From Hymenobacter radiodurans (GTDB taxonomy: Bacteria > Bacteroidota > Bacteroidia > Cytophagales > Hymenobacteraceae): a stretch of DNA of 64,000 nt. Position numbers and translations under genes: made by a program. Location: contig NZ_CP037922.1 in the NCBI RefSeq assembly GCF_004355185.1, positions 992,001 to 1,056,000 on the forward strand, in the 5' to 3' direction. Positions 1 to 64,000 of the stretch are shown one piece after another (position 1 is the stretch's first letter; each line of letters begins with the position of its first letter). A model generated the notes under the pieces. The model searched no databases, was not told the DNA's origin, and saw only the letters and a program-made list of their open reading frames with translations.

Positions 1-388
1 CTTCTTTGACTTGTGCTATCGATCCCGTGATATCCTTCACTTCCTGCGAACCGCCATAGCCCGTTACAACTACTTCGCTCAGTGCTTTAGTATCAGCGGC
101 CAACCCTACGTTGATCTGGTTGTTGGTGCCAATTGACTGCTCTTGTGTAACAAAACCAATCGAGCTGAACGTTAATATTCCACCTGAAGCCGGAACGGAT
201 AATGAAAAAGTACCATCCGAGTTGGTTGAAATACCATTGGTGGTACCTTTAAGTAATACAGTTACGCCGGGTAGACCTTCACCTGTCTGCCGATCTGTAA
301 CCCGACCGGAAATGCTCCGATCTTGTGCGCTCACCTGCTGCAACAGAGTGAGAATGAGTAAAAAACTCATTAATAGAATTCTTTTCAT
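1..388 (-). CDS. SusC/RagA-like TonB-dependent outer-membrane transporter, N-terminal part (runs off left edge)
   Basis: Only the first 129 codons are inside the window. They read as a signal peptide ending near VSAQ (residues 1-21), then a carboxypeptidase-regulatory-like domain (about 23-100: SGRVTD, GEGLPGVTVLLKGT, FSSIGF), then the linker SEVVVTGYG that leads into the plug domain. This is the standard N-terminus of SusC/RagA transporters, which import ligands captured by a SusD lipoprotein. The start is the ATG at 388. The first 80 or so residues are nearly the same as those of the SusC at 2085-5183, so the two look like recent paralogues. Its SusD partner would lie left of the window. 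Substrate unknown. Confidence 0.93.
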   Translation of the reverse strand, partial: MKRILLMSFLLILTLLQQVSAQDRSISGRVTDRQTGEGLPGVTVLLKGTTNGISTNSDGTFSLSVPASGGILTFSSIGFVTQEQSIGTNNQINVGLAADTKALSEVVVTGYGGSQEVKDITGSIAQVKE

Positions 389-700
389 GCAATAGGTTTG
401 TTAATGAAGGGTGAATACTAAAGACCAAGATATGCATAATTCAAATCTCATAACATTCTCATAACATGCTTTATGCAGAACGTTATATCGTATATGTTAT
501 ATTTATTAGCTGCCTATGTATGATATAAGTGCTTTGCTAATCTTGTAGTTAATACATATAGTTGTGATTAACAATGATTTAAACTCATGAATTGACTTCC
601 AGACTTTGGCTAGAATCAAGAATCGCTACATAGAGTTGGGTATAAATAAAAAAGCCCTCCATTAACTTATGGGGGGCTTTTTTTACAATGTGATCAAACT
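389..700. other. AT-rich intergenic region upstream of the partial SusC, downstream of a SusD gene
   Basis: No coding sequence is seen. It holds the terminator at 648-684 and, presumably, the promoter of the minus-strand SusC that starts at 388. The stretch AGTGCTTTGCTAA (528-540) resembles AGTACTTTGCTTAA (5357-5370) upstream of the paralogous SusC at 5183. The two upstream regions therefore share some sequence, but I cannot show a function. Confidence 0.6.
648..684. terminator. rho-independent terminator after the SusD gene
   Basis: An A-run, an AAAGCCC(T)CC arm, a short loop and a GGGGGGCTTTTTTT arm lie 17 bases beyond the stop of the SusD gene that ends at 701. The stem has one bulge. The A- and T-tracts make it potentially bidirectional. 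Confidence 0.8.
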
Positions 701-2062
701 CTAATAACCAGGATTCTGAGTTATGTTCGGATTATTAACGGTTTCGCGGAACGGAATGGGGAAAAGCAATCGGTTAGGGTCTACAATACCTAGTAGCGAT
801 TGGGCTCTACCTGTACGCACTAAGTCAAACCAGCGGTGTCCTTCCATGGCCAACTCTACTCGGCGTTCCTGCGCAATAGCATCCAATAGTGCTGGTTGAG
901 CTAAACCGACTCTGGGGGCTAGACCTGCACGTACCCGTACTCGATTTAAGAGTGTAAGCGACCCTGGTAGGTCTCCAAGCCGAGCTTTTGCTTCTGCTCC
1001 AATCAGCAGGATTTCGGCAAAACGGATAGCACGGAAGTTATCAGTACCTGTACCTGGGTCGGTATATTTAATACCCACGCCTGCTGCAACAGGTCGTGTG
1101 CCTAGTATGAAAGTACCGTTAGAAATTGATGCATCCTTGCGCTGGTCACCGGTTTCGTACGCTGTTGGCAGTGTACTGGCTGGGCCAGTGGGGCTCACCT
1201 CATTTCGGCCCCCATTAATACCAGGTAGAAAGAAAAAAGCAAGAGAACTCTGCGTATTGGCATCAAACTGAATTTCCCAAATAGACTCCGCCGAATTCTC
1301 CGTTGTGAAGACGCTCCTGTAGCTGGGTAAAAGTTGAAAACGGTTACTAGCTATAATCTGATCAGCTGCTGCGGCTGCACCTTGCCAGTTCTCGCGGTAC
1401 AGTTCTACACGGGCCCGTAGCGCTGTAGCAGCCGATTTTGTGGCTCGGCCTACATTTGCCTCTGGCAAAGATGGTTCCGCTGCCGTTAAATCAGCAAGAA
1501 CCTGCTCGTACACAGCAGCACGGGGCGAACGGGCTACATTTAATGTAGCGTCAGGCGTAGAGGTAGGGGTGAGTACCAACGCTACATCACCCCAATAACG
1601 AGTAGCATCAAAGTGGGCATAAGCTCGCAAAAACAAGGCTTCAGCCAGAAATGCATTGCGCTGCTCTTCGCTGATACTGGCTATAGCCGGAACCTGAGCG
1701 ATGACGTTATTGGCGCGGTTGATCGTACGGTAGATGGCGAAGTATATATCCTGATTATTAACGTTATCGGTCAGAATATTACGGTTTTTGGTTTGAGCGT
1801 ACGTCGGAAACGTACCGATGTGAGCCAAATTATCGGCTGCTAGGTCAGCGAAAACCGGATAAAGAAGGCCTAGGTAGTTAGCGCTCGTCAGAGCACCATA
1901 GATACCGATTACTGCCCCTCGCGCACCTTCTAAGTCAGTAAATACATCGTTTCGGTCAACGGAAGTTTGGGGAGTAGGTTCAAGAAAATCAGAGCAGCTA
2001 CCTGCACTCAGGCTCAATAGCCCAAGCATTGCCAGCGTTGCAAATTTGGAACGAACATTCAT
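701..2062 (-). CDS. SusD/RagB-family nutrient-binding lipoprotein
   Basis: A 453-residue protein with a lipoprotein signal (lipobox LSAGSC, Cys23), so it is predicted to sit on the outer membrane as the lid of its SusC partner. The middle has the TPR-like helical pattern of the family (EALFLRAYAHFDATRYWGDV). The C-terminal part has RFAEILLIGAEAKARLGD and the typical ending RRVELAMEGHRWFDLVRTG. The ATG at 2062 is preferred over an in-frame TTG at 2083 because it places the signal peptide correctly. The gene follows the SusC at 2085-5183 by about 22 bases and forms an operon with it, ended by the terminator at 648-684. Ligand unknown. Confidence 0.93.
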   Translation of the reverse strand: MNVRSKFATLAMLGLLSLSAGSCSDFLEPTPQTSVDRNDVFTDLEGARGAVIGIYGALTSANYLGLLYPVFADLAADNLAHIGTFPTYAQTKNRNILTDNVNNQDIYFAIYRTINRANNVIAQVPAIASISEEQRNAFLAEALFLRAYAHFDATRYWGDVALVLTPTSTPDATLNVARSPRAAVYEQVLADLTAAEPSLPEANVGRATKSAATALRARVELYRENWQGAAAAADQIIASNRFQLLPSYRSVFTTENSAESIWEIQFDANTQSSLAFFFLPGINGGRNEVSPTGPASTLPTAYETGDQRKDASISNGTFILGTRPVAAGVGIKYTDPGTGTDNFRAIRFAEILLIGAEAKARLGDLPGSLTLLNRVRVRAGLAPRVGLAQPALLDAIAQERRVELAMEGHRWFDLVRTGRAQSLLGIVDPNRLLFPIPFRETVNNPNITQNPGY

Positions 2063-2084
2063 ATGATCAGAGAGTAAAAACAAG

Positions 2085-5000
2085 TTAGAGACCCAGGTTA
2101 ATGCCTACCTGAACGGTGCGGGCTTGTGGGAAAGTGAGGAAGTCAGTACCCAAAGAAGTGTTACTGCCACTGAAGGTGTTGATCTCAGGATCTAGGCCAG
2201 AGTAGTCTGTAAAAGTTAATAGGTTCTGGCCTGAGACGTAAATACGAGCAGTTTGCAACCGCATCACTTTAGTAATGCCTTCTGGAATGTTGTACCCCAG
2301 CGTCAGCGTCTTTAAGCGTAGGTAAGATCCATCTTCTAGAAAGCGGTCAGAGGTACGACGGTTATTGTTGGGGTCACCCTGAGCGGCCCGGGGCATCGTA
2401 GTGCTGGGGTTCGTAGGCGTCCAACGGTCATTCACAGTTGCAAGCTGTCCAAACTGTCCATTCATTCCTTCTGCAAACGAGCGGGTATTGCTATATATCT
2501 CGTTGCCGTACTGAAACTGGAAGAAGAAGCCTAAGTCGAAGCCCTTAAAGCTTAACTGGTTATTAATGCCACCGAAAAAGTCAGGTTGTGCTGAACCAAT
2601 TATAGTTTGGTCAGCTGCAGTAATAAGGCCATCAGGTTGTCCATCTGGACCCCCAGCAATATCGCGGAAGCGAATGTCACCAGGCCGAGTTCCTTGAACC
2701 TGATAAAAAACCGTTTGACGACCAGCAGCTTCACGGGCAGCAGCATTGTCAGCATCAATTTCCGCTTGGGTTTGATATATCCGGTCAACCTCATAGCCAT
2801 AGAAGCTGCCTAGCGGGGACCCTACTTGGACGCGGTTAGCAAATCCAGAGAGGAAAGGTGCGTTATTCACCAACCCTGTTACTTCGTTACGAATAAAGGA
2901 AAGGTTGAAATTGGTAGTCCAAGAAAAGGCATCGCTTTTTACGTTCTGCGAGGTCAACTCAAGTTCCAGTCCTTTATTCTCAAGACTACCTATATTCTGG
3001 GTAACATCAGTAAAACCAGAAGTTAGCGGTAGCTGGCGGTTGAGTAGCAAAGCATTTGCCTGCTTTTTGAAAACGTTAGCTGAAAACATCAGGCGACTAT
3101 CCAAAAAGCCTACGTCTAATCCAACGTTTGTTTCTTTCGACTTCTCCCAAGTCAAATCACTTACGCCAATTTGCGTGGGTACCAAACCAGCAAGCTGGTT
3201 GTAGTTGGCTAGGTTACCAGAGCCTACACCGTAGAGATTGCGCGAAGCAAAATTGCCAATTTCGAAGTTGCCTGTCTCACCATAGCCGCCCCGTAGCTTT
3301 AGCTCGCTTACGAATATCTCTGGGAAGAAAGCTTCCTCCGAAATACGCCAGCTACCAGAAACCGCCGGGAATATGCCATACTTATTCTCCGAGCCAAAAC
3401 GTGATGAGCCATCACGGCGTATGGAACCACTCAGGATATAGCGTCCCTTATAGTCGTAGTTGGCGCGCCCAAAATAGGAGAGCAGGGTCCAGAGAGTACC
3501 GTCGGATGAAGCTTCCGTTCTAACCGAGCCAGCCGCTAAGCGGGTGATTTTATTGGTCGCAAATCCCGAGACAGTAGTAGTAATACCTTCCTGAGTTGAC
3601 TTGATTGCGCTTTGTCCGGCTAGCAACGTAAGGTTGTGGTCACCGAATGATTTATTAAAAGTCAACGTATTTTCCGTCTGCCAGAGCACATCGTAGCGAC
3701 TGTTTGCGTTACCTAAGCCATTACTACCTGTTGCCTGCAGCAAGGTGCTAGGTAAAAACCGGTCTTCTTTTAGGTTTAGATAGTCAGCCCCTAACGTAGT
3801 GCGAAACCGTAGGCTCTTTAGAATATCTGCTTCCGCATATACACTGCCGATTAGACGATTGTTTCGCGCTTCCAGAATAGGAAGAGTAGCGGCTGCTACA
3901 GGGTTTTCAACAGAAGAAAAACGGTCACGGCCAAAGCTGCCATCAGCGTTATATATAGGCGTCTGGGCACCCAACAATATAGCTGCACTTAGTACGCCGT
4001 ATATATTGTTGTCGTTGGCAATGCGGTTATTGAGTGAGCGGCTGCCTGTTACGTTCATGCCGATCCGGACCCGATCCGAAATTTTATTATCAAGGTTGAA
4101 GCGTACGCTGCCACGCTTAAAGCCCGAACCAATGATAATGCCTTCTTGATCAAAGTAGCTGCCCGTAACTAGAAAGCGGGTACGCTCATCGCCTCCTGAT
4201 GCTGTTAGAGTGTAACTGCCTATGCGAGCTGTGCGGAAAATTTCATCCTGCCAATTCGTGTTTGCTCCTGTGAACAGAGATTGATTTGCAGTAGGATTAG
4301 CCTCCACATATAGGGGCGCTTGACCAACGTTGGCGCGTTGTTCATTAATCAGATCCTGCGATTGTTGTCCAGTAAGAACATCTAAGCGCTTGATGGTCTG
4401 TTGTACCCCCTGATATGCATCAAGTGTGATTTTAGTGCGACCAGCTTGGCCACGCTTGGTTGTAATCAGAACCACTCCATTTGCAGCGCGTGAGCCATAA
4501 ATGGCGGCGGCGGCGGCGTCCTTTAGAATTTCGATTGAAGCAATGTCATTAGGATTGATATCTGACAGTGCGTTCAACTGCTGGTTGCCTACGCCAATGT
4601 TGGAGTAGCTACCAGTATTGATAGGTACACCATCCACTACATATAGCGGGTCGCTACTAGCTGATATTGAGTTATTACCTCTGATACGCACGGCAATGCC
4701 ACCACCTGGTGTTCCTGAGTTGGCTGTAACCTGTACCCCCGACGCCCGACCTTGCAGCGCTTGGTCAACTCCCGCTATTGGTTGCCCCTGAAATTCTTTC
4801 GCGTCAACCGATGTGATAGCGCCGGTAACTAGTGCCTTAGACTGACTACCATAACCGACTACAACTACTTCGCTCAGAGCTTTCGTGTCACTGGCAAGCG
4901 CCATATTTACCTGGTTGCTTGTGCCAATAGCTTGCTCCTGGGAAACGAAGCCAATCGAGCTGAATGTCAGCACACCTCCAGAAGCCGGAACTGATAGCGC

Positions 5001-5183
5001 GAAGGTACCATCAGAGTTAGTTGATACACCATTGCTGGTGCCCTTAAGTAAGACCGTTACGCCAGGTAGTCCCTCTCCCGTCTGCCGGTCAGTGACTCGG
5101 CCAGAGATGCTTCGATCTTGGGCTGTCACCTGCTGCAACAGGGTGACAATGAGCAGAAAGCTCATAAGTAAGATTTTTTTCAT
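2085..5183 (-). CDS. SusC/RagA-like TonB-dependent outer-membrane transporter
   Basis: 1032 residues, a normal family length. Order of parts: signal peptide (1-21, ...VTAQ), carboxypeptidase-regulatory-like domain (about 23-105), plug domain (about 115-225) with the family signatures PLYVVDGVPI and IEILKDAAAAAIYGSRAANG, then a long beta-barrel ending in a short hydrophobic C-terminus (...VQVGINLGL). SusC proteins take up oligosaccharides, peptides or other bulky ligands with energy from TonB-ExbBD. It is first in a SusC-SusD operon with 701-2062. No catabolic enzyme is nearby to suggest a substrate. Its N-terminal 80 residues nearly match those of the partial SusC at 1-388. Confidence 0.96.
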   Translation of the reverse strand: MKKILLMSFLLIVTLLQQVTAQDRSISGRVTDRQTGEGLPGVTVLLKGTSNGVSTNSDGTFALSVPASGGVLTFSSIGFVSQEQAIGTSNQVNMALASDTKALSEVVVVGYGSQSKALVTGAITSVDAKEFQGQPIAGVDQALQGRASGVQVTANSGTPGGGIAVRIRGNNSISASSDPLYVVDGVPINTGSYSNIGVGNQQLNALSDINPNDIASIEILKDAAAAAIYGSRAANGVVLITTKRGQAGRTKITLDAYQGVQQTIKRLDVLTGQQSQDLINEQRANVGQAPLYVEANPTANQSLFTGANTNWQDEIFRTARIGSYTLTASGGDERTRFLVTGSYFDQEGIIIGSGFKRGSVRFNLDNKISDRVRIGMNVTGSRSLNNRIANDNNIYGVLSAAILLGAQTPIYNADGSFGRDRFSSVENPVAAATLPILEARNNRLIGSVYAEADILKSLRFRTTLGADYLNLKEDRFLPSTLLQATGSNGLGNANSRYDVLWQTENTLTFNKSFGDHNLTLLAGQSAIKSTQEGITTTVSGFATNKITRLAAGSVRTEASSDGTLWTLLSYFGRANYDYKGRYILSGSIRRDGSSRFGSENKYGIFPAVSGSWRISEEAFFPEIFVSELKLRGGYGETGNFEIGNFASRNLYGVGSGNLANYNQLAGLVPTQIGVSDLTWEKSKETNVGLDVGFLDSRLMFSANVFKKQANALLLNRQLPLTSGFTDVTQNIGSLENKGLELELTSQNVKSDAFSWTTNFNLSFIRNEVTGLVNNAPFLSGFANRVQVGSPLGSFYGYEVDRIYQTQAEIDADNAAAREAAGRQTVFYQVQGTRPGDIRFRDIAGGPDGQPDGLITAADQTIIGSAQPDFFGGINNQLSFKGFDLGFFFQFQYGNEIYSNTRSFAEGMNGQFGQLATVNDRWTPTNPSTTMPRAAQGDPNNNRRTSDRFLEDGSYLRLKTLTLGYNIPEGITKVMRLQTARIYVSGQNLLTFTDYSGLDPEINTFSGSNTSLGTDFLTFPQARTVQVGINLGL

Positions 5184-5396
5184 GCAAAGGGTGAAATGGT
5201 TAATGAAGTGAGTATCTGACTAATATATAAATTAAGTATTGGTGTATAACATTAAAAAAATATGTTTTTTATTAATTGCCACAACTTTTTTTATAAGTAT
5301 AATTATATTTAGTGTAAAATTTAATTATTTTGATAAATCACATTTAACTTAGTGTCAGTACTTTGCTTAACGAGTATATCTATGTTTAATCAATAT
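5184..5396. other. AT-rich upstream region of the SusC at 5183
   Basis: Strongly AT-rich with no open frame of note. It lies between the SusC start at 5183 and the large palindrome at 5397-5490, and presumably carries the minus-strand SusC promoter. AGTACTTTGCTTAA (5357-5370) is shared with the upstream region of the SusC at 388. Confidence 0.5.
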
Positions 5397-5490
5397 AAGT
5401 CACAGGTAACAGTAAAGCTTAGAAGTAAAAAAGCCCCCAGGATATCCTGGGGGCTTTTTTACTTCTAAGCTTTACTGTTACCTGTGACTT
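5397..5490. terminator. 94-bp perfect palindrome with a terminator core
   Basis: I paired this base by base. Positions 5397-5443 are the exact reverse complement of 5444-5490, giving 47-bp arms with no loop. The centre is a normal terminator of this genome (AAAAAAGCCCCCAGGA / TCCTGGGGGCTTTTTT), but the complementarity runs another 30 bases outward on each side. It lies 13 bases beyond the stop of the lipoprotein gene at 5504-5941, so it ends that minus-strand operon. Arms this long are far more than termination needs. An assembly fold-back or a captured inverted repeat are the alternatives. Confidence 0.9.
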
Positions 5491-5503
5491 TCTATCAGCC
5501 TTA

Positions 5504-5941
5504 CTATTGTACAATTACAGCAGTAAAGTAGCGTGTGGCCACACTAGCATCTGGCATAGTTGCATCAACTTTAAAGGTATAAGTGTTTGCAGCACGAGTC
5601 GAGGTAGGATTAGATCCTGCACCCACCACAGTGCCAGTAGTACGCACCGATCTTGCAGGGATACTCAGTGTAGCGCTACCATTAGCTATGGCTAGTGTGC
5701 CCAAGTCCTTTGAGCCCCCGGTGTAAGTGCTTAAAATACGCACAGTGCTCGCGCCAGGTGCAGAGATTTTCAAGTCAATATTGCCGGTTACTTTATAGTC
5801 AGCTGTGTTTTTGTCGATGAAGTCGTCAAAAATGATTTGAGTAGGAGGGGTAACTCTAAAGTTTTCTTCCTCTTTCTCGCAGCTGGCTAGTGTTATTGCT
5901 GTTACAAGCAGCAATAGCAGGTGATAAATGGTTCTTTTCAT
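5504..5941 (-). CDS. small outer-membrane-type lipoprotein of unknown function in a SusCD operon
   Basis: 145 residues with a clear lipoprotein signal (MKRTIYHLLLLLVTAITLASC; Cys21) followed by a charged spacer (EKEEENF). The rest is beta-rich and Ser/Thr-rich, with no motif I recognise. It is the third gene of the minus-strand group SusC (7524-10673), SusD (6014-7504), lipoprotein, 72 bases after SusD. In SusCD loci such third lipoproteins are often surface ligand-binding proteins; that is inference from position only. It ends just before the large palindrome at 5397-5490. Confidence 0.8.
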   Translation of the reverse strand: MKRTIYHLLLLLVTAITLASCEKEEENFRVTPPTQIIFDDFIDKNTADYKVTGNIDLKISAPGASTVRILSTYTGGSKDLGTLAIANGSATLSIPARSVRTTGTVVGAGSNPTSTRAANTYTFKVDATMPDASVATRYFTAVIVQ

Positions 5942-5972
5942 GAAATTAATCTTATTAAAGAGGAGGGAAAGT

Positions 5973-6004
5973 GCCTCGTGAATAGGTACATCTATTCACG
6001 AGGC
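5973..6004. other. intercistronic hairpin between SusD and the small lipoprotein gene
   Basis: GCCTCGTGAATAG and its exact reverse complement flank a 6-base loop, giving 13-bp arms. No T-tract follows on the minus strand, so it is not a standard terminator. Inside an operon such a stem could protect the upstream SusCD mRNA end or partly terminate, lowering lipoprotein output. That role is inference. Confidence 0.7.
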
Positions 6005-6013
6005 GACTAATTA

Positions 6014-7504
6014 TTAGCGGCCTGGATCCCAGAATACAGCTGGCGCCGTCAAGTCGGTGCGCTCAGGAGTGTTCGCTGGATTCGCAACGCGCTCCAAATC
6101 TGAGTAGGGCAGAACCCGGGGAATCTGAGGAATGACAGCGTTCGCAGCTGGGTTCAACGCAGGGTACTTAGTGCGGCGCCAATCAGTCCAGGGCTCCACG
6201 GCTACACCATAGTTGGCTACATATTTCTCCTCGATAATAGTGCGAAGAAGGCCTTCAGCTCCGCTAGAAGCAGTATTAGCAGCAATTTGAGCTGGTAAGC
6301 CCGCTACATACGTGTCGATTGCAGCAGTAGCTACGCCTGCCATTTGCATAGAAATGCGAACACCAGCCGTAAGTGAGGTAGTAGCACTTGCTACGTTACC
6401 CGTACGAGAATAGTATTCAGCCAGAATGAAATGATACTCAGGAGCAATCAACATTCGGATGGGAGCAGCTCCTGTATAGGTAGTCGTTGTTCCTGTTGTT
6501 GTTGCTTCACCCCGTAAGTAGGTATGCATCCGAGAGAAAGCAGTTGCAGGCGCACCAGTTGCTCCTGTGCCATTGCCAGCACCCGTATACTGACCAGCAA
6601 CTGGGGAAGCCGTGAAGTAACTAGCACGACGTGGATCCGACTTCGTATTCATCAAGCCAACTAAGGTTGAGCTTGGGTAAAACTGGTTCGGACGACGACC
6701 CTCGAACTGATGAATAGGATTTTCGTTGTTAGAAACACCAGCGAAGTCCATTTGAAAGTTGTCAGCAGATGTGCTGATAAAATTCGCTGGTCCTTGAGCA
6801 ATCAGAGTAGCAATATTGCTGGTAGCAGTAGCTGATACTTTGGGGTAGTAGTGCACATACAACCGTAATTTCAGCGTATTAGCAAGCTTTCTCCATTTAG
6901 TTACGTCTCCACCATAGATCAGGTCGTCGGTGAGAGGAGTAAACTCAGAGGCTTTTGCTAAATCCTCAACCCCTGAATCGATAAGAGCCAGAATGCTGGT
7001 GTACACAGCTTCTGAGTTATCGTACTTCGGCTGTACGTTACTAGCGAACTTTAGCGCGTCTGTTAATGGGATATCACCCCAGGCGTCTGTTGTTACAGCG
7101 AAGGTAAATGCCTGCATGATCTTGCTGATACCAGCATAACGCGGGCTGCTCGTTTGCGTCTGCTCAACGAGCTTCTGCAGATCAGCTAAGGCACCACCAT
7201 AGATGTTTGAGCGCCAGGCGTTGTTCATGTCTGTTGCAGTTACATTGTAGCGGTCGTACTCAGCATTCTGAATACCTGCGCCACCCTGACCCGCGAATTG
7301 CTGGACGAATAGAGAACTGTAGCGGTGAATATCAGAGCCCATCAAGAAGCCAAGGTGCGTCTCAGCAGCTACCAACACGTTAGGTGCCGGAGCGGCCAGT
7401 ACCGCGTTTGGGCTCTGGTTCACGTCTAGAAAATCGTCGCATGCACCCAGCAGCCCTAATGTGGCTGTGAATGCGACATATTTAGTAAAGCGGAAAAATC
7501 GCAT
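6014..7504 (-). CDS. SusD-like nutrient-binding lipoprotein (SusD-like_2 type)
   Basis: 496 residues. Lipobox LLGAC with Cys22, followed by DDFLDVNQSPNAV, the usual start of the second SusD-like family. Further family features are the TPR-like stretch AFTFAVTTDAWGDIPLTDAL, WRKLANTLKLRLYVHY, and the C-terminal VEPWTDWRRTKYPAL. It is the outer-membrane partner of the SusC just upstream (7524-10673, 19-base gap) and is followed by a small lipoprotein gene. Substrate unknown. Confidence 0.93.
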   Translation of the reverse strand: MRFFRFTKYVAFTATLGLLGACDDFLDVNQSPNAVLAAPAPNVLVAAETHLGFLMGSDIHRYSSLFVQQFAGQGGAGIQNAEYDRYNVTATDMNNAWRSNIYGGALADLQKLVEQTQTSSPRYAGISKIMQAFTFAVTTDAWGDIPLTDALKFASNVQPKYDNSEAVYTSILALIDSGVEDLAKASEFTPLTDDLIYGGDVTKWRKLANTLKLRLYVHYYPKVSATATSNIATLIAQGPANFISTSADNFQMDFAGVSNNENPIHQFEGRRPNQFYPSSTLVGLMNTKSDPRRASYFTASPVAGQYTGAGNGTGATGAPATAFSRMHTYLRGEATTTGTTTTYTGAAPIRMLIAPEYHFILAEYYSRTGNVASATTSLTAGVRISMQMAGVATAAIDTYVAGLPAQIAANTASSGAEGLLRTIIEEKYVANYGVAVEPWTDWRRTKYPALNPAANAVIPQIPRVLPYSDLERVANPANTPERTDLTAPAVFWDPGR

Positions 7505-7523
7505 GTTATGAGAAGTTAATCAA

Positions 7524-10500
7524 TTAGAAAGTAAGGCGAATCGAAGCGCCATAAGTGCGTGCCTGTGGCAACGCGTTGAACTCCAGACCTTGCGAATTGC
7601 TTTGGCCCTGAGCGTTTACCTCTGGATCAATGTGAGGTACATTCGGAGCATACAAGAATACGTTGCGAGCATTGATGCCCAACTCAACATTACCTAGGAA
7701 GGTTCTGTCGGTCAAAGCCTTGGGCAGAGAATACGTTAAGGCAACCTCACGCAGGCGAATCCATGAAGCATCAAACACAACTAGCTCTGCTTTGCCGAAA
7801 CCATAGAGGTCTTCGAAATAGTCTTCAGCCGTGATCTGAACATTGTTTGGAGCAAAGCTGCCGTCTGCCTGCTGAATTACACCCTTAATGACATATACAT
7901 TGTCGCGGTCAGCAGTTTCTTCTGCTGCACCTTGACGACGCAAGTCACTTACGTTACGAGAAATGATGTCGCCACCATAACGAACGTCCAACAGGGTGTT
8001 CAAGGTAAGACCCTTGAACGTGAAAGTATTTGTAAAACCACCGGTCCAGTCTGGGTTTGGATCACCAACAATTTGGTTATCTAAAGCTAGCTGGGTACGA
8101 CCTTGAGCATTCAGCAACAAGTCGCCTTGGGGCGAACGCTGGAATACGCTGCCGAAAAGAACACCATAAGGCTGGCCAGCAATCAGGCGCGTGCTTGGCG
8201 ATACGAAACCACCCAGAGTAATTTGGTCTACACCTGGCGCCAATGATACAACTCTGTTACGGATGCGCGACCAGTTGATTGAGTTGCTGTATGTGAAGCT
8301 ACCTACCTTAACTGGAGTAGAGGTAACAAGAATTTCAACTCCTTTTGCTTCTGACTTACCAATGTTCTGGAAGATGTTGGTGAAGCCTGACGCACCAGCT
8401 ACTGGTACTTGGAAAATGATGTCCTTACTCTGTTGGTTATAAATAGTTCCTTCGAAGCCTAGGCGGCCACCAAAGAAGCTCAGGTCAAGACCACCTTCAT
8501 AGGTAGTCGTAAATTCTGGACCCAGATCAGGGTTACCACCTACGTTACCTAGCGATTGACCCAACTGACCACGGAAAGGGAAGTTGATAGCAGGGCCGAA
8601 GCCGTCTGATGGGTTATTGGTAGATGCGTAGTATGTATCTGTGGAGTAAACAGGAGCTTCGCGACCTACAGTGGCAGCAGCACCTCTGATCTTACCTGAG
8701 GTGAAGATCTTGTTGTCTTTCAAGCCAGGTATGGCATCCGTGAATACAACGCTGGCAGATACACCAGGGTAGAAGTATGACCGGTTCTCTCTGCTGAATG
8801 TAGAAGAGTAGTCATTACGACCCGTCAAGCCAATGAAAGCGAAGTCTTTGTAGCCAACGTTCAAGTCACCATAAAAACCAATCAGACGCGTTGCAGTCTT
8901 GTTGCCGAAAGGAATGGGGGTTTTCGTATTGGTGATGTTATCAAAGCCGCGTATTTGAATATCGCTACCCGTAACACCTACATCGCTTGTCCGACGCTGG
9001 TTGATCTCATTACCTAACAACAAACGTACACTCAGATCTTCCGTGATGTTACGGTTCAGGGAGAGGTTCAAGTATGAGCTAACCTCGCGACGAGTGAAAG
9101 TCTCATCCAAGATGTTACCTACAACGGTGGGGTTCGTGTTAGATATGCTGGTACCGCGGCTATCCTTGGCGTTTACATATTTAAACTCCTGCGAATAAGT
9201 ATCAGTACCCAATTTGTAGTCTAACGACAACCAATCAGTGAAGTCATAGCCAAGGCTAACGTTACCTACAACACGGTTAATTTCATCATCATACGTGTTG
9301 TTCTTAATCGTCCACAAGGGGTTGTCATCGGTGCTGTACCATGTGTTGGAAGGAATAAATGTTCCAGTTACAGCTGCAGCTTGCTGGCCACCGTTTGGCA
9401 ACTCAAAAGGATACTTGTTTACGTCGAAGCTACGTGGCAAGAACCAAGTCCGGAAGAAAGGGTTGGACAACTGGTTGCCTTGGGGAGTACGTTGAGAAAC
9501 GCTGTTTGAGAAAATGACGTTTACGCCCGTACGCAGCTTTTCAGTGAGTTGTGCGTTACCGTTGAAAGTGACGGTGTTACGCTTCAAGTCGTTTCTGTCG
9601 AGTACGCCTACCTCGTGGAGGTTACCGTATGAAGCGAAATAACGCGTCCGCTCAGTAGCTCCAGATAAGGAAACGTTGTTCTGGAAGTTAGAGCCGGTTT
9701 TGAAGATGTCTTCAATAACATCAGGGTTGATCGTCAAAGCTTCCTCTTCGCCGCGGAAGTTGGTGATTGTCTGACCCGTTGCACGAGGGCCCCATGAGCC
9801 TTGGCTAACTACGTTGAACAGGCCCCGGCTACCTTGACCATAGGTGTTCTGGTAGTCAGGTAGGCGACCCACTTTCACTACATTGTAGTTTGAGGTGAAG
9901 TTTACCGACTGCTTCTTAGAGCCTAAAGTTGCGCCTCTTTTGGTTGTTATAAGGATTGCACCTGATGCAGCACGCGAGCCATAAAGAACGGCAGCAGCAG
10001 GTCCTTTCAGGATAGAAACAGTCTCGATGTCATCCTGGTTGATGTCAATAGCACGGTTAGAGTTCGAAACACCACCCTGCAGACCATTGGTGCCGCCGCT
10101 GTTGTCGATCGGAATACCATCCACTACGAACAAAGGCTGGTTGCTACCATTAAACGTGGTTAGACCGCGAATGAAAATGTTGGAGGAAGAACCCACCATG
10201 CCGTTAGACGCCTGAACGCGTACACCAGCCACCTTGCCAGCTAGTGAGTTAACTACGTTGGTTTGACGCGCTTGCGTTAGTTCTTCAGCTTGAACCTGAG
10301 ATACTGAGTAGCCCAGTGACTTCTTTTGTGTTTCCTGACCTAATGCTGTTACAACTACTTCGCTAAGCTGTTTGGTGTCGCCGGCAAGAGCCACATTTAG
10401 CTGGGTATTCGTGCCTATCTCACGCTCTAACTGTATATAACCGATAGAGCTAAATACGAGGATACCTCCAGTGGCAGGTACGGTTAAAGTGAAGGTACCA

Positions 10501-10673
10501 TCAGAGTTAGTCGAAATGCCATTGTTGGTGCCTTTTAACAATACTGTTACACCTGGCAATCCTTCCCCTGATTGACGGTCTGTGACCCGTCCCGATACAT
10601 TTCGGTCTTGAGCCGTGACTTGCTGTAGCAAGGTGAACATGAGCAATATGCTCATGAGTAAGATTCTTTTCAT
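7524..10673 (-). CDS. SusC/RagA-like TonB-dependent outer-membrane transporter
   Basis: 1049 residues: signal peptide (1-21), carboxypeptidase-regulatory-like domain (about 23-105), linker SEVVVTALGQETQKKSLGYS, plug with PLFVVDGIPIDN and VSILKGPAAAVLYGSRAASG, then the barrel ending in the classic C-terminal Phe (GASIRLTF). The linker type 'VTALG...KKSLGYSV' is shared with the SusC at 13914-17039. Both are paired with SusD-like_2 lipoproteins, so these two systems form a separate subgroup from the 701-5183 pair. First gene of a three-gene operon (SusC-SusD-lipoprotein). Preceded by about 200 AT-rich bases. Confidence 0.96.
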   Translation of the reverse strand: MKRILLMSILLMFTLLQQVTAQDRNVSGRVTDRQSGEGLPGVTVLLKGTNNGISTNSDGTFTLTVPATGGILVFSSIGYIQLEREIGTNTQLNVALAGDTKQLSEVVVTALGQETQKKSLGYSVSQVQAEELTQARQTNVVNSLAGKVAGVRVQASNGMVGSSSNIFIRGLTTFNGSNQPLFVVDGIPIDNSGGTNGLQGGVSNSNRAIDINQDDIETVSILKGPAAAVLYGSRAASGAILITTKRGATLGSKKQSVNFTSNYNVVKVGRLPDYQNTYGQGSRGLFNVVSQGSWGPRATGQTITNFRGEEEALTINPDVIEDIFKTGSNFQNNVSLSGATERTRYFASYGNLHEVGVLDRNDLKRNTVTFNGNAQLTEKLRTGVNVIFSNSVSQRTPQGNQLSNPFFRTWFLPRSFDVNKYPFELPNGGQQAAAVTGTFIPSNTWYSTDDNPLWTIKNNTYDDEINRVVGNVSLGYDFTDWLSLDYKLGTDTYSQEFKYVNAKDSRGTSISNTNPTVVGNILDETFTRREVSSYLNLSLNRNITEDLSVRLLLGNEINQRRTSDVGVTGSDIQIRGFDNITNTKTPIPFGNKTATRLIGFYGDLNVGYKDFAFIGLTGRNDYSSTFSRENRSYFYPGVSASVVFTDAIPGLKDNKIFTSGKIRGAAATVGREAPVYSTDTYYASTNNPSDGFGPAINFPFRGQLGQSLGNVGGNPDLGPEFTTTYEGGLDLSFFGGRLGFEGTIYNQQSKDIIFQVPVAGASGFTNIFQNIGKSEAKGVEILVTSTPVKVGSFTYSNSINWSRIRNRVVSLAPGVDQITLGGFVSPSTRLIAGQPYGVLFGSVFQRSPQGDLLLNAQGRTQLALDNQIVGDPNPDWTGGFTNTFTFKGLTLNTLLDVRYGGDIISRNVSDLRRQGAAEETADRDNVYVIKGVIQQADGSFAPNNVQITAEDYFEDLYGFGKAELVVFDASWIRLREVALTYSLPKALTDRTFLGNVELGINARNVFLYAPNVPHIDPEVNAQGQSNSQGLEFNALPQARTYGASIRLTF

Positions 10674-10880
10674 GCAAAAAAGATTTGGGTAAGAAGAATA
10701 GTGAAACTTAACTTTTGCTCGCTAAAAATAGCGATGAATTATGGAAAACAACATTTATAATAATTTTCCGTAGCGGTTAAATAATTGTGGTATTGTATTT
10801 AAATGGCATAAAAAATTGTCTTAACTATAATTTATCATAGCGAAAATTGTCAAAGTTATACAAGTAGGTTACAGGCTTAA

Positions 10881-12220
10881 TTAAATTCGTTTTTCTTCAT
10901 CTCCTTTTTCATAGGGAAGAAAAAGCATTATTAGATTCAGCATTTCGCTACGGCTCTCCATTAAATCCTGTGAAATAATGGTTCTGGGGGCGAAAAGGGA
11001 TTGTTGGGATTGTTTGTCGTATTATCATAAGTGCCCTCCACTTGAATTACTGATCCTTTAGGAACTAGTGTTAAGCGTTTAAATTGATAAGATTCCTGCC
11101 AACGGAAGTCCCATTCCGGAATACTGACTAATGGAATTTGTTTTCCTTCAGGAGTTGTTGCCCACGCTTTGAATTTTTTACCAACCAAATGCATGTGCGG
11201 CCAGACGTAGAGCAAGGATAAGTCGGTGCTAGTCTGTAATTGAACCCGAAACTTTTTAACGCTATCAGCTGGGATAACCAGCGGTGGCTCAATGGTGCCT
11301 AAGCCGCCTGAACCGATACTGGTAGCTTGAATTTCCCTCTTAATAGGCGCCTTCGTGAAGTAGAGCTTTATTTGAGACCAATCGGTGGTATCTACGCCAG
11401 ATGGGCCGTAGTGAGCGGTGAGGAGAATGACTCCCCGCTTAGGCATTGTAAAACCTATGCCGGCCGGAAACTCCTGCTTACTCGCTCCGGGTATCCAACC
11501 TCCATAATAAGCCACATGCTGCATAAGCGGTTGAAACTCCTGCAGGTTGGTGAGGAACTGATCAGACAACACGTAATCTTGGCCGGCATTGATGTCGATT
11601 TCGGGGCCCACCGATTGCACAGCGTAATTGGCGTGATGCACGAGAGCACGATTGCCGGGTACAAATTCTACCGCCTGCACATTTTGGTTGGCAGGTATCT
11701 CAAATGGAATTTTGAACATGACAAAGTTCTCGGCTCCATCCCCGCGAATAGCAAAGGCCTTTTTAGGGCGTAATATCAGATCTGGTTTACGCTGGGGGGC
11801 TTTTTCGGGGCTCGGGGCAGGCGTGGCACGTGCTACTTCAGGCCCACGCTTGGCACCTGACTCAGTCCAACGGCGAATGAGGGCAATCTGCTGTTCGGTC
11901 AGCCGCCGCTCATTGGCAAAGGAAACGTAATGTGGATCTGCCTTCCAGGGGGGCATATACCGGCTTTGCGTCACCGACTGAATGGTACGCGCACGTCGGG
12001 CCACATCCTGGAAGGTGAGCAATGAAAAGGGAGCGGCCCCGCCAGGTTTGTGGCAGGGGGTACAGTTGAGCTGGATGATAGGAGCAATGTGCTCAGTATA
12101 GGTTACAGCATTCTGCCCCAGAGCGCCTGAGTGACTTATGAAATTGAGCAGAATAAGAAGTCCTAGATAGGTAGCGCGTGTACGACGCTGAGCCGCACGA
12201 CTAAGAAAGGGAAGATACAT
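10881..12220 (-). CDS. cytochrome c/type II copper monooxygenase-like secreted protein, frame-broken near the C-terminus
   Basis: The sequence has a signal-peptide-like N-terminus, a haem-c site CTPCH (Cys53, Cys56, His57) with a likely distal region at RYMPPWKAD, and a C-terminal domain like the copper type II ascorbate-dependent (PHM/DBM-like) monooxygenases. Candidate copper ligands are HH (195-196), LTAHYGP (His270) and PHMHLVGKKF (His342, His344). Read literally the frame stops at 10,961 (419 residues). Adding one base at the G5 run 10,986-10,990 continues it through SEMLNLIMLFLPYEKGDE, the usual family ending, to a stop at 10,881, giving 446 residues. I take that as the true gene. It lies between two SusCD operons but is not clearly in either. 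Substrate unknown. Confidence 0.8.
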
Positions 12221-12334
12221 AAGGGGGAAGCAATTCTAGCCAGAAACAACAGCACACGGGAAATTTACGGACAAAAATTTAGGCTTCTGATTTCCATTAG
12301 GTCATACAGTAATGAGATTGAGGTTGAACAGCAC

Positions 12335-12370
12335 AAAAAAAGCCCCCCAGATAGCTGGGGGGCTTTTTTA
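12335..12370. terminator. rho-independent terminator after the SusD gene at 12,384
   Basis: A-tract plus AGCCCCCCAG, a 4-base loop, then CTGGGGGGCT plus T-tract. It lies 14 bases past the stop of the SusD gene and is symmetric enough to act on both strands. Confidence 0.9.
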
Positions 12371-12383
12371 TAGAGAAGGGAGA

Positions 12384-13835
12384 TTAAAACTTATCCCACC
12401 AGAGTTTAGTCGTTAAGTTGTCAGCGCCTTGGTTAGCAACTGCCGCTTTATAGTTTGCCAAGTTCACCGACTGCTCGTTACCAGGATAGATGAAACGAGT
12501 TGGGAGCTTAGTTAAAGCAGCTTCTGGGCCGGGCTTCAAATCATTTGGGTAATCCAAACGACGGTACTCCGACCACGCTTCCAAACCTTGCTGAAACAAA
12601 GCAATCCATTTCTGATTGCCAATGCTTTGCTTGTAGTTGGCTGCGTTGTAAACAACAGTTGGTTGAGCCAAATAAGCCGTAATAGCTGCATTATCCGTAA
12701 TACCAAACTGCTCCATAGACGCCCGAATAGCAGCGGTATAAGTAGTAGCAGCATTACCAGCAACGAGGCCACGAGCAATTGCTTCCGCTCTGAAGAACAA
12801 CACCTCTGCGTAGGTCATCAGGACACCAGGTGCATCGGCACGTGTAAAGTAGTTGCCAAGTCTGGAAGTTTTGCTCAAACCTAAGCCGTTGGCGGTTTCA
12901 GCGTCAATTCCATTTGGTACACCTACATAATCACCGCCAGCTTCAGGCTTCTCGGCATAGATTGCCAAACGAGGATCCTTTAGAGCCGTGAGCTTACTCA
13001 CCAACGTCGTGCTTACCCGGTGATCATCGCGTGTTTTGCGGTTTTCATTGATCGGGTTGTTGTTCGGAGCAGCAGTACCGTATTGAAGCTGTGCATTATC
13101 GGCATTGCTTTGAAACAAAGTAGCAGGGCTAGCTAATACTTCTTTGATGATAGGATCAGCTGTTGCTGGATCTGCATCTATAATACGCATTGCTAAGCGC
13201 AGGCGTAGCGAATTGGCAAACTTCAACCAATGCGTCATATCACCATCAAAAAGGATATCGCCAGAAATAGCGCTTCCCGATGGGTCAATTAGCGTAGTAG
13301 CTTGCTTCAATTCGCCCAAGATGCCTTTGTATACATCCTGTTGCTTGTCATACTTAGGTTGCAATACTCCCTCTTTTGCACGCAAAGCATCAGAGTAAGG
13401 AATGTCACCGTAAATGTCGGTTAGCAGAGAGAAGGTATAAGCCCGCATGATCAGACCAACCGCCTGATAATTAGGATTCTTCTGCTCTACACCCAGTTTT
13501 GAAATAAGGTTAAAGTCCTCTAGGCCTTGGGCATAGAAACCGTTCCATATATTCTGGTAGGTACCGGTGCGGAAGAAATATGCATCCTCATCTGGATACT
13601 GAATCTTCGCCATGTGCTGAACGATGATGTCGCCACCATCCATGCTGGCTTCTACTCCAAACTGACGGTCAATCGTCGACTCAAGTGCATTGGTCAGGAC
13701 AAATGACGGCGTAGCAACCTCCGCTACGTTAGGGTTCTTATTGAGTTCTTCGAAGTCTTTTTCGCAAGCCCCCAATCCCAACATAAGTGTAAAAGGGACT
13801 ATCAGAGTTAGCTTCCGATACTTAGAAATGTTCAT
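12384..13835 (-). CDS. SusD-like nutrient-binding lipoprotein (SusD-like_2 type)
   Basis: 483 residues. Lipobox LGLGAC with Cys24, then EKDFEELNKNPN, typical of this family. Other family stretches are AYTFSLLTDIYGDIPYSDAL, WLKFANSLRLRLAMRI, MTYAEVLFFRAEAIARG and GLEAWSEYRRLDYP. It follows the SusC at 13914-17039 by 78 bases and is closed by the terminator at 12335-12370. The predicted role is surface ligand capture for that transporter; ligand unknown. Confidence 0.93.
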   Translation of the reverse strand: MNISKYRKLTLIVPFTLMLGLGACEKDFEELNKNPNVAEVATPSFVLTNALESTIDRQFGVEASMDGGDIIVQHMAKIQYPDEDAYFFRTGTYQNIWNGFYAQGLEDFNLISKLGVEQKNPNYQAVGLIMRAYTFSLLTDIYGDIPYSDALRAKEGVLQPKYDKQQDVYKGILGELKQATTLIDPSGSAISGDILFDGDMTHWLKFANSLRLRLAMRIIDADPATADPIIKEVLASPATLFQSNADNAQLQYGTAAPNNNPINENRKTRDDHRVSTTLVSKLTALKDPRLAIYAEKPEAGGDYVGVPNGIDAETANGLGLSKTSRLGNYFTRADAPGVLMTYAEVLFFRAEAIARGLVAGNAATTYTAAIRASMEQFGITDNAAITAYLAQPTVVYNAANYKQSIGNQKWIALFQQGLEAWSEYRRLDYPNDLKPGPEAALTKLPTRFIYPGNEQSVNLANYKAAVANQGADNLTTKLWWDKF

Positions 13836-13913
13836 ATAATATTTGATTTAAGAAGTGATAACTAATTGTTGAGCTGGATTAATCGCATACAACAATCAGT
13901 CATTTATGATTCC

Positions 13914-16900
13914 TTACAGCGTGAGGTTTATGTTGAAGCCAAGGCTGCGTGTAGAAGGAATCTGACCGAATTCCAAGCCTTGAGCGTTGCCGCTGCTGAA
14001 AGAAGTCTCGGGGTCAATGTTAGGAGCGTTTGACTGCAGGATAGCTAGGTTACGGCCAACTACAGAAACTCCAATAGTGCTGAAAGGAGTTTTGCTGATC
14101 AAACCCTTAGGCAACTGGTAGCCAACCTTAATTTCACGGAGCTTAACGAATGAAGCATCGTAAATGCTAGACTCAGCAACGCTATTGCTATAATAGCGCT
14201 TCGTGTAGCTTTCAGCAGCTCTGCTAACATCATTCGGACGATAGGTGCCATCAGCGTTTGCAATTACGCCTTCGCCAATAATGCCAGTCTCACGGCCGCG
14301 CAAAGAGTTCTCAAACGTGCCAGCATAGTTACCCCAAGTGTTGCTTACTGAGTAAACATCACCACCCTGACGGGTATCGATCAGTACGCCGAGGTTGATG
14401 CCTTTAAAGCTGAACGAGTTGCTAATACCACCCGTCCAGTCAGGGTTTACATTGCCCAATACCTTACGGGTTGGGTCAATAATCGGACGGCCAGTGGCAT
14501 CATTGATAATTTCACCTTTATATGGACCTTCTTCTACGCGGCGGAAGCCGTTGCCAAACAGTACACCATAAGGCTGACCTACGCGAGCTTCTACGTTAGC
14601 ATTCCACTGCCCACCAAGTACTAGAGTTTGCAGGTCACCGTTTAACTCCTTCACCTCATTGCGGTTCAACGCGAAGTTAGCAGTCACATTCCACTGGAAT
14701 GGGTTCTCTGGGTTCAAAGGAGCGAAGTTCAAAATAGCCTCAATACCCTTGTTTTGAATAACACCAGCATTAACAAGTGCAGTTGCAAAACCCGTAGAAG
14801 AAGACACTAGCTGATTGAAAATCTGGTCAATAGAGTTGGTGTTATAACCAGTCACTTCTAAACCAATACGATTCTCAAGGAAACGCAATTCAATACCAGC
14901 TTCCAGCGATTCCGTACGCTCGGGCCGCAGATCTGGATTCAGCAAGTCATTGCTGGTAGTAATAGCTGGGTTGCTGCCGAAAGGAGTGTTGAAAGGGTAG
15001 ATGTTAACCAATTGGTATGGCTCTTGGCCACCATTACCCACTTCTGCATAGCTAGCACGCAGTTTGGCAAACGACAGGAACGAATTCTCAATACCAAGTG
15101 CTTCCGTCACGATCAAGCTACCGTCGATAGAAGGGTAAAACAGGCTGTTGTTCGCGTCTGCAAGCGTTGAATACCAGTCATTACGACCTGTTACGCCAAG
15201 GAAAGCAAAGTTCTTGAAGCCCAATTTAGCCGAGCCGTAGACGCTGTTTACACGCAGTCTGTTGTTTACGCCAGAAGGCTGAGTAGCAATACCAGAGTTC
15301 GACAAGTTGTAAATTCCGGGTACTGCTAGTTCTGGAGCAACACCACTAATCCGTTCTACCTTGTTGTCGCGACGGTTAGCGCCAAGAGCGAAGTCGATAT
15401 TGAAGTTTTCATTCAAATCTTTGTTAGCAGTAGCCAGAATTTCCGAGTTACGCTCATTCACGTAATACTCATCTTCAGCGTAGCTACCCTTCAGGTTCTC
15501 GATATCACCTACAGCAATACGACGCTGACGCTTTTCAGTGTAAAGGTCGTTGCCAGTCCGTGCTGTAAGATTCAACCAGCTAGTCAGCATGTATGTGGCC
15601 GAAAGCTGACCGTTGATGCGGTCACGCCGATCATCGTTGGTGTTCTCGTTGAGCGTGAAGTATGGGTTGTTATGGTAGTTGTAGTTCCAGTTATACTTTT
15701 CTCCATCACGTTCGTAGTCTTTCAACTGCGAAATGTCTACTTGGCGACCAAACCAGCTGAACTGCTGCATTACGTTTTGGCCACTATAGCCTAGTCCGGG
15801 ACGACGACCACGGTTCTGGGTATAAGTAATGTCAGTCGATACTTTGAATTTCTTGGTGATATCTGTGCCACCACTTACTGTAACGGTATTCCGCTTTAGA
15901 AAAGTGTTTTCCAAGATACCCGTCTGATCTAGGTTAGTGTAGGAAAGACGGAAATTAGCCTTCTCGGAAGAACCCGACAGGGATACGTTGTTATTGAGGG
16001 TACGGCCAGTGCGGAAGAAGTCACGCACATTGTCAGGGTGAGCTACCCAAGGAGTAGGAACCAAGTTACCAGCAGCATCTCTAGGTGAGTTGAATTGTGG
16101 GATCAAACGACCGTCGAGGCGTGGGCCCCAGCTTTCGTCCGAGCCGTCATTCGTACCACCACCAGCGCCATCAACGAATTCAAATTCGCCGCCGTTACCT
16201 TGGCCGTATTCATTCTGGAAGTCGGGTAATTTTAATACAGAATCAAAGGTAGTCGTGCTGTTTACGCTGATACCTAAGCCCTGCTGCTTACGACCTGATT
16301 TAGTCGTGATTAATACTACACCGTTAGCAGCGCGTGAGCCATAAAGAGCAGCCGCGTTGGCACCTTTCAGTACAGTAATAGACTCGATGTCGTCAGGGTT
16401 AATATCTGAGGCGGCATTGCCATAGTCTACACCACCGTTACCGTTGGCGGGAGCAAAGTTGGAGTTATCAATTGGCAGACCATTTACCACGAAAAGTGGC
16501 TGGTTGTTACCAGTAATCGAACGGTTACCGCGGATAACGATACGCGAAGAACTACCAGGTGAACCACCATTACTGTTGTTGATAGCAACACCAGCTACAC
16601 GGCCCGCTAATGAGTTAACTACGTTTGACTCACGAGCTTGGGTTAAAACCTCACCCTGAACGTCCTGTACGGAATAGCCCAGAGACCTTTTTTCTTCAGT
16701 CCGACCAAGCGCCGTTACAACTACTTCGCCCAGTTGCTTGGTGTCTGTGCCTAAGCTAACATTGATAACTGATTCGGTACCAATAGCGCGCTCCACATTT
16801 ACATAACCGATAGAGGAGAAAGTTAGAGTAGTAGCTGAAGCAGGTACGCTAATAGAGAAAGCACCATCAGAGTTGGTAGAGCCTCCTACAGACGTACCCT

Positions 16901-17039
16901 TCACAAGCACCGTAACGCCCGGCAAGCCTTCATTAGTGGTACGGTCCGTAACTCGACCAGTAACGGTTCTATCCTGCGCGACAGCTTGCTGCAACAAGCT
17001 GGTCATCAGCAGAATGACCATAAATAAGAGTTTTTTCAT
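13914..17039 (-). CDS. SusC/RagA-like TonB-dependent outer-membrane transporter
   Basis: 1041 residues: signal peptide (1-21, ...AVAQ), carboxypeptidase-regulatory-like domain (about 23-105), linker GEVVVTALGRTEEKRSLGYS, plug with PLFVVNGLPIDN and ITVLKGANAAALYGSRAANG, barrel ending GFNINLTL. It pairs with the SusD at 12384-13835. The start region is divergent from the SusC at 17,428, with about 390 bases between the two start codons. Confidence 0.96.
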   Translation of the reverse strand: MKKLLFMVILLMTSLLQQAVAQDRTVTGRVTDRTTNEGLPGVTVLVKGTSVGGSTNSDGAFSISVPASATTLTFSSIGYVNVERAIGTESVINVSLGTDTKQLGEVVVTALGRTEEKRSLGYSVQDVQGEVLTQARESNVVNSLAGRVAGVAINNSNGGSPGSSSRIVIRGNRSITGNNQPLFVVNGLPIDNSNFAPANGNGGVDYGNAASDINPDDIESITVLKGANAAALYGSRAANGVVLITTKSGRKQQGLGISVNSTTTFDSVLKLPDFQNEYGQGNGGEFEFVDGAGGGTNDGSDESWGPRLDGRLIPQFNSPRDAAGNLVPTPWVAHPDNVRDFFRTGRTLNNNVSLSGSSEKANFRLSYTNLDQTGILENTFLKRNTVTVSGGTDITKKFKVSTDITYTQNRGRRPGLGYSGQNVMQQFSWFGRQVDISQLKDYERDGEKYNWNYNYHNNPYFTLNENTNDDRRDRINGQLSATYMLTSWLNLTARTGNDLYTEKRQRRIAVGDIENLKGSYAEDEYYVNERNSEILATANKDLNENFNIDFALGANRRDNKVERISGVAPELAVPGIYNLSNSGIATQPSGVNNRLRVNSVYGSAKLGFKNFAFLGVTGRNDWYSTLADANNSLFYPSIDGSLIVTEALGIENSFLSFAKLRASYAEVGNGGQEPYQLVNIYPFNTPFGSNPAITTSNDLLNPDLRPERTESLEAGIELRFLENRIGLEVTGYNTNSIDQIFNQLVSSSTGFATALVNAGVIQNKGIEAILNFAPLNPENPFQWNVTANFALNRNEVKELNGDLQTLVLGGQWNANVEARVGQPYGVLFGNGFRRVEEGPYKGEIINDATGRPIIDPTRKVLGNVNPDWTGGISNSFSFKGINLGVLIDTRQGGDVYSVSNTWGNYAGTFENSLRGRETGIIGEGVIANADGTYRPNDVSRAAESYTKRYYSNSVAESSIYDASFVKLREIKVGYQLPKGLISKTPFSTIGVSVVGRNLAILQSNAPNIDPETSFSSGNAQGLEFGQIPSTRSLGFNINLTL

Positions 17040-17427
17040 TGGGTTGATAATTTAGTGAGAGAAAGGGAAAATTGAATTAGTGAGTGAATAACTATAGCAA
17101 GTATAGGTTAAAATGATAACTCAACAAAGGTTAAAAGCTAAGGACTGTATTAACAGAGGCACTTTTCAGATTAAAAAATGCCAAGTTTATACATGGTATA
17201 TAACTTAATGAATATTGAATATTTTAAATAATTACTAACCAGCTTAATATAACTTTCACTCGTCTCACCAATGACCATATAACTGAAGATTGAGGGGAAG
17301 TATTAGAACAGCGGGATTCTCGCAAACTTTTGCTTAGCTTGTCAAAGAAAACCATACTTTTTACTTATTTACTTCCATTCCTCCCACTAAACAGCTTTTT
17401 TACAAAATTTAAACAATCTCAACTCAC
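17040..17427. promoter_or_regulatory. divergent promoter region between two SusC genes
   Basis: AT-rich, with no gene seen. On the plus strand TTTG (17329-17332) is followed after 22 bases by TACTTTTT (17355-17362), a fair match to the Bacteroidota -33/-7 promoter. It would start transcription about 60 bases before the SusC ATG at 17,428. I could not identify the minus-strand promoter with confidence, and no regulator gene is nearby. Confidence 0.45.
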
Positions 17428-20400
17428 ATGAAAAAAACTCTATTAATCATCTTCTTGATGGTCACCGCCTTGTTGCAGCAGGTGGTGGCTCAGGATAGAA
17501 GTATTTCCGGAAGGGTAACAGACGCATCAAGCGGCCAGGGCTTACCCGGTGTAACGGTATTAGTGAAGGGCACAACTGTAGGTGTCTCAACTGATGCAGA
17601 TGGAAGTTTTAGCGTAAATGCGCCAGCTTCAGCTACTACTCTAGCTTTCTCCTCTATCGGTTATCTAACTGTAGAGCGCGCTATTGGAAACGCTAGCACT
17701 ATTAATGTGCAACTCGCAACTGATACTCGCCAACTAGAAGAAGTAGTTGTAACTGGTCTAGCGACCTCTATTAAGCGGTCTAACTTGGCTAACGCTGTAA
17801 CTACTATTTCCGCGAAAGAGCTAGTGGGCAGTACGCGTCCTGTAACAGTGGACGCTGCACTGAACGGTAAAGTAGTAGGTGCTAATATTTCTCAGACATC
17901 GGGTGCGCCAGGTGGCGGCGTAGCTATTCAGTTACGTGGTATCTCCTCACTTACTGGCGGTACGCAGCCACTCTACATTATAGATGGTGTGTATGCAGTA
18001 AATGCTGAAGTTGGTAATGGCGCCGGCGCCGCTGCGTTCTCTGCGGCTGCCTCAACTACTGCAGGTCGTAGCACACAAGATAACCCAGTTAACCGCCTTG
18101 CTGATCTAAACCCTAATGACATTGAGAGCATTGAGGTGCTAAAGGGCTCCAGCGCAGCAGCTATCTACGGTACTCGTGCTAATGCTGGAGTAATTATCAT
18201 CAAAACGAAGCGTGGTGTCGCTGGCCAAACCCGTGTTAGCTTCAACCAAGATCTAGGCTTTGCTAAGGCATGGAATCTTTTAGGTAAGGAAGACTGGAAT
18301 AACGAGAAAATTGACCGTTTTTATACTAACGCCGCACGCGCTACCCTCGAAAAGCAGCGTTTGGCAGAAGCTCAAGCAAGTGGTCAGGTATACGATTATG
18401 AAAAGCAGATTTTCGGTAATACCGGTTTCCTGCGCAATACCTCGTTGAGTGTTTCGGGTGGTTCAGAGAAAACGAAATTTTACGTAGCTGGCACCAGTAC
18501 TGACGAAGGCGGTATTGTTGATCGTACAGGATTTAAGCGCAACTCAATTCGAGCCAACCTTGACCAGAAAATTGGAGAGCGTATCGATATCGGTATTACG
18601 TCCAGTTTCATCCGTTCGCAGAACCGTCGCGGCTTTACCGGTAACGATAATCGCGGTGTAAGCTTAGGCTACACCCTTGCTTCTCTACCCAGCTATGCTC
18701 AACTGCAGCCAAATGAAGCAGGTATTTTTCCTGACAACCTGTACGGTGGCGACAATCCTTTGGCTATCGTAGCGCGCGGTGTAAACGAAGAGAACACCAA
18801 TCGTACGGTGCAAGCTGTAAACGGTACTTTACGCATACTTGAGAGTGAGAAATCCTCACTCCGTCTGGCTGTACAGGGCGGCATTGACTATTCAAATAGT
18901 GATGCGCTATTGGCGTTGCCTTCTGATTTGCAATCGCAGCGTAGTCTGCCTAATCCAGGTGCAGTACGTGTGCTGAAAAACCAGTTCTTCAACTATAACC
19001 TGCAGGGGTTCTTAGTCTATGACTGGCGCTTGGGAGAAACTATTAATCTTACCTCGCAGGTTGGAACAGTGCGCTTAGGTCTGGATCGTAACTTAAGCTA
19101 CAGCCAAGGCCAGAATTTGGCTCCTGGCGACCCATTGACTCCCAACCGTAGCTCACTGGTAACCCAAGAAGTGGAACTCGGCTCAGAGCGTGACATTGGT
19201 CACGTAGCGCAGCAGGAGGTTAATTTCAATGATCAAATCATTGCTACCGCTGGTGTGCGCTTCGACAAATCGAGCCGCAACGGTGACCCTAACAAGTACT
19301 ATGCTTTCCCCAAGGCCTCTTTGGCTGTAAATATTGCCAAGTTTGGGTTTTTTGATCTACCATCAGTGAACTTGGTGAAGCTCCGTGCAGCTTATGGTGA
19401 AACCGGTGCTCCTGGCTTCTTCGGCTCTACTTTCTCACCCTTAACTAACACAAGTATTGGCGGCCGCGTAGGCTTTTTGCCTTCAACACTTGTAGGTAAC
19501 CCCGACATCGGCCCGGAGCGCGCCACTGAGTTTGAAACCGGAGTAGACCTTGCCTTTCTCGATAGCCGCATCAGCTTTGAGGCAACCTTCTATAATAAGG
19601 TAGCAAAAGACCTTGTCAATTCGTTTGTACTGGCCCCAAGCACTGGCGTAACTTCTATTCGGGCTTTCCCAGTGGGTGACCTGCAGAACCGGGGTCTAGA
19701 ACTGTCACTCGGTGTTACTCCGATACGCAGCGAAAACTTCAACTGGGTGTCAACTACTCAGTATTGGTTTAACCGTACGGAAGTAACCCGCATCGTGGTA
19801 CCAGCTTTCAATACCGGTTTAGGTTTCGGTAACGCTTATGGCCGCAACGTATTCACTTTAGGCGAATCGCCCTCACGCTGGTACGGCTCACCAACTAGCG
19901 CCGTCGACAACCCTAATAATCCTAGCTTCCTGACGCGCTATGAGGAGGCTCAGCCTAAGTTCCAGATGTCTTTCCTGAACAATTTCACGTTGTTTAAGAA
20001 TGTAGAAGTATCCTTCCTGCTTCACTGGCGCAAGGATTCGTATACAAGCAATCTCAGCCGTTTGCTACAAGATGAAGGTGGCACTACTGAGGACTGGAGT
20101 GAGAACAGTGGTGAAGTTGATGAAGCTGGTAACGTTTTAACTAACGGACAATACCGGGCAGGACTAACAGCTCGCGAATTCATCCAGAATTCGGGCTACG
20201 TACGGTTACGCGAGGCCAGCATTTATTATTCGGTACCAGCTAGCATTCGTACTGCACTATTCAAAGACTTCGTACGCAACATTCGGATAGGGGCGTCTGG
20301 GAACAATTTGATCACCTGGACTGATTATGTGGGTTACGATCCGGAAGTTTCCAACTTTGGTGCTACCTCCAATGGTGCTCAAGTGGATGTAAGTAGCTTC

Positions 20401-20445
20401 CCCAATACTCGGCGTGTGTTCTTTCACCTGAGCCTTGATTTTTAA
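17428..20445 (+). CDS. SusC/RagA-like TonB-dependent outer-membrane transporter
   Basis: 1005 residues: signal peptide (1-21, ...VVAQ), carboxypeptidase-regulatory-like domain (about 23-105: SSGQGLPGVTVLVKGTTVG), linker EEVVVTGLATSIKRSNLANAV, plug with QPLYIIDGVYAV and IEVLKGSSAAAIYGTRANAG, then the barrel ending in Phe (VFFHLSLDF). It is the only complete plus-strand SusC in the window and heads a two-gene operon with the SusD at 20469-21884. The linker differs from the other SusC proteins here, so it probably serves another ligand class (inference). Confidence 0.96.
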   Translation: MKKTLLIIFLMVTALLQQVVAQDRSISGRVTDASSGQGLPGVTVLVKGTTVGVSTDADGSFSVNAPASATTLAFSSIGYLTVERAIGNASTINVQLATDTRQLEEVVVTGLATSIKRSNLANAVTTISAKELVGSTRPVTVDAALNGKVVGANISQTSGAPGGGVAIQLRGISSLTGGTQPLYIIDGVYAVNAEVGNGAGAAAFSAAASTTAGRSTQDNPVNRLADLNPNDIESIEVLKGSSAAAIYGTRANAGVIIIKTKRGVAGQTRVSFNQDLGFAKAWNLLGKEDWNNEKIDRFYTNAARATLEKQRLAEAQASGQVYDYEKQIFGNTGFLRNTSLSVSGGSEKTKFYVAGTSTDEGGIVDRTGFKRNSIRANLDQKIGERIDIGITSSFIRSQNRRGFTGNDNRGVSLGYTLASLPSYAQLQPNEAGIFPDNLYGGDNPLAIVARGVNEENTNRTVQAVNGTLRILESEKSSLRLAVQGGIDYSNSDALLALPSDLQSQRSLPNPGAVRVLKNQFFNYNLQGFLVYDWRLGETINLTSQVGTVRLGLDRNLSYSQGQNLAPGDPLTPNRSSLVTQEVELGSERDIGHVAQQEVNFNDQIIATAGVRFDKSSRNGDPNKYYAFPKASLAVNIAKFGFFDLPSVNLVKLRAAYGETGAPGFFGSTFSPLTNTSIGGRVGFLPSTLVGNPDIGPERATEFETGVDLAFLDSRISFEATFYNKVAKDLVNSFVLAPSTGVTSIRAFPVGDLQNRGLELSLGVTPIRSENFNWVSTTQYWFNRTEVTRIVVPAFNTGLGFGNAYGRNVFTLGESPSRWYGSPTSAVDNPNNPSFLTRYEEAQPKFQMSFLNNFTLFKNVEVSFLLHWRKDSYTSNLSRLLQDEGGTTEDWSENSGEVDEAGNVLTNGQYRAGLTAREFIQNSGYVRLREASIYYSVPASIRTALFKDFVRNIRIGASGNNLITWTDYVGYDPEVSNFGATSNGAQVDVSSFPNTRRVFFHLSLDF

Positions 20446-20468
20446 TCTTCACTCGCTTCAATCTTCCC

Positions 20469-21884
20469 ATGAATATTATATTAAAATTTCAAGCGCGGCC
20501 CTTCCTGATGGCAGGCGCATTAGCTACTTTGCTTAGCGCGAGCAGTTGCAGCACTTTTGAAATTGATGAAGTAACTGATCCTAATAATGCGAGCATTGAG
20601 AGCGTGGTTGCTAATGCCAGCCAAGCTCAACTCAACGCATTGGCAGTAGGGGTGGAAGCTTCGCTTCGGCTTGGCCACGCAAATAATAGCTCCTACAACC
20701 AAGTAGTAGGTACGATGGGCCGGGAGGTAACTGTACTGAACCAAACGGAAGGACGTTGGTACTTAGAACTTCAAGGCCGGCGCGGAACTACTAATACTGT
20801 AGATGTACTCGATGATGCGGCATATTACAACGGGCAGTATACTGATTTTGCACGTGTAGGCCGTGCTGCCCGAGTTTTCCGCGCTTCCGCTGATGCAAGT
20901 AATGTCATTAATGCCGAGCAAAAGAGTGGTGTTGCTGGTTTTACCCGTACCTACGAGGCACTAAGCAAATTGCATCTGCTCAATTTACAGGGTGAGAATG
21001 GTATTCGAGTCGATTTGGACGATATCAGACGCCCTGGCAAATTTGTGACTCAAGCCGAAGCTTTAACTAATATCCGTCAACAGCTCGATCAAGCCGACCA
21101 AGACTTGGCTGCCGCTGGTGCTGCTTTTGCATTCCCGCTGTCAAGTGGTTACACTGGTTTCAACACGCCCGCTACCTTCCGGCGTTTTAATAGGGCACTA
21201 GCTGCTCGAGTGTCATTGTACCAGGCTGACTATGCTGCTGCTCTAACAGCTTTAAACGCTTCATTTTATGATCGGGCTGGTAGCCTTACGTTGGGTCCCA
21301 AAATGACATTTAGCCCAACTACGGCCAGCGACGTGGGTAACCCATATTTTCAGGTGCCAGATGGTGAGCCAAATAACTTAGTAACAGTACCTAGCAACTT
21401 TGTAACAGAGGCAGAAGCAGGCGACTTGCGCTTAGCCAAGGTTGCCCTGCGTACTACTCCTCGCACATTACAAGGTATAACCGGCAGTTATGAGGCTCGG
21501 GTATTTGCTTCGCAAAGTGCTACCCTCGATATTATTCGCAACGAAGAGCTTATCCTAATAGCAGCTGAAGCGCGGGCTAATACGGGTGATCTGACCGGGG
21601 CTCTGGCTGACATTAATGCTATTCGGACTCGGGCTGGAGGCTTACCTGCTCTCACGGCTGGTTCGCTTGCGGGACTACCTCAGTACATCAATGAAATTCT
21701 GAAGCAACGCCGGTATTCCTTATTCTATGAAGGCCACCGCTGGATCGATCTGCGTCGTTTGAATCGGTTGAATCCAACTCCGGCTCCTGGTCAGACATTG
21801 GCTTTCACAGCAGCTCCTTACAAATTGTTTACCCGTTTAGAGCGGCCTGCAGCTGAAAAGCAGTGGGACATTGCAAATCCTTAA
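20469..21884 (+). CDS. SusD/RagB-family nutrient-binding lipoprotein
   Basis: 471 residues. Lipobox LSASSC, with Cys27 as the acylation site. Family features include TYEALSKLHLLNLQGENGIRV, ILIAAEAR-like NEELILIAAEARANTGD and the C-terminal RRYSLFYEGHRWIDLRRL. It begins 23 bases after the SusC stop, forming an operon with it. It converges on prfB; the terminator at 21901-21939 lies between them. Confidence 0.93.
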   Translation: MNIILKFQARPFLMAGALATLLSASSCSTFEIDEVTDPNNASIESVVANASQAQLNALAVGVEASLRLGHANNSSYNQVVGTMGREVTVLNQTEGRWYLELQGRRGTTNTVDVLDDAAYYNGQYTDFARVGRAARVFRASADASNVINAEQKSGVAGFTRTYEALSKLHLLNLQGENGIRVDLDDIRRPGKFVTQAEALTNIRQQLDQADQDLAAAGAAFAFPLSSGYTGFNTPATFRRFNRALAARVSLYQADYAAALTALNASFYDRAGSLTLGPKMTFSPTTASDVGNPYFQVPDGEPNNLVTVPSNFVTEAEAGDLRLAKVALRTTPRTLQGITGSYEARVFASQSATLDIIRNEELILIAAEARANTGDLTGALADINAIRTRAGGLPALTAGSLAGLPQYINEILKQRRYSLFYEGHRWIDLRRLNRLNPTPAPGQTLAFTAAPYKLFTRLERPAAEKQWDIANP

Positions 21885-21900
21885 TCTGTAGCTTGTAATA

Positions 21901-21939
21901 ACAAAAAAGCCCCCAGAAATTATCTGGGGGCTTTTTTGT
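21901..21939. terminator. bidirectional terminator between SusD and prfB
   Basis: Perfect 17-bp arms (ACAAAAAAGCCCCCAGA and its complement) around a 5-base loop, with A- and T-tracts at both ends. It serves two convergent genes. Confidence 0.93.
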
Positions 21940-21949
21940 GTCTGCCATT

Positions 21950-23026
21950 TTACTGTTCCATCAGGAAGCCCTTGATGTACTCGTCGAGGTCACCATCTAA
22001 TACATTTTGGACGTCGGTGCGCTCTATGCCGGTACGCAAGTCTTTGATGAGCTTATACGGATGCAGCACGTAATTCCGGATTTGTGAGCCGAAGTCGATA
22101 CGCTTTTTGCCCGCTTCCACCTTGTCACGTTCTGTGTTGCGCTTGTCAATTTCAATCTGGTACAGCCGTGACTTCAGCATACGGAGCGCATGCTCTTTGT
22201 TCATGAGCTGGCTGCGCTCAATCTGGCATTCGATGACGATGCCGGAAGGCGCGTGTTTCAGGCGAACAGCCGTCTCCACTTTGTTCACATTTTGCCCCCA
22301 GCACCACCGGCCCGGTACGTATCCCAGGTAATATCGGCGGGGTTTATCTGAATGTTGATGGTATCATCAACAACGGGGTAGGCGAATACCGAGGCGAACG
22401 ACGTATGGCGCCGACCACTGGAGTCGAAAGGAGAGATGCGCACTAGTCGATGCACGCCAATCTCGCTTTTCAGGTAGCCGTAAGCAAAGTCGCCACTGAT
22501 TTCCAGCGAAGCCGATTTAATGCCGCCACCTTCACCGGGCTGGTAGCTAACCTGCCGTACCTCAAACTTGTGCTTCTCGCCCCACATGATGTACATGCGC
22601 ATGAGCATCTCAGCCCAGTCCTGGCTTTCGGTGCCGCCAGCGCCGGGGTTGATGTCAATAATGGCAGAAAGCTGATCCTCTTCATCAGAAAGCATGCGCT
22701 TGAACTCAAGCTCCTCCACCGCTTTCTGAGCCTTCTCGAACTCCCGCTGCATCTCCTGCTCGGTGGCTTCACCTTCGCGGTAAAAGTCGAACAGGACCTC
22801 CGTATCGGCGACGGTGTGGGCTACGGCTTCGTAGTCATCGGTCCAGACTTTAATTGACTTAATGTCTTTCAGAATAGCCTCAGCCTTTTTCGAGTCATCC
22901 CAGAAATCGGGTGCCGTTGTTTGCTGTTCGGCTTCTTCTATTTGGGCTTTGCGGTTATCGTAGTCAAAGATACCTCCTCAGGGCCTCAGCGCGGCCCTTC
23001 AATTCCTTAACCTGATCTTGGGTCAT
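21950..23026 (-). CDS. prfB: peptide chain release factor 2 (programmed +1 frameshift; second frame break at the GGQ motif)
   Basis: RF2 recognises UAA/UGA stop codons and releases the peptide with its GGQ motif. The start is the ATG at 23,026 (MTQDQVKELKGRAEALRRYL), after which an in-frame TGA is bypassed by the standard RF2 recoding site at 22964-22978. The +1 frame continues DYDNRKAQIEEAEQ... through the domain carrying GAGGTESQDWAEML. At GAGGQNVNKVE the sequence has only five Gs (complement of 22295-22299) and reads GAGGKM-stop. One more G restores GGQ and the rest of the protein (NKVETAVRLKHAPSGIVIEC) to the stop at 21,950, about 358 residues, normal for RF2. Because RF2 is normally essential, I treat the second break as a sequencing undercount. 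Confidence 0.95.
22964..22978 (-). promoter_or_regulatory. RF2 programmed +1 frameshift site
   Basis: On the minus strand the sequence is AGGAGGTATCTTTGAC: an internal Shine-Dalgarno-like AGGAGG (22973-22978), the spacer TAT, the slippery codon CTT and the stop TGA followed by C (22964-22966). This is the well-known autoregulatory site: low RF2 slows termination at UGA and lets the ribosome slip +1. The frame upstream ends at this TGA after 20 codons, and the +1 frame is open for 71 codons to the methionine at 22,752. Confidence 0.96.
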
Positions 23027-23077
23027 ATGGGAACAGAAAAATGAATACTATTTATGAAAGCGGCAAAGGTCCGCAAA

Positions 23078-23115
23078 ATAAAGCGGTCAGCCTTGTTATA
23101 GACTGACCGCTTTAT
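23078..23115. terminator. hairpin after ilvE
   Basis: ATAAAGCGGTCAG and its exact complement (13-bp arms) with a 12-base loop lie 29 bases past the ilvE stop and upstream of the prfB start. The flanking A/T-rich arm ends fit a terminator for the minus-strand ilvE transcript. Confidence 0.75.
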
Positions 23116-23144
23116 GAATAAGCTGTAACTACCTGACCAGTGTA

Positions 23145-24209
23145 TTATACGCTTACCATCCAGCCGTGGGTATCGGCCGCCTGGCCGTTGCGAATGGCAT
23201 CCAGCGCCTTGGAAACCCGCTTGGAGATGGACTCGGGGCCGGTGGGGGGCAAATCGTAGTCTTGATTGCGGTAGCCAATGGTTGCAATGGGGGCAATAGT
23301 GGCCGCTGTGCCTACACCAAATGCTTCCTGCAACGTGCCTTCGGCCTGGGCTTTCAAAATCTCGTCAATAGAAATCTTACGCTCTTCTACTGGTAGATTC
23401 CAGTCGCGGGCTATCTGCAGCACGCTTTTGCGGGTGATACCGTCCAGAATAGAGGTACTGAGGGCCGGCGTAATGATGCGGCCATCAATGACAAACATTA
23501 CGTTCATCGTACCCGATTCTTCTACGTAACGATGCTCTGAGGCATCGGTCCACAGCAGTTGCTGATAACCTTCTTGGTTAGCCTTTTTGGTGGGCAACAT
23601 GGAGGCTCCGTAGTTGCCGGCTGCTTTAGCATAGCCCGCACCACCTTCGGCCGAGCGAACGAACTTCTCTTCAAACCGAACCCGCAGCGGCTTATTATAA
23701 TACAAACCCACAGGGCAGGTAAAAATCATGAAGCGGTAGGAATTAGAGGGCCGAACCCCCACAAACCCATCTGTGGCAAACATAAACGGCCGGATATAGA
23801 GCGCACTGCCAGGGCCATCAGGAATCCAGGCAGAGTCGAGGCGCACGAGCTGGGTGAGGCCCTGCATGAATAGCTCCTCGGGAATAGTAGGCATGCACAT
23901 GCGCTCGGCTGAGGCATTCAGACGGTGAAAGTTGTCGAGGGGACGAAACAATGCTACCTCGCCATCAGCATTTTTGTACGCTTTCATGCCCTCAAAAATT
24001 GCCTGCCCATAGTGTAGGGCCGAGTTGGCGGGGCTGACAGCCATGTCGCCGTAGGGCACGATCTGCGGTTCCTGCCACTCGCCGTCGTGGTAGTCGACCG
24101 CGAACATGTGGTCGGAGAAAATCTTACCGAACTCGAGCGTACTGGCATCGAGGTTCGACAGGCGAGAAGCTGTGGTACGCTGGGTCCGAATGGTCAAGGT
24201 ATCAAGCAT
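23145..24209 (-). CDS. ilvE: branched-chain amino-acid aminotransferase
   Basis: A fold-type IV PLP enzyme that interconverts Leu, Ile and Val with their 2-keto acids. The features seen are YGQAIFEGMKAYKNADGEVALFRP, the Lys-bearing stretch AKAAGNYGAS (Schiff-base lysine), EESGTMNVMFV and SILDGITRKSVL. The length is 354 residues from the ATG at 24,209. An in-frame ATG at 24,290 is rejected because it lies inside the predicted -7 promoter box (24288-24295), so it would not be transcribed. No linked ilv or leu genes. The hairpin at 23078-23115 closes the transcript. Confidence 0.95.
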   Translation of the reverse strand: MLDTLTIRTQRTTASRLSNLDASTLEFGKIFSDHMFAVDYHDGEWQEPQIVPYGDMAVSPANSALHYGQAIFEGMKAYKNADGEVALFRPLDNFHRLNASAERMCMPTIPEELFMQGLTQLVRLDSAWIPDGPGSALYIRPFMFATDGFVGVRPSNSYRFMIFTCPVGLYYNKPLRVRFEEKFVRSAEGGAGYAKAAGNYGASMLPTKKANQEGYQQLLWTDASEHRYVEESGTMNVMFVIDGRIITPALSTSILDGITRKSVLQIARDWNLPVEERKISIDEILKAQAEGTLQEAFGVGTAATIAPIATIGYRNQDYDLPPTGPESISKRVSKALDAIRNGQAADTHGWMVSV

Positions 24210-24287
24210 AGGGTGAGTAATAGAAAGGGTGGGTGGGTAAGGTATCAAACGGCGGACTGGGGTGGGCAGTTGCCGCCGCTCGGGGTG

Positions 24288-24295
24288 CAAAGATA
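24288..24295 (-). promoter_or_regulatory. -7 promoter box of ilvE
   Basis: TATCTTTG on the minus strand matches the Bacteroidota -7 consensus TAnnTTTG exactly. Transcription would start near 24,281, giving a 5' leader of about 70 bases before the ATG at 24,209. The -33 element is weak. Confidence 0.55.
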
Positions 24296-24395
24296 AACGA
24301 AGATCAAGCCACGATCGGGGAGGCGTAGCAGGCAGACAAGAATAGGGTTGGGCGAGTAAGCTAACTACAATTGCCCCCCAGATAATTTCACGCGG

Positions 24396-24944
24396 TTACA
24401 GCCGTGCTTTCCAGGTTACTTCTTCAGAGCCAAGCTCTTGGGCCATCTTCCGACTGAGTACGAATAGATAGTCAGACAGCCGATTCAGGTATATAACGAC
24501 CAGCTCAGCCACAAACGATTCTTCACTTAGATGAATCACCAAGCGCTCGGCGCGCCGACACACGCAGCGCGCTACGTGGGCATACGACACCGCTACATGG
24601 CCGCCGGGCAGAATGAAGGCGCGTAGCTCGGGCAACTCCTCATTCATCCGGTCCATCTCGCTTTCCAACAGCAACACATCTTCCTCGTGCAAATCAGGGA
24701 TCTTCATCTTCGACTTCTCAGGGTCGGAGGCGAGTGAAGCGCCGATGGTGAACAGGCGGTCCTGGATTTCCTTGAGCAAGTCGCGGCGGGGGGCATTTAT
24801 TTCCTGATCACGAACCAAGCCGATATAGGAATTGAGCTCATCCACGGTGCCGTAGCTTTCAATGCGTAGGCTAGCCTTGGAAACGCGGGTGCCGCCGATA
24901 AGAGAGGTAAGCCCTTTATCGCCGGTTTTGGTATAAATCTTCAT
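24396..24944 (-). CDS. cob(I)alamin adenosyltransferase, PduO type
   Basis: 182 residues. It transfers the adenosyl group of ATP to cob(I)alamin to make coenzyme B12. The features seen are the N-terminal ATP loop KIYTKTGDKGLTSLIGG, then SYGTVDELNSYIG, then the helical-bundle active-site stretch HVARCVCRRAERLVIHL and the C-terminal YLNRLSDYLFVLSR, all typical of the PduO/MMAB family. No other cobalamin gene is linked, so it probably serves salvage or B12-dependent enzymes elsewhere (inference). A copy of the G6 motif lies in the 77-base gap upstream, on the ABC side of the locus at 24995-25003. Confidence 0.94.
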   Translation of the reverse strand: MKIYTKTGDKGLTSLIGGTRVSKASLRIESYGTVDELNSYIGLVRDQEINAPRRDLLKEIQDRLFTIGASLASDPEKSKMKIPDLHEEDVLLLESEMDRMNEELPELRAFILPGGHVAVSYAHVARCVCRRAERLVIHLSEESFVAELVVIYLNRLSDYLFVLSRKMAQELGSEEVTWKARL

Positions 24945-25021
24945 GCTTGGTCAATCAACAATAGCGCAACAAGTAATGCCCTTATAAGAGTACCGGGGGG
25001 CAAAAAGTTACTTGCTTATCG

Positions 25022-25750
25022 CTACTTGTTCATTGTTAGCTGGTTAGCGTGGGTGGCAATTTCGGTATTCTCTACATCCGACTCCACCAGTCCATCGCGC
25101 AGACGCACGATGCGGTGTGCGTAGTGGGCAATGTCCTCTTCGTGCGTCACCATGATAATGGTGTGCCCTTTGGCGTACAGCGCCTCAAAGAGGTCCATGA
25201 TTTCGTGGCTGGTTTTGGTGTCGAGGTTACCCGTTGGTTCGTCGGCCAGCAGAATACTAGGGTTATTAACCAAAGCACGAGCAATAGCTACCCGTTGCCG
25301 TTGACCACCCGATAGCTCATTAGGCCGGTGCTTAGCCCGGGTATCGAGGCCCACACTGCGCAGTGATTCCATGGCTTTTTCTTCCCGGTCGCGCTTATTG
25401 TAGCCAGCATAAATGAGCGGCAGGGCCACATTATCCAGAGAGCTGGCGCGGGGCAGCAGGTTAAACGTCTGAAAAACGAAGCCTATTTCCTTATTGCGTA
25501 CTTCAGCCAGCTCGTTATCCGACATCCGGCTTACATCTTGGCCATTAAGAATATACGTGCCATCGGTGGGCGTATCAAGACAGCCGACGATGTTCATGAG
25601 CGTCGACTTGCCAGAGCCCGAAGGACCCATAAACGCTACGTACTCGCCCCGCTGAATGCTAATCGTAACGGACCGGAGCGCGTGAATACGCTCGGCACCC
25701 ATTTGATAGATTTTGGAGATGCCAGTAGTTTCAATAACAGGAGGTAGCAT
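25022..25750 (-). CDS. ABC transporter ATP-binding protein, LolD/MacB/FtsE-like
   Basis: 242 residues with all ATPase motifs: Walker [10 protein letters not shown] (42-50), Q-loop [11 protein letters not shown], signature [15 protein letters not shown], Walker [13 protein letters not shown], and the switch His in [11 protein letters not shown]. The subfamily (extruders of lipoproteins, peptides or macrolides) is clear from the '[22 protein letters not shown]' pattern. No permease is next to it. It follows the membrane-TPR gene by 15 bases on the same strand, so the two may be co-expressed. The specific substrate cannot be read. Confidence 0.93.
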
Positions 25751-25765
25751 GTGCAGCAGGCCAGG

Positions 25766-28700
25766 TTAGTTCCAAGGAGCAAGAGCAGCGGCCTGAGCGG
25801 CCCGCTGCGCCTCGTATTTACTACGAAAGGTAACATATTCCGCTGGTGCGAGCAATGTGCGCAATTTCTCGAGAGGTTCCTTGGCATAGGCCTCCAATCC
25901 TGCCTGTACAGCCCCTATCACATAGGCCTGTAGCAACGGCGTTGATTCCGGGTTGTAGTCCAGTCCTTTGAGCAGTACATCGTATGCTGCGGCATAATTC
26001 TGCTGGCGGGCATGGAAATCGGCGGCGGCCAACACTCCTTCTGTCAGGAAAGGTGCTTCCTGCGCAAGCTTCGCATAAAGACGTGCAGCATCGGTGGGCT
26101 TGTTGGCGAGGGCAGCCTGAAAATAAAGCCGGTGCGGCTGGTGCTGGGGGGCAAAATAAGCTGTGCTTACCAATTGGCGAAGGTCGGCAGGCTGCTTGGC
26201 TTGCACGTAAAACTTGCCGCGCAGCACATTCCAGTCAGAGGCTACTTCATTTTTAGTGGTCGGCGAAGGTGCGTGTCGCTGTAAAGCTGCGCGCACTGAT
26301 TCTGAGTTGCCTGAGGCTAATACGCGTGGCAGTTGAGCTAGCAAAGCTGCCTGCCGCGCCTTAGGATCAGCAATAGCTTCGGCGGCGCCCAGCAAACTCA
26401 GATGATCAGCATTTGGAACTGCGCTGCGCAGTATGATATACTGAGCTTTTAAAGAGTCAGAAGCCGACGGGTATTGGGTGGCAAAATCCAGCGCAAGAAT
26501 GTTTCGTAACCGTTGGCCCTGCCGAGCTAATGTAGGATTTGGGTCGCGGGCGGCCACGGCAGCTTGTGCTTGGGCCGAATCAGGCTGACCGGCTAAAGCG
26601 AATGCGTAGGCGCGTGGGAGCGCGGCCTCGGTAAATCCATTTCGGGCAGCCTCCGCAAAATAGGCTGCTGCTGTAGCGTAAAGCCCTTGGTCCAGCAGCC
26701 ACATAGCCCGCACTTGCTGGTAATAGGCTGCGCTGGGTGAGTTGCCAATAACCAAGGGAAGCAGCGTAGCCTGTGCCGCTACCGGTCGGCCACCATAGTA
26801 TTGCGTTAAAGCGCGCAGAAATGTGAGTTGCTCAGAATAGGCACTATTACCCGGACGACTATTTGCCTGAGTGAGAGCGGGGAGCAGCGCCATATCGCGG
26901 GCGGCGAGTCGGCGAAGGCCCATATGGTAAAGACGACCAAACTCAGCAGCGCTTAGGTCCTGAGCAGTATCGGCAGATGTTGGGGTACTTTCCTTGTCGC
27001 CGGTAAGGCGGGCCAAAAGGAGCGTATTGCTTTGCAAAGCCACATCATCGGTCTGGGGGGCATTTTCTCGCAAAAAGTCCTGCGCCGCTTTCAGTTCTTG
27101 ATTTTGCACCAAAAAGGCCAACTGGTTGGCTCGCACAACGGCATTATCGGGAGACAGCGCCGCAGCTCGCTGCTGATAAAACAAGACGGAGTCGGTGAGG
27201 GCGGAGCGGGAGTATAGTTGTGCCAGGTCGTTTGCCAAACGTGCACTCTGGGGGGCATTTTTGATGCCTTCCTGCAACGTTTTCTGACGGTCGAAGAAGT
27301 CGGTAGGCTCGTTGAATAAAGCGGCTAACCGCAGGGAGATTTTCTCCGAAGGCGCACGGCTCAAGGCCCGACGAAGAGCATTAATTTCATTCTGACGTTG
27401 GCTCCGAAACCGATAGAGCGCCGCCCGGCCCAAGCTAGCGCGATGGTTGAAGCGGTCGTACACATCGCTCTCAGCGTAATAGCGCTCCGATAAAAGGGCC
27501 AAACCATCGTTGGTAGGCTGTTCTTCGCTTTGCAGCCGACTCAAGTCGCCAAGGTTATTGTAGAAAGCCGCTCGTACCTGATCAAGCACATAGAAGTTAT
27601 TGCGCATCGACACAATCCCCAATGCCCCAATACCAATGATATAGACGGTGTAAAAAGGCAGCCGACGCGGCTCGTACACTACGCGGTACACGCGCAGCCG
27701 CTGCCGGATAAGAGGGGCAAAATTGAGTAAGATATACAGCAAAAAAGCCCCCCCACAGGTCAGCAGGGTCAAAGCCGTGAAGTCGCGACCAGCAGTGATA
27801 AGCGGGTCATTAGCCGTAGCAAGCGCATAGCCTAGGCTGCCGGCCGCCAGCGCCACCAGCACCAGATAAATATGCGCGGCGCCGGGCCAGTAGCCAACCC
27901 AAGTGCCGTAGGTAGCCGCCCGACGCCGCAGCCCCAGCCAGCCCACCAGCACTGCTGGCAGTAGTAGCAAGTAGGGCTCCAAACGGACGTTGGGCAGAAT
28001 CATAAGTTCGCCGTCGTTCAGATAATACAGAAGCAGGGTGCCTAGATAAAGCACGCTAGCCAGCACAAATGGTAACAAGCCAAACCGGCTACCCGGGTTT
28101 TCAGCCTGCGTATTCAGCCACAATAGCCCGTGAATATTCTCGAAGGCCACCCACAGTACCAGCAAAGCAAAAGCCACTGCTCCACTAATGGTCGCGTAGC
28201 TAGTCAGATGCAAGGCAGTGAAAGCAGGTGAGAAGTTGCTTTGTAGAAGTAGAATGGCGCTCAGCGCGCCTACCAATACCGCAAACGTGAGCAGCCGCTG
28301 CCCAAGCGAGGCAGCGGGCCAGAAGGCGTGAAAAGCAAAAGCCGGTAGCCCTAGCATCGCCAATGCCAGTACTAGGAAATACTGTTGCAAGGAGTCGAAC
28401 ACACCGAGTAAATCGGCATTGAGCGACATGAGCAGGAAGATAACCAGCGCCATGCCCACAACGAAGGCCGGGCGGGCCAGGGTACTGACTACCGCCAGAA
28501 AATATACGAGACAAACCGCCAGCAGACCCAGCCAGGCCATAGCTGCCTCGGGCTGAATATATGGCCCCGCTACATCATACGTCTGCGTGACCAGGTAGCC
28601 GTTAAGCCGTAGGGCTAGCTCGTCGAGGCCAATTTTGAGTGGCGCGAGCGTGGTGGGTACGGCCGTGAGTTGAGGCACCGTAACTACGGGCAGCGTCCGC

Positions 28701-28822
28701 TCAGAGCCGGTGAAGTAATGAAACAAGGCTAGGCCAACGGCCAGCAATGCCACTAAACCTAGAAGTAGCAGGGCAACACGCCGGCGCGGAGCGGGCGGCA
28801 AAGCAAGGGGAGTAGGCACCAA
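25766..28822 (-). CDS. large polytopic membrane protein with a C-terminal TPR domain, function unknown
   Basis: 1018 residues. The first 400 or so contain about ten hydrophobic segments (for example RRVALLLLGLVALLAVGLAL and AAVCLVYFLAVVSTLA-like stretches). The remaining 600 are alanine- and leucine-rich helical repeats typical of TPRs (RLANDLAQLYSRSALTDS..., AAAYFAEAARNGFTEAALPRAYAFALAG). It starts 4 bases after the gatC stop with a TTG or the GTG next to it; the start is uncertain. A membrane anchor plus periplasmic or cytoplasmic TPR scaffold is the visible architecture. I recognise no enzyme motif. Operon order plsC-gatC-this-ABC ATPase. Confidence 0.85.
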   Translation of the reverse strand: MVPTPLALPPAPRRRVALLLLGLVALLAVGLALFHYFTGSERTLPVVTVPQLTAVPTTLAPLKIGLDELALRLNGYLVTQTYDVAGPYIQPEAAMAWLGLLAVCLVYFLAVVSTLARPAFVVGMALVIFLLMSLNADLLGVFDSLQQYFLVLALAMLGLPAFAFHAFWPAASLGQRLLTFAVLVGALSAILLLQSNFSPAFTALHLTSYATISGAVAFALLVLWVAFENIHGLLWLNTQAENPGSRFGLLPFVLASVLYLGTLLLYYLNDGELMILPNVRLEPYLLLLPAVLVGWLGLRRRAATYGTWVGYWPGAAHIYLVLVALAAGSLGYALATANDPLITAGRDFTALTLLTCGGAFLLYILLNFAPLIRQRLRVYRVVYEPRRLPFYTVYIIGIGALGIVSMRNNFYVLDQVRAAFYNNLGDLSRLQSEEQPTNDGLALLSERYYAESDVYDRFNHRASLGRAALYRFRSQRQNEINALRRALSRAPSEKISLRLAALFNEPTDFFDRQKTLQEGIKNAPQSARLANDLAQLYSRSALTDSVLFYQQRAAALSPDNAVVRANQLAFLVQNQELKAAQDFLRENAPQTDDVALQSNTLLLARLTGDKESTPTSADTAQDLSAAEFGRLYHMGLRRLAARDMALLPALTQANSRPGNSAYSEQLTFLRALTQYYGGRPVAAQATLLPLVIGNSPSAAYYQQVRAMWLLDQGLYATAAAYFAEAARNGFTEAALPRAYAFALAGQPDSAQAQAAVAARDPNPTLARQGQRLRNILALDFATQYPSASDSLKAQYIILRSAVPNADHLSLLGAAEAIADPKARQAALLAQLPRVLASGNSESVRAALQRHAPSPTTKNEVASDWNVLRGKFYVQAKQPADLRQLVSTAYFAPQHQPHRLYFQAALANKPTDAARLYAKLAQEAPFLTEGVLAAADFHARQQNYAAAYDVLLKGLDYNPESTPLLQAYVIGAVQAGLEAYAKEPLEKLRTLLAPAEYVTFRSKYEAQRAAQAAALAPWN

Positions 28823-28825
28823 CGG

Positions 28826-29113
28826 TTATTCCAACACTTTTGGAACGCGGAAGTAATCCGAATCTTTGCGCGGGGCGTTGCGCAGCCCATCCTGATGATT
28901 GATGGTGTTCTGTGCTTCGTCGGGTCGCAATACGTTGATTTCCTGAGATAAATGCACTAAAGGCTCCACATCGGTGGTGTCGAGTTCGCGCAGTTCAGCT
29001 ACCCAATCCAGAATTTTATTGAGGTCACCGAGCATTTCCTGCTCCTTAGTAGCGTCAAACTCAAGGCGGGCCAGATGGGCAAGTTTGCGTAGGGTGGCAA
29101 GATCAGTACTCAC
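28826..29113 (-). CDS. gatC: Asp-tRNA(Asn)/Glu-tRNA(Gln) amidotransferase subunit C
   Basis: 95 residues, a normal GatC length. Family landmarks are LRKLAHLARLEF at the N-terminus, LNKILDWVAELRELDTTDVEPLVH in the middle and LRNAPRKDSDYFRVPKVLE at the C-terminus. GatC stabilises the GatA/GatB complex that amidates misacylated tRNA; gatA and gatB are not in the window, so they are unlinked, as is common. It sits between plsC (25-base gap) and the membrane-TPR gene. Confidence 0.95.
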   Translation of the reverse strand: MSTDLATLRKLAHLARLEFDATKEQEMLGDLNKILDWVAELRELDTTDVEPLVHLSQEINVLRPDEAQNTINHQDGLRNAPRKDSDYFRVPKVLE

Positions 29114-29138
29114 TATAGAAAGAAATTAAGAGGGATAC

Positions 29139-30035
29139 TTATGAATTGGGAAGGCTAAGCTCGGCGTTGCCGTTCGTTAGCGTATTATCAGTATTCGGCC
29201 CTGAGGTAGTAGCCTGCTGGGGGGCTTTTTTAGTTGCTTCCGATTTACCGGAGCGCAAAAACGGTCGGGGCGAAGGTTCTGGCAGGCCAGCTGCATCGGG
29301 GTGAAACTCGCTAGCAATAATAGCGAATGCGCGCTGCTTGAGCGTTTCTACGTCAGCTAGCGTCATGCCATGCGTTGGAATCGGGTCGTGAAGAACAATG
29401 CGCAAGGGCGAATAGCGCACCCGTAGTTCTCCATCCAAGTCAGGCAGAAAACGATGATTAAGGGGCATCGAGACGGGTACAATAGGAACGCCTGCGCTGA
29501 TAGCGAGCTGAAATGCGCCGTCTTTAAAGGGCAGCATTTCCTCGCCGGGCTTCTTTGAGATTGTGCCCTCCGGAAAAATAACGACCGAGCGGCCCTGTGC
29601 CAGCCCGTTGCGAGCGTGCACAATAGCTCGCCCCCGGCTCAACGCACTCTCCCGGTTTACAGTGATATACACGCGCCCAAATAATGGCCCCCAGAACGGC
29701 ACTTTGGCCAATGAGCTTTTACCCACGATGTTCAGAAAGCCAGGAATAGCTTTGAACAGCATCGGAATGTCGATATAAGAGCTATGGTTGGCCACGTACA
29801 CACACGGCTGGCTGGGGGGCAATTGGTTTTTGCGCACTACCTCCACAGGCATACCCCACATCCGTATCGAAATGATAGACCAGCTCCGATTAAACGTGTG
29901 CAGGTGCCGGTACCAAGCAGGCCGCCGCCCCAGCACCCACTGTGCCGGGTACGTAACCACGAAGGGCATCACAAACCAAAACGTACTCCAGGTAGTGTAA
30001 AGCCGATGTCCGAGAAAACGCAGCAGGTCACGCAT
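29139..30035 (-). CDS. plsC: 1-acyl-sn-glycerol-3-phosphate acyltransferase (PlsC family)
   Basis: 298 residues. The catalytic NHxxxxD motif is NHSSYID (83-89), and the second motif is FPEGTISKK (154-162) with PVSMPLNH after it, as in lysophosphatidate acyltransferases. A hydrophobic N-terminus (FWFVMPFVVTYPAQWVL) anchors it in the inner membrane. The C-terminal 45 residues (KSEATKKAPQQATT...) are low-complexity and not part of the fold. TAAATTTG, a perfect -7 box, sits only 5 bases before the ATG, so the mRNA may be nearly leaderless, or that box is chance. Confidence 0.92.
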   Translation of the reverse strand: MRDLLRFLGHRLYTTWSTFWFVMPFVVTYPAQWVLGRRPAWYRHLHTFNRSWSIISIRMWGMPVEVVRKNQLPPSQPCVYVANHSSYIDIPMLFKAIPGFLNIVGKSSLAKVPFWGPLFGRVYITVNRESALSRGRAIVHARNGLAQGRSVVIFPEGTISKKPGEEMLPFKDGAFQLAISAGVPIVPVSMPLNHRFLPDLDGELRVRYSPLRIVLHDPIPTHGMTLADVETLKQRAFAIIASEFHPDAAGLPEPSPRPFLRSGKSEATKKAPQQATTSGPNTDNTLTNGNAELSLPNS

Positions 30036-30220
30036 AGCGCAAATTTAGGAGATAGGAGTTAGAAGCGCGGAGGTAAGCTTCTTTTTAGGAGAACGAGAGC
30101 AAGTTTACTCCCCTTTGCCCACGCGGATTACCGAGCTAATCAGGGAAATAGTTCCTAGCCAAGCGTTAACGAGAAAACTACCGTATTCAGCATGTAACCT
30201 CAAGTACGGACTTTCGCGAC

Positions 30221-30798
30221 CTACTTTCTACTGGCCAGTACTTTCTCGGCTTTAAGCAAGCCAGCTACGCTGATGGCATCGGTGATGCGGTCGTCCATCA
30301 CCATCTGGATGGCTTCGGCCAAGGGTAGCTTCCACAGCCGCAGATCTTCGGTTTCCTCCGGCTCTACCTCGCCCTGCTCCAAGTCTTCAGCCAGAAAAAT
30401 GAAGCCTTCCTCATCCGTAACTGAGTTGGAAGTATGAATACGCGAGATAGTAGTCCAGCGCTTAGCAAGCAGGCCGGTCTCTTCGCGCAACTCCCGCTGC
30501 GCCGATTCCAGCACATCCAGCTCAATTGGTCCGCCACCCATTGGTATTTCCCAGGAGTACTCATTCAAGGTGTAGCGGTATTGGCCCACCAGCCAGGTAT
30601 TGCCTTCCGCATCCACCGGGATAATACCGATGGCTTTGTTTTTCATGCTTACTACCCCATAAATTCCCCGGCCGCCCCCGGGTTAATTACCTGGTCCTCC
30701 CGAACCGTAATCCACGGATTCTGGTACTGCAGCGCGGTGCTTATTACTTGCCAGGGATTATGATTTGGATCGAAGTCGGAAGATGCGGAGTGCGACAT
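30221..30798 (-). CDS. Nudix hydrolase (ADP-ribose pyrophosphatase-like), frame-broken in the N-terminal part
   Basis: The long frame (30,221-30,646; 141 residues) carries AIGIIPVDAEGNTWLVGQYR, WEIPMGGGP and the Nudix box ...ESAQRELREETGL, which binds the metal that cleaves nucleoside diphosphate-X substrates. The family normally has about 50 more N-terminal residues. They are present from the ATG at 30,798 (HNPWQVISTALQYQNPWITV, REDQVINP) but out of frame. One more C at the C5 run 30,675-30,679 joins them as NPGGGRGIYGVVSMKNK and gives 192 residues. I take the joined form as the real protein and the break as a likely base-count error. Substrate not determined. Confidence 0.88.
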
Positions 30799-30923
30799 GG
30801 GGTAGAATAAATACAACGTATAGGAGCGCAAAGGTAAGACAAGGCCCTAAGAGGGACCAAGCATGAAGTCTATCGGGGGAAAGAGCCGGTTGGACGAGCA
30901 GTAGCCGGAGTTGATCCAAAATA

Positions 30924-30956
30924 TTTGGGTTAAATGGCTGATGGATAATACTTTTG
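30924..30956 (+). promoter_or_regulatory. strong Bacteroidota-type promoter for the candidate small RNA
   Basis: TTTG (30924-30927), a 21-base spacer, then TACTTTTG (30949-30956) match both the -33 and the -7 elements (TTTG and TAnnTTTG). Start of transcription is expected near 30,962. No coding sequence follows, but a strong terminator does at 31,065-31,103. Confidence 0.75.
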
Positions 30957-30961
30957 CATCA

Positions 30962-31103
30962 ATATTATAAGTACCTGCGGGGGGAGGTTGTGGAAAGGAA
31001 GAATCTTCCCGTGGGGCGCCGATCGGACCTAGGAGTAGGGTGAATAACAATAAACCATCGACGCACAAAAAAGCCCATTGCATAATGCAATGGGCTTTTT
31101 TGT
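30962..31103 (+). ncRNA. candidate small non-coding RNA, about 140 nt
   Basis: A promoter with both consensus elements (30924-30956) and a 19-bp-arm terminator (31065-31103) bracket about 140 bases that hold no convincing reading frame. Within it are short stems such as GGAAG-AAT-CTTCC (30994-31008 region) and CCGATCGG. I compared it by eye with tmRNA, RNase P RNA, the SRP RNA tip (GGAAGGAAGCAGCC type), 6S RNA and tRNA and see no match, so the family is unknown. It could also be an attenuated leader, but the next gene starts 113 bases after the terminator. Confidence 0.5.
31065..31103. terminator. near-perfect palindromic terminator
   Basis: 19-bp arms (ACAAAAAAGCCCATTGCAT and its complement) around a single central base, with A- and T-tracts. 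It ends the candidate small RNA on the plus strand and could act on the minus strand too. Confidence 0.93.
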
Positions 31104-31216
31104 ATTTAAAAGCCAGCTAGCCGGGTGGCCGTAATCGTGCACTAACCTCGCGTAGGGGATGCGCGTACCAAGTATATAATCGCCCGCTTACATCCCGGGC
31201 GGTCCCCTATATTTTT

Positions 31217-31462
31217 ATGGCTAACCAACCCAAAAAGCAAGCAGCTCAGCCCCAGCCCGGCGACCCGCTTTTCAACCTCAAACACGCGCAAGCAGAAGCC
31301 GAACTGGCCCAGAAAACCGGTGGCCTCGGCCCACTCACCAACGAGTATATTACCACTGACGAAGATGAAGCCCTCGACGAAGGCCCACGCGATAGCCAAG
31401 GTTTCCGGCGTGGCGAAAATGATGCTCCCGTAATCGGTAGCAACGCCGGCGACCATAAATAA
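31217..31462 (+). CDS. small acidic protein of unknown function
   Basis: 81 residues starting MANQPKKQAAQPQPGDPLFN, with an Ala/Gln/Pro-rich first half and an acidic second half (NEYITTDEDEALDEGPRDS). There is no signal peptide, membrane segment or recognised motif, and it is probably disordered. Support for its being real comes from the ATG position, the length of the frame and its own terminator at 31501-31546. The opposite strand also has an open frame here, so coding status is moderate. Confidence 0.5.
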   Translation: MANQPKKQAAQPQPGDPLFNLKHAQAEAELAQKTGGLGPLTNEYITTDEDEALDEGPRDSQGFRRGENDAPVIGSNAGDHK

Positions 31463-31500
31463 ACTTATCTGCCCTGCGGCAGAAACATAAATGAGTATCT

Positions 31501-31546
31501 AAAAAGGCTTTCCCCGCGGCGCTACTGGCCGTAGGGAAAGCCTTTT
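31501..31546. terminator. terminator after the small acidic protein gene
   Basis: AAAAAGGCTTTCCC and GGGAAAGCCTTTTC form a 13-bp or longer stem with a GC-rich loop and A/T-tracts at both ends, 38 bases past the stop at 31,462. Confidence 0.85.
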
Positions 31547-31598
31547 CTGTGGGCCTGAATGCCACAACCAACGTTGGGTTCTTACTTTCGCGGCTACT

Positions 31599-32174
31599 AT
31601 GCTTCTCATTTCTCACACGCACGAGCCGCTCGAAGCGGGCCTCGACGAAGCTGGCCGGGGCTGTCTGGCCGGGCCGGTGTTTGCGGCGGCGGTAATTTTG
31701 CCCCCCAGCTTCACCTCCGCATTCCTCAACGACTCTAAACAGATGACGGCCCGTCGCCGCGAACTAGTAAAGGCGGAAATATGCGCGGGGGCGGTGGCGT
31801 GGGCGGTAGCTGAAGCTTCACCAGCGGAAATTGCCAGTATTAATATTGCGCAGGCCAGCTATTTAGCCATGCATCGGGCAGTAGCAGCGCTTCCAATGGT
31901 ACCTACGCATCTGATTGTGGATGGCAACCGGTTTCGGGCCTACCCAAGTATTGAGCATACGTGTTTTGTGGGCGGCGATGGGCGCTATGCCAGCATAGCC
32001 GCCGCTTCGGTGCTAGCCAAAACGTTTCGAGATGAGCGAATGCGGACCCTAGCGGCAGAGTTTCCGGAGTATGGTTGGGAGCAAAATGCGGGCTACCCCA
32101 CCAAAACGCACCGCGACGCCATCCGAAAATACGGGCCCACGGAGCATCATCGAATGGGCTTCCGGCTATTGTAG
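31599..32174 (+). CDS. rnhB: ribonuclease HII
   Basis: 191 residues. It removes RNA from RNA-DNA hybrids and single ribonucleotides from DNA. The acidic metal-binding residues are visible in GLDEAGRGCLAGPV (Asp-Glu at 16-17), LNDSKQM and HLIVDGNRF, followed by the conserved GDGRYASIAAASVLAKTFRDE and HRDAIRKYGPTEHHRMGF. Monocistronic between two terminator or gap regions. The G6 motif (reverse orientation) lies in its coding sequence at 31698-31706, read as LPPS. Confidence 0.96.
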   Translation: MLLISHTHEPLEAGLDEAGRGCLAGPVFAAAVILPPSFTSAFLNDSKQMTARRRELVKAEICAGAVAWAVAEASPAEIASINIAQASYLAMHRAVAALPMVPTHLIVDGNRFRAYPSIEHTCFVGGDGRYASIAAASVLAKTFRDERMRTLAAEFPEYGWEQNAGYPTKTHRDAIRKYGPTEHHRMGFRLL

Positions 32175-32212
32175 GGCAATTGATTTAGCAGTCTGAAACA
32201 AAAACTGAAGTT

Positions 32213-32659
32213 CTAGCTCTTCATCTGCAGCAAATCCAGAAAAAGGCTGAATCCATCAACCGTAGTAGCGCCTTCCCCAAATTTGTCAAAGCTCAGGGGC
32301 TTTACAATGTAGCCGCTTACGGCCAGCTCGCTGGCTTTGAGCCGGTCGGCTTCGAGGTCGGAGGTGGTCATAATGAACACGTTCAAGCCCACGAATTCGG
32401 GATCGGAGCGGAGCGTTTCGAGCAGCTCCAAGCCGTTCATGCGTGGCATATTAATGTCGAGCATCACCACGTTGGGCTTGGTAATTTTGTCCTGGCCATT
32501 TTCGCCGCGCAGCAAATTAAGCGCCTCACGGCCGTTACGAGCTAAGTGAAGCGGCACGTCGATATCATGCTTACGCAGTTCACGCTGCACATTCATGACG
32601 TCCATCTGGTCGTCTTCAACGAGCAGGATACTGGGGGTAGTAGTGGTTTCGAGCGACAT
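32213..32659 (-). CDS. single-domain response regulator (CheY/Rcp1-like)
   Basis: 148 residues forming one receiver domain and no output domain. The acidic pocket is VEDDQMD (residues 14-20), the phospho-acceptor Asp is in VVMLDINMPRMNG (about residue 72), the switch Thr in FIMTTSD, and the Lys in YIVKPL. This pattern matches the Rcp1 group, which often partners with hybrid-less histidine kinases. It lies 66 bases after the histidine kinase stop (32725-34257) on the same strand, so it is the likely phosphate receiver. Confidence 0.95.
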   Translation of the reverse strand: MSLETTTTPSILLVEDDQMDVMNVQRELRKHDIDVPLHLARNGREALNLLRGENGQDKITKPNVVMLDINMPRMNGLELLETLRSDPEFVGLNVFIMTTSDLEADRLKASELAVSGYIVKPLSFDKFGEGATTVDGFSLFLDLLQMKS

Positions 32660-32724
32660 AGAACACAGAAACTAAAGCGGTAAAACAGACTCGTTTCTGG
32701 CTCCCTATACGACTGGGGGGCAAA

Positions 32725-34257
32725 TTAGGCTGTCCGAATGCCAGTTTCGATAGCGCGGCCTGTTTCGGGTACGGCCAATTTGGGCCACGTAAACGTAAAA
32801 ATTGCCCCCTGACCTTCCGCCGATTCTACCTTGATAGTGCCTCCCTGGCGCTCCACTATCTTTTTTACGATAGCCAGCCCTACGCCAGTGCTCTCCAGCG
32901 TGTCGCGGTCAGTGAGGGTTTGAAAAATCACAAATATCCGCTCATGGTACTCCGGATCGATGCCCGGCCCATCGTCGGCAATGGAGAAGGTGTATTGTTG
33001 GCGGTCTTCGCGGCAGCCAATGCGGACGGTGCCCGTTTCGGGATGATCGTGGTATTTGAAGGCGTTGCTGATGAGGTTGGTAAATACCTGTTGTAACTGT
33101 ACCCGGTTGGTAATAAGCGTAGGCAGATAACTTGGCAAATCAACTGTAAACCCATCCGGTGGAGCCAAAGAGTCAACAATTTCGGTGAGCAGCTCCCGCA
33201 CGTTTACACGCTCCTGAGCCTGAGTCGTGCGGCCTACGCGGGCTAGCTCCAGAATTCCGCTGATCAGGTTTTCCATGCGGTGCACGCGAGTCCGCATAAG
33301 CTGCAAGAACTCGCGGATATGATCGGGCAGTTCCTGTCCCAGATCTTCCTCAATCCAGCGGGAAGCGCTTTCAATGCCACGCAACGGCGCTTTCAAATCG
33401 TGAGATACGACGTAGGCAAATTGGTCCAGCTCGTTGTTGCGCCGCTCCAGCTGCGTGATGGTAGAACCGATGGTGCGCGACATCATATTGAGCGAGGTTA
33501 CCAGCTCGCTCAGCTCATCTTGGTCGGTGTCCTTCAGCTGGGTCTGATAATCGCCCCCCGCCACGCGCCGCGACAAGTCCAGCATCATGGCAATGCGCTG
33601 AGCCAGCAGCCGGGTGATATAGGTAGCCCACACAATGCCCATGGTAATGGCAATGATGGTGAGCGAGATAGACAGCATGCGCGTCTGCTGAATACTATCG
33701 GTGAGCTTGTCGCGGCGCTCCAAGCGGGCCGCCAGTTCATCGGCTTCGAACCCATTAAACAAGGCTCGAATCTGGTCCATGAGCAGCTTGCCCGTCAGGC
33801 CTTCCGCCAGCAATCTGTGCTCTAGGCCTTCCAAGGCCACCTGATCGGGGTTGCGGCGCAACGCCTCGCGCTTCTCACTGATCATTAAGTGGGAGTAAGA
33901 CGCCCACTGTTGAAATAAGCGCTGGGCCCGCTCTAGGCGTCCGCGCTGGGGGCTGTCGAGGGGCATTTGTTGGCGCAGATTCACAAATCGGCCTAGCAGG
34001 TTGCGCTCGCCCATATGGTAAGGCTCCAGCATGGCCTCATTGCCCACCAGCATATAGCCGCGAAAGCCCGTTTCCATGTCAATAATATTGCGGAGCAGCG
34101 TGGTGGCTTCTTCCGTCCGCAGCTGCGACTCTTCTACCCGCAACGAGTTGCGCAGCACTTTGCGCGACAGCTGATAATTGATAATTACCACTGCGGCAAA
34201 CAAAACGGAGATGGCCAGAAAGCCGGCGAAGAGTTTGGTAGAAAGCTTGAGCTTCAT
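32725..34257 (-). CDS. CHASE3-HAMP sensor histidine kinase
   Basis: 510 residues from the ATG at 34,257 (an upstream in-frame TTG is less likely). Order: TM1 (8-30), a periplasmic four-helix CHASE3-type sensor (NIIDMETGFRGYMLVGNEAMLEPY, about 57-80), TM2 (about 195-217), HAMP, dimerisation domain with the phospho-His in FAYVVSHDLKAPLRG (about residue 290), and the ATPase domain with N-box QVFTNLISNAFKYHDH, G1 IADDGPGID, and G2 STGVGLAIVKKIV. Its neighbours are a CZB protein (34279-34674) upstream and a single-domain response regulator downstream. The three probably form one signalling unit. Confidence 0.95.
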   Translation of the reverse strand: MKLKLSTKLFAGFLAISVLFAAVVIINYQLSRKVLRNSLRVEESQLRTEEATTLLRNIIDMETGFRGYMLVGNEAMLEPYHMGERNLLGRFVNLRQQMPLDSPQRGRLERAQRLFQQWASYSHLMISEKREALRRNPDQVALEGLEHRLLAEGLTGKLLMDQIRALFNGFEADELAARLERRDKLTDSIQQTRMLSISLTIIAITMGIVWATYITRLLAQRIAMMLDLSRRVAGGDYQTQLKDTDQDELSELVTSLNMMSRTIGSTITQLERRNNELDQFAYVVSHDLKAPLRGIESASRWIEEDLGQELPDHIREFLQLMRTRVHRMENLISGILELARVGRTTQAQERVNVRELLTEIVDSLAPPDGFTVDLPSYLPTLITNRVQLQQVFTNLISNAFKYHDHPETGTVRIGCREDRQQYTFSIADDGPGIDPEYHERIFVIFQTLTDRDTLESTGVGLAIVKKIVERQGGTIKVESAEGQGAIFTFTWPKLAVPETGRAIETGIRTA

Positions 34258-34278
34258 GCGGGGCGGTAACAAGAGGAA

Positions 34279-34674
34279 CTACCGGCCCAGACCTGGGCTT
34301 TCGGCGCGCAATTTCTGCTCCATGGTACGTAGCAGGCGCGTAATTTCGTCGACGTAGCCTTGTACGGAGGTCAGGCCGGCAATGGCTTGCTCCACCTTGC
34401 CCTGTTGGTGCAAATCAAGTAGGCGGTTGGCTTCCTGATGAATCTGCTGATGCACTTTGTCTAGCTCGCGGCTTTCGGGCAGATGGGCATAGGTTATTAA
34501 AGCCCGCTCCCGAATCCAGACACCGAGCGCGCAAACTTGCGCATCGCGTATGGGTGCCTCATCGGTGCCGCTGCCATAGAGGGCGGAGCGGAGCTTTGAC
34601 TTAAACAGCAGGTGCCGAACCTGCGCCATTTCAAAGTCCTGTTTTAAATCTTCATGCATAGAAACCTTGCCCAT
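34279..34674 (-). CDS. stand-alone CZB (chemoreceptor zinc-binding) domain protein
   Basis: 131 residues from the ATG at 34,674 (the ATG at 34,659 is also possible). The CZB zinc ligands His-Cys-His-His are all present: His21 in VRHLLFKSKL, Cys48 in VCALGVWI, and His75 and His79 in DKVHQQIHQEA. CZB domains are known from chemoreceptors and diguanylate cyclases, where zinc binding and Cys oxidation report metal or hypochlorous acid. Here the domain is a separate cytoplasmic protein, followed by a coiled coil-like helix. It lies about 20 bases upstream of the histidine kinase start, so it is the probable first gene of the signalling operon. Confidence 0.85.
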   Translation of the reverse strand: MGKVSMHEDLKQDFEMAQVRHLLFKSKLRSALYGSGTDEAPIRDAQVCALGVWIRERALITYAHLPESRELDKVHQQIHQEANRLLDLHQQGKVEQAIAGLTSVQGYVDEITRLLRTMEQKLRAESPGLGR

Positions 34675-34830
34675 GAAATGCCAAAGTCTCACTGGGCTGA
34701 TGCAGACTTTCCATACAGATGCGCCCCGACCAACGAGAAAAACAGGGTCTTTGTTCACGCGTTGGGCACTCTGGCTATAATAACTCAAAGGTAGTGGACG
34801 CACGTACGCAGCCCAGCCGATAGAATTGGC

Positions 34831-34838
34831 TAGTTTTG
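34831..34838 (+). promoter_or_regulatory. -7 box upstream of gcvT
   Basis: TAGTTTTG matches the TAnnTTTG consensus and lies 40 bases before the gcvT ATG at 34,878. Its last three bases are the start of a reverse-oriented G6 motif (TTGCCCCCC, 34836-34844). The -33 element is not clear. Confidence 0.45.
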
Positions 34839-34877
34839 CCCCCCAGAACCCACCCTCGTACCTCTACTTATTTACCG

Positions 34878-35981
34878 ATGGCCGAAGACCTCAAAACCGT
34901 TACCCTCAACGACGTACACCAGCAGCTGGGGGCCAAAATGGTGCCCTTCGCGGGCTACAACATGCCCGTGCGCTACTCTTCCGACCTCGACGAGCACCAC
35001 ACGGTGCGTCGGGCCGTCGGTATTTTCGATGTGTCGCACATGGGCGAATTCCGGGTGCGCGGCCCTAAAGCACTTGACCTGATTCAGCGCGTGACCAGCA
35101 ACGACGCCAGCAAGCTCGTGGACGGCAAAGCTCAATATGCGTGCTTGCCGAATAACGAAGGCGGTATTGTGGATGATTTGCTCGTGTATCGCCTGGCGGA
35201 GAACGATTACCTGCTGGTAGTAAACGCCTCCAACATTGACAAAGACTGGAACTGGATCAGCCAGCACAACACCGAAGGTGTAGAGATGGAAAACATCTCG
35301 GACCAAATCAGCCTGTTTGCCGTGCAAGGCCCCAAAGCGGCGGCTGCGCTGCAAAGTCTGACCGATGTTGATCTGAGCAGCATTCCGTACTACTCTTTCG
35401 TGCAGGGCACGTTTGCCGGTGCTTCTAATGTCATTATCTCGGCCACCGGCTACACCGGCGCGGGCGGCTTTGAGCTGTATGTGCCCAATGAAAGCGCCCG
35501 CGACGTGTGGGAGAAAATCATGGCTGCCGGCAAAGAATTCGGCATAAAGCCCATCGGCCTCGGTGCCCGCGACACACTCCGCCTCGAAATGGGCTATTGC
35601 CTCTACGGCAACGACATCGACGACGCTACTTCGCCCTTGGAAGCGGGTTTAGGTTGGGTAACCAAGTTTACCAAAAACTTCACCAACGCCGAAAACCTCA
35701 AAAAACAGAAAGAGCAGGGCGTGAGCCGTAAGCTGGTCGGCTTTCTGATGGATAGCGGCGGCATTCCGCGCAGCCACTATGAGCTGGTAGACGAGGCTGG
35801 CAATAAGATCGGGGACGTGACCTCTGGCACGCAGTCGCCTTCATTGGGCAAAGGTGTTGGCTTAGGATATGTAAAAACGGAGTTCAGCACGCCCGGCAGT
35901 AAGGTGTTTGTACAAGTACGCGGTAAAAACCTGCCTGCTACCGTGGTGAAGCTACCTTTTGTAAAAGGCACCGAGGAGTAA
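34878..35981 (+). CDS. gcvT: glycine cleavage system T protein (aminomethyltransferase)
   Basis: 367 residues from the ATG at 34,878. It moves the aminomethyl group from lipoyl-GcvH to tetrahydrofolate. Landmarks are [34 protein letters not shown], the folate-binding acid in [60 protein letters not shown] and the C-terminal [16 protein letters not shown]. An upstream TTG-type extension (to 34,836) is rejected because it would cross the -7 box. gcvH and gcvP are not linked. Confidence 0.96.
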
Positions 35982-35998
35982 AAATCTGTGCTGTATAT

Positions 35999-36034
35999 GA
36001 ACGTCATGCTGCGCTACCGCTCGGCATGACGTTC
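35999..36034. repeat. REP-like palindromic repeat (GTCATGC...GCATGACGTTC family)
   Basis: GAACGTCATGC and its exact complement GCATGACGTTC are 14 bases apart, forming an 11-bp stem between gcvT and comB. The core GCATGACGTTC recurs at 57104-57115 and 60866-60875, and a longer relative is at 39286-39377. It may double as the gcvT terminator. Confidence 0.75.
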
Positions 36035-36054
36035 TAATTTATTGATAAATAGCA

Positions 36055-36768
36055 ATGCCCACTCTCGACGTTTGTTTTTCGCCTGAGCTACTGTCGCTAT
36101 ATAATCTGCGGGGGAAGGTGGCCGTGGTGGTCGATATTTTGCGCGCTACATCCTCTATGGTTACGGCGCTGGCGGCGGGCGTTACGCATATTATACCCGT
36201 AGCGGAGTTGGCTGAATGCCGCGAATTTGCCCCCCAAGGCTACCTGACCGCTGCCGAGCGTGATGGCGTACAAGCCGATGGCGTAGATTTAGGCAATTCC
36301 CCTTTTGGTTATCTCGATGGCAAGGTGTCAGTAGGTGAGCGGGCCGTAGCGATTACGACGACCAACGGCACCCGTGCCATTCATCTTTCCTTGAGCGCCG
36401 ATGCGGTGGTACTGGGAGCCTTTTTGAATCTGGAAGCAGTAGCCCAATTTCTACGCCAGCAGAACAAAGACGTAGTAGTGGTATGCGCCGGGTGGAAAGG
36501 CATGTTCAACTTAGAAGACACCCTTTACGGTGGCGCTTTGGCCGAACGCTTAGCTGACGACTTCGATACCAGCAGCAGCGACGCGACCCTGGCCGCGCAG
36601 CATCTGTGGCAGCTCGCTAAACCGGACCTCGCGGGCTATCTGCTGCAATCGTCCCACGTCCGCCGCCTCAATAGTTTGGAAGTGAATCAGGATATGGAAT
36701 TCTGCATTCGCCTTGATAAGTACAATATTGTCCCTATCTGGCAAGAAGACCGAATCGTAGCCTTATAA
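36055..36768 (+). CDS. comB: 2-phosphosulfolactate phosphatase
   Basis: 237 residues. ComB removes phosphate from 2-phosphosulfolactate, a step in coenzyme M or sulfolactate synthesis. Family landmarks are VAVVVDILRATSSMVTAL, ERDGVQADGVDLGNSP, AITTTNGTRAI, VCAGWKGMFNLEDTLYGGALAERL and HVRRLNSLEVNQDMEFCIRLD. Bacteria without methanogenesis use it for sulfolactate or sulfonolipid-related chemistry. Sulfonolipids are known in this phylum, which makes that route possible here, but no linked comA or comC supports it. Confidence 0.93.
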   Translation: MPTLDVCFSPELLSLYNLRGKVAVVVDILRATSSMVTALAAGVTHIIPVAELAECREFAPQGYLTAAERDGVQADGVDLGNSPFGYLDGKVSVGERAVAITTTNGTRAIHLSLSADAVVLGAFLNLEAVAQFLRQQNKDVVVVCAGWKGMFNLEDTLYGGALAERLADDFDTSSSDATLAAQHLWQLAKPDLAGYLLQSSHVRRLNSLEVNQDMEFCIRLDKYNIVPIWQEDRIVAL

Positions 36769-36786
36769 CGCGAAACTTCAATTTCG

Positions 36787-36847
36787 CAGACTATAAAAGC
36801 GAGAAGCCATGCACTACAGGTGCATGGCTTCTCGCTTTTATAGTCTG
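36787..36847. terminator. long hairpin between convergent comB and mazG
   Basis: CAGACTATAAAAGCGAGAAG...: the 28-bp arms at 36787-36814 and 36820-36847 are exact complements around the 5-base loop TACAG. It fills almost the whole gap between the two convergent genes (stops at 36,768 and 36,851) and probably ends both transcripts. The arms are about twice the usual length and the A/T-rich tail is inside the stem. Confidence 0.85.
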
Positions 36848-36850
36848 TCA

Positions 36851-37177
36851 CTAACGCAGCTTCTCGTTGTCGTGGTGACGCGTGGCGTCGCGATTTGTTT
36901 TCTTCTCCAGATTCTTCGCTAGCGCTTCAGTCAGATTGACGCCGGTTTGATTTGCTAGGCAAATCACCACGAACAGTACATCGGCCAGCTCGTCGGCCAA
37001 TACTTTGTCTTTGTCGGATTCTTTAAACGATTGCTCGCCGTATTGCCGCGCAATGATGCGGGCCACTTCGCCCACTTCCTCGGTGAGCATGGCCATATTG
37101 GTCAGCTCGTTGAAATAGCGCACGCCCGTAGTCTGAATCCAGGTATCGACGGTTTGTTGGGCTTCTTCGATGGTCAT
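36851..37177 (-). CDS. MazG-like nucleotide pyrophosphohydrolase
   Basis: 108 residues, a single MazG domain. The metal-binding pattern is present: EEVGEVARIIARQYGEQSF (EExxE-type) and, 28 residues on, DELADVLFVVICLANQTGVNL (ExxD-type). These all-alpha enzymes hydrolyse (d)NTPs to monophosphates to clean the nucleotide pool. It is followed by dtd on the minus strand with 25 bases between them (dtd is upstream), so the two quality-control genes may share a transcript. Confidence 0.92.
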   Translation of the reverse strand: MTIEEAQQTVDTWIQTTGVRYFNELTNMAMLTEEVGEVARIIARQYGEQSFKESDKDKVLADELADVLFVVICLANQTGVNLTEALAKNLEKKTNRDATRHHDNEKLR

Positions 37178-37202
37178 AAGGGGAAAGAAAGGTTAAGTTT
37201 AA

Positions 37203-37652
37203 TTAGCTCGGGGGCGAATCGAGCACGAGCGTTACGGGTCCATCGTTGAGCAAACTTACCTGCATATCCGCCCCAAACTCGCCGGTGGGCACAGGCTGAC
37301 CTAACAGGCCTTCCACTTGCCGCACAAACTGCTGATACAGCGCGTCGGCCAGTGGAGGCGGGGCGGCGCCTATGTAGCTGGGGCGGTTGCCTTTGCGGGC
37401 ATCGGCGAGCAGCGTAAATTGGCTGACCACTAATATTTGCCCCCCAATGTCCTGCACGCTACGATTCATCTTGCCTTCCTCGTCGGAGAAAATGCGCAGT
37501 TGCACAAGTTTACGCGCCATCCAATCGAGGGACTTTGTATCATCGTGGGGGGCAAATCCGGCCAGCACCAGCAGCCCTGGCCCTATTTCCCCTACTGTTC
37601 GGCCCGCCACTACCACGCGGGCCTCCTGCACCCGCTGCACTACTACACGCAT
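37203..37652 (-). CDS. dtd: D-aminoacyl-tRNA deacylase
   Basis: 149 residues from the ATG at 37,652, a normal length. An in-frame extension to 37,697 is unneeded. It hydrolyses D-aminoacyl-tRNAs, including Gly-tRNA(Ala). Seen are [15 protein letters not shown], the catalytic loop [19 protein letters not shown] (SQFTL), and the cross-subunit Gly-cis-Pro-type stretch [20 protein letters not shown]. The G6 motif occurs twice inside this gene, in opposite orientations (37437-37445 and 37547-37555). Confidence 0.96.
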
Positions 37653-37781
37653 CTGAATTTTTGAATTAAGAAAGAGGCAATACGCCCCGAGTCGCAACTG
37701 ATAAGCAAGTAAACCCTTAATCTTGCCTTCTCAAATGAAAGGGCCTGATTTGGGCCGCTCATCGCTAACCGTTCGGCGTCC

Positions 37782-39253
37782 TTGAATCAGCGTTCGTGGC
37801 TACTTTTCCTGGCTTTACTGGTGATAGCGGCCGTGCGGCTGTACGGACTGGCCGGTGCCGCCTTGCCCGATTATGACTCGGTATATAATTGGCAAACCGT
37901 ACAGGAAGTAGCGTCGGGCAACCTTACGCATTTATTTCATCAGGGCGCTCCGCTGTTTTATCTGGTTTTCGCGCCTTTAGTCTGGCTGGGGGGCAATTTT
38001 CATATTTTACAATACGCGAATGCCTTATTGGCCGTGGCGGCAGTGGGCAACCTAGCCGCCTTTGTGGGGCGCGAAGCTCGGTTATCGGCTTGGCAAACGG
38101 CTGGCTTAGTGCTGTTTATTGGCACATCCGTATTCCTGACTTTCTCTGGCCGCGACTTCACCATGAACTCCGGCAATCTGCTACTGTTTGCCGGCTTGCT
38201 ACGGGCATATTATCGTCGTTTGCAAACGCCCAACCGCCAAAGCCTGCTGCGCGCAAGTATCTGGCTTATGCTGGGAATCAGCTTTAATTACCGCTTTTTA
38301 TTTACCGTTCCGATTTTGGTTGCCTTCGAGTTGCTGGCCGCCGATGGCTTGCTGCTTCGGCGCGGGAATGCATGGCGAGTATTGGCAGTTTTGGCTGCGC
38401 CCTTTGTGGTGCTGGGCTTGGTGAGCTGGCTGGTGGAGTTGCCCTTGCAGCGCCAATGGCCAGCGGTGTATTACGGCCTCATTATGCGTGGCGAGCCTAA
38501 TTTGGCCGGCAACGTCGGCATCTTTCGCTTCGATCTGCTCTACTACATTTACTTCCTGCGCGATTTTGAGTCGCCGCTGGTGCTGCTGACGCTGCTGATT
38601 ACGCCGGTGCTGTGGCGGCGCGAGCTGTTTCAGCAGCTGCGGCAGCCGAATCTGGTGCGCTACCTAGCCGTGTGGGGCTACTGCTTTCTGGCAGGCATGT
38701 CGGTGCTTATAAAAGCCCCCGCGGGCTCCTGCTGGCTTACGGCGTGCTCTATGCCCTGGCCTTTCTTAGCCTGCGTCGACTGGTTTCTGGTAGCATGTTG
38801 GGCGTATTGGTGGCGCTGGCGATAGGGTTCAATTTGTACCGCATTGAACGGGAGGTGTATGCATATACCCCCACCAATTATCCGCAGGTGGCCGCGTGGC
38901 TACAGCACCAACGAGTTGATACGCTGATCAGTACGATAGGGCAGGGCGCGGCACCCTTCGTTGCGCCAGTGCCAGTAGCTGTTATTACCGATGAAAACCA
39001 ATTGCTGGCGTTGCGCCAACAAGGTCACCAGTATGTGCTGCTAGATGCTTATTGGCGCGTAGCGGGCGTTCATCGGTTTGAAGCATTGCGTCGCCAGCCA
39101 GTGGTAGCGGCTTGGCGCGAGTTACAGCTCACCTCACCTTTGCTTTTCCTAGAACATTCCGAATATACTGGCTTAACGTATCACCAAACGCTAGCCAGCC
39201 AGCAAGCCGCCGCCCGCGACTCCTTTCAACTGCGGCTGATTAAGCTTGATTGA
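37782..39253 (+). CDS. polytopic membrane protein, glycosyltransferase-C-like (frame-broken)
   Basis: The frame from 37,782 (TTG start; no ATG fits better) has 9 or so membrane segments (LLFLALLVIAAVRLYGL, LVLFIGTSVFLTF, VLAVLAAPFVVLGLVSWLV) and an early acidic loop ALPDYDSVYNW like that of ArnT/PMT-type lipid-linked sugar transferases. It changes frame at AAAAGCCCCCGCGGG. Adding one C at the C5 run 38,717-38,721 joins it to KAPRGLLLAYGVLYALAFLSL and on to 39,253, giving 490 residues with a soluble C-terminal domain. The class assignment is by architecture only. Confidence 0.7.
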
Positions 39254-39285
39254 ATAGATAGTGAGAAGCTAATTATTTAAAGGCC

Positions 39286-39377
39286 GTCATGCAGAGCGGA
39301 GCGAAGCATCTCGCGTGTTTAGTGGGATTACTAATCCTGCGTCAGCGCGCGAGATGCTTCGCTCCGCTCTGCATGAC
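39286..39377. repeat. REP-like inverted repeat with 30-bp perfect arms
   Basis: Positions 39286-39315 (GTCATGCAGAGCGGAGCGAA...) are the exact reverse complement of 39348-39377, around a 32-base centre. It fills the gap between the convergent 37,782 gene and mltG and could end both. The sequence GTCATGC-AGC-GAAGCATCTC belongs to the dispersed family seen also at 35999, 57085 and 60861. Confidence 0.85.
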
Positions 39378-39418
39378 CGTTAGGAGTGTGATTCTAGTGA
39401 TTACGATCTTCAGATAAT

Positions 39419-40492
39419 CTACCGCCGAATCTTTAAGCTGTCGAGCGTGCGTTGGTAGCGGCGGGCGTTGCGGCGGTGTTCGGCGTAGGTGGCGGCGAAA
39501 TCAGAGTAACCGCTAAAGTCGGGGCGGGCGCAGAAGAAAAGGTAACCGTGCGCGGTGGGCTTGAGCACAGCATTCAAACTCTGTCGATTGGCTGAAGTGA
39601 TAGGGCCAGGAGGCAAACCTTTGCGCTTGTAGGTGTTGTAGGGCGAATCCACCAATTTGTCCTTATTGAGCACACGGCGCACGCCAAAGTTACCAATGGC
39701 CCACAGCAGCGTCGGGTCGGCCTGTAGGCGCATGCCTTGGCGCAGCCGGTTGAGATACACGCCCGCAATAATGGGCTTATCCTCCGGCTTGGCCGTTTCA
39801 CGCTGCACGATGCTTGCCAGCACGTGCACCTCCACGGGTGAAAGCTTTAAAGAGTCAGCTCGTTTCTGGCGCTCAGGTGTCCAAAAGCGACGATGCACGG
39901 CCGCCGCCGAATCTAAGAACTGCTCGGCTGAAGTATTCCACAGGAAGCGGTAGGGGCCAGGCAAAAACATGGTCAATACCGTCGTGGTGTCGAGTTGATA
40001 GCGGCGACGTAGAAAGCTGTTGTCCTGTAACAAAGCACGCAGCTTTGCCGAGTCGGCTTCTATCTGGGGGGCAATTTGACCTACTAGCTGCGGCTTGTAT
40101 TTGAACGCGTTCAGCTCAAAAGCTACCGTATCCTGCTGGCCATTCATCAGCTTATCGAGCAAGGCCGCATTGCCAAGGCCAAACTCCAGCCGGTAGCGGC
40201 CTGGTTTTACCTGCCGCGGATACTCCCGATGCTCGGCCAGCCAAGCAAAAGTCTCCGTATCAATGAGTAGCTCTTGCCGCTGAATAGAGTCGAGTACCGC
40301 CTGAAACGAGGAGCCCGTTCGGATGTATAAATAAGCGGGCCCGAAAGGTGAAACGGCCATGTTGGGTTTCCACCACACGCGCCAGGCTGCAACTAGCCCT
40401 GCGCCACCCAACACTAAAATGATGACCAATAAAAAGCCCCCCAGCCAGCGCCAGCGCCGTAGTGAGGAGTGGGAAGAAGCTACTTTATTCAA
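39419..40492 (-). CDS. mltG: endolytic murein transglycosylase
   Basis: 357 residues. MltG cuts nascent glycan strands in the inner-membrane-facing periplasm and limits strand length. One membrane segment (about 16-38), a LysM-like subdomain, then the YceG catalytic domain with the catalytic Glu232 in VLASIVQRETAKPED, IIAGVYLNRLRQGMRLQADPT, NTYKRKGLPPGPI and SLNAVLKPTAHGYLFFCARPDFSGYSDFAATYAEH. Monocistronic. Confidence 0.95.
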   Translation of the reverse strand: MNKVASSHSSLRRWRWLGGFLLVIILVLGGAGLVAAWRVWWKPNMAVSPFGPAYLYIRTGSSFQAVLDSIQRQELLIDTETFAWLAEHREYPRQVKPGRYRLEFGLGNAALLDKLMNGQQDTVAFELNAFKYKPQLVGQIAPQIEADSAKLRALLQDNSFLRRRYQLDTTTVLTMFLPGPYRFLWNTSAEQFLDSAAAVHRRFWTPERQKRADSLKLSPVEVHVLASIVQRETAKPEDKPIIAGVYLNRLRQGMRLQADPTLLWAIGNFGVRRVLNKDKLVDSPYNTYKRKGLPPGPITSANRQSLNAVLKPTAHGYLFFCARPDFSGYSDFAATYAEHRRNARRYQRTLDSLKIRR

Positions 40493-40531
40493 ACCTAATG
40501 GGTATCAACTAATGCGTACAAGCATGGGCAG

Positions 40532-41311
40532 TTAGCCAAGCTTTTCTGCTTTCGCAACGAGGCGCTGCCACACAAAAGTATAATCATCGGGCGGTGCTAC
40601 CCGAATCTGAAACGCCTCTACAGCTGCGGCCGGCGCTTCCGCAAAGGCCTTTCGCACAGCAGCGGCTGGCTCGTTCACACAGCCCGCTTTCTCCAGCCAG
40701 TCGTTCAGCGACATAGGTATAGTGCTGCTAGCTAAAGTCATTGCCTGCACCGTAAGGCCAGCATTGGTCAACGCCTGCTGCCACTCGCTCGGAGCCAGAT
40801 TGCGGGCGTGTGATGGGTCGCGGATGGCTTCCACACGGTTCTGCCATTGGCCCGTTGCGGGGTCATTGTCGGGAATAGTCGTGTCAGCCAGCAAAAAACG
40901 TCCCCCAGGCATCAACACCCGATTAACTTCAGCTAAAAAAGCCGGTACGGACTGGAAATGGTGGGGCGCAATCCGACACGTAACCACGGAGAATCTGGCG
41001 GCCGGAAAAGGCAGCGCTTCCGCCGCACCTTCCTGCCAGCGCACATTCGTAAGGCCGCGGGCAACTTGGTTCTGCTGTGCCTGCGCCAGCATCCCTGATG
41101 AGACGTCTACTCCTACCACCGACTGCACGTGGGGGGCAAACGCTAGGGCCGTGAAGCCCGTACCGGTGGCCACATCCAGTACTGTATCGGTGGGCTGGCA
41201 TGCGGCCTGCGCCAGCAGCCAGTCCAGCGAAGAGGCCGTCCAGGAGTTCCACTGTGCATTGTAGTGGATTGCTTGGCGGTCAAATTGTTCTTTTGCGGAA
41301 GTAGTGGGCAT
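40532..41311 (-). CDS. class I SAM-dependent methyltransferase (UbiE-like)
   Basis: 259 residues with the class I methyltransferase motifs: motif I VLDVATGTGFTALAFA (about 45-60), motif II acidic residue in VVGVDVSSGMLAQAQ, and the post-I stretch EALPFPAARFSVVTCRIAPHHF with NRVLMPGGRFLLAD (motif III). It methylates an unknown small molecule. UbiE/MenG is one possibility, but the sequence diverges from the quinone enzymes I know, so I leave it generic. Not clearly in an operon. Confidence 0.9.
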   Translation of the reverse strand: MPTTSAKEQFDRQAIHYNAQWNSWTASSLDWLLAQAACQPTDTVLDVATGTGFTALAFAPHVQSVVGVDVSSGMLAQAQQNQVARGLTNVRWQEGAAEALPFPAARFSVVTCRIAPHHFQSVPAFLAEVNRVLMPGGRFLLADTTIPDNDPATGQWQNRVEAIRDPSHARNLAPSEWQQALTNAGLTVQAMTLASSTIPMSLNDWLEKAGCVNEPAAAVRKAFAEAPAAAVEAFQIRVAPPDDYTFVWQRLVAKAEKLG

Positions 41312-41339
41312 CGAATTAAGCTTTAGGCATTATTCTCTT

Positions 41340-42827
41340 TTACGCGCCGTGCACCAGCGCGGCTACAGCTTCAGCGAGTTGCTGTTGCCGTTGCTGCCGC
41401 TCAATTTCCACGGGTGGGGCCGAGCGCACTTCGCAGTCAGGAATGGGGCACCGCTCACAGGTTTCGTTCACGATGCGCAGCGGAATGGCCGGGTCGTCGA
41501 TAAACCGAACTTTACGCTTCAGATTTTCATCGCAGAGTAGCCCAACTGTTACGCTTACGGCCGGTTCGGTAGCAGTCGACGCCCGAGCCAGCGTCAGGCA
41601 GATATACTCGTTCTCGGTACCATAGTAGCGGGAACGCTGAGCGCCAATGGCTATAGTGGGTGCACCTGGCTTCGCCTGCAGACGCAGCTCGGCCAGCAGG
41701 CGCAACGAAATCCAGCGCCGGCAGTAGTGCTCATGCAACTCGTTGCCGTGAGGATTGTGCAGGCGGGAGAGGTGCAGTTCCTTAGTCAGCTCGTAAGGCG
41801 CAGCAGCATCTGTCTGATCAAAACGGAGGAAAAACAGGCTTTGAAGGCCAAAATGCCGCGGGAGCAGATTGGTGAGGCGCTGCATGAACATCTCCGGCGA
41901 TACATTGTACTTGGTCAGCAGGCCCAGCCATTGGTTTTCATCCCATTTGGTGGCTTCAAACAGCTTTTGCAGGTCTCGTACCAATGCTTCTTCCTCCATC
42001 AAGAGCGCCCCGGCAAAGTAAGAGGCTTTGAAATTATTGAGTACTTCATCAAATGAGCGCACCGGGAAGCTCGCATTCACATACGGCCGCTCCCGCAGGT
42101 TGAGGTAGTGAAACGCCACCTCCCGACCCAGCACGAAAGCCTCCTGCGCACTGCTCAGGCCAGGCCGGAGCAATAATCGACGGGTTTTGGGCTGAAACAC
42201 CGACCGCAGCCGCCCCAGCGAAGCGTATTCACCCAGCAGCGTTCGGTCCAGTGAATAGCCATATTTATCAGTTAACACGCGCTCCAATTGGCTTGTGTCG
42301 AAAGGAGCAGCGGCGTTGAGCTTTTGCTCCACGGTAAATGTGCGGACGTCCTGCTCCAACTCCTCGAAATAGTTGTCGTGCATCTCCTGGTAGGAGCGCA
42401 GCGCCGCCAGAAAAAAATGCTCTTGCCGCATTTCGTAGTTGCGCCCTATCTCAAATAATGTGCTGATGAAGGCGTTCATTTTGGCCGGTGCATCCGCAAT
42501 TAGTTCCACAATACGCATGGGGTCCAGCCCAAACATCTCCAGCGGAAACTCCTTGAGCAAGTCTGACTGGAGCAGCTCCGAAATGGGCTCCAGCTTCCGG
42601 CTCAGCGTGAGCGATGTAAGCTGATCATAGCTCACACCCAGTGCCTTGCTAAGGCTCAGGATTTTATCAGCTTTCGGATACTTCTTGCCTTTCTCAATCT
42701 CATTGAGATACGATACCGACACATCGCAGGCGCGGGCCATCTCGGCAGGAGTCAGGCCGCGCTCTTGGCGCAATTCGCGCAGCTTTAGCCCAAAAATCAA
42801 TCGTACTATCTGGCCGTGACTCAGCAT
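41340..42827 (-). CDS. XRE-family acyl-CoA-type regulator (RamB/PrpR/ScfR-like) next to the glyoxylate genes
   Basis: 495 residues. N-terminal HTH (about 8-62: LRELRQERGLTPAEMARACDVSVSYLNEIEKGKKYP), a middle IrrE/ImmA-like segment without an HExxH zinc motif (FVLGREVAFHYLNLRE), and a C-terminal domain with three Cys, CERCPIPDC (457, 460, 465), as in the RamB/PrpR/ScfR group. Those proteins sense short-chain acyl-CoA (PrpR with a cofactor Fe-S cluster) and control glyoxylate, methylcitrate or acetate genes in actinobacteria. Here it faces aceB-aceA across a 180-base gap containing a candidate operator. A role in acetate or fatty-acid control is inference from family plus context. Confidence 0.88.
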   Translation of the reverse strand: MLSHGQIVRLIFGLKLRELRQERGLTPAEMARACDVSVSYLNEIEKGKKYPKADKILSLSKALGVSYDQLTSLTLSRKLEPISELLQSDLLKEFPLEMFGLDPMRIVELIADAPAKMNAFISTLFEIGRNYEMRQEHFFLAALRSYQEMHDNYFEELEQDVRTFTVEQKLNAAAPFDTSQLERVLTDKYGYSLDRTLLGEYASLGRLRSVFQPKTRRLLLRPGLSSAQEAFVLGREVAFHYLNLRERPYVNASFPVRSFDEVLNNFKASYFAGALLMEEEALVRDLQKLFEATKWDENQWLGLLTKYNVSPEMFMQRLTNLLPRHFGLQSLFFLRFDQTDAAAPYELTKELHLSRLHNPHGNELHEHYCRRWISLRLLAELRLQAKPGAPTIAIGAQRSRYYGTENEYICLTLARASTATEPAVSVTVGLLCDENLKRKVRFIDDPAIPLRIVNETCERCPIPDCEVRSAPPVEIERQQRQQQLAEAVAALVHGA

Positions 42828-42925
42828 ATTAAAACATATAAGGCAACAGAAATCATTGTTGTCACCTTGAATTTGCGTGTTGGAAGGTTGACAAATCTAC
42901 GCTTTATGAGCGATTACTAAATATT

Positions 42926-42960
42926 AGCGAATATTCGCTTGTTTTATAAAATTCGCTTGT
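42926..42960. promoter_or_regulatory. candidate operator for the aceB promoter
   Basis: AGCGAATATTCGCT (42926-42939) is a perfect 14-bp palindrome. Its right half ATTCGCTTGT (42933-42942) is repeated directly at 42951-42960, 18 bases later. The sites lie on one side of the aceB -7 element and span its -33 element, where a bound regulator would affect initiation. The obvious candidate to bind it is the divergent regulator at 41340-42827. Known RamB/PrpR sites are also short AT-centred palindromes, but the sequence here is different. Confidence 0.55.
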
Positions 42961-42969
42961 GTAAGTTTG
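42938..42969 (+). promoter_or_regulatory. aceB promoter
   Basis: CTTG (42938-42941), 20 bases, then TAAGTTTG (42962-42969), a perfect TAnnTTTG -7 box. Start of transcription would be near 42,976, about 32 bases before the aceB ATG at 43,008. It also shows that an upstream in-frame TTG at 42,939 is not the start. Confidence 0.65.
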
Positions 42970-43007
42970 GTGAGTACTCTATCAAGTTCACCAAATTACC
43001 TTCAGCC

Positions 43008-44636
43008 ATGACCTTTTCTGAGCCACACACAGTCGTATCCGCCCCAAAGTATTTGGCCCCTGAGCGTGTGAAAGTGCTGGGCGATTATAACTCCGAGTTT
43101 GCTGAGATTCTGACGCCTTCAGCATTAGCTTTTGTGGCAGAGCTGCACCGCCGCTTCGACCGTACCCGGCGGGAGTTGCTCACTCGTCGGGTGGCGCGCC
43201 AACGAGAGTTTGCAGCGGGTGTTTTACCCGATTTTCTGCCAGAAACTCGTCTGATTAGGGAAAAGCCGTGGACGGTAGCGCCCCTGCCCACCGATCTGCT
43301 CGACCGTCGGGTAGAAATTACTGGGCCCGTGGAGCGGAAGATGATTATCAACGCTCTGAACTCGGGCGCCAAAGTGTTCATGGCTGATCTGGAAGACTCA
43401 AACGCGCCTACCTGGTCCAACGTCATCGGGGGGCAAATTAACCTGCGCGATGCCGTGCGCCGGACTATATCGCTTAGCACGCCCACGAAAGAATACCGCT
43501 TGAATGAGGAGGTCGCCACGCTCATTGTGCGGCCACGGGGCTGGCATCTACTCGAAAAACATGTATTGGTGGATGGAGAGCCGATCAGCGCAGCGCTATT
43601 TGACTTTGGCCTGTACTTCTTTCATAATGCCCATGAGCTGCTAGCGCGGGGTAGCGGGCCTTATTTCTACCTGCCCAAAATCGAAAGTCACTTGGAGGCT
43701 CGGCTATGGAATGATGTGTTTGGCATTGCCCAATGGTCGCTCAAGATTCCGAAAGGCAGCATCAAAGCAACCGTATTGATCGAGACGCTGCCCGCTAGCT
43801 TCGAGCTACACGAGATTCTGTATGAACTGCGCGAGCACTCGGCTGGCCTGAATTGCGGCCGCTGGGATTATATCTTCTCCTACATCAAGCGCCTAGGTCT
43901 GAATCCGAACTATCGTTTGCCCGACCGTGCTCAAGTAACCATGACGGTGCCTTTTATGGCAGCTTACTCCCAGCTTGTTATTCAAACCTGCCACCGTCGG
44001 GGCGTGCATGCCATTGGCGGTATGGCCGCCCAAATTCCCATCAAGAACGACCCGGAGGCCAATGAAGCCGCGCTGGAAAAAGTACGCCAGGATAAAGTAC
44101 GTGAAGCTAAAAATGGCCACGATGGTACCTGGGTGGCGCATCCTGGCCTAGTGCCCATAGCACTGGCGGTGTTTGATGAGCTGATGCCCGGTGCCAACCA
44201 AATAGAGCGCAAGCGGGAAGACGTACGCGTAACGGCTGCCGACTTAGTGCAGGCGCCCGAAGGCACCATTACCGAGGCTGGCTTGCAACTTAACATTGAT
44301 GTGGCTATTCGCTACCTCGAAGCGTGGCTGGGGGGCAATGGGTGCGTGCCGATTTATAATTTGATGGAAGATGCCGCTACAGCCGAAATCTCGCGGGCGC
44401 AGGTGTGGCAGTGGCTACACACGCCCGGCACCACATTGCAGGATGGCCGCCCCGTTACGCTGGAACTGTACCGCTCCCTTATTACCGATCAGATAGCCCA
44501 GATGCGTAAGGCAGTAGGGGAGGAGCAATTCACAAAAGGGCACTATGAGCAAGCTGCCCGCCTCTTCGACCGCCTCGTGACCAGCCAGGAATTCACCGAG
44601 TTTCTGACTTTGCCCGCCTACGAACAGTTGGCGTAA
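43008..44636 (+). CDS. aceB: malate synthase A
   Basis: 542 residues from the ATG at 43,008. It condenses glyoxylate with acetyl-CoA to malate, the second step of the glyoxylate bypass. The features seen are [33 protein letters not shown], the family signature [20 protein letters not shown], and AVGGMAAQ-like [17 protein letters not shown] with [14 protein letters not shown]. Followed by aceA after 104 bases on the same strand. Expression is probably controlled by the divergent regulator. Contains two G6 motif copies in different frames (43428, read GGQ; 44330, read GGN). Confidence 0.97.
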
Positions 44637-44740
44637 GCTCGCCCAAACTTCCGCTTTGTATTGCTAAAAAAGCTGCTCTACTGAGTAGCCTGGGCATGCT
44701 ATGCCCCATCTCATCGCCACTTTCTAACCTATAAACTGCC

Positions 44741-46027
44741 ATGAACAAGCTCGAACGCATCGCCGCCATCAACCACGACTGGACAACCAATCCACGCTGG
44801 AAAGGCATTACCCGGCCTTACACTGCCGAGGAGGTAGTGAAGCTGCAAAACTCTATTAAAATTGAGTACTCGTTGGCCCGACAAGGTGCGGAGCGTTTGT
44901 GGCGGCTCTTGCACTCTGAGGAATATGTAGCCGGACTAGGGGCGCTCACCGGCAACCAAGCCGTGCAGGAAGTACAGGCTGGGCTAAATGCTATCTATCT
45001 CAGCGGCTGGCAGGTAGCCGCCGATGCTAACGGCGCTGGCCAGATGTATCCCGACCAAAGCCTTTACCCCGCCGACAGCGTGCCCAATGTGGTAAAACGC
45101 ATCAATAATGCGCTGCTCCGCGCTGATCAGATTCAAAACCTAACGGGTGAGGGTAGTGTGCATTGGCTGGTTCCTATCGTGGCAGATGCCGAAGCTGGTT
45201 TTGGGGGCAACCTCAATGCGTTTGAGTTGATGAAGATGATGATTGAGGCGGGTGCCGCTGGAGTGCACTTCGAGGATCAGCTGTCATCGGCGAAGAAATG
45301 CGGACATCTGGGGGGCAAAGTTCTGGTGCCAACCCAAGAAGCTATTAATAAACTGGTTGCTGCCCGCCTAGCGGCCGATGTGCTGGGTGTGCCAACGCTG
45401 GTAGTAGCCCGCACCGACGCCGATGCCGCCGACCTCATCACCAGCGACGTAGATGAGCGCGACCAACCCTTTGTAATTACGGAGGATGGCCGCACCAACG
45501 AAGGGTTTTACCGCGTGCGCCCTGGCGTAGAATCGTGCATTGCCCGCGGCTTGGCCTACGCACCCTATGCCGATCTGCTGTGGATGGAAACGTCGCATCC
45601 TGATCTGGGACAAGCGCGGCAGTTTGCGGAAGCTATTCATGCGCAGTATCCGGGAAAACTGCTGGCTTACAACTGTTCACCTTCCTTCAATTGGGCCAGC
45701 AAGCTGAGCGTGGAGCAAATGGAGAGTTTCCGGGAAGAACTTGCGGCGTTGGGCTACAAGTTTCAATTTATTACGCTGGCTGGCTTCCATGCGCTGAACA
45801 CCAGCATGTTTGAGCTTGCCCAAGCCTACCGGGAGCGCGGCATGGCTGGCTACTCCGAACTCCAGGAGCGGGAATTTGCCTTACAGAAATCTGGCTTCAA
45901 GGCCGTTAAACATCAGGCGTTCGTGGGAACGGGCTACTTCGATGCCGTGCAAAATGTGGTGTCGGGGGGCAAAACCAGCACGGCCGCATTGGTTGGCTCA
46001 ACGGAGGAAGCGCAGTTTCACGGGTAA
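44741..46027 (+). CDS. aceA: isocitrate lyase
   Basis: 428 residues. It splits isocitrate to succinate and glyoxylate, opening the glyoxylate bypass for growth on acetate or fatty acids. Landmarks are [30 protein letters not shown], the catalytic-Cys signature [51 protein letters not shown], and [15 protein letters not shown]. It is the second gene of aceB-aceA and is closed by the terminator at 46055-46096. Contains two G6 motif copies (45310, 45964). Confidence 0.97.
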
Positions 46028-46054
46028 GATTAAGCGGCAATTCACTGTTGCGTA

Positions 46055-46096
46055 TTCAAAAGGGCGTCCGGTGTATACCGGACGCCCTTTTTTGAA
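46055..46096. terminator. bidirectional terminator between aceA and rnd
   Basis: TTCAAAAGGGCGTCCGGT and a near-complement ACCGGACGCCCTTTTTTGAA flank a 3-4-base loop. It separates convergent aceA (stop 46,027) and rnd (stop 46,119). Confidence 0.92.
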
Positions 46097-46118
46097 TTAG
46101 CGAAAAAATTGTTCAACA

Positions 46119-47306
46119 CTAATTGGAATGATCGAAAGGCTGGGCAATCTGGCTGTAATCCAGCGAGTGACGCTGGGCCGTTTCGCGCAGAATAGTTTGT
46201 TGCCAAGGACGTAAAACGTGTTCAGTGCCCAGCTCAATGATATCCGCTACAAGTCGGTTGGATAGCACGAGGTTCGCCACGTAGCTATTCATGTCAGCCG
46301 TGATATGATTCTTCAGTTGCATCAGCAATTGTTCGCGTGCATCGGCGCGGGCGGCTTTTTCTCCGCTGAGTCGGCGCCGAAACGGGAAGCGCCGTTGCTC
46401 ACCAGTAGCGGCGGGCTCTGGCACGGGCACAAACGTATCAGACGAAAGCGCTGCCAATTGATCCAGATAAGGTGCACGCTTCAATTCGGGATGCAAACCG
46501 CGGGCTGCTTTCCAGTCGCTGAGGTCGCGGGGCGTATCGCGCACTAGCTCCGACAGGCGGTCGTTGGCAAATACCATGTAAGGCGGCCGATCCAGTTGCT
46601 TCGCCACTTGGTCGCGCAACATATACAGGTCACGGAACAAAGGCAGCTCACCCGGCAGAATACGGTATTTGCCAGCAATACGCAGGTACGGACGCTCGTC
46701 GCGGGTGTAGCGAACTAGCTCAAGGGCAGCATTTTCTTCGTCAGCCCAATGAGCACGGCCCAATGCTTCCAGCTTGACCTTGAGCCGGTCAGCCAGTTCA
46801 AACAGATAAATAACGTCGTTGGCCGCGTACACCTTTTGAGCATCCGTCAGCGGGCGCTTCAGCCAGTTCGACTTCTGCTCGCCTTTATCTACTTCTAAGC
46901 CGAGCTCTGCCTGAATGAGGCGGCCCAGAGAGATGTTGTTGTCGGCTTCCGCTAGCAGTGTGTACTGCACGCTGGTATCGGTGATGTGGCGCACGTGCAC
47001 CCCGTACAGCTCATCCAGCAGCAGAATATCCGATTTGCAACTATGGAATACCTTCTCAATAGCCGGGTCGCGCAACAATTCCCAAATGGGCTCCAGCTCT
47101 TCGGCCGGATTGGTAAGCGGTAGCGGGTCGATCAGATAGGCGGTTGAGCCGTCAAATATCTGAATCAGAGCAAGATTGCGGCCGTAGCGGTGGCGCATGT
47201 CATCAAACTCCAGATCCACGGCCAAGCGCGATGCTTTCCGCATGGCATCGGCCGCGGCCTGTACGGCGCCATGGGTAGTTAGGTATTGTATATCAGGTTG
47301 TAACAT
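46119..47306 (-). CDS. rnd: ribonuclease D-like 3'-5' exonuclease with HRDC domain
   Basis: 395 residues from the ATG at 47,306. DEDD-type exonuclease motifs: Exo I LAVDLEFDDMRHRYGR, Exo II KVFHSCKSDILLLDELYG, Exo III YAANDVIYLFELADRL. The C-terminal part has the HRDC features LFRDLYMLRDQVAKQLDRPPYMVFANDRL and DLSDWKAARGLHPELK. It processes the 3' ends of tRNA and other stable RNA. A start at 47,369 is rejected because a perfect -7 box (47367-47374) lies on top of it. Confidence 0.93.
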   Translation of the reverse strand: MLQPDIQYLTTHGAVQAAADAMRKASRLAVDLEFDDMRHRYGRNLALIQIFDGSTAYLIDPLPLTNPAEELEPIWELLRDPAIEKVFHSCKSDILLLDELYGVHVRHITDTSVQYTLLAEADNNISLGRLIQAELGLEVDKGEQKSNWLKRPLTDAQKVYAANDVIYLFELADRLKVKLEALGRAHWADEENAALELVRYTRDERPYLRIAGKYRILPGELPLFRDLYMLRDQVAKQLDRPPYMVFANDRLSELVRDTPRDLSDWKAARGLHPELKRAPYLDQLAALSSDTFVPVPEPAATGEQRRFPFRRRLSGEKAARADAREQLLMQLKNHITADMNSYVANLVLSNRLVADIIELGTEHVLRPWQQTILRETAQRHSLDYSQIAQPFDHSN

Positions 47307-47366
47307 GGAAAAGCAAAACGAAAAACGAGCCGCGAAAGTCAGGCAGTAGGCCGGGGGGCATTTACC

Positions 47367-47374
47367 CAAAGGTA
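47367..47374 (-). promoter_or_regulatory. -7 box of rnd
   Basis: TACCTTTG on the minus strand is a perfect TAnnTTTG match. Transcription would start near 47,360, about 55 bases before the rnd ATG. A reverse-reading G6 motif (47384-47392) lies directly upstream. Confidence 0.5.
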
Positions 47375-47414
47375 GGCAGGACTGGGGGGCAAAAGCAACG
47401 TTGGTGCCCGGCCG

Positions 47415-48734
47415 CTAAGCGCCACGCTGGGGGCGCTGCAACACGGCATTACGCTGTTGCACTTGCTCTGCTTTTGCCCGAATTTCGGCCAGTCCCAGAT
47501 TATGCACACTGCCCAAGTGCGTGGTCGTAAAGTCCCGGTGTGGCACGTAGCTACCATCGTTCACCGCCCGGCCCACCTGCTGGTACGCCTCGCGGAAAGG
47601 CACTCCGGCCTGGATAAGCTGATTGATATTTTCTACGGAGAAAACACCGTCGTATTTGGCCTGGTTCAGCAAGTCGGGCTTGATTTTCAATTGTGGCAAA
47701 GCAAACAGCAGCATATCCAGAATATCCACGAACTGCATCATCGGCTCAAAAAGCAGCTCTTTCAGAAGCTGGAAGTCGCGATGGTAGCCGCTGGGCAGGT
47801 TGTTCACGCACAGCGTGATGGTGTTGGGCAACGCCTGTAAAGCATTGCAACGGGCCCGCACCAGCTCAAATACATCTGGGTTTTTCTTGTGGGGCATGAT
47901 GCTGGAGCCCGTGGTGAAGGCGGGGGGCAATTCTACAAACGCCAGATCCTGACTGTTGTAGAGCACTAAGTCATACGCCATTTTGGAAAGCGTAGCCCCC
48001 ACACCGGCCAGCGCAAAAGCTACCGTTTTCTCGGTTTTGCCGCGTAGCATCTGCGCGCCCACGGCGCTAACCGCTAAGTGGCCAAAGCCCATTTGCTGAG
48101 TTGTCAGCTGCCGATCTATCGGGAAACTGCTGCCAAAACCGGCCCCAGAACCGAGTGGATTCTGATCGGCGACAGTGTGCGCGGCTTCAAACAGCGCAAT
48201 ATCCAGCAACAAATGCTCGGCGTAGGCGGAGAACCACAAGCCGAAGCTGCTGGGCATAGCGGCCTGAAAATGCGTGTATCCGGGCATTAAATCGGCCTGG
48301 TGGGCCTCAGCCTTTTGCAGCAGAATATCCACCAGCGCCATGATTTTAGCGGCAGTTTGCTCCGTGTAGTCTTTCAGGAAAAGCTGAATAGCAGTCAGCA
48401 CCTGGTCGTTGCGGGAGCGGGCGGTATGAATCTTCTTGCCAGCATCACCGAACTTCTCCGTTAGGTAGAATTCGATTTTCGAATGAACGTCTTCAAAGCT
48501 ATCCTCGATGACGAAGCTTCCGGCCGCAATTTCCGCTTCCAATTCATTGAGGCCCTGAACTAACTGGTCTTTTTCCTCGACGGAAATCAGTCCAACCTGC
48601 GCCAGCATTACGGCCTGCGCCTTGGAAGCCAGTACGTCGAAATGAGCCAGGTACATATCCAGCTCCCGATCTTTACCGACGGTGAACCGCTCTATTTTTT
48701 CGTCAACAGCTATACCCTTTTCCCAGATTTTCAT
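47415..48734 (-). CDS. argH: argininosuccinate lyase
   Basis: 439 residues. Last step of arginine synthesis: argininosuccinate to arginine plus fumarate. Seen are HSKIEFYLTEKFGDAGKKIHTARSRNDQV, the HT(HF)-type stretch LMPGYTHFQAAMPSSFG, and the fumarase-superfamily signature GSSIMPHKKNPD. It starts 3 bases after the argE-like stop and is the last gene of the minus-strand group argB-argE-argH. Confidence 0.97.
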   Translation of the reverse strand: MKIWEKGIAVDEKIERFTVGKDRELDMYLAHFDVLASKAQAVMLAQVGLISVEEKDQLVQGLNELEAEIAAGSFVIEDSFEDVHSKIEFYLTEKFGDAGKKIHTARSRNDQVLTAIQLFLKDYTEQTAAKIMALVDILLQKAEAHQADLMPGYTHFQAAMPSSFGLWFSAYAEHLLLDIALFEAAHTVADQNPLGSGAGFGSSFPIDRQLTTQQMGFGHLAVSAVGAQMLRGKTEKTVAFALAGVGATLSKMAYDLVLYNSQDLAFVELPPAFTTGSSIMPHKKNPDVFELVRARCNALQALPNTITLCVNNLPSGYHRDFQLLKELLFEPMMQFVDILDMLLFALPQLKIKPDLLNQAKYDGVFSVENINQLIQAGVPFREAYQQVGRAVNDGSYVPHRDFTTTHLGSVHNLGLAEIRAKAEQVQQRNAVLQRPQRGA

Positions 48735-48737
48735 GTC

Positions 48738-49805
48738 TTAAAAACTAAAGCCTTCCAGCAATTCGATGTAGCCCTTAATGCCGGCTCTCACCTCGCTAAG
48801 GTAAATGTATTCGTCGGGGGTATGGGAGCGGGCCGAATCGCCGGGACCCACTTTGATCGTGTCAAACGGCATAACTGCTTGATCAGAAAGCGTGGCGGAC
48901 CCAAATAGCTTACGGCCCAAATTTGCCCCCCGCTGCACCAGCGGGTGCGTCGGAGCTATGCGCGAAGAGTTCAGATGCACCGACCGTGGCGTCACGTCGG
49001 CTTGTACGTGCTCGCGCACAACAGCCACTATTTCTTCGTTGGAGTACAGCTCGTTGGTGCGCACATCGACCACAAACCGACAGGTATCCGGCACCACGTT
49101 ATGCTGCGAGCCAGCCTGTATCTGCGTCACCGTCATTTTCACGGGCCCCAGAAATTCCGACTCGTTTGGGAAACGGTAGCTTCGCAACCACTGTATATCG
49201 TCCAGCGCTTTGTAGAGAGCGTTTTCGCCTTCGTCGCGGGCAGAGTGGCCGGTACGACCGTGGGCTACGCAATCCAAGACTACCAACCCTTTTTCCGCAA
49301 TAGCCAGATTCATTTGGGTGGGCTCACCGACGATGCCTAAGTCAATCCTGCCCAGCTGAGGCAAAATGCTGCGAATGCCATTCGCGCCCGAAACTTCCTC
49401 CTCCGCGGTAATGGCGCAGATGAGGTTGAAGGCAGGTGGATTCTCCTCGAAATAAAGAAACGTGGCCAGCAAACTCACGGCTGAGGCGCCCGCGTCATTG
49501 CTACCCAGCCCAATGAGCTTGTCGCCTTCCAACACAGCACCAAAAGGATCGGCGGTCCAGCTTGCGCCGGGCTTCACAGTGTCGTGGTGTGAGTTGAGCA
49601 GGATGGTAGGCTTGTGGGGGGCAAAATGCTTTGATACCGCCCACACATTGTTGCCCAATCGGTTAGGCTGAGCGTCATGTGCGGCCAGAAAATCGAAAAT
49701 TAGCTCAGCCGTTTTGTCTTCCTCCCGCGAAAAAGACTGGGTTTGAATCAGCTGAATCAGTAAAGCAATGGCATCTTCGGAAAGCTGCTCGATTAGTCCC
49801 GGCAT
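48738..49805 (-). CDS. argE: M20-family N-acyl amino-acid deacylase (acetylornithine/acylcitrulline deacetylase)
   Basis: 355 residues with the di-zinc peptidase M20 motifs: NSHHDTVKPGASWTADPFGA (His and bridging Asp), LGSNDAGASAVSLLATFLY, ITAEEEVSGANGI (general-base Glu-Glu), and the late His in PGDSARSHTPDEYI. In pathways that carbamylate an acylated ornithine, as the ArgF' here implies, this enzyme removes the acyl group from acyl-citrulline rather than acyl-ornithine. That shift is inference. Its start overlaps the argB end by 13 bases, so the two are translationally coupled. Confidence 0.88.
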   Translation of the reverse strand: MPGLIEQLSEDAIALLIQLIQTQSFSREEDKTAELIFDFLAAHDAQPNRLGNNVWAVSKHFAPHKPTILLNSHHDTVKPGASWTADPFGAVLEGDKLIGLGSNDAGASAVSLLATFLYFEENPPAFNLICAITAEEEVSGANGIRSILPQLGRIDLGIVGEPTQMNLAIAEKGLVVLDCVAHGRTGHSARDEGENALYKALDDIQWLRSYRFPNESEFLGPVKMTVTQIQAGSQHNVVPDTCRFVVDVRTNELYSNEEIVAVVREHVQADVTPRSVHLNSSRIAPTHPLVQRGANLGRKLFGSATLSDQAVMPFDTIKVGPGDSARSHTPDEYIYLSEVRAGIKGYIELLEGFSF

Positions 49806-50574
49806 AGAATGGTTTTTACCGGTTCGTTAATTTTCAGTGCGTTCCCAATAATAACTTTCGATACGCCCTCATCCAGCGCTGCAAAGGCATTGTCAAGCTT
49901 GGGCAGCATACCGGCCGCAATGGCCCCGCTGGCTTTCAAGTCGGCGTAGAGCGAGGGCGTGATTTGCGGAATCACGGAGCTTTCGTCGTTTACATCAGCC
50001 AGCACACCGTCTTTCTCGAAGCAGAAATGCAGCTCTACTTGGTAAGAATGGGCTAGCGCGCGGGCCAAGGTGCTGGCAATGGTATCGGCGTTGGTGTTGA
50101 GGAGCTGGCCCTGTCCGTCGTGGGTGATAGCGCAGAATACGGGCGTCAAATTGCCCCCAGCAGCAGTTCTATCAACTTTGTATTGATACTTTGCTTCTGC
50201 AAGTCGCCCACATAGCCGTAGTCAATTTCTCCCACGGCGCGCATCGTAGCCTGAATAACATTACCATCAGCACCGGACAGGCCCAGCGCATTTACGCCGG
50301 CTTGCTGGAGCAGGGCCACAATTTGCTTGTTTGTTTTGCCGGCATAAAACATGGTCACTACGTCCAGCGTGGCGGCGTCGGTGATGCGGCGGCCGTTCAC
50401 CATGTTGGGCAGCATACCCAGCGTCGTCAACAGCTCATTGGCGCCTTTGCCGCCGCCGTGCACCACAATTTTTTTGCCCCCCACTTGTGCCAGCTCCTTT
50501 AAGAACTGAGTAAGCTGAGCCGTATCGTCAATAATTCCACCACCGATCTTAAATATTTTCAGGACTTCGCTCAT
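49793..50574 (-). CDS. argB: N-acetyl(acyl)glutamate kinase, frame-broken
   Basis: It phosphorylates N-acylglutamate, the second step of the acylated arginine route. From the ATG at 50,574 (MSEVLKIFKIGGGIIDD) the sequence has VVHGGGKGANELLTTL, NGRRITDAATLDVVTMFYAGK and GLSGADGNVIQATM, then goes out of frame at CTGGGGGCAATTTG (C5 at 50,154-50,158). One more G gives ELLLGGNLTPVFCAITHDGQGQLLNTNADTIAS and a complete 260-residue kinase ending at 49,793. The full conserved sequence on both sides argues for a base-count error, not a pseudogene. First gene of the argB-argE-argH group. Confidence 0.94.
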
Positions 50575-51157
50575 TCGGTTAAAAAGTAAAAAAGGGGCAC
50601 TGTGACCCATGGAATCCGAGAATTTGTATATACCTCAACTCTCCGCTCACTCCAAGCTGGCGATACGCAGCAGGTTTTTTAGAGCCGGGCGGGTAAAGTT
50701 TCCAAAAAAAAACATCTAGTTTTGCAACGATTTAGCGGTCTATTCAATTTAAACCGCATAAACCCACACCGTGTCCCGGTAGCTGTCATGATTCTTCTCT
50801 CTTCTATTGCACTTCTGCTGCGGCCCACATTGGCCCTGCGAACAATGCCAGCTTGATAGCTGGCTTGCAATATTTCGCCTGCGTTTTTCAGAACGATAAA
50901 AACCGGCACCGGGGACTTGAAATACCCCAGTAAAGAGAACTTCTACTGAATCATTGATTGACACGAGTGTAAGCCAAAGTGTGCCCTTTCCCGGCTAATT
51001 CCCGTAATAACCTCCTATAGTCGGGTTCCCAAGCTGGATCCTTTTCTTCTGGGTCTCTCTTACCGCCGGTTTCGGTTGCTGCGTAGGCTTGTTTGTAAGC
51101 TGCGCTTTTCTACTACATCCTTTCCTGCCTGTCTATTAGGCATCTAGTAGTTATCCC
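50575..51157. promoter_or_regulatory. 583-bp divergent control region of the two arginine gene groups
   Basis: No long gene is seen. On the plus strand a perfect -7 box TAGTTTTG lies at 50717-50724 (weak -33), which would give a leader of about 430 bases before the acyltransferase start at 51,158. Inside that leader a 22-codon frame (50788-50856, MILLSSIALLLRPTLALRTM...) ends within a hairpin GCCAGCT-TGAT-AGCTGGC. The peptide is Leu-rich rather than Arg-rich, so I do not claim attenuation. No riboswitch or tRNA is recognised. Confidence 0.45.
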
Positions 51158-51739
51158 ATGATAATACGAGTAGCCAATGCCGCCGATGCGCGGTATGTGG
51201 AAACACTTTGTCAATGGTACGAGGAATCGGCCAAACAGCGGGGCGTAGGCATTGCCAAGCGCGACCCCGAATACGTGCGCAAGAAAATGCTGAAAGGCGA
51301 CTCCATCATTGCCTTTATCGACAATGAGCTGGCAGGTTTCTGCTATATCGAAACCTTCGAGGACAACAAGTTTGTGGTCAACTCGGGCCTGATTGTGAAT
51401 ACCGCCTTGCGCAAGGAAGGCCTAGGGCGCGCCATCAAGCACGAGGTGTTCAAGCTCTCGCGCACTAAGTACCCAGCGGCCAAGATTTTCGGTATTACCA
51501 CCAGCTTGGCAGTTATGAAGATCAATACGGAGCTAGGCTATAAGCCCGTGACCTTCACGGAACTAACGCGAAGCGACGACTTCTGGAAGGGCTGTTCCAG
51601 CTGCAAGAACTACCCGATTCTCATGGAGAATGAGCGCAAAATGTGCCTGTGCACCGGCATGGTCTACGATACCCTAAACGACCAATATAGCCAGCAGGCC
51701 CAGGAAACCATTGATTTCATCGAACCTCGTAAGCAATAA
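51158..51739 (+). CDS. GNAT acyltransferase, probable N-acylglutamate synthase of the arginine pathway
   Basis: 193 residues. The GNAT core is visible: N-terminal IIRVANAADARYVETLCQWYEE, acceptor strands IIAFIDNELAGFCYIETF, and the acetyl-CoA loop region LRKEGLGRAIKHEVFKLS. A C-terminal Cys set GCSSCKNY...MCLCTGM looks like a metal or structural site and is unusual for a GNAT. It is the first gene of acyltransferase-argG-argC-argD, and its stop overlaps the argG start (TAATG). The position at the head of the operon, with no argJ or classical argA present, suggests it acylates glutamate. That function is inference. Confidence 0.82.
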   Translation: MIIRVANAADARYVETLCQWYEESAKQRGVGIAKRDPEYVRKKMLKGDSIIAFIDNELAGFCYIETFEDNKFVVNSGLIVNTALRKEGLGRAIKHEVFKLSRTKYPAAKIFGITTSLAVMKINTELGYKPVTFTELTRSDDFWKGCSSCKNYPILMENERKMCLCTGMVYDTLNDQYSQQAQETIDFIEPRKQ

Positions 51740-52926
51740 TGAAAAAGGTAGTTTTAGCGTACAGTGGCGGTCTGGATACGTCGTACTGCGTGGTGTATCT
51801 GACCAAAGAGCTAGGCTTGGAAGTACACACGGTCATTGTCAACTCGGGGGGCTTTTCTGCCGAGGAATTGCAAAGCATTGAGACGCGGGCCTACGAGTTG
51901 GGTTCGTCCAAGCACGAAGTAATCGATGTCACGGAGCGCTTCTATAAAGACTGTCTGCGGTTTTTGCTGTTCGGCAACGTCCTGAAAAACGACACCTATC
52001 CGCTCTCTGTTAGCGCCGAGCGCATGTTTCAGTCGCTGGCACTAGCCGAGTATGCTCGAGAGCATAAGGCCGACTACATCGCCCACGGTAGCACCGGCGC
52101 CGGCAACGACCAGGTGCGCTTCGATGTGGCTTTCTCCGTGATTGCGCCCAACACCGAAATCATTACGCCCATCCGCGACCAGAAGCTCTCCCGTCAAGCC
52201 GAAATCGAGTATCTGCGCAGCCACGGCGTAGAAATGAGTTGGGAAAAGGCCAAATATTCCATTAACAAAGGTATCTGGGGCACGAGCGTGGGCGGCGTCG
52301 AAACGCTGACTTCGAATCAAGCGCTGCCCGAAACGGCTTATCCCACCCAGTTGCAGCAAGCAGAACCTACTTCTATCGAAGTTACCTTCGAAAAAGGTGA
52401 GCCTGTAGCCTTGAACGGCCAGAAAATGCCCCCCGTGCAGCTTATTCAAGAGTTGAACGAGCTAGCCGGTCAATACGCTATCGGCCGCGACATCCACGTG
52501 GGCGACACGATTCTGGGTATCAAGGGCCGCGTAGGCTTCGAAGCTCCGGCTCCGCTGATTCTGATCAAAGCGCACCATTTGTTGGAGAAGCACACCTCAT
52601 CGCGTTGGCAGCTACTGCATAAGGACTACATCGCCAACTGGTACGGCACGCTGCTGCACGAAGCCCAATACCTTGATCCAGTTATGCGCGACATGGAAGC
52701 TTTCTTGGAGTCGTCGCAGGCGCGCGTGTCGGGCACGGTGTTTATCAAGCTGAAGCCATATCAGTTTGAGCTGCAAGGCATTGATTCCAAGTATGATATG
52801 ATGCGCTCCAAAGTGGCGACCTACGGCGAGGAAAATGACGCCTGGGATGCCCGCGACGCGCAAGGCTTCATCAAAATATTCAGCAACCAGCTTAAAATTC
52901 ACAGCAGCTTCAATGGCGAAGGTTAA
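51739..52926 (+). CDS. argG: argininosuccinate synthase
   Basis: 395 residues. It joins citrulline and aspartate with ATP. N-terminal P-loop VVLAYSGGLDTSYCVVYL, the HGSTGAGNDQVRFD motif, YSINKGIWGTSVGGVETL and LIKAHHLLEKHTSSRWQLLHKDYIANWYG are all present. Overlaps the acyltransferase stop by one base and overlaps argC by 14 bases, a tightly coupled operon. Confidence 0.97.
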   Translation: MKKVVLAYSGGLDTSYCVVYLTKELGLEVHTVIVNSGGFSAEELQSIETRAYELGSSKHEVIDVTERFYKDCLRFLLFGNVLKNDTYPLSVSAERMFQSLALAEYAREHKADYIAHGSTGAGNDQVRFDVAFSVIAPNTEIITPIRDQKLSRQAEIEYLRSHGVEMSWEKAKYSINKGIWGTSVGGVETLTSNQALPETAYPTQLQQAEPTSIEVTFEKGEPVALNGQKMPPVQLIQELNELAGQYAIGRDIHVGDTILGIKGRVGFEAPAPLILIKAHHLLEKHTSSRWQLLHKDYIANWYGTLLHEAQYLDPVMRDMEAFLESSQARVSGTVFIKLKPYQFELQGIDSKYDMMRSKVATYGEENDAWDARDAQGFIKIFSNQLKIHSSFNGEG

Positions 52927-53896
52927 GGTAGGCATCGTGGGCGGGGCCGGCTACACGGCCGGCGAGCTGATCCGCATTCTGCTGCAACATTCGCAGGTGA
53001 CGATTGGCGCGGTGGTCAGCTCTTCCAACGCGGGTAACCCCGTCTACCAAGTGCACGATGATCTGGTGGGCGAAACCGACCTGCGTTTTCAAAGCGACCT
53101 GAACGGCGATGAAGAGGTAGTTTTTCTATGCCTAGGTCACGGCAATTCGCGCAGCTTTCTGGAGAAAAACGCCGTGCCAGCAGGAGCTAAAATCATTGAC
53201 TTAAGCAATGACTTTCGGCTGAATGCGGATAAAGAAGTAGCCGGACGCAGCTTTGTGTACGGACTGCCTGAACTGAACAAAGCCGCTATTCAGTCGGCGC
53301 AGAACATTGCCAATCCTGGGTGCTTTGCTACGGCTATTCAACTGGCATTGCTGCCGCTGGCGCAAGCCGGGCAGCTTACCGATGATGTGCACGTATCGGC
53401 TATTACGGGCTCTACGGGCGCTGGGCAGAGCTTATCGGAGACAGTACACTTCTCTTGGCGCACCAGCAATATATCCATCTATAAGCCCTTCACTCACCAG
53501 CACCTCGGCGAAATAGGGGAGAGCTTAGCGCAACTCCAGCCGCAGTTGGAAGGTGATATGCATTTCATTCCGTACCGCGGCAATTTCTCGCGCGGCATCT
53601 TCGCCAGCGTGTACACGCCGTCCGATTTAAGTCAGGACGAGGCGCGGCAGCTGTTCAAGGATTTCTACGCTGATGCTCCTTTCACAACTGTATCGGACAA
53701 GGAAATTCACCTCAAGCAGGTAGTGAACACCAACAAGTGTTTGCTGCACGTGCAGAAATTCGGCAAGCAACTGCTCATCACGTCGGTTATCGACAACTTA
53801 GTAAAGGGTGCCTCCGGGCAGGCTGTGCAGAACATGAACCTGCTCCTTGGGTACCCCGAAAACGAAGGACTCCAGCTTAAATCAGTCGCTTTCTAA
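52913..53896 (+). CDS. argC: N-acetyl(acyl)-gamma-glutamyl-phosphate reductase
   Basis: 327 residues from the ATG at 52,913, inside the argG end. An upstream in-frame extension lies wholly inside argG and is rejected. NADP-binding KVGIVGGAGYTAGELIRIL, HGNSRSFL, the catalytic Cys in NPGCFATAIQLALLPL, and SGSTGAG-like ITGSTGAGQSLSE with HLGEIGESL and MHFIPYRGNFSRGI follow. It reduces acylglutamyl phosphate to the semialdehyde. Its stop overlaps the argD start (TAATG). Confidence 0.96.
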   Translation: MAKVKVGIVGGAGYTAGELIRILLQHSQVTIGAVVSSSNAGNPVYQVHDDLVGETDLRFQSDLNGDEEVVFLCLGHGNSRSFLEKNAVPAGAKIIDLSNDFRLNADKEVAGRSFVYGLPELNKAAIQSAQNIANPGCFATAIQLALLPLAQAGQLTDDVHVSAITGSTGAGQSLSETVHFSWRTSNISIYKPFTHQHLGEIGESLAQLQPQLEGDMHFIPYRGNFSRGIFASVYTPSDLSQDEARQLFKDFYADAPFTTVSDKEIHLKQVVNTNKCLLHVQKFGKQLLITSVIDNLVKGASGQAVQNMNLLLGYPENEGLQLKSVAF

Positions 53897-55059
53897 TGGA
53901 TTTATTCAACGTTTACCCGCTTGTTAACATCACGCCGGTAAAGGCGCTGGGCGCAACGCTTTGGGACGAAAACGGCCAAGAGTACCTGGATTTTTACGGC
54001 GGCCACGCCGTTATTTCTATTGGTCACAGCCACCCGCACTACGTCCGCCGCATCAGTGAGCAGCTGAACCAGATCGGGTTTTACTCTAACTCCGTTCAAA
54101 TCCCAATTCAGGCGGAACTGGCGCAAAAGCTGGGTGAGGTGTCGGGCTATCCTGACTATAGCTTGTTCCTGTGTAACTCTGGTGCCGAAGCCAACGAGAA
54201 TGCACTGAAGCTGGCTTCGTTTCATACGGGCAAAAAGCACGTCGTTGCCTTCAAAGGCGCCTTCCACGGCCGCACCTCCGGCGCTGTAGCTGCCACTGAT
54301 AATGCCAAGATTGTCGCGCCCTTCAACGCGGGCCACGGCATCTCCTTCGTCGGCTATGATCTGGCCGAAGTGGAGCGCGTGATACAGACTGAAGAGGTTT
54401 GCGCCGTCATCGTGGAGCCAATTCAGGGCGTGGGGGGCATTATTATGCCGTCTGACGAATTTCTCCAAGGCCTCGCGGCGCTCTGCAAAACTCACGGCGT
54501 GGTGCTCATTGCTGATGAAGTGCAAAGTGGCTACGGTCGTAGCGGCCGTTTCTTTGCCCATCAGCATGCTGGTATTCAGCCCGATATTATTTCGGTAGCC
54601 AAGGGCATGGGCAACGGCTTCCCTATCGGTGGCATCCTGATTTCGCCGGAGTTGAAGGCGTCGTATGGCTTGCTGGGCACTACGTTTGGCGGCAACCATT
54701 TGGCCTGCGCCGCAGCGCTGGCAGTATTAGAGGTCATTGAGCAGGAAAATCTGATAGCCCACGCCAACGAACTGGGGGGCTTTTTACGGGCCGAATTGGA
54801 AGCCCACGCTGGCGCTCAGGAAATCCGTGGCCGTGGCCTGATGGTCGGCATCAAGTATGACTTCCCCATCAAAGACCTGCGCGACAAACTGCTGATGGAA
54901 AAGCACATCTTTGTGGGCAATGCCTCCGACCCAATGGTGCTCCGCCTGCTGCCGCCGCTCAACATCACGAAGGTAGAGGTAGACCAGTTCCTACAGGCAT
55001 TGTACGACTTGACAGAGAAGTCAGTCGATGTCATTCACCAGGCTTCGGCACTGGATTAG
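53896..55059 (+). CDS. argD: acetyl(acyl)ornithine aminotransferase
   Basis: 387 residues, a class III PLP aminotransferase. Landmarks are DFYGGHAVISIGHSHP, LCNSGAEANENALKLAS, FKGAFHGRTSGAVAATDN, the PLP Asp in VLIADEVQSGYGRSGRFFAHQ, the Schiff-base Lys in IISVAKGMGNGFPIGGIL, and LGTTFGGNHLACAAALAVLE. It converts acylglutamate semialdehyde to acylornithine. Last gene of the coupled acyltransferase-argG-argC-argD set. The repeat at 55072-55163 lies between it and carA. Confidence 0.95.
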   Translation: MDLFNVYPLVNITPVKALGATLWDENGQEYLDFYGGHAVISIGHSHPHYVRRISEQLNQIGFYSNSVQIPIQAELAQKLGEVSGYPDYSLFLCNSGAEANENALKLASFHTGKKHVVAFKGAFHGRTSGAVAATDNAKIVAPFNAGHGISFVGYDLAEVERVIQTEEVCAVIVEPIQGVGGIIMPSDEFLQGLAALCKTHGVVLIADEVQSGYGRSGRFFAHQHAGIQPDIISVAKGMGNGFPIGGILISPELKASYGLLGTTFGGNHLACAAALAVLEVIEQENLIAHANELGGFLRAELEAHAGAQEIRGRGLMVGIKYDFPIKDLRDKLLMEKHIFVGNASDPMVLRLLPPLNITKVEVDQFLQALYDLTEKSVDVIHQASALD

Positions 55060-55071
55060 AACAGTGTAGAA

Positions 55072-55163
55072 ACGCGACACTTTGCGTCTCGTATTGGACG
55101 GCTCGCACTAAATTGCAGGCTCGACAACGTCAGCAACGCTTGAGACGCGAAGTGTCGCGTCTC
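55072..55163. repeat. inverted repeat of the GACGCGA-TCGCGTC type between argD and carA
   Basis: The 19-base arms at 55072-55090 and 55142-55160 match as reverse complements at 18 of 19 positions, around a 51-base spacer. The right arm is itself a hairpin: AGACGCGA-AGTG-TCGCGTCT (55144-55163). This is a different sequence family from the GCATGACGTTC repeats. It may be a mobile-repeat scar or a weak transcription or processing signal inside the operon. Confidence 0.75.
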
Positions 55164-55183
55164 TGTATCCTAAGACACGATAA

Positions 55184-56260
55184 ATGAAGCAAGTAAAGCT
55201 GGTGCTCGAAGACGGCACCGAAATCGAGGGTACATCCTTCGGCGCATTTACGTCCGCTGCGGGCGAGGTGGTGTTCAGCACAGCCATGACGGGCTACCCG
55301 GAAAACCTAACAGATCCATCTTTCGCCGGTCAGATTCTGGTGCTGACTTACCCCATGGTGGGCAACTACGGCGTACCAGGCGAGGAACTATACGAGTCCA
55401 TTTCCCGGATTTTCGAGTCTGATAAGATTCACATTGCCGGCCTGGTTGTAAATTACTACTCCGAGGAACACAGCCACTGGAACGCCGCCAAGAGCCTCGG
55501 CGACTGGCTGAAAGAGTACAACATTCCCGGCATTTTCGGCGTCGATACCCGGATGCTCACCAAGAAGCTGCGCGAGAAAGGGGCCATGCTGGGCAAGATT
55601 GTCGCCGAAGTCGATGTGCCACTCCACGACCCTAACCAAGAGAACCTGGTGGCCCAGGTAAGCCCTGCTGGCGTGCAGCATTACGGCAACGGCCAGCACA
55701 AAATTGTGCTCGTTGACTGCGGCACCAAGACCAATATCATCCGCTGCTTCTTGGAGCGCGACGTAGAGTTGATCCGTGTGCCGTGGGACTACGACTTCAC
55801 CACGCTCGACTACGACGGCCTATTCCTCAGCAATGGCCCCGGCGACCCAAAAATGTGCACCGCCACCATCGGACACCTCCAAACTGCTTTGCAGCAGGAT
55901 AAGCCCATCTTCGGCATTTGCCTGGGCTCCCAGCTCATGGGCCTAGCCGCGGGTGGCGACACATTCAAGCTGAAGTATGGCCACCGCAGCCACAACCAGC
56001 CGGTGCTACTCACAGGCACCAAGCGTAGCTACATCACCTCGCAAAACCACGGCTTCGCGGTAGACACTCATACGCTTCCCGCCGAGTGGACCATGCTGTT
56101 CGAGAACCTAAACGACGGCACCTGCGAAGGCATCAAGCACAAAACCAAACCCTTCTTCTCCACCCAGTTCCACCCCGAAGCCGCCGGCGGCCCCCAGGAT
56201 ACGGAGTTTTTGTTTGATGATTTTTTGAAGGCTGTGGCGGAGCATAAAGCAGCTAAGTAG
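55184..56260 (+). CDS. carA: carbamoyl-phosphate synthase small subunit
   Basis: 358 residues. It hydrolyses glutamine and feeds ammonia to CarB to make carbamoyl phosphate for arginine and pyrimidines. N-terminal CPSase domain (TSAAGEVVFSTAMTGYPENLTDPS), then a class I glutamine amidotransferase domain with the catalytic Cys in FGICLGSQLMGLAAGG and His-Glu in FSTQFHPEAAGG. The residue after CLG is Ser, where many homologues have His or Asn. Separated from carB by two unknown genes. Confidence 0.96.
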   Translation: MKQVKLVLEDGTEIEGTSFGAFTSAAGEVVFSTAMTGYPENLTDPSFAGQILVLTYPMVGNYGVPGEELYESISRIFESDKIHIAGLVVNYYSEEHSHWNAAKSLGDWLKEYNIPGIFGVDTRMLTKKLREKGAMLGKIVAEVDVPLHDPNQENLVAQVSPAGVQHYGNGQHKIVLVDCGTKTNIIRCFLERDVELIRVPWDYDFTTLDYDGLFLSNGPGDPKMCTATIGHLQTALQQDKPIFGICLGSQLMGLAAGGDTFKLKYGHRSHNQPVLLTGTKRSYITSQNHGFAVDTHTLPAEWTMLFENLNDGTCEGIKHKTKPFFSTQFHPEAAGGPQDTEFLFDDFLKAVAEHKAAK

Positions 56261-56305
56261 ATTGGCCTAGAACGGCATGCCCAGCACCATGTAAATCTGA
56301 TAGCT

Positions 56306-57085
56306 ATGTCTGTAAACTCACATTCACTTAAAGATGAACAAGGTGACCACTACCATATTACTACTTTACCCGATTATGAATTAGTGACACCGCATGATTA
56401 TTTGCTAGAAGTGATTGTGAATGCAAAGTACCGTTTGATGCAAATAATAGCGCAAGGCCAAAATATTGCAGGACCAAGAGAATTATTGCTGCAAATCATG
56501 CTCAAGCGTGCTATTGCGGAATGGAAGTTAGAATACGCGGAAATGCTTGTCAAAGTACTTCCTGTGAATCTCATGTCACTTCTTGATACCAAACGTAAGA
56601 ATGAACAAATCCATCTTACAAAAGGAATGGAGCTTACGAATGATGAATTAACTGCTTTTATTGCGCAGGTAGGTCATTTTCATGGTTTTCTCTACAGCCA
56701 ATACAAGTCTGAGCGTATCCCCAATGGTACTGATTTAAACAGTTTACCAGTATTCACGCATCTAAATGATGATGGCTCCATTACAAAGATTGGCAATAGC
56801 ACCTTGTCAGATGGGCAATTGAAGAATGTCATTAACCAGCGAAAGGTGCTACTTGGCAAGTTCGTTGAAAAAGGTGCCGATTGGCATTGTTTCGTATACA
56901 CATACGATAGTATCAATGGTAAAGAGAAGGGTGACTGGGGCTCTCACATTCACTACATATCAAGCATGTGGGGTGTTCCCAAAGCCGATGTAGTGGCAGG
57001 TATTAAAAACGGGCGTTACGTATCGTCTGGATTGCCGCATATTAAAATTCACTCTGACAATAAAGACATCCCAACGAAGCAGTAG
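56306..57085 (+). CDS. protein of unknown function inserted between carA and carB
   Basis: 259 residues, no signal peptide or membrane segment. I do not recognise it. The N-terminal half looks helical (YLLEVIVNAKYRLMQIIAQG, AIAEWKLEYAEMLVKVL). The C-terminal part has several aromatic and His residues (VGHFHGFLYSQYKSE, GADWHCFVYTYDSI, WGSHIHYISSMWGV). The sequence is visibly AT-richer than carA and carB and uses different codons, a sign of recent arrival. It is followed at once by a REP-like repeat (57085-57115). Nothing in it suggests a role in carbamoyl phosphate or arginine metabolism. Confidence 0.7.
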   Translation: MSVNSHSLKDEQGDHYHITTLPDYELVTPHDYLLEVIVNAKYRLMQIIAQGQNIAGPRELLLQIMLKRAIAEWKLEYAEMLVKVLPVNLMSLLDTKRKNEQIHLTKGMELTNDELTAFIAQVGHFHGFLYSQYKSERIPNGTDLNSLPVFTHLNDDGSITKIGNSTLSDGQLKNVINQRKVLLGKFVEKGADWHCFVYTYDSINGKEKGDWGSHIHYISSMWGVPKADVVAGIKNGRYVSSGLPHIKIHSDNKDIPTKQ

Positions 57086-57115
57086 AGATGCTTCGACAAG
57101 CTCAGCATGACGTTC
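57085..57115. repeat. REP-like repeat copy
   Basis: GAGATGCTTCGACAAGCTCAG... ending GCATGACGTTC. It shares GAGATGCTTCG with the right arm at 39351-39362 and GCATGACGTTC with 36024-36034. It overlaps the final base of the preceding gene and lies before the 57,143 gene. Confidence 0.75.
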
Positions 57116-57142
57116 AGCTATAACTCCTAACGCACTACTCTT

Positions 57143-57508
57143 ATGCAAGCAAAAGGTAGAAGTTTCCCAAACTGGGGATACATATTGTTAGGAGCGGTGG
57201 CGTTTGCGGCGTTTTATTTCATCAAGAACCTCAAGGAGGAAGATTTCTTCAAACTAGCAGGCAAGCATCCCGATATGGTTCTTTCGGCTATGAGTGGAAA
57301 GAATATCTCTCCCAGAATACTTAGTCGTACGGGCAAGATTGTTTCTAAAAACTTTCAGGTCGATAAACCTGGCTCTAAGCGAGATTCGCTCACATTTCGA
57401 GTCATCCTGAAGGGCGAAAAATCTACCGCAACTATTAAAACCAGGGTGATTATGCAGCCATCTGGTGAGTGGAAGATGGTTAAGAGCGACACTGTTTTCA
57501 CCGATTAA
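57143..57508 (+). CDS. small membrane-anchored protein of unknown function
   Basis: 121 residues: a short basic start, one membrane segment (WGYILLGAVAFAAFYFI, about 11-28), then an extracytoplasmic domain of about 90 residues with a beta-hairpin-like end (TFRVILKGEKSTATIKTRVIMQPSGEWKMVKSD). This outline resembles Coa1/Tim21-type or other small membrane-tethered beta domains, but only in shape. AT-richer than its neighbours, like the 56,306 gene, and probably part of the same insert between carA and carB. Confidence 0.65.
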   Translation: MQAKGRSFPNWGYILLGAVAFAAFYFIKNLKEEDFFKLAGKHPDMVLSAMSGKNISPRILSRTGKIVSKNFQVDKPGSKRDSLTFRVILKGEKSTATIKTRVIMQPSGEWKMVKSDTVFTD

Positions 57509-57606
57509 ATCACTAACACCAACCTGCCTACATACTCTTTTGGCAGGCTCCGCACCACTGCCTTTGAACATGACCGCACCAGTGGTCTGTTACCTCAACT
57601 CTAAGA

Positions 57607-60600
57607 ATGGAAAAACCCAACAAAGTCCTCATCCTCGGTTCTGGCGCACTTAAAATTGGCGAAGCCGGAGAGTTCGATTATTCTGGCTCGCAAGCCCTGA
57701 AGGCGCTGAAAGAGGAAGGCATTCGTACCATCCTTATCAACCCCAACATTGCCACTGTGCAGACGTCGGACAACATTGCCGACGACGTATACTTCCTGCC
57801 CGTGACGCCCTACTTCGTGGAGGAAGTTATCAAGAAGGAAAAGCCCGATGGCATTCTGGTAGCCTTTGGGGGGCAAACTGCGCTGAATTGCGCTGTTGCG
57901 TTGTTCCGCGATGGCGTATTTGACAAGTACAATGTGAAGGTGCTAGGCACGCCCGTGCAGTCAATTATCGACACTGAGGACCGGGATATTTTCAAGGAGA
58001 AGCTCGAGCAGATTGGGGTGCTTTCGGCCCGTAGCGTGGCCGTGACGACCATGGAGGACGCGCTAGCCGCCGCCGAGAAAATCGGTTTCCCGATTATTGT
58101 GCGGGCGGCGTTTGCGCTGGGTGGCCTCGGCAGCGGTTTCGCCAATAACATGGACGAGTTGCGGACCCTGGCCCAAAAATCCTTCACAACCTCCGACCAA
58201 ATTCTGGTGGAAGAGTCGTTGAAGGGCTGGAAGGAAGTGGAGTACGAAGTGGTGCGCGACCAGTATGATAACTGCATCACGGTCTGCAACATGGAGAACT
58301 TCGACCCCATCGGTATCCATACCGGGGAGAGCATCGTGGTGGCGCCTTCGCAGACATTGAGCAACCGCGAGTATCACAAGCTGCGCAGCATCGGTATTAA
58401 GACTATTCGTCACCTCGGTATTGTGGGCGAGTGCAACATTCAGTATGCCCTCGACCCCGTATCGGAGGACTACCGCGTGATTGAGGTTAATGCCCGCTTG
58501 TCGCGCTCCTCGGCGCTGGCTTCTAAGGCCACGGGCTACCCGCTGGCGTTTGTGGCGGCCAAGCTGAGCTTGGGCTACTCGTTGTCGGAGCTGAAAAACA
58601 GCGTGACCCAGACCACTTCGGCCTTCTTCGAGCCGGCTCTTGACTACGTGGTGGTGAAGCTGCCGCGCTGGGATTTGGGCAAGTTCGAGGGCGTAAACCG
58701 GCAGATTGGCTCCGCTATGAAAAGCGTAGGCGAGGTAATGGCCATCGGCAAATCCTTCGAGGAAGCCATCCAGAAAGGCCTGCGGATGCTGGATACCGGC
58801 AAGCGCGGCTTTGTGGCCAACAAGCCCGAGCAGGTGGACAACGCTACCATCGACAAGCTGCTGAGTGAGCCAAACGAGGAGCGCATCTTCGCTATTAATC
58901 TGGCGTTTGAGGCCGGCTATTCCATTGGGCAAGTGCACGATCTGACCAAGATTGACCACTGGTTCTTGCAGCGCCTGCTGACCATTTTCGAGCTGGGCAA
59001 GAAGCTGGCCGCTAAGCGCGGCAACGGCCTAGATGCCCTGGAAACGGGTCTGCTGCGCGACGTGAAGAAAGCCGGTTTCTCGGACCAGCAGATTGCCGTG
59101 AAGTTGCTGGGCGAAGGCGACGTGAAAGCCGACGAACTGTTGGTGCGGGCCCGCCGCAAAGCCCTGGGTGTGCTGCCAGTCATCAAACAGATTGACACGC
59201 TAGCAGCTGAATTCCCAGCCAAAACCAACTACCTCTACAGCACCTACCACGGCACCGAAAACGACCTCGCGCCGGAAACCAATAAGTCGGTGGTGGTGCT
59301 GGGCTCGGGCGTGTACCGCATTGGTAGCTCCGTGGAGTTCGACTGGTGCGGCGTAAATGCCGTGCAGACGGCCGCCGAAGAGGGCTACAAAACCATCATC
59401 ATCAACTACAACCCCGAAACCGTTTCTACGGACTACGACGTATCGGACCGGCTATACTTCGAGGAACTTAGCTTCGAGCGGGTGATGGATATTTTGGAGT
59501 TCGAGCAGCCCAACGGCGTGATTCTGAGCACTGGGGGGCAAATTCCGAATAACCTCGCCACCCGCTTGGCTGATGCCAACGCCCCCATCCTGGGCACGGC
59601 TCCGGCCCGCATTGATGAGGCCGAGAACCGCCACAAGTTCAGCAGTATCATGGATGAGCTGGGCATTGGGCAGCCCCGCTGGAAGGAACTGACATCCTTG
59701 GAGGCAATGTTTGAGTTTGTGGGCGAGGTAGGTTACCCCGTGCTGATTCGCCCGAGCTACGTGCTGTCGGGAGCGTCCATGAACGTGGTTTCCAACGCGT
59801 TTGAAATGGAGTCGTTCCTGAAAGCAGCTACCGAAGTAAGCGCCGAATACCCGGTGGTAGTGTCGGAGTTTATCCAAGAAGCCAAGGAAATTGAGCTGGA
59901 CGCAGTGGCCGACAAAGGCGAAATCGTGAGCTACGCCATTTCCGAGCACGTGGAATTTGCCGGCGTGCACTCCGGCGACGCCACCATGTACTACCCGCCC
60001 CAGCGCGTGTACGTAGGTACGGTGCGCAAGCTCAAAATCATTGCCGAGAAGATTGCCAGGCGCTATGAAATCAGCGGTCCGTTCAACATCCAGTTTCTGG
60101 AGAAAAACCGCGAAATCCGGGTGATTGAGTGCAACATCCGCGCCTCTCGCTCCTTCCCGTTCGTGTCGAAAGTATCGGGCAACAACCTAATTAAGAAAGC
60201 CACTCAGGTGCTGCTGGGCAAGAAAGTGGAGCGCGACGCGAGCGAACTGGTCTACGACCTGCCCTTCGTGGGCGTGAAGGCCCCGCAGTTCTCGTTTACC
60301 CGTCTGCCCGGCGCCGACCCCGTGCTGCGCGTAGATATGGTGAGCACAGGCGAGGTAGGCTGCCTGGGCGACACGGCCGAGGAAGCGCTGCTGAAATCGA
60401 TGCTGAGCGTGGGCTACAAAATTCCGCAGAAGTCGGTACTGATTTCCAGCGGCCCCATCATCTCCAAGATAGCGCTGCTGGAATCGGCGCGGCTGCTGGT
60501 GCAAAGTGGCTATAGCATCTACGCCACGCAGGGCACGCACCGCTTCTTTGCCGAGCACAACGTGCCCAGCTCCCTCGTCTTCTGGCCCGACGACCACCAG

Positions 60601-60837
60601 GAGCCCAACGTACTGACCTACCTCAAGGAGAAGAAAATCGACTTGGTGATCAACATCCCCAAGAACCTCTCCAAGGGCGAGCTGGACAACGACTACAAAA
60701 TCCGCCGCACCGCTGTGGACTTTGGAGTTGGCTTGCTAACTAATGCCCGCCTGGCCAAAGCCTTCATCCAAGCCTTCTGCACGCTGGAAATGAAGGATTT
60801 GAAGATCAAGAGCTGGAACGAGTATAAGGCGATGTAA
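57607..60837 (+). CDS. carB: carbamoyl-phosphate synthase large subunit
   Basis: 1076 residues with both ATP-grasp halves. First half: KVLILGSGALKIGEAGEFDYSGSQALKAL, IIVRAAFALGGLGSGF, and EVNARLSRSSALASKATGYPLA. Second half: SVVVLGSGVYRIGSSVEFDWCGVNAVQTA, LIRPSYVLSGASMNVV and ECNIRASRSFPFVSKVSG. The C-terminal allosteric domain has GYSIYATQGTHRFF. It makes carbamoyl phosphate with CarA. Two G6 motif copies occur (57868, 59533). The first loop carries FGGQTALNCAVAL, where the G6 word encodes GGQ. Confidence 0.97.
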   Translation: MEKPNKVLILGSGALKIGEAGEFDYSGSQALKALKEEGIRTILINPNIATVQTSDNIADDVYFLPVTPYFVEEVIKKEKPDGILVAFGGQTALNCAVALFRDGVFDKYNVKVLGTPVQSIIDTEDRDIFKEKLEQIGVLSARSVAVTTMEDALAAAEKIGFPIIVRAAFALGGLGSGFANNMDELRTLAQKSFTTSDQILVEESLKGWKEVEYEVVRDQYDNCITVCNMENFDPIGIHTGESIVVAPSQTLSNREYHKLRSIGIKTIRHLGIVGECNIQYALDPVSEDYRVIEVNARLSRSSALASKATGYPLAFVAAKLSLGYSLSELKNSVTQTTSAFFEPALDYVVVKLPRWDLGKFEGVNRQIGSAMKSVGEVMAIGKSFEEAIQKGLRMLDTGKRGFVANKPEQVDNATIDKLLSEPNEERIFAINLAFEAGYSIGQVHDLTKIDHWFLQRLLTIFELGKKLAAKRGNGLDALETGLLRDVKKAGFSDQQIAVKLLGEGDVKADELLVRARRKALGVLPVIKQIDTLAAEFPAKTNYLYSTYHGTENDLAPETNKSVVVLGSGVYRIGSSVEFDWCGVNAVQTAAEEGYKTIIINYNPETVSTDYDVSDRLYFEELSFERVMDILEFEQPNGVILSTGGQIPNNLATRLADANAPILGTAPARIDEAENRHKFSSIMDELGIGQPRWKELTSLEAMFEFVGEVGYPVLIRPSYVLSGASMNVVSNAFEMESFLKAATEVSAEYPVVVSEFIQEAKEIELDAVADKGEIVSYAISEHVEFAGVHSGDATMYYPPQRVYVGTVRKLKIIAEKIARRYEISGPFNIQFLEKNREIRVIECNIRASRSFPFVSKVSGNNLIKKATQVLLGKKVERDASELVYDLPFVGVKAPQFSFTRLPGADPVLRVDMVSTGEVGCLGDTAEEALLKSMLSVGYKIPQKSVLISSGPIISKIALLESARLLVQSGYSIYATQGTHRFFAEHNVPSSLVFWPDDHQEPNVLTYLKEKKIDLVINIPKNLSKGELDNDYKIRRTAVDFGVGLLTNARLAKAFIQAFCTLEMKDLKIKSWNEYKAM

Positions 60838-60860
60838 CCGGCTGGTAATAGATTCAGAGT

Positions 60861-60878
60861 GCTCAGCATGACGTTCTA
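60861..60878. repeat. REP-like repeat fragment
   Basis: GCTCAGCATGACGTTCTA between carB and argF' matches the GCATGACGTTC core of the copies at 35999 and 57085. Only the right half is present. Confidence 0.65.
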
Positions 60879-60904
60879 ATATCCCTCGACACACCACCCA
60901 ATTC

Positions 60905-61849
60905 ATGAAAAAATTCACCTCTTTCGCCGATGCGGGCGACTATAAAGCCCTGTTGCAGCAAGCTCTGGAAATCAAGGCGAATCCCTACGGCTACCAGTAC
61001 ATTGGCAAGAATAAAACCGTTGGTCTGATATTCTTTAATCCTAGCCTACGCACCCGCCTCAGCTCTATCAAAGCTGCCTATAACCTCGGCGCGCAAGCGT
61101 GGGTGCTCAACGCCGGCGCCGATTCCTGGACGCTGGAAATGGCCGATGGCGCGGTGATGAACGGCGGCACTCAAGAGCACATCAAGGAGGCCATTGCGGT
61201 GATGAGTCAGTACTGCGACGTGCTGGGCGTGCGCACCTTTCCCACGCTTAAGGACCGCGAAGCGGACTACAGCGAAGAGGTTTTCAATAAGATTCTGAAG
61301 TACGCTACCGTGCCCGTTATCAGCTTGGAAAGCGCTACGTTGCACCCGCTCCAGTCGTTCGCCGATCTAATTACGGTAGCCGAGCACAAGCAGAAGGAGC
61401 GCGTGAAAGTGGTCCTGACCTGGGCTCCGCATGTGCGCGCTCTTCCTCAGTGCGTGCCCAACTCCTTTGCCGACTGGTTCTCGGAAATCGATTGGGTTGA
61501 TTTCGTCATCACTCATCCTGAAGGCTACGAATTAGCCCCCCAGTTTACCAAAGGTGCCCGCATCGAGTATGACCAGAAGAAGGCCCTAGAAGGCGCAGAC
61601 TTCGTGCAGGCCAAGAACTGGAGCAGCTACCTCGATTACGGCCAGGTCATCAGCAACGACCCGAGCTGGATGCTCACGCCTGAGCACCTGGCCGGCACCC
61701 ACGATGCGAAGTTTCTACACTGCCTACCCGTGCGTCGCAACGTGGAAGTATCAGACGCTATTCTGGATTCGCCAAATTCGTTGGTAATTCAGGAGGCCGG
61801 CAACCGCGTGTTCTCAATGCAAACCGTGCTACACGAGATACTGAAGTAG
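60905..61849 (+). CDS. argF': N-acylornithine carbamoyltransferase (acetyl- or succinyl-type)
   Basis: 314 residues. The carbamoyl-phosphate site is FFNPSLRTRLSS, and the downstream part has the arginine-route 'acyl' pattern: LNAGADSWTLEMADGAVMNGGTQEHIKEA, GVRTFPTLKD, VISLESATLHPLQSFADLI, VLTWAPHVRALPQCVPNSFADW, HCLPVRRNVEVSDAILDSPNS. This is the acetyl/succinyl-ornithine enzyme known from Xanthomonas and Bacteroides, not normal OTC. The residue before EHIKEA, reported to set acetyl versus succinyl choice, appears as Gln, so I cannot name the acyl group. Last gene of the plus-strand arginine group. Confidence 0.93.
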   Translation: MKKFTSFADAGDYKALLQQALEIKANPYGYQYIGKNKTVGLIFFNPSLRTRLSSIKAAYNLGAQAWVLNAGADSWTLEMADGAVMNGGTQEHIKEAIAVMSQYCDVLGVRTFPTLKDREADYSEEVFNKILKYATVPVISLESATLHPLQSFADLITVAEHKQKERVKVVLTWAPHVRALPQCVPNSFADWFSEIDWVDFVITHPEGYELAPQFTKGARIEYDQKKALEGADFVQAKNWSSYLDYGQVISNDPSWMLTPEHLAGTHDAKFLHCLPVRRNVEVSDAILDSPNSLVIQEAGNRVFSMQTVLHEILK

Positions 61850-61872
61850 CCACTCACTGCTGAACTATACTA

Positions 61873-61906
61873 AAAAAGCCCCTAGAAACATTCTGGGGGG
61901 CTTTTT
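61873..61906. terminator. terminator after argF'
   Basis: AAAAAAGCCCCTAGAA, a short loop, TTCTGGGGGGCTTTTT, 23 bases past the argF' stop. The stem has a small mismatch near its top. It ends the plus-strand arginine group. Confidence 0.9.
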
Positions 61907-62439
61907 CATGTAGGTGCTTACCAAAAAAGTTGCTCATAATCATCTATATGATTACTTAGTAGACGACGACCTAGACCAAGCACAACAAGTAAGAGTACAG
62001 CATATTACTTGCGATTTTCATTAAATAGTTAAAATAATACCAGGATTGAGTAACTTTATACAAAGCCAGTGCAGCCGTTGGATAAGTCGATTGAATGACA
62101 AATGGTGCTTTTAAACTCACCTATCTGGAGTTGTTGAGCTTGAGGCTGTTTATTCAGAGGGGTTGAAATAGAAGGGACGAGCCTGATTCAGTGATCGGAG
62201 AAGTAGGTGTCAAATGGCCAAAAACAAGAATTGATGCTTTCTAAGGCGACGGCTGTTGCATCTAACAGGAAAGAAAAAGCATTTATTCTTTAATTTAAGC
62301 GCCACATACGCTGATGCCTACTTGCCCTGGCAAAAAATGGTAATAACATTTTTTCACTTTTTTACTCTTTCACATGCACACTGCCGGTTTGGCAAATCGG
62401 TAATCTTTCACTCTAACTAGGCCTAAAGCCAACCCTTAA
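61907..62439. other. 533-bp gap upstream of the right-edge SusC
   Basis: AT-rich, with no credible reading frame. A weak inverted element AAAAAATG...CATTTTTTC lies at about 62334-62355, and TAATCTTTC (62391-62399) is a partial -7 match 40 bases before the SusC start, without a good -33. I see nothing else that explains its length. Confidence 0.5.
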
Positions 62440-64000
62440 ATGAAACAAAAATTTTTACTCTCTCTTGTCTGGTGCTTGCTGCTGGTGACAACCGCGTGGG
62501 CTCAAACCCGGACGGTGACCGGTCGGGTAACCGACGCTGACGGGTCAGGCCTGCCCGGCGTAACGGTGCTGGAGCGCGGCACCACCAATGGCGTCAGCAC
62601 GAGCGCTGATGGCGCTTTCTCGCTCACTGTGCAGCCGAATGCTACCCTAATTGTCAGCTCCATTGGCTTCAATACTCAAACCATTCCGGTCGGCGAGCAA
62701 TCAGTGGTGAACGTGCGCTTGGCTACCAATGAGACGGTGCTCAACGAAGCGGTAGTAGTGGGTTATGGCAGCCAAGCCAAAACAGAAGTGACCGGCTCGG
62801 TAACGCAACTCACTAGTAAAGACGTAGAAAACGTGCCGGTTGTAAGCTTTGAGCAGGCTATTCAGGGCCGTACGCCTGGTGTTACCATCAATCAAGGATC
62901 AGGTAAACTCGGTTCAGGTGTTCAAATCCGTGTGCGTGGTGCTTCATCGGTAAGCGCCTCTAATCAGCCTTTATATGTGATTGACGGTATTCCCGTAACG
63001 TCGCAGGACGTAGGTACGGATGTTGAGCCCTTGAACCCACTGGCTGACCTGAACCCAAACGACATTGAGTCTATCACTATTCTGAAAGATGCTGCTTCTG
63101 CTGCCATTTATGGCTCACGAGCTTCGAATGGTGTAGTGCTAGTAACAACCAAAAGTGGCCGTCAGGGCCAGACGAAGGTAAACGTAGGCTACTATGTAGG
63201 TACCAGCGAGACTACTAGAAGACAGAAGTTCCTGAACGCCGCCCAGTATAAGGAGTTATTTAGAGAATCAGCTGCCAATATTGGCTTCACAGAGGAAGAG
63301 GATGTAGAAGCATTATTTGCTGATTTTGGCATTGATATCAACTCAGACGTTGATCAAAACTGGAGTGAAGAGCCTTTCCGCACCGGCAAAGTGTCGCAGT
63401 ACGATGCCAATGTTAGCGGTGGCGATGCCAAAACCCGCTTCTATTTGAGCGCGACCTATAACGATCAAACTGGTGTTATCATCGGTAACCGCTTCCGTCG
63501 GGGCAGCGCCCGTATCAACTTAGACCACTCTATTACAGAGAAGGTAAAAGTAGGGTTGAACTTATCATTGACGCGCTCGGTAAACGACCGCATTCCCAAT
63601 GACAACGCCTTTACCAACCCAGTACAGCTGAACGCCTTGCCGCCGCTTCAGCCTAAAATCGATCCTGAAACCGGCGAGTTGAACCAGTTGACGCTTTACA
63701 CCAATAACTTGGTGGATATTGAGCGCGTGACGAACCGTGCTGGTTCTTACCGGTCATTCAGCAACGCTTACTTGTCGTTCAACCCAATCAAGAACCTGAC
63801 GCTGCGCACGGAAGCTGGTGCCGACTTCTTGAACCTGAACGAAGACATCTACGCTCCGGCTGGCACATCGAGCGGTGGTAACACTGGCGAGGGCTATAGC
63901 AACCAGACGCAGGTGATGAACTACACCACCAACAACACCGCCAACTATCTGCTGACGCTCAACGAAGCGCACAGCATCGAGGCTCTGGCTGGTTTCTCAT
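62440..64000 (+). CDS. SusC/RagA-like TonB-dependent transporter, N-terminal part (runs off right edge)
   Basis: 520 codons from the ATG at 62,440, with no stop before the window ends. Signal peptide (MKQKFLLSLVWCLLLVTTAW...), carboxypeptidase-regulatory-like domain (TVTGRVTDADGSGLPGVTVL), linker NEAVVVGYGSQAKTEVTG, plug with QPLYVIDGIPVTS and SITILKDAASAAIYGSRASNG, then the first barrel strands. The N-terminus differs from the five SusC genes in the first 22 kb, so it belongs to a separate locus. Its codon use is GC-richer than theirs and closer to the arginine genes beside it. Confidence 0.94.
   Translation, partial: MKQKFLLSLVWCLLLVTTAWAQTRTVTGRVTDADGSGLPGVTVLERGTTNGVSTSADGAFSLTVQPNATLIVSSIGFNTQTIPVGEQSVVNVRLATNETVLNEAVVVGYGSQAKTEVTGSVTQLTSKDVENVPVVSFEQAIQGRTPGVTINQGSGKLGSGVQIRVRGASSVSASNQPLYVIDGIPVTSQDVGTDVEPLNPLADLNPNDIESITILKDAASAAIYGSRASNGVVLVTTKSGRQGQTKVNVGYYVGTSETTRRQKFLNAAQYKELFRESAANIGFTEEEDVEALFADFGIDINSDVDQNWSEEPFRTGKVSQYDANVSGGDAKTRFYLSATYNDQTGVIIGNRFRRGSARINLDHSITEKVKVGLNLSLTRSVNDRIPNDNAFTNPVQLNALPPLQPKIDPETGELNQLTLYTNNLVDIERVTNRAGSYRSFSNAYLSFNPIKNLTLRTEAGADFLNLNEDIYAPAGTSSGGNTGEGYSNQTQVMNYTTNNTANYLLTLNEAHSIEALAGFS

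Follow-up and report, generated by a model that had tools for sequence, protein, structure and literature searches.

A dispersed G-tract/A-tract word of four sister Hymenobacter species, a candidate for self-DNA uptake

The window, a stretch of 64,000 nucleotides of Hymenobacter radiodurans DNA that was analysed as a whole, raises the question of why one 9-mer, GGGGGGCAA, recurs in it irrespective of what the DNA encodes. It contains 25 exact copies spanning positions 23244-59541, 18 on the plus and 7 on the minus strand, and all of the copies that an earlier note had placed at 23-60 kb were thus recovered. The same note had expected about 0.5 copies by chance; 100 dinucleotide shuffles gave a mean of 0.59 and a maximum of 3, and a Markov model of order five, with the window as its training sequence, predicted 3.25. 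The phenomenon is larger than had been stated, as the genome contains 1,633 copies (790 + 843 on the two strands) versus 17 for a control consisting of the word read backwards. The genome-wide count, proposed at the outset as a check that could refute the word, therefore favors it.

GGGGGGCAA is one part, in its commonest form, of a motif consisting of Y-G6-C followed by an A-tract. In 742 kb of sequence, AAAA, AAAT, AATT, ATTT, or TTTT followed 435 of 540 G6C sites, versus 13.6 expected. The copies present in the window are as follows (coordinates, strand, description).

671..681, plus, G6C+TTTT in the low-GC SusCD stretch; the TTTT form overlaps with terminators
11794..11804, plus, G6C+TTTT in the low-GC SusCD stretch
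12338..12348, minus, G6C+TTTT, terminator-like inverted pair with 12357
12357..12367, plus, G6C+TTTT, terminator-like inverted pair with 12338
23244..23254, plus, G6C+AAAT, intact in sister genomes G095 and G073
24369..24379, minus, G6C+AATT between ORFs
24788..24798, plus, G6C+ATTT motif copy
24995..25005, plus, G6C+AAAA between ORFs
26146..26156, plus, G6C+AAAA, 9-mer intact in 3/3 sisters
27055..27065, plus, G6C+ATTT motif copy
27250..27260, plus, G6C+ATTT motif copy
29219..29229, plus, G6C+TTTT motif copy
29814..29824, plus, G6C+AATT motif copy
31696..31706, minus, G6C+AAAA, 9-mer intact in 3/3 sisters
32715..32725, plus, G6C+AAAT touching an ORF end, 9-mer intact in 3/3 sisters
34834..34844, minus, G6C+AAAA motif copy
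36225..36235, minus, G6C+AAAT, genic; FAPQ versus, for example, MAAQ or LAAQ in aligned outgroups
37435..37445, minus, G6C+AAAT motif copy
37547..37557, plus, G6C+AAAT motif copy
37988..37998, plus, G6C+AATT; one G of LGGN is T in 10/10 aligned outgroups
40066..40076, plus, G6C+AATT; P here, R in 18/20 outgroups
40432..40442, minus, G6C+TTTT motif copy
41131..41139, plus, GGGGGGCAA with short A-tract AAAC
43428..43438, plus, G6C+AAAT in the malate synthase gene; GGQ versus EGQ in 20/20 outgroups
44330..44338, plus, GGGGGGCAA with short A-tract AATG in the malate synthase gene; residues same in 17/20 outgroups
45310..45318, plus, GGGGGGCAA with short A-tract AAAG in the isocitrate lyase gene; residues same in 20/20 outgroups
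45964..45974, plus, G6C+AAAA in the isocitrate lyase gene
47353..47363, plus, G6C+ATTT motif copy
47384..47394, plus, G6C+AAAA between ORFs
47922..47932, plus, G6C+AATT motif copy
48921..48931, minus, G6C+AAAT motif copy
49616..49626, plus, G6C+AAAA motif copy
50472..50482, minus, G6C+AAAA, 9-mer intact in 3/3 sisters
51846..51856, plus, G6C+TTTT motif copy
52424..52434, minus, G6C+ATTT motif copy
54774..54784, plus, G6C+TTTT motif copy
57868..57876, plus, GGGGGGCAA with short A-tract AAAC in the carbamoyl-phosphate synthase gene
59533..59543, plus, G6C+AAAT in the carbamoyl-phosphate synthase gene, 9-mer intact in 3/3 sisters
61895..61905, plus, G6C+TTTT motif copy

A full four-base A-tract is present in 21 of the 25 window copies of GGGGGGCAA, the remaining four (41131, 44330, 45310, and 57868) having three A-tract bases only. 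Tetramers containing a TpA step were found 35 times after G6C. This is only a slight enrichment over the 16.1 expected from the tetramers that follow GC and compares with 198 expected if positions were independent (hairpin-associated sites left out); ATAT was seen once versus 46.9 expected under position independence. Each of the five A-tract forms is found in both orientations within genes. As AAAA and TTTT are interchangeable after G6C, duplex shape is indicated. At 274 exact sites, the upstream bases were C (0.48) or G (0.24) at -2 and T (0.70) or C (0.25) at -1, and the downstream bases were A (0.78) or T (0.22) at +9, where C and G did not occur, A or T (0.92) at +10, and T (0.58) at +11. 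The flanks proposed previously, (C/G)T before and AWT after, are thus roughly right, but the word is also longer and looser, with T or C before it and an A-tract after it. Near-matches of YGGGGGGCAWWW were also in excess, 177 versus 34 for the reversed word, after removal of 174 whose mismatch is the initial base of the tract (mostly G6CT).

The motif is indifferent to genes and strands. The 274 exact sites comprised 110 in sense orientation, 112 in antisense orientation, and 52 in intergenic regions, and the intergenic share (19.0%) equals that of the sequence. This bears out the view that the word exists at the DNA level and is not explained by protein sequence. All of 20 evenly spaced 20-kb stretches contained 5 to 12 exact copies, and motif spacing was random (CV 0.94, p 0.14). 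The 18:7 strand ratio of the window is not genomic, given the 790:843 ratio of the whole genome, although it belongs to a local excess of 82:48 across the 384 kb that begin with the window. Replichore arms were assigned by the sign of the GC skew, the first 20 kb of the contig (10 plus, 2 minus) being kept apart. In this sample, strand did not depend on replichore for the full motif (56 plus and 59 minus in one arm, 50 plus and 63 minus in the other).

These counts bear on two of the functions suggested by the earlier note, neither of which was upheld. A KOPS-like word directing FtsK would account for a short G-rich word distributed over the whole chromosome and for the local strand excesses, but it is contradicted by the genome-wide and per-arm strand counts and appears extremely unlikely. 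A Chi-like site for an AddAB-type helicase-nuclease would be in keeping with the G-richness of the word and with the detection of PDDEXK_1 nuclease domains in 30/30 genomes of the family, most of them within frames of roughly 1,000 residues. These domains are present with and without the word, however, strand is again independent of replichore in the sample, and the abundance is about 100 times that of the reversed-word control. RecBCD reads Chi on single-stranded DNA, to which an equivalence of A-tracts in the duplex is ill-suited. RecC (PF04257) was found in 0/18 genomes. In H. radiodurans itself, the PDDEXK_1 domain lies in a 351-residue frame, and two frames upstream of it, of 387 and 313 residues and without Pfam match, overlap it; either the gene is broken or the assembly contains an error here. 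We consider a Chi-like role very improbable.

Two regions are poor in the word. The 190-kb replicon C1 contains 7 copies of GGGGGGCAA, and the SusCD stretch (the first 22 kb of the window, 47% GC) contains no exact copy; neither is proven foreign. The absence of the word from the first 22 kb, noted previously, stands for the exact 9-mer but not for the motif, four copies of G6CTTTT being located there (671, 11794, 12338, and 12357). The paucity of the word in both regions would fit a function in the uptake of self-DNA, although they may lack it merely because they arrived recently.

Among 204 genomes of the family, four contained 1,326-1,633 copies of GGGGGGCAA and all others 4-71. In a one-gene tree built from 85 genomes, the four word-rich Hymenobacter species form one group (support 100/99). 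Other clades have words of their own. Of 120 genomes, 4 contain 774-1,404 copies of AGTGGCCTAG, the word of the H. wooponensis clade; G6C plus an A-tract is the word of the H. roseosalivarius clade, and ACCTAGGGC is found in a further genus. Pontibacter words, such as AGGTATAG, AAGTATAA, and AACTATAG, are TATA-centred and alike within that genus; across the Hymenobacteraceae, words from different clades mostly bear little resemblance to each other. Of the seven groups of words, five each make up one side of a supported split in the one-gene tree, groups C and E2 being the exceptions.

Retention of the word in orthologues had also been named as a check, and it argues in favor of the word. Third codon positions within the motif were identical at 90/96 (G095) and 92/96 (G073) positions, that is 94-96%, versus 0.705 and 0.649 elsewhere. 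The full motif was retained less strikingly than the exact word: at 21/29 (G095), 22/29 (G073), and 16/26 (G071) aligned places, it was either intact or altered only to another form of the A-tract class. Words of other clades were likewise retained above background in most comparisons. At positions conserved in outgroups, 5/20 codons were changed at sites versus 121/2,353 elsewhere; copies of the word thus coincide with residue changes at otherwise conserved protein positions. Ten of the 25 window sites were aligned to at least 10 outgroups. At these sites, the median distance of the outgroup states from the word was 1 to 5 changes (range 0 to 7, against a background mean of 2.25 per 9-mer), and the word was intact in 1 of 162 aligned states. 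Two further sites align to one outgroup only, and one of these two is intact.

Another proposal is that a lineage-specific DNA modification or mismatch-repair bias makes and protects the word, whose abundance would then be a side effect of repair, as suggested for HIP1 and the alternate HIPs of cyanobacteria (PMC4390886). According to that source, HIP1 too occurs in very many copies, and in some genomes alternate words with matching methyltransferases take its place. Several of the sister words hold palindromic tetramers (GGCC, CTAG, TATA), as this proposal would have it, but GGGGGGC plus an A-tract is not palindromic. A tract defined by shape, accepting AAAA and TTTT and avoiding ATAT, is unexpected from a base-specific methyltransferase, the outgroup states reveal no single fixed mismatch, and C1, a replicon of the same cell, has few copies. 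We regard a repair by-product as unlikely. Alternatively, a clade-specific duplex-binding protein could organize or mark the chromosome, selection keeping about 0.6 sites per kb. A G-tract adjoining an A-tract is a strong structural signal, and the strand-indifference of the motif and its presence in every sampled 20-kb stretch fit such a role. Spacing is random and the sample has no replichore pattern, however, and selection would have to act on each of the many sites that are kept one by one, some of them at residues conserved elsewhere. Differing words between sister clades are also unusual for architectural proteins. On balance, an architectural or segregation role seems improbable.

Among the kinds of function listed by the earlier note, an uptake sequence provides the best fit. 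We propose, with a probability of about 0.4, that this dispersed double-stranded motif, common to four sister species and held against drift, is a self-DNA uptake word. The word would have been gained on the stem of the clade through point mutation and would have spread through biased uptake, as DNA with the word would enter cells and recombine more frequently. The duplex may be recognized by a protein at the surface or in the periplasm, with direct readout of the G-tract/C core and with the A-tract sensed via its narrow minor groove or a bend. Entry would follow a pilus-free route ending in ComEC, and a change in receptor specificity could account for the different words of other lineages.

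Several observations weigh against this uptake function. The T2SSE/PilB-type ATPase (PF00437) was found in 0/4 clade genomes, as was DUF5689 (PF18942), a domain of an essential transformation protein of Riemerella according to PMC8459023; PF18942 was detected in 28/63 genomes overall at E ≤ 0.001, 22 of them over the cut-off. Thus, no known outer-membrane uptake route was found in the four clade genomes. ComEC (29/29 genomes) and HHH_3 (30/30 genomes) occur with and without the word and do not discriminate. Random spacing is also unfavorable. Called genes of at least 450 bp displayed no orientation preference (145 sense, 143 antisense), unlike the pattern published for uptake sequences, in which one orientation is preferred in reading frames (PMC2346458). 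The literature matches listed included no transformation study in Hymenobacter. In favor of uptake, one member of the Bacteroidota, Riemerella columbina, is described as competent, its own DNA outcompeting foreign DNA (PMC7965970). Extended to the Hymenobacteraceae, the uptake reading would imply pilus-free recognition of self-DNA with words swapped wholesale between clades, a third independent origin of dialects, partly read by shape. We offer this generalization only tentatively.

Whatever its function, one bacterial family includes clades with different abundant words, two of which, counted genome-wide, reach 774 to 1,633 copies. If these words serve uptake, comparison of sister clades with different words, together with identification of the receptor, would make it possible to test how uptake specificity evolves, a subject so far described for Pasteurellaceae and Neisseriaceae. 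If not, a motif that spreads genome-wide and is retained would imply some other reader. In either case, motif density may flag acquired DNA in these genomes.

Among known systems, Chi and KOPS are short, over-represented, chromosome-wide words skewed to the leading strand, a skew that the Hymenobacter motif lacks. HIP1 and the alternate HIPs resemble it as short, highly repeated words with other words in some genomes (PMC4390886), but they are palindromes tied to methyltransferases, whereas the Hymenobacter motif is asymmetric and has an A-tract class. The DUS of Neisseriaceae number 943 to 5,918 copies per genome and form lineage-specific dialects consistent with phylogeny (PMC3630211). Hymenobacteraceae words are likewise numerous and lineage-specific, but neisserial dialects have a CTG core in common and vary at few bases, whereas the words of Hymenobacteraceae clades are mostly dissimilar; the Hymenobacter motif is further set apart by the rarity of inverted partners, found at most 45 bases upstream at 4/347 G6CAWW sites. 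The USS of Haemophilus influenzae and other Pasteurellaceae is reported in 1,465 core copies, arises by point mutation, and exists as subclade-specific words (PMC7811141, PMC1626085). The Hymenobacter motif is unrelated to it in sequence and belongs to another phylum, Bacteroidota, in a clade with neither a detected type IV pilus-type ATPase nor an orientation preference in genes. Preferred USS sites are reported to seem stiff or rigidly bent at AT-tracts, and the two motifs share the same design, a short non-palindromic GC-containing core followed by a shape-preferring AT-tract (PMC7811141).

All 25 window copies of the exact 9-mer GGGGGGCAA were recovered at the positions given in the earlier note; 100 dinucleotide shuffles of the sequence averaged 0.59 copies. 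The over-representation extended to the whole genome (4.92 Mb, the window being C2:992001-1056000), in which 790 forward and 843 reverse copies were counted versus 11 and 6 for the word written backwards. The second replicon, C1 (190 kb), contained 7 copies, all of them held by four 20-kb stretches of 60-65% GC. Among 204 family genomes, H. radiodurans included, the word was abundant (1,326 to 1,633 copies) in four: H. radiodurans, Hymenobacter sp. BT188 (G095), H. roseosalivarius DSM 11622 (G073), and a third sister genome (G071). The remaining 200 genomes had 4 to 71 copies. In an isocitrate lyase gene tree of the 85 surveyed genomes, the four word-rich genomes formed one group (support 100/99), which adjoined eleven genomes whose counts ranged from 18 to 45. 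Of 20 outgroup genomes, three (G050, G061, and G070) had the word in the 20-kb stretch surrounding the isocitrate lyase gene, with one copy apiece. Many G runs of G071 have lost one base, for example at the sites aligned to window positions 23244, 29814, and 37547; these losses are probably assembly errors, which depress the word count of this genome.

As previously noticed, the exact word is absent from the first 22,000 bases of the window and present in the core genes beside them. The former region, which encodes TonB receptors and SusD-type proteins, has a GC content of 47%, compared with 52-56% for the adjacent word-bearing genes, and is likely to be acquired DNA.

The structure of the motif was analyzed in 742 kb of the chromosome, made up of 19 of 20 spaced stretches together with a block running from window base 22,001 to 320 kb past the end of the window; window bases 1-22,000, an overlapping stretch (L036), and the C1 stretches were omitted. 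The 274 exact sites of this set were preceded by T (0.70) or C (0.25) and were never followed by C or G at position +9. Of 540 GGGGGGC (G6C) sequences, 435 were followed by AAAA, AAAT, AATT, ATTT, or TTTT, compared with 13.6 expected from the tetramers that follow GC. Equally AT-rich tetramers containing a TpA step showed no more than a twofold enrichment (35 versus 16.1 expected) and fell far short of the 198 expected if positions were independent (chi-square 662, 11 df, after exclusion of hairpin-associated sites). After G6C, As followed by Ts extended for 4 to 6 bases in 402 of 540 cases. Runs of five Gs were partly accepted (188/493 with an A-tract), runs of four were not (45/1,396), and the rare runs of seven had an A-tract in 10 of 12 cases. 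The A-tract rule and the limits on the G run thus indicate that GGGGGGCAA is part of a signal composed of a G-tract, a C, and an A-tract. This full motif occurred once in 400 kb from 20 outgroup genomes. Its density in the 742-kb set, 0.59 per kb, extrapolates to approximately 2,800 copies in the chromosome, and the window contains 35, of which 31 are beyond base 22,000. Near-matches exceeded controls both for the 12-mer (177 versus 34) and for the 9-mer (344, including 73 copies of GGGGGGCAT, versus 113 when the word was reversed and 204 when it was permuted). Decay or stepwise gain would be expected to produce such an excess. A Markov test that had indicated no near-matches was dropped, its model having been trained on site-holding sequence; the control words reveal the excess.

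The proposal that protein sequence does not explain the word was borne out by gene prediction from codon usage with a simple script, which yielded 571 genes covering 81% of the 742 kb. The 274 exact sites were distributed into 110 sense, 112 antisense, and 52 intergenic positions, the last category (19.0%) matching the share of intergenic sequence, and each of the six frame-orientation combinations accounted for 3 to 65 sites. No orientation preference of the motif was found inside genes. Strand did not follow the replichore along the origin-terminus axis, since full-motif sites numbered 56+/59- in one arm and 50+/63- in the other, the first contig stretch (10+/2-) being kept out of these counts. 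A local excess (82+/48- exact sites) was present in the 384 kb starting with the window. An early hint of even spacing (dispersion 0.49 in 20 stretches, p 0.025) disappeared in the 742-kb set (CV 0.96, p 0.32), in which full-motif spacing was also no different from random (CV 0.94, p 0.14). Together, the gene, frame, strand, and spacing results indicate that the signal operates at the DNA level and is not related to protein, mRNA, or the leading strand. An architectural reading of the motif appears rather unlikely, as does a HIP-like one.

The G6CTTTT form overlaps terminators, with a hairpin partner at 34 of 139 sites and an intergenic location at 81 of 136. A terminator origin was rejected, as sites of this form inside genes were 29 sense and 26 antisense, both orientations being used as in the other forms. 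The window also contains a palindromic repeat (39276-39390) with fully complementary 30-base arms (39286-39315 and 39348-39377). It gave 37 alignments in 14 of 41 H. radiodurans sequences, and the genomes of the three sisters also contained many matches to it. This repeat is unrelated to the motif, since 0 of 366 G6CAWW and 1 of 146 G6CTTTT sites were in or near its copies. No RNA family matches were detected in the window.

The three sister genomes are 84-87% identical to H. radiodurans in the aligned core stretch, and every sister comparison is conditioned on the latter genome alone. The exact word was intact at 20 of 24 orthologous places in G095 and 19 of 24 in G073. The corresponding background rates were 0.32 and 0.23 for all 9-mers, 0.41 and 0.32 for G- or C-rich 9-mers, and 0.43 and 0.40 for 9-mers containing a run of five Gs or Cs. 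Retention was lower in G071 (11/21; controls 0.28, 0.41, and 0.42) because of the one-base losses in G runs. The full motif was intact, or changed within the A-tract class, at 21 of 29 (G095), 22 of 29 (G073), and 16 of 26 (G071) sites; conservation of the A-tract class itself was unsupported, 4 changed tracts being in class and 3 out. Third codon positions were identical at 90 of 96 (G095) and 92 of 96 (G073) positions inside the full motif versus 7,230 of 10,255 and 6,756 of 10,415 elsewhere (Fisher p 3e-8 and 5e-13), G071 being omitted because its assembly shows one-base G-run losses. These alignments show that the motif is maintained against sequence drift.

Comparison with outgroups suggests that the word was gained in the lineage of the clade. 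Twelve of the 25 window sites could be aligned to at least one outgroup. The ten sites with 10 or more outgroups had medians of 1 to 5 mismatches, similar to the background average of 2.25 per 9-mer; the intact word was found in one outgroup, at 41131. Two further sites were each aligned to a single outgroup, and one of these (31698) was intact. In ten ORFs picked by hand, at codons for which five or more outgroups were aligned, the residue was not that of the outgroup majority in 12 of 32 site codons versus 544 of 3,281 elsewhere (p 0.007). Positions common to at least 90% of outgroups were changed in 5 of 20 versus 121 of 2,353 cases (p 0.003). These p-values are optimistic because the five changed conserved codons fall in four sites.

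Changes at individual motif sites of the window
43428: GGQ in H. radiodurans, EGQ in 20/20 outgroups
44330: synonymous change within a conserved Gly-Gly
45310: synonymous change within a conserved Gly-Gly

Screening one 20-kb stretch from each of 85 family genomes revealed other dispersed words.

Dispersed words of other lineages
AGTGGCCTA or relatives: G036 (L170), H. wooponensis (G129, L188), weaker in G034 (L228)
CCCTACCCC: G046 (L177), G091 (L178)
CCTACCCCC, similar to CCCTACCCC: G090 (L172), away from G046 and G091 on the tree
ACCTAGGGC: three genomes of genus g6 (L209, L213, L215)
AGGTATAG (10 genomes), AAGTATAA (6), AACTATAG (4): 20/22 genomes of genus g5 (L103, L189-L208, L216)

Genus g5 includes Pontibacter amylolyticus (G148), P. 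sp. HSC-36F09 (G188), and P. arcticus (G151). Its three words, found in different branches, are mutually alike in the fashion of dialects in these 20-kb stretches. The best words of other genomes mostly had z below 12, with the exceptions of G047 (16.4), G198 (13.7), G197 (12.7), and G070 (12.0); the g5 words rest on recurrence in many genomes because some score no higher than these exceptions. Among other-lineage words, AGTGGCCTAG alone was counted genome-wide, with 1,404 (G036), 1,300 (G034), 1,149 (G129), and 774 (G121) copies and at most 29 in the rest of the 120 genomes counted. On the isocitrate lyase tree, five of seven word groups each corresponded to a supported split, unlike groups C and E2.

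Words retained between relatives (rate for all 9-mers in brackets)
AGTGGCCTA: 9/10 at 79% identity (0.14)
ACTGGCCTA: 6/13
GGTATAGC: 10/10 at 85% identity (0.30)
AGGTATAG: 10/12, 9/17, 4/12 (0.30, 0.27, 0.16)
AAGTATAA: 11/21 (0.24)
AACTATAG: 19/34 (0.30)
ACCTAGGG: 9/15, 10/15 (0.31, 0.40)
GGGGTAGG: 9/12 (0.43); 0/1 with G090

Outside the family, Chloroflexota stretches L158, L161, and L164 contained many words based on ACGGCCGT, which is palindromic, as is HIP1. A Microscillaceae stretch (L130) had TGATAATC in 18 copies, many of which shared a similar AT-rich context.

By analogy, the motif resembles uptake sequences in many features: well over 1,000 copies, indifference to gene and strand, restriction to one clade, retention against drift, protein constraint overridden in places, rarity in C1, other words in sister clades, and a core with a shape-defined AT-tract. 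On this reading, the likeliest of those considered, motif-bearing DNA would pass through uptake, receptor, and drive steps, which we infer. The machinery searched for included a PilB-type ATPase and DUF5689, the Riemerella-type marker, neither of which was detected in the four genomes of the clade. Among 29 family genomes, a single T2SSE ATPase scored above the cut-off, in G047 (L229; G047:C6:66301-67419), a sister without the word. The ComEC, HHH_3, and PDDEXK_1 families were found in every genome searched, and their presence decides nothing. The AddB-like PDDEXK_1 domain of H. radiodurans (L281:2911-5929) is encoded by a 351-aa frame that two other frames overlap, and most relatives have a single frame of about 1,000 aa; the region is either a broken gene or an assembly error.

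Among the matches listed from the open-access literature on uptake sequences or natural transformation in Bacteroidetes/Bacteroidota, Hymenobacter, Cytophagales, or Hymenobacteraceae, none described words of this kind from the Hymenobacteraceae. Within the Bacteroidota, passages of a study of Riemerella columbina (PMC7965970) report that this bacterium can be competent and that its own DNA outcompetes foreign DNA, with AT-rich k-mers as untried candidates. The motif was not filed in the USS family of the Pasteurellaceae or the DUS family of the Neisseriaceae because a PilB-type ATPase, DUF5689, orientation preference, and even spacing were not found. At best, the motif may work like these sequences. 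In the USS, an AT-tract lies beside the core, as in the G6C and A-tract arrangement; the relevant passages describe preferred USS that seem rigidly bent at AT-tracts (PMC7811141) and evolution by point mutation with differences between subclades (PMC1626085). The DUS form lineage dialects, reported in part of PMC3630211 to be consistent with phylogeny, as the clades of the Hymenobacteraceae have their different words.
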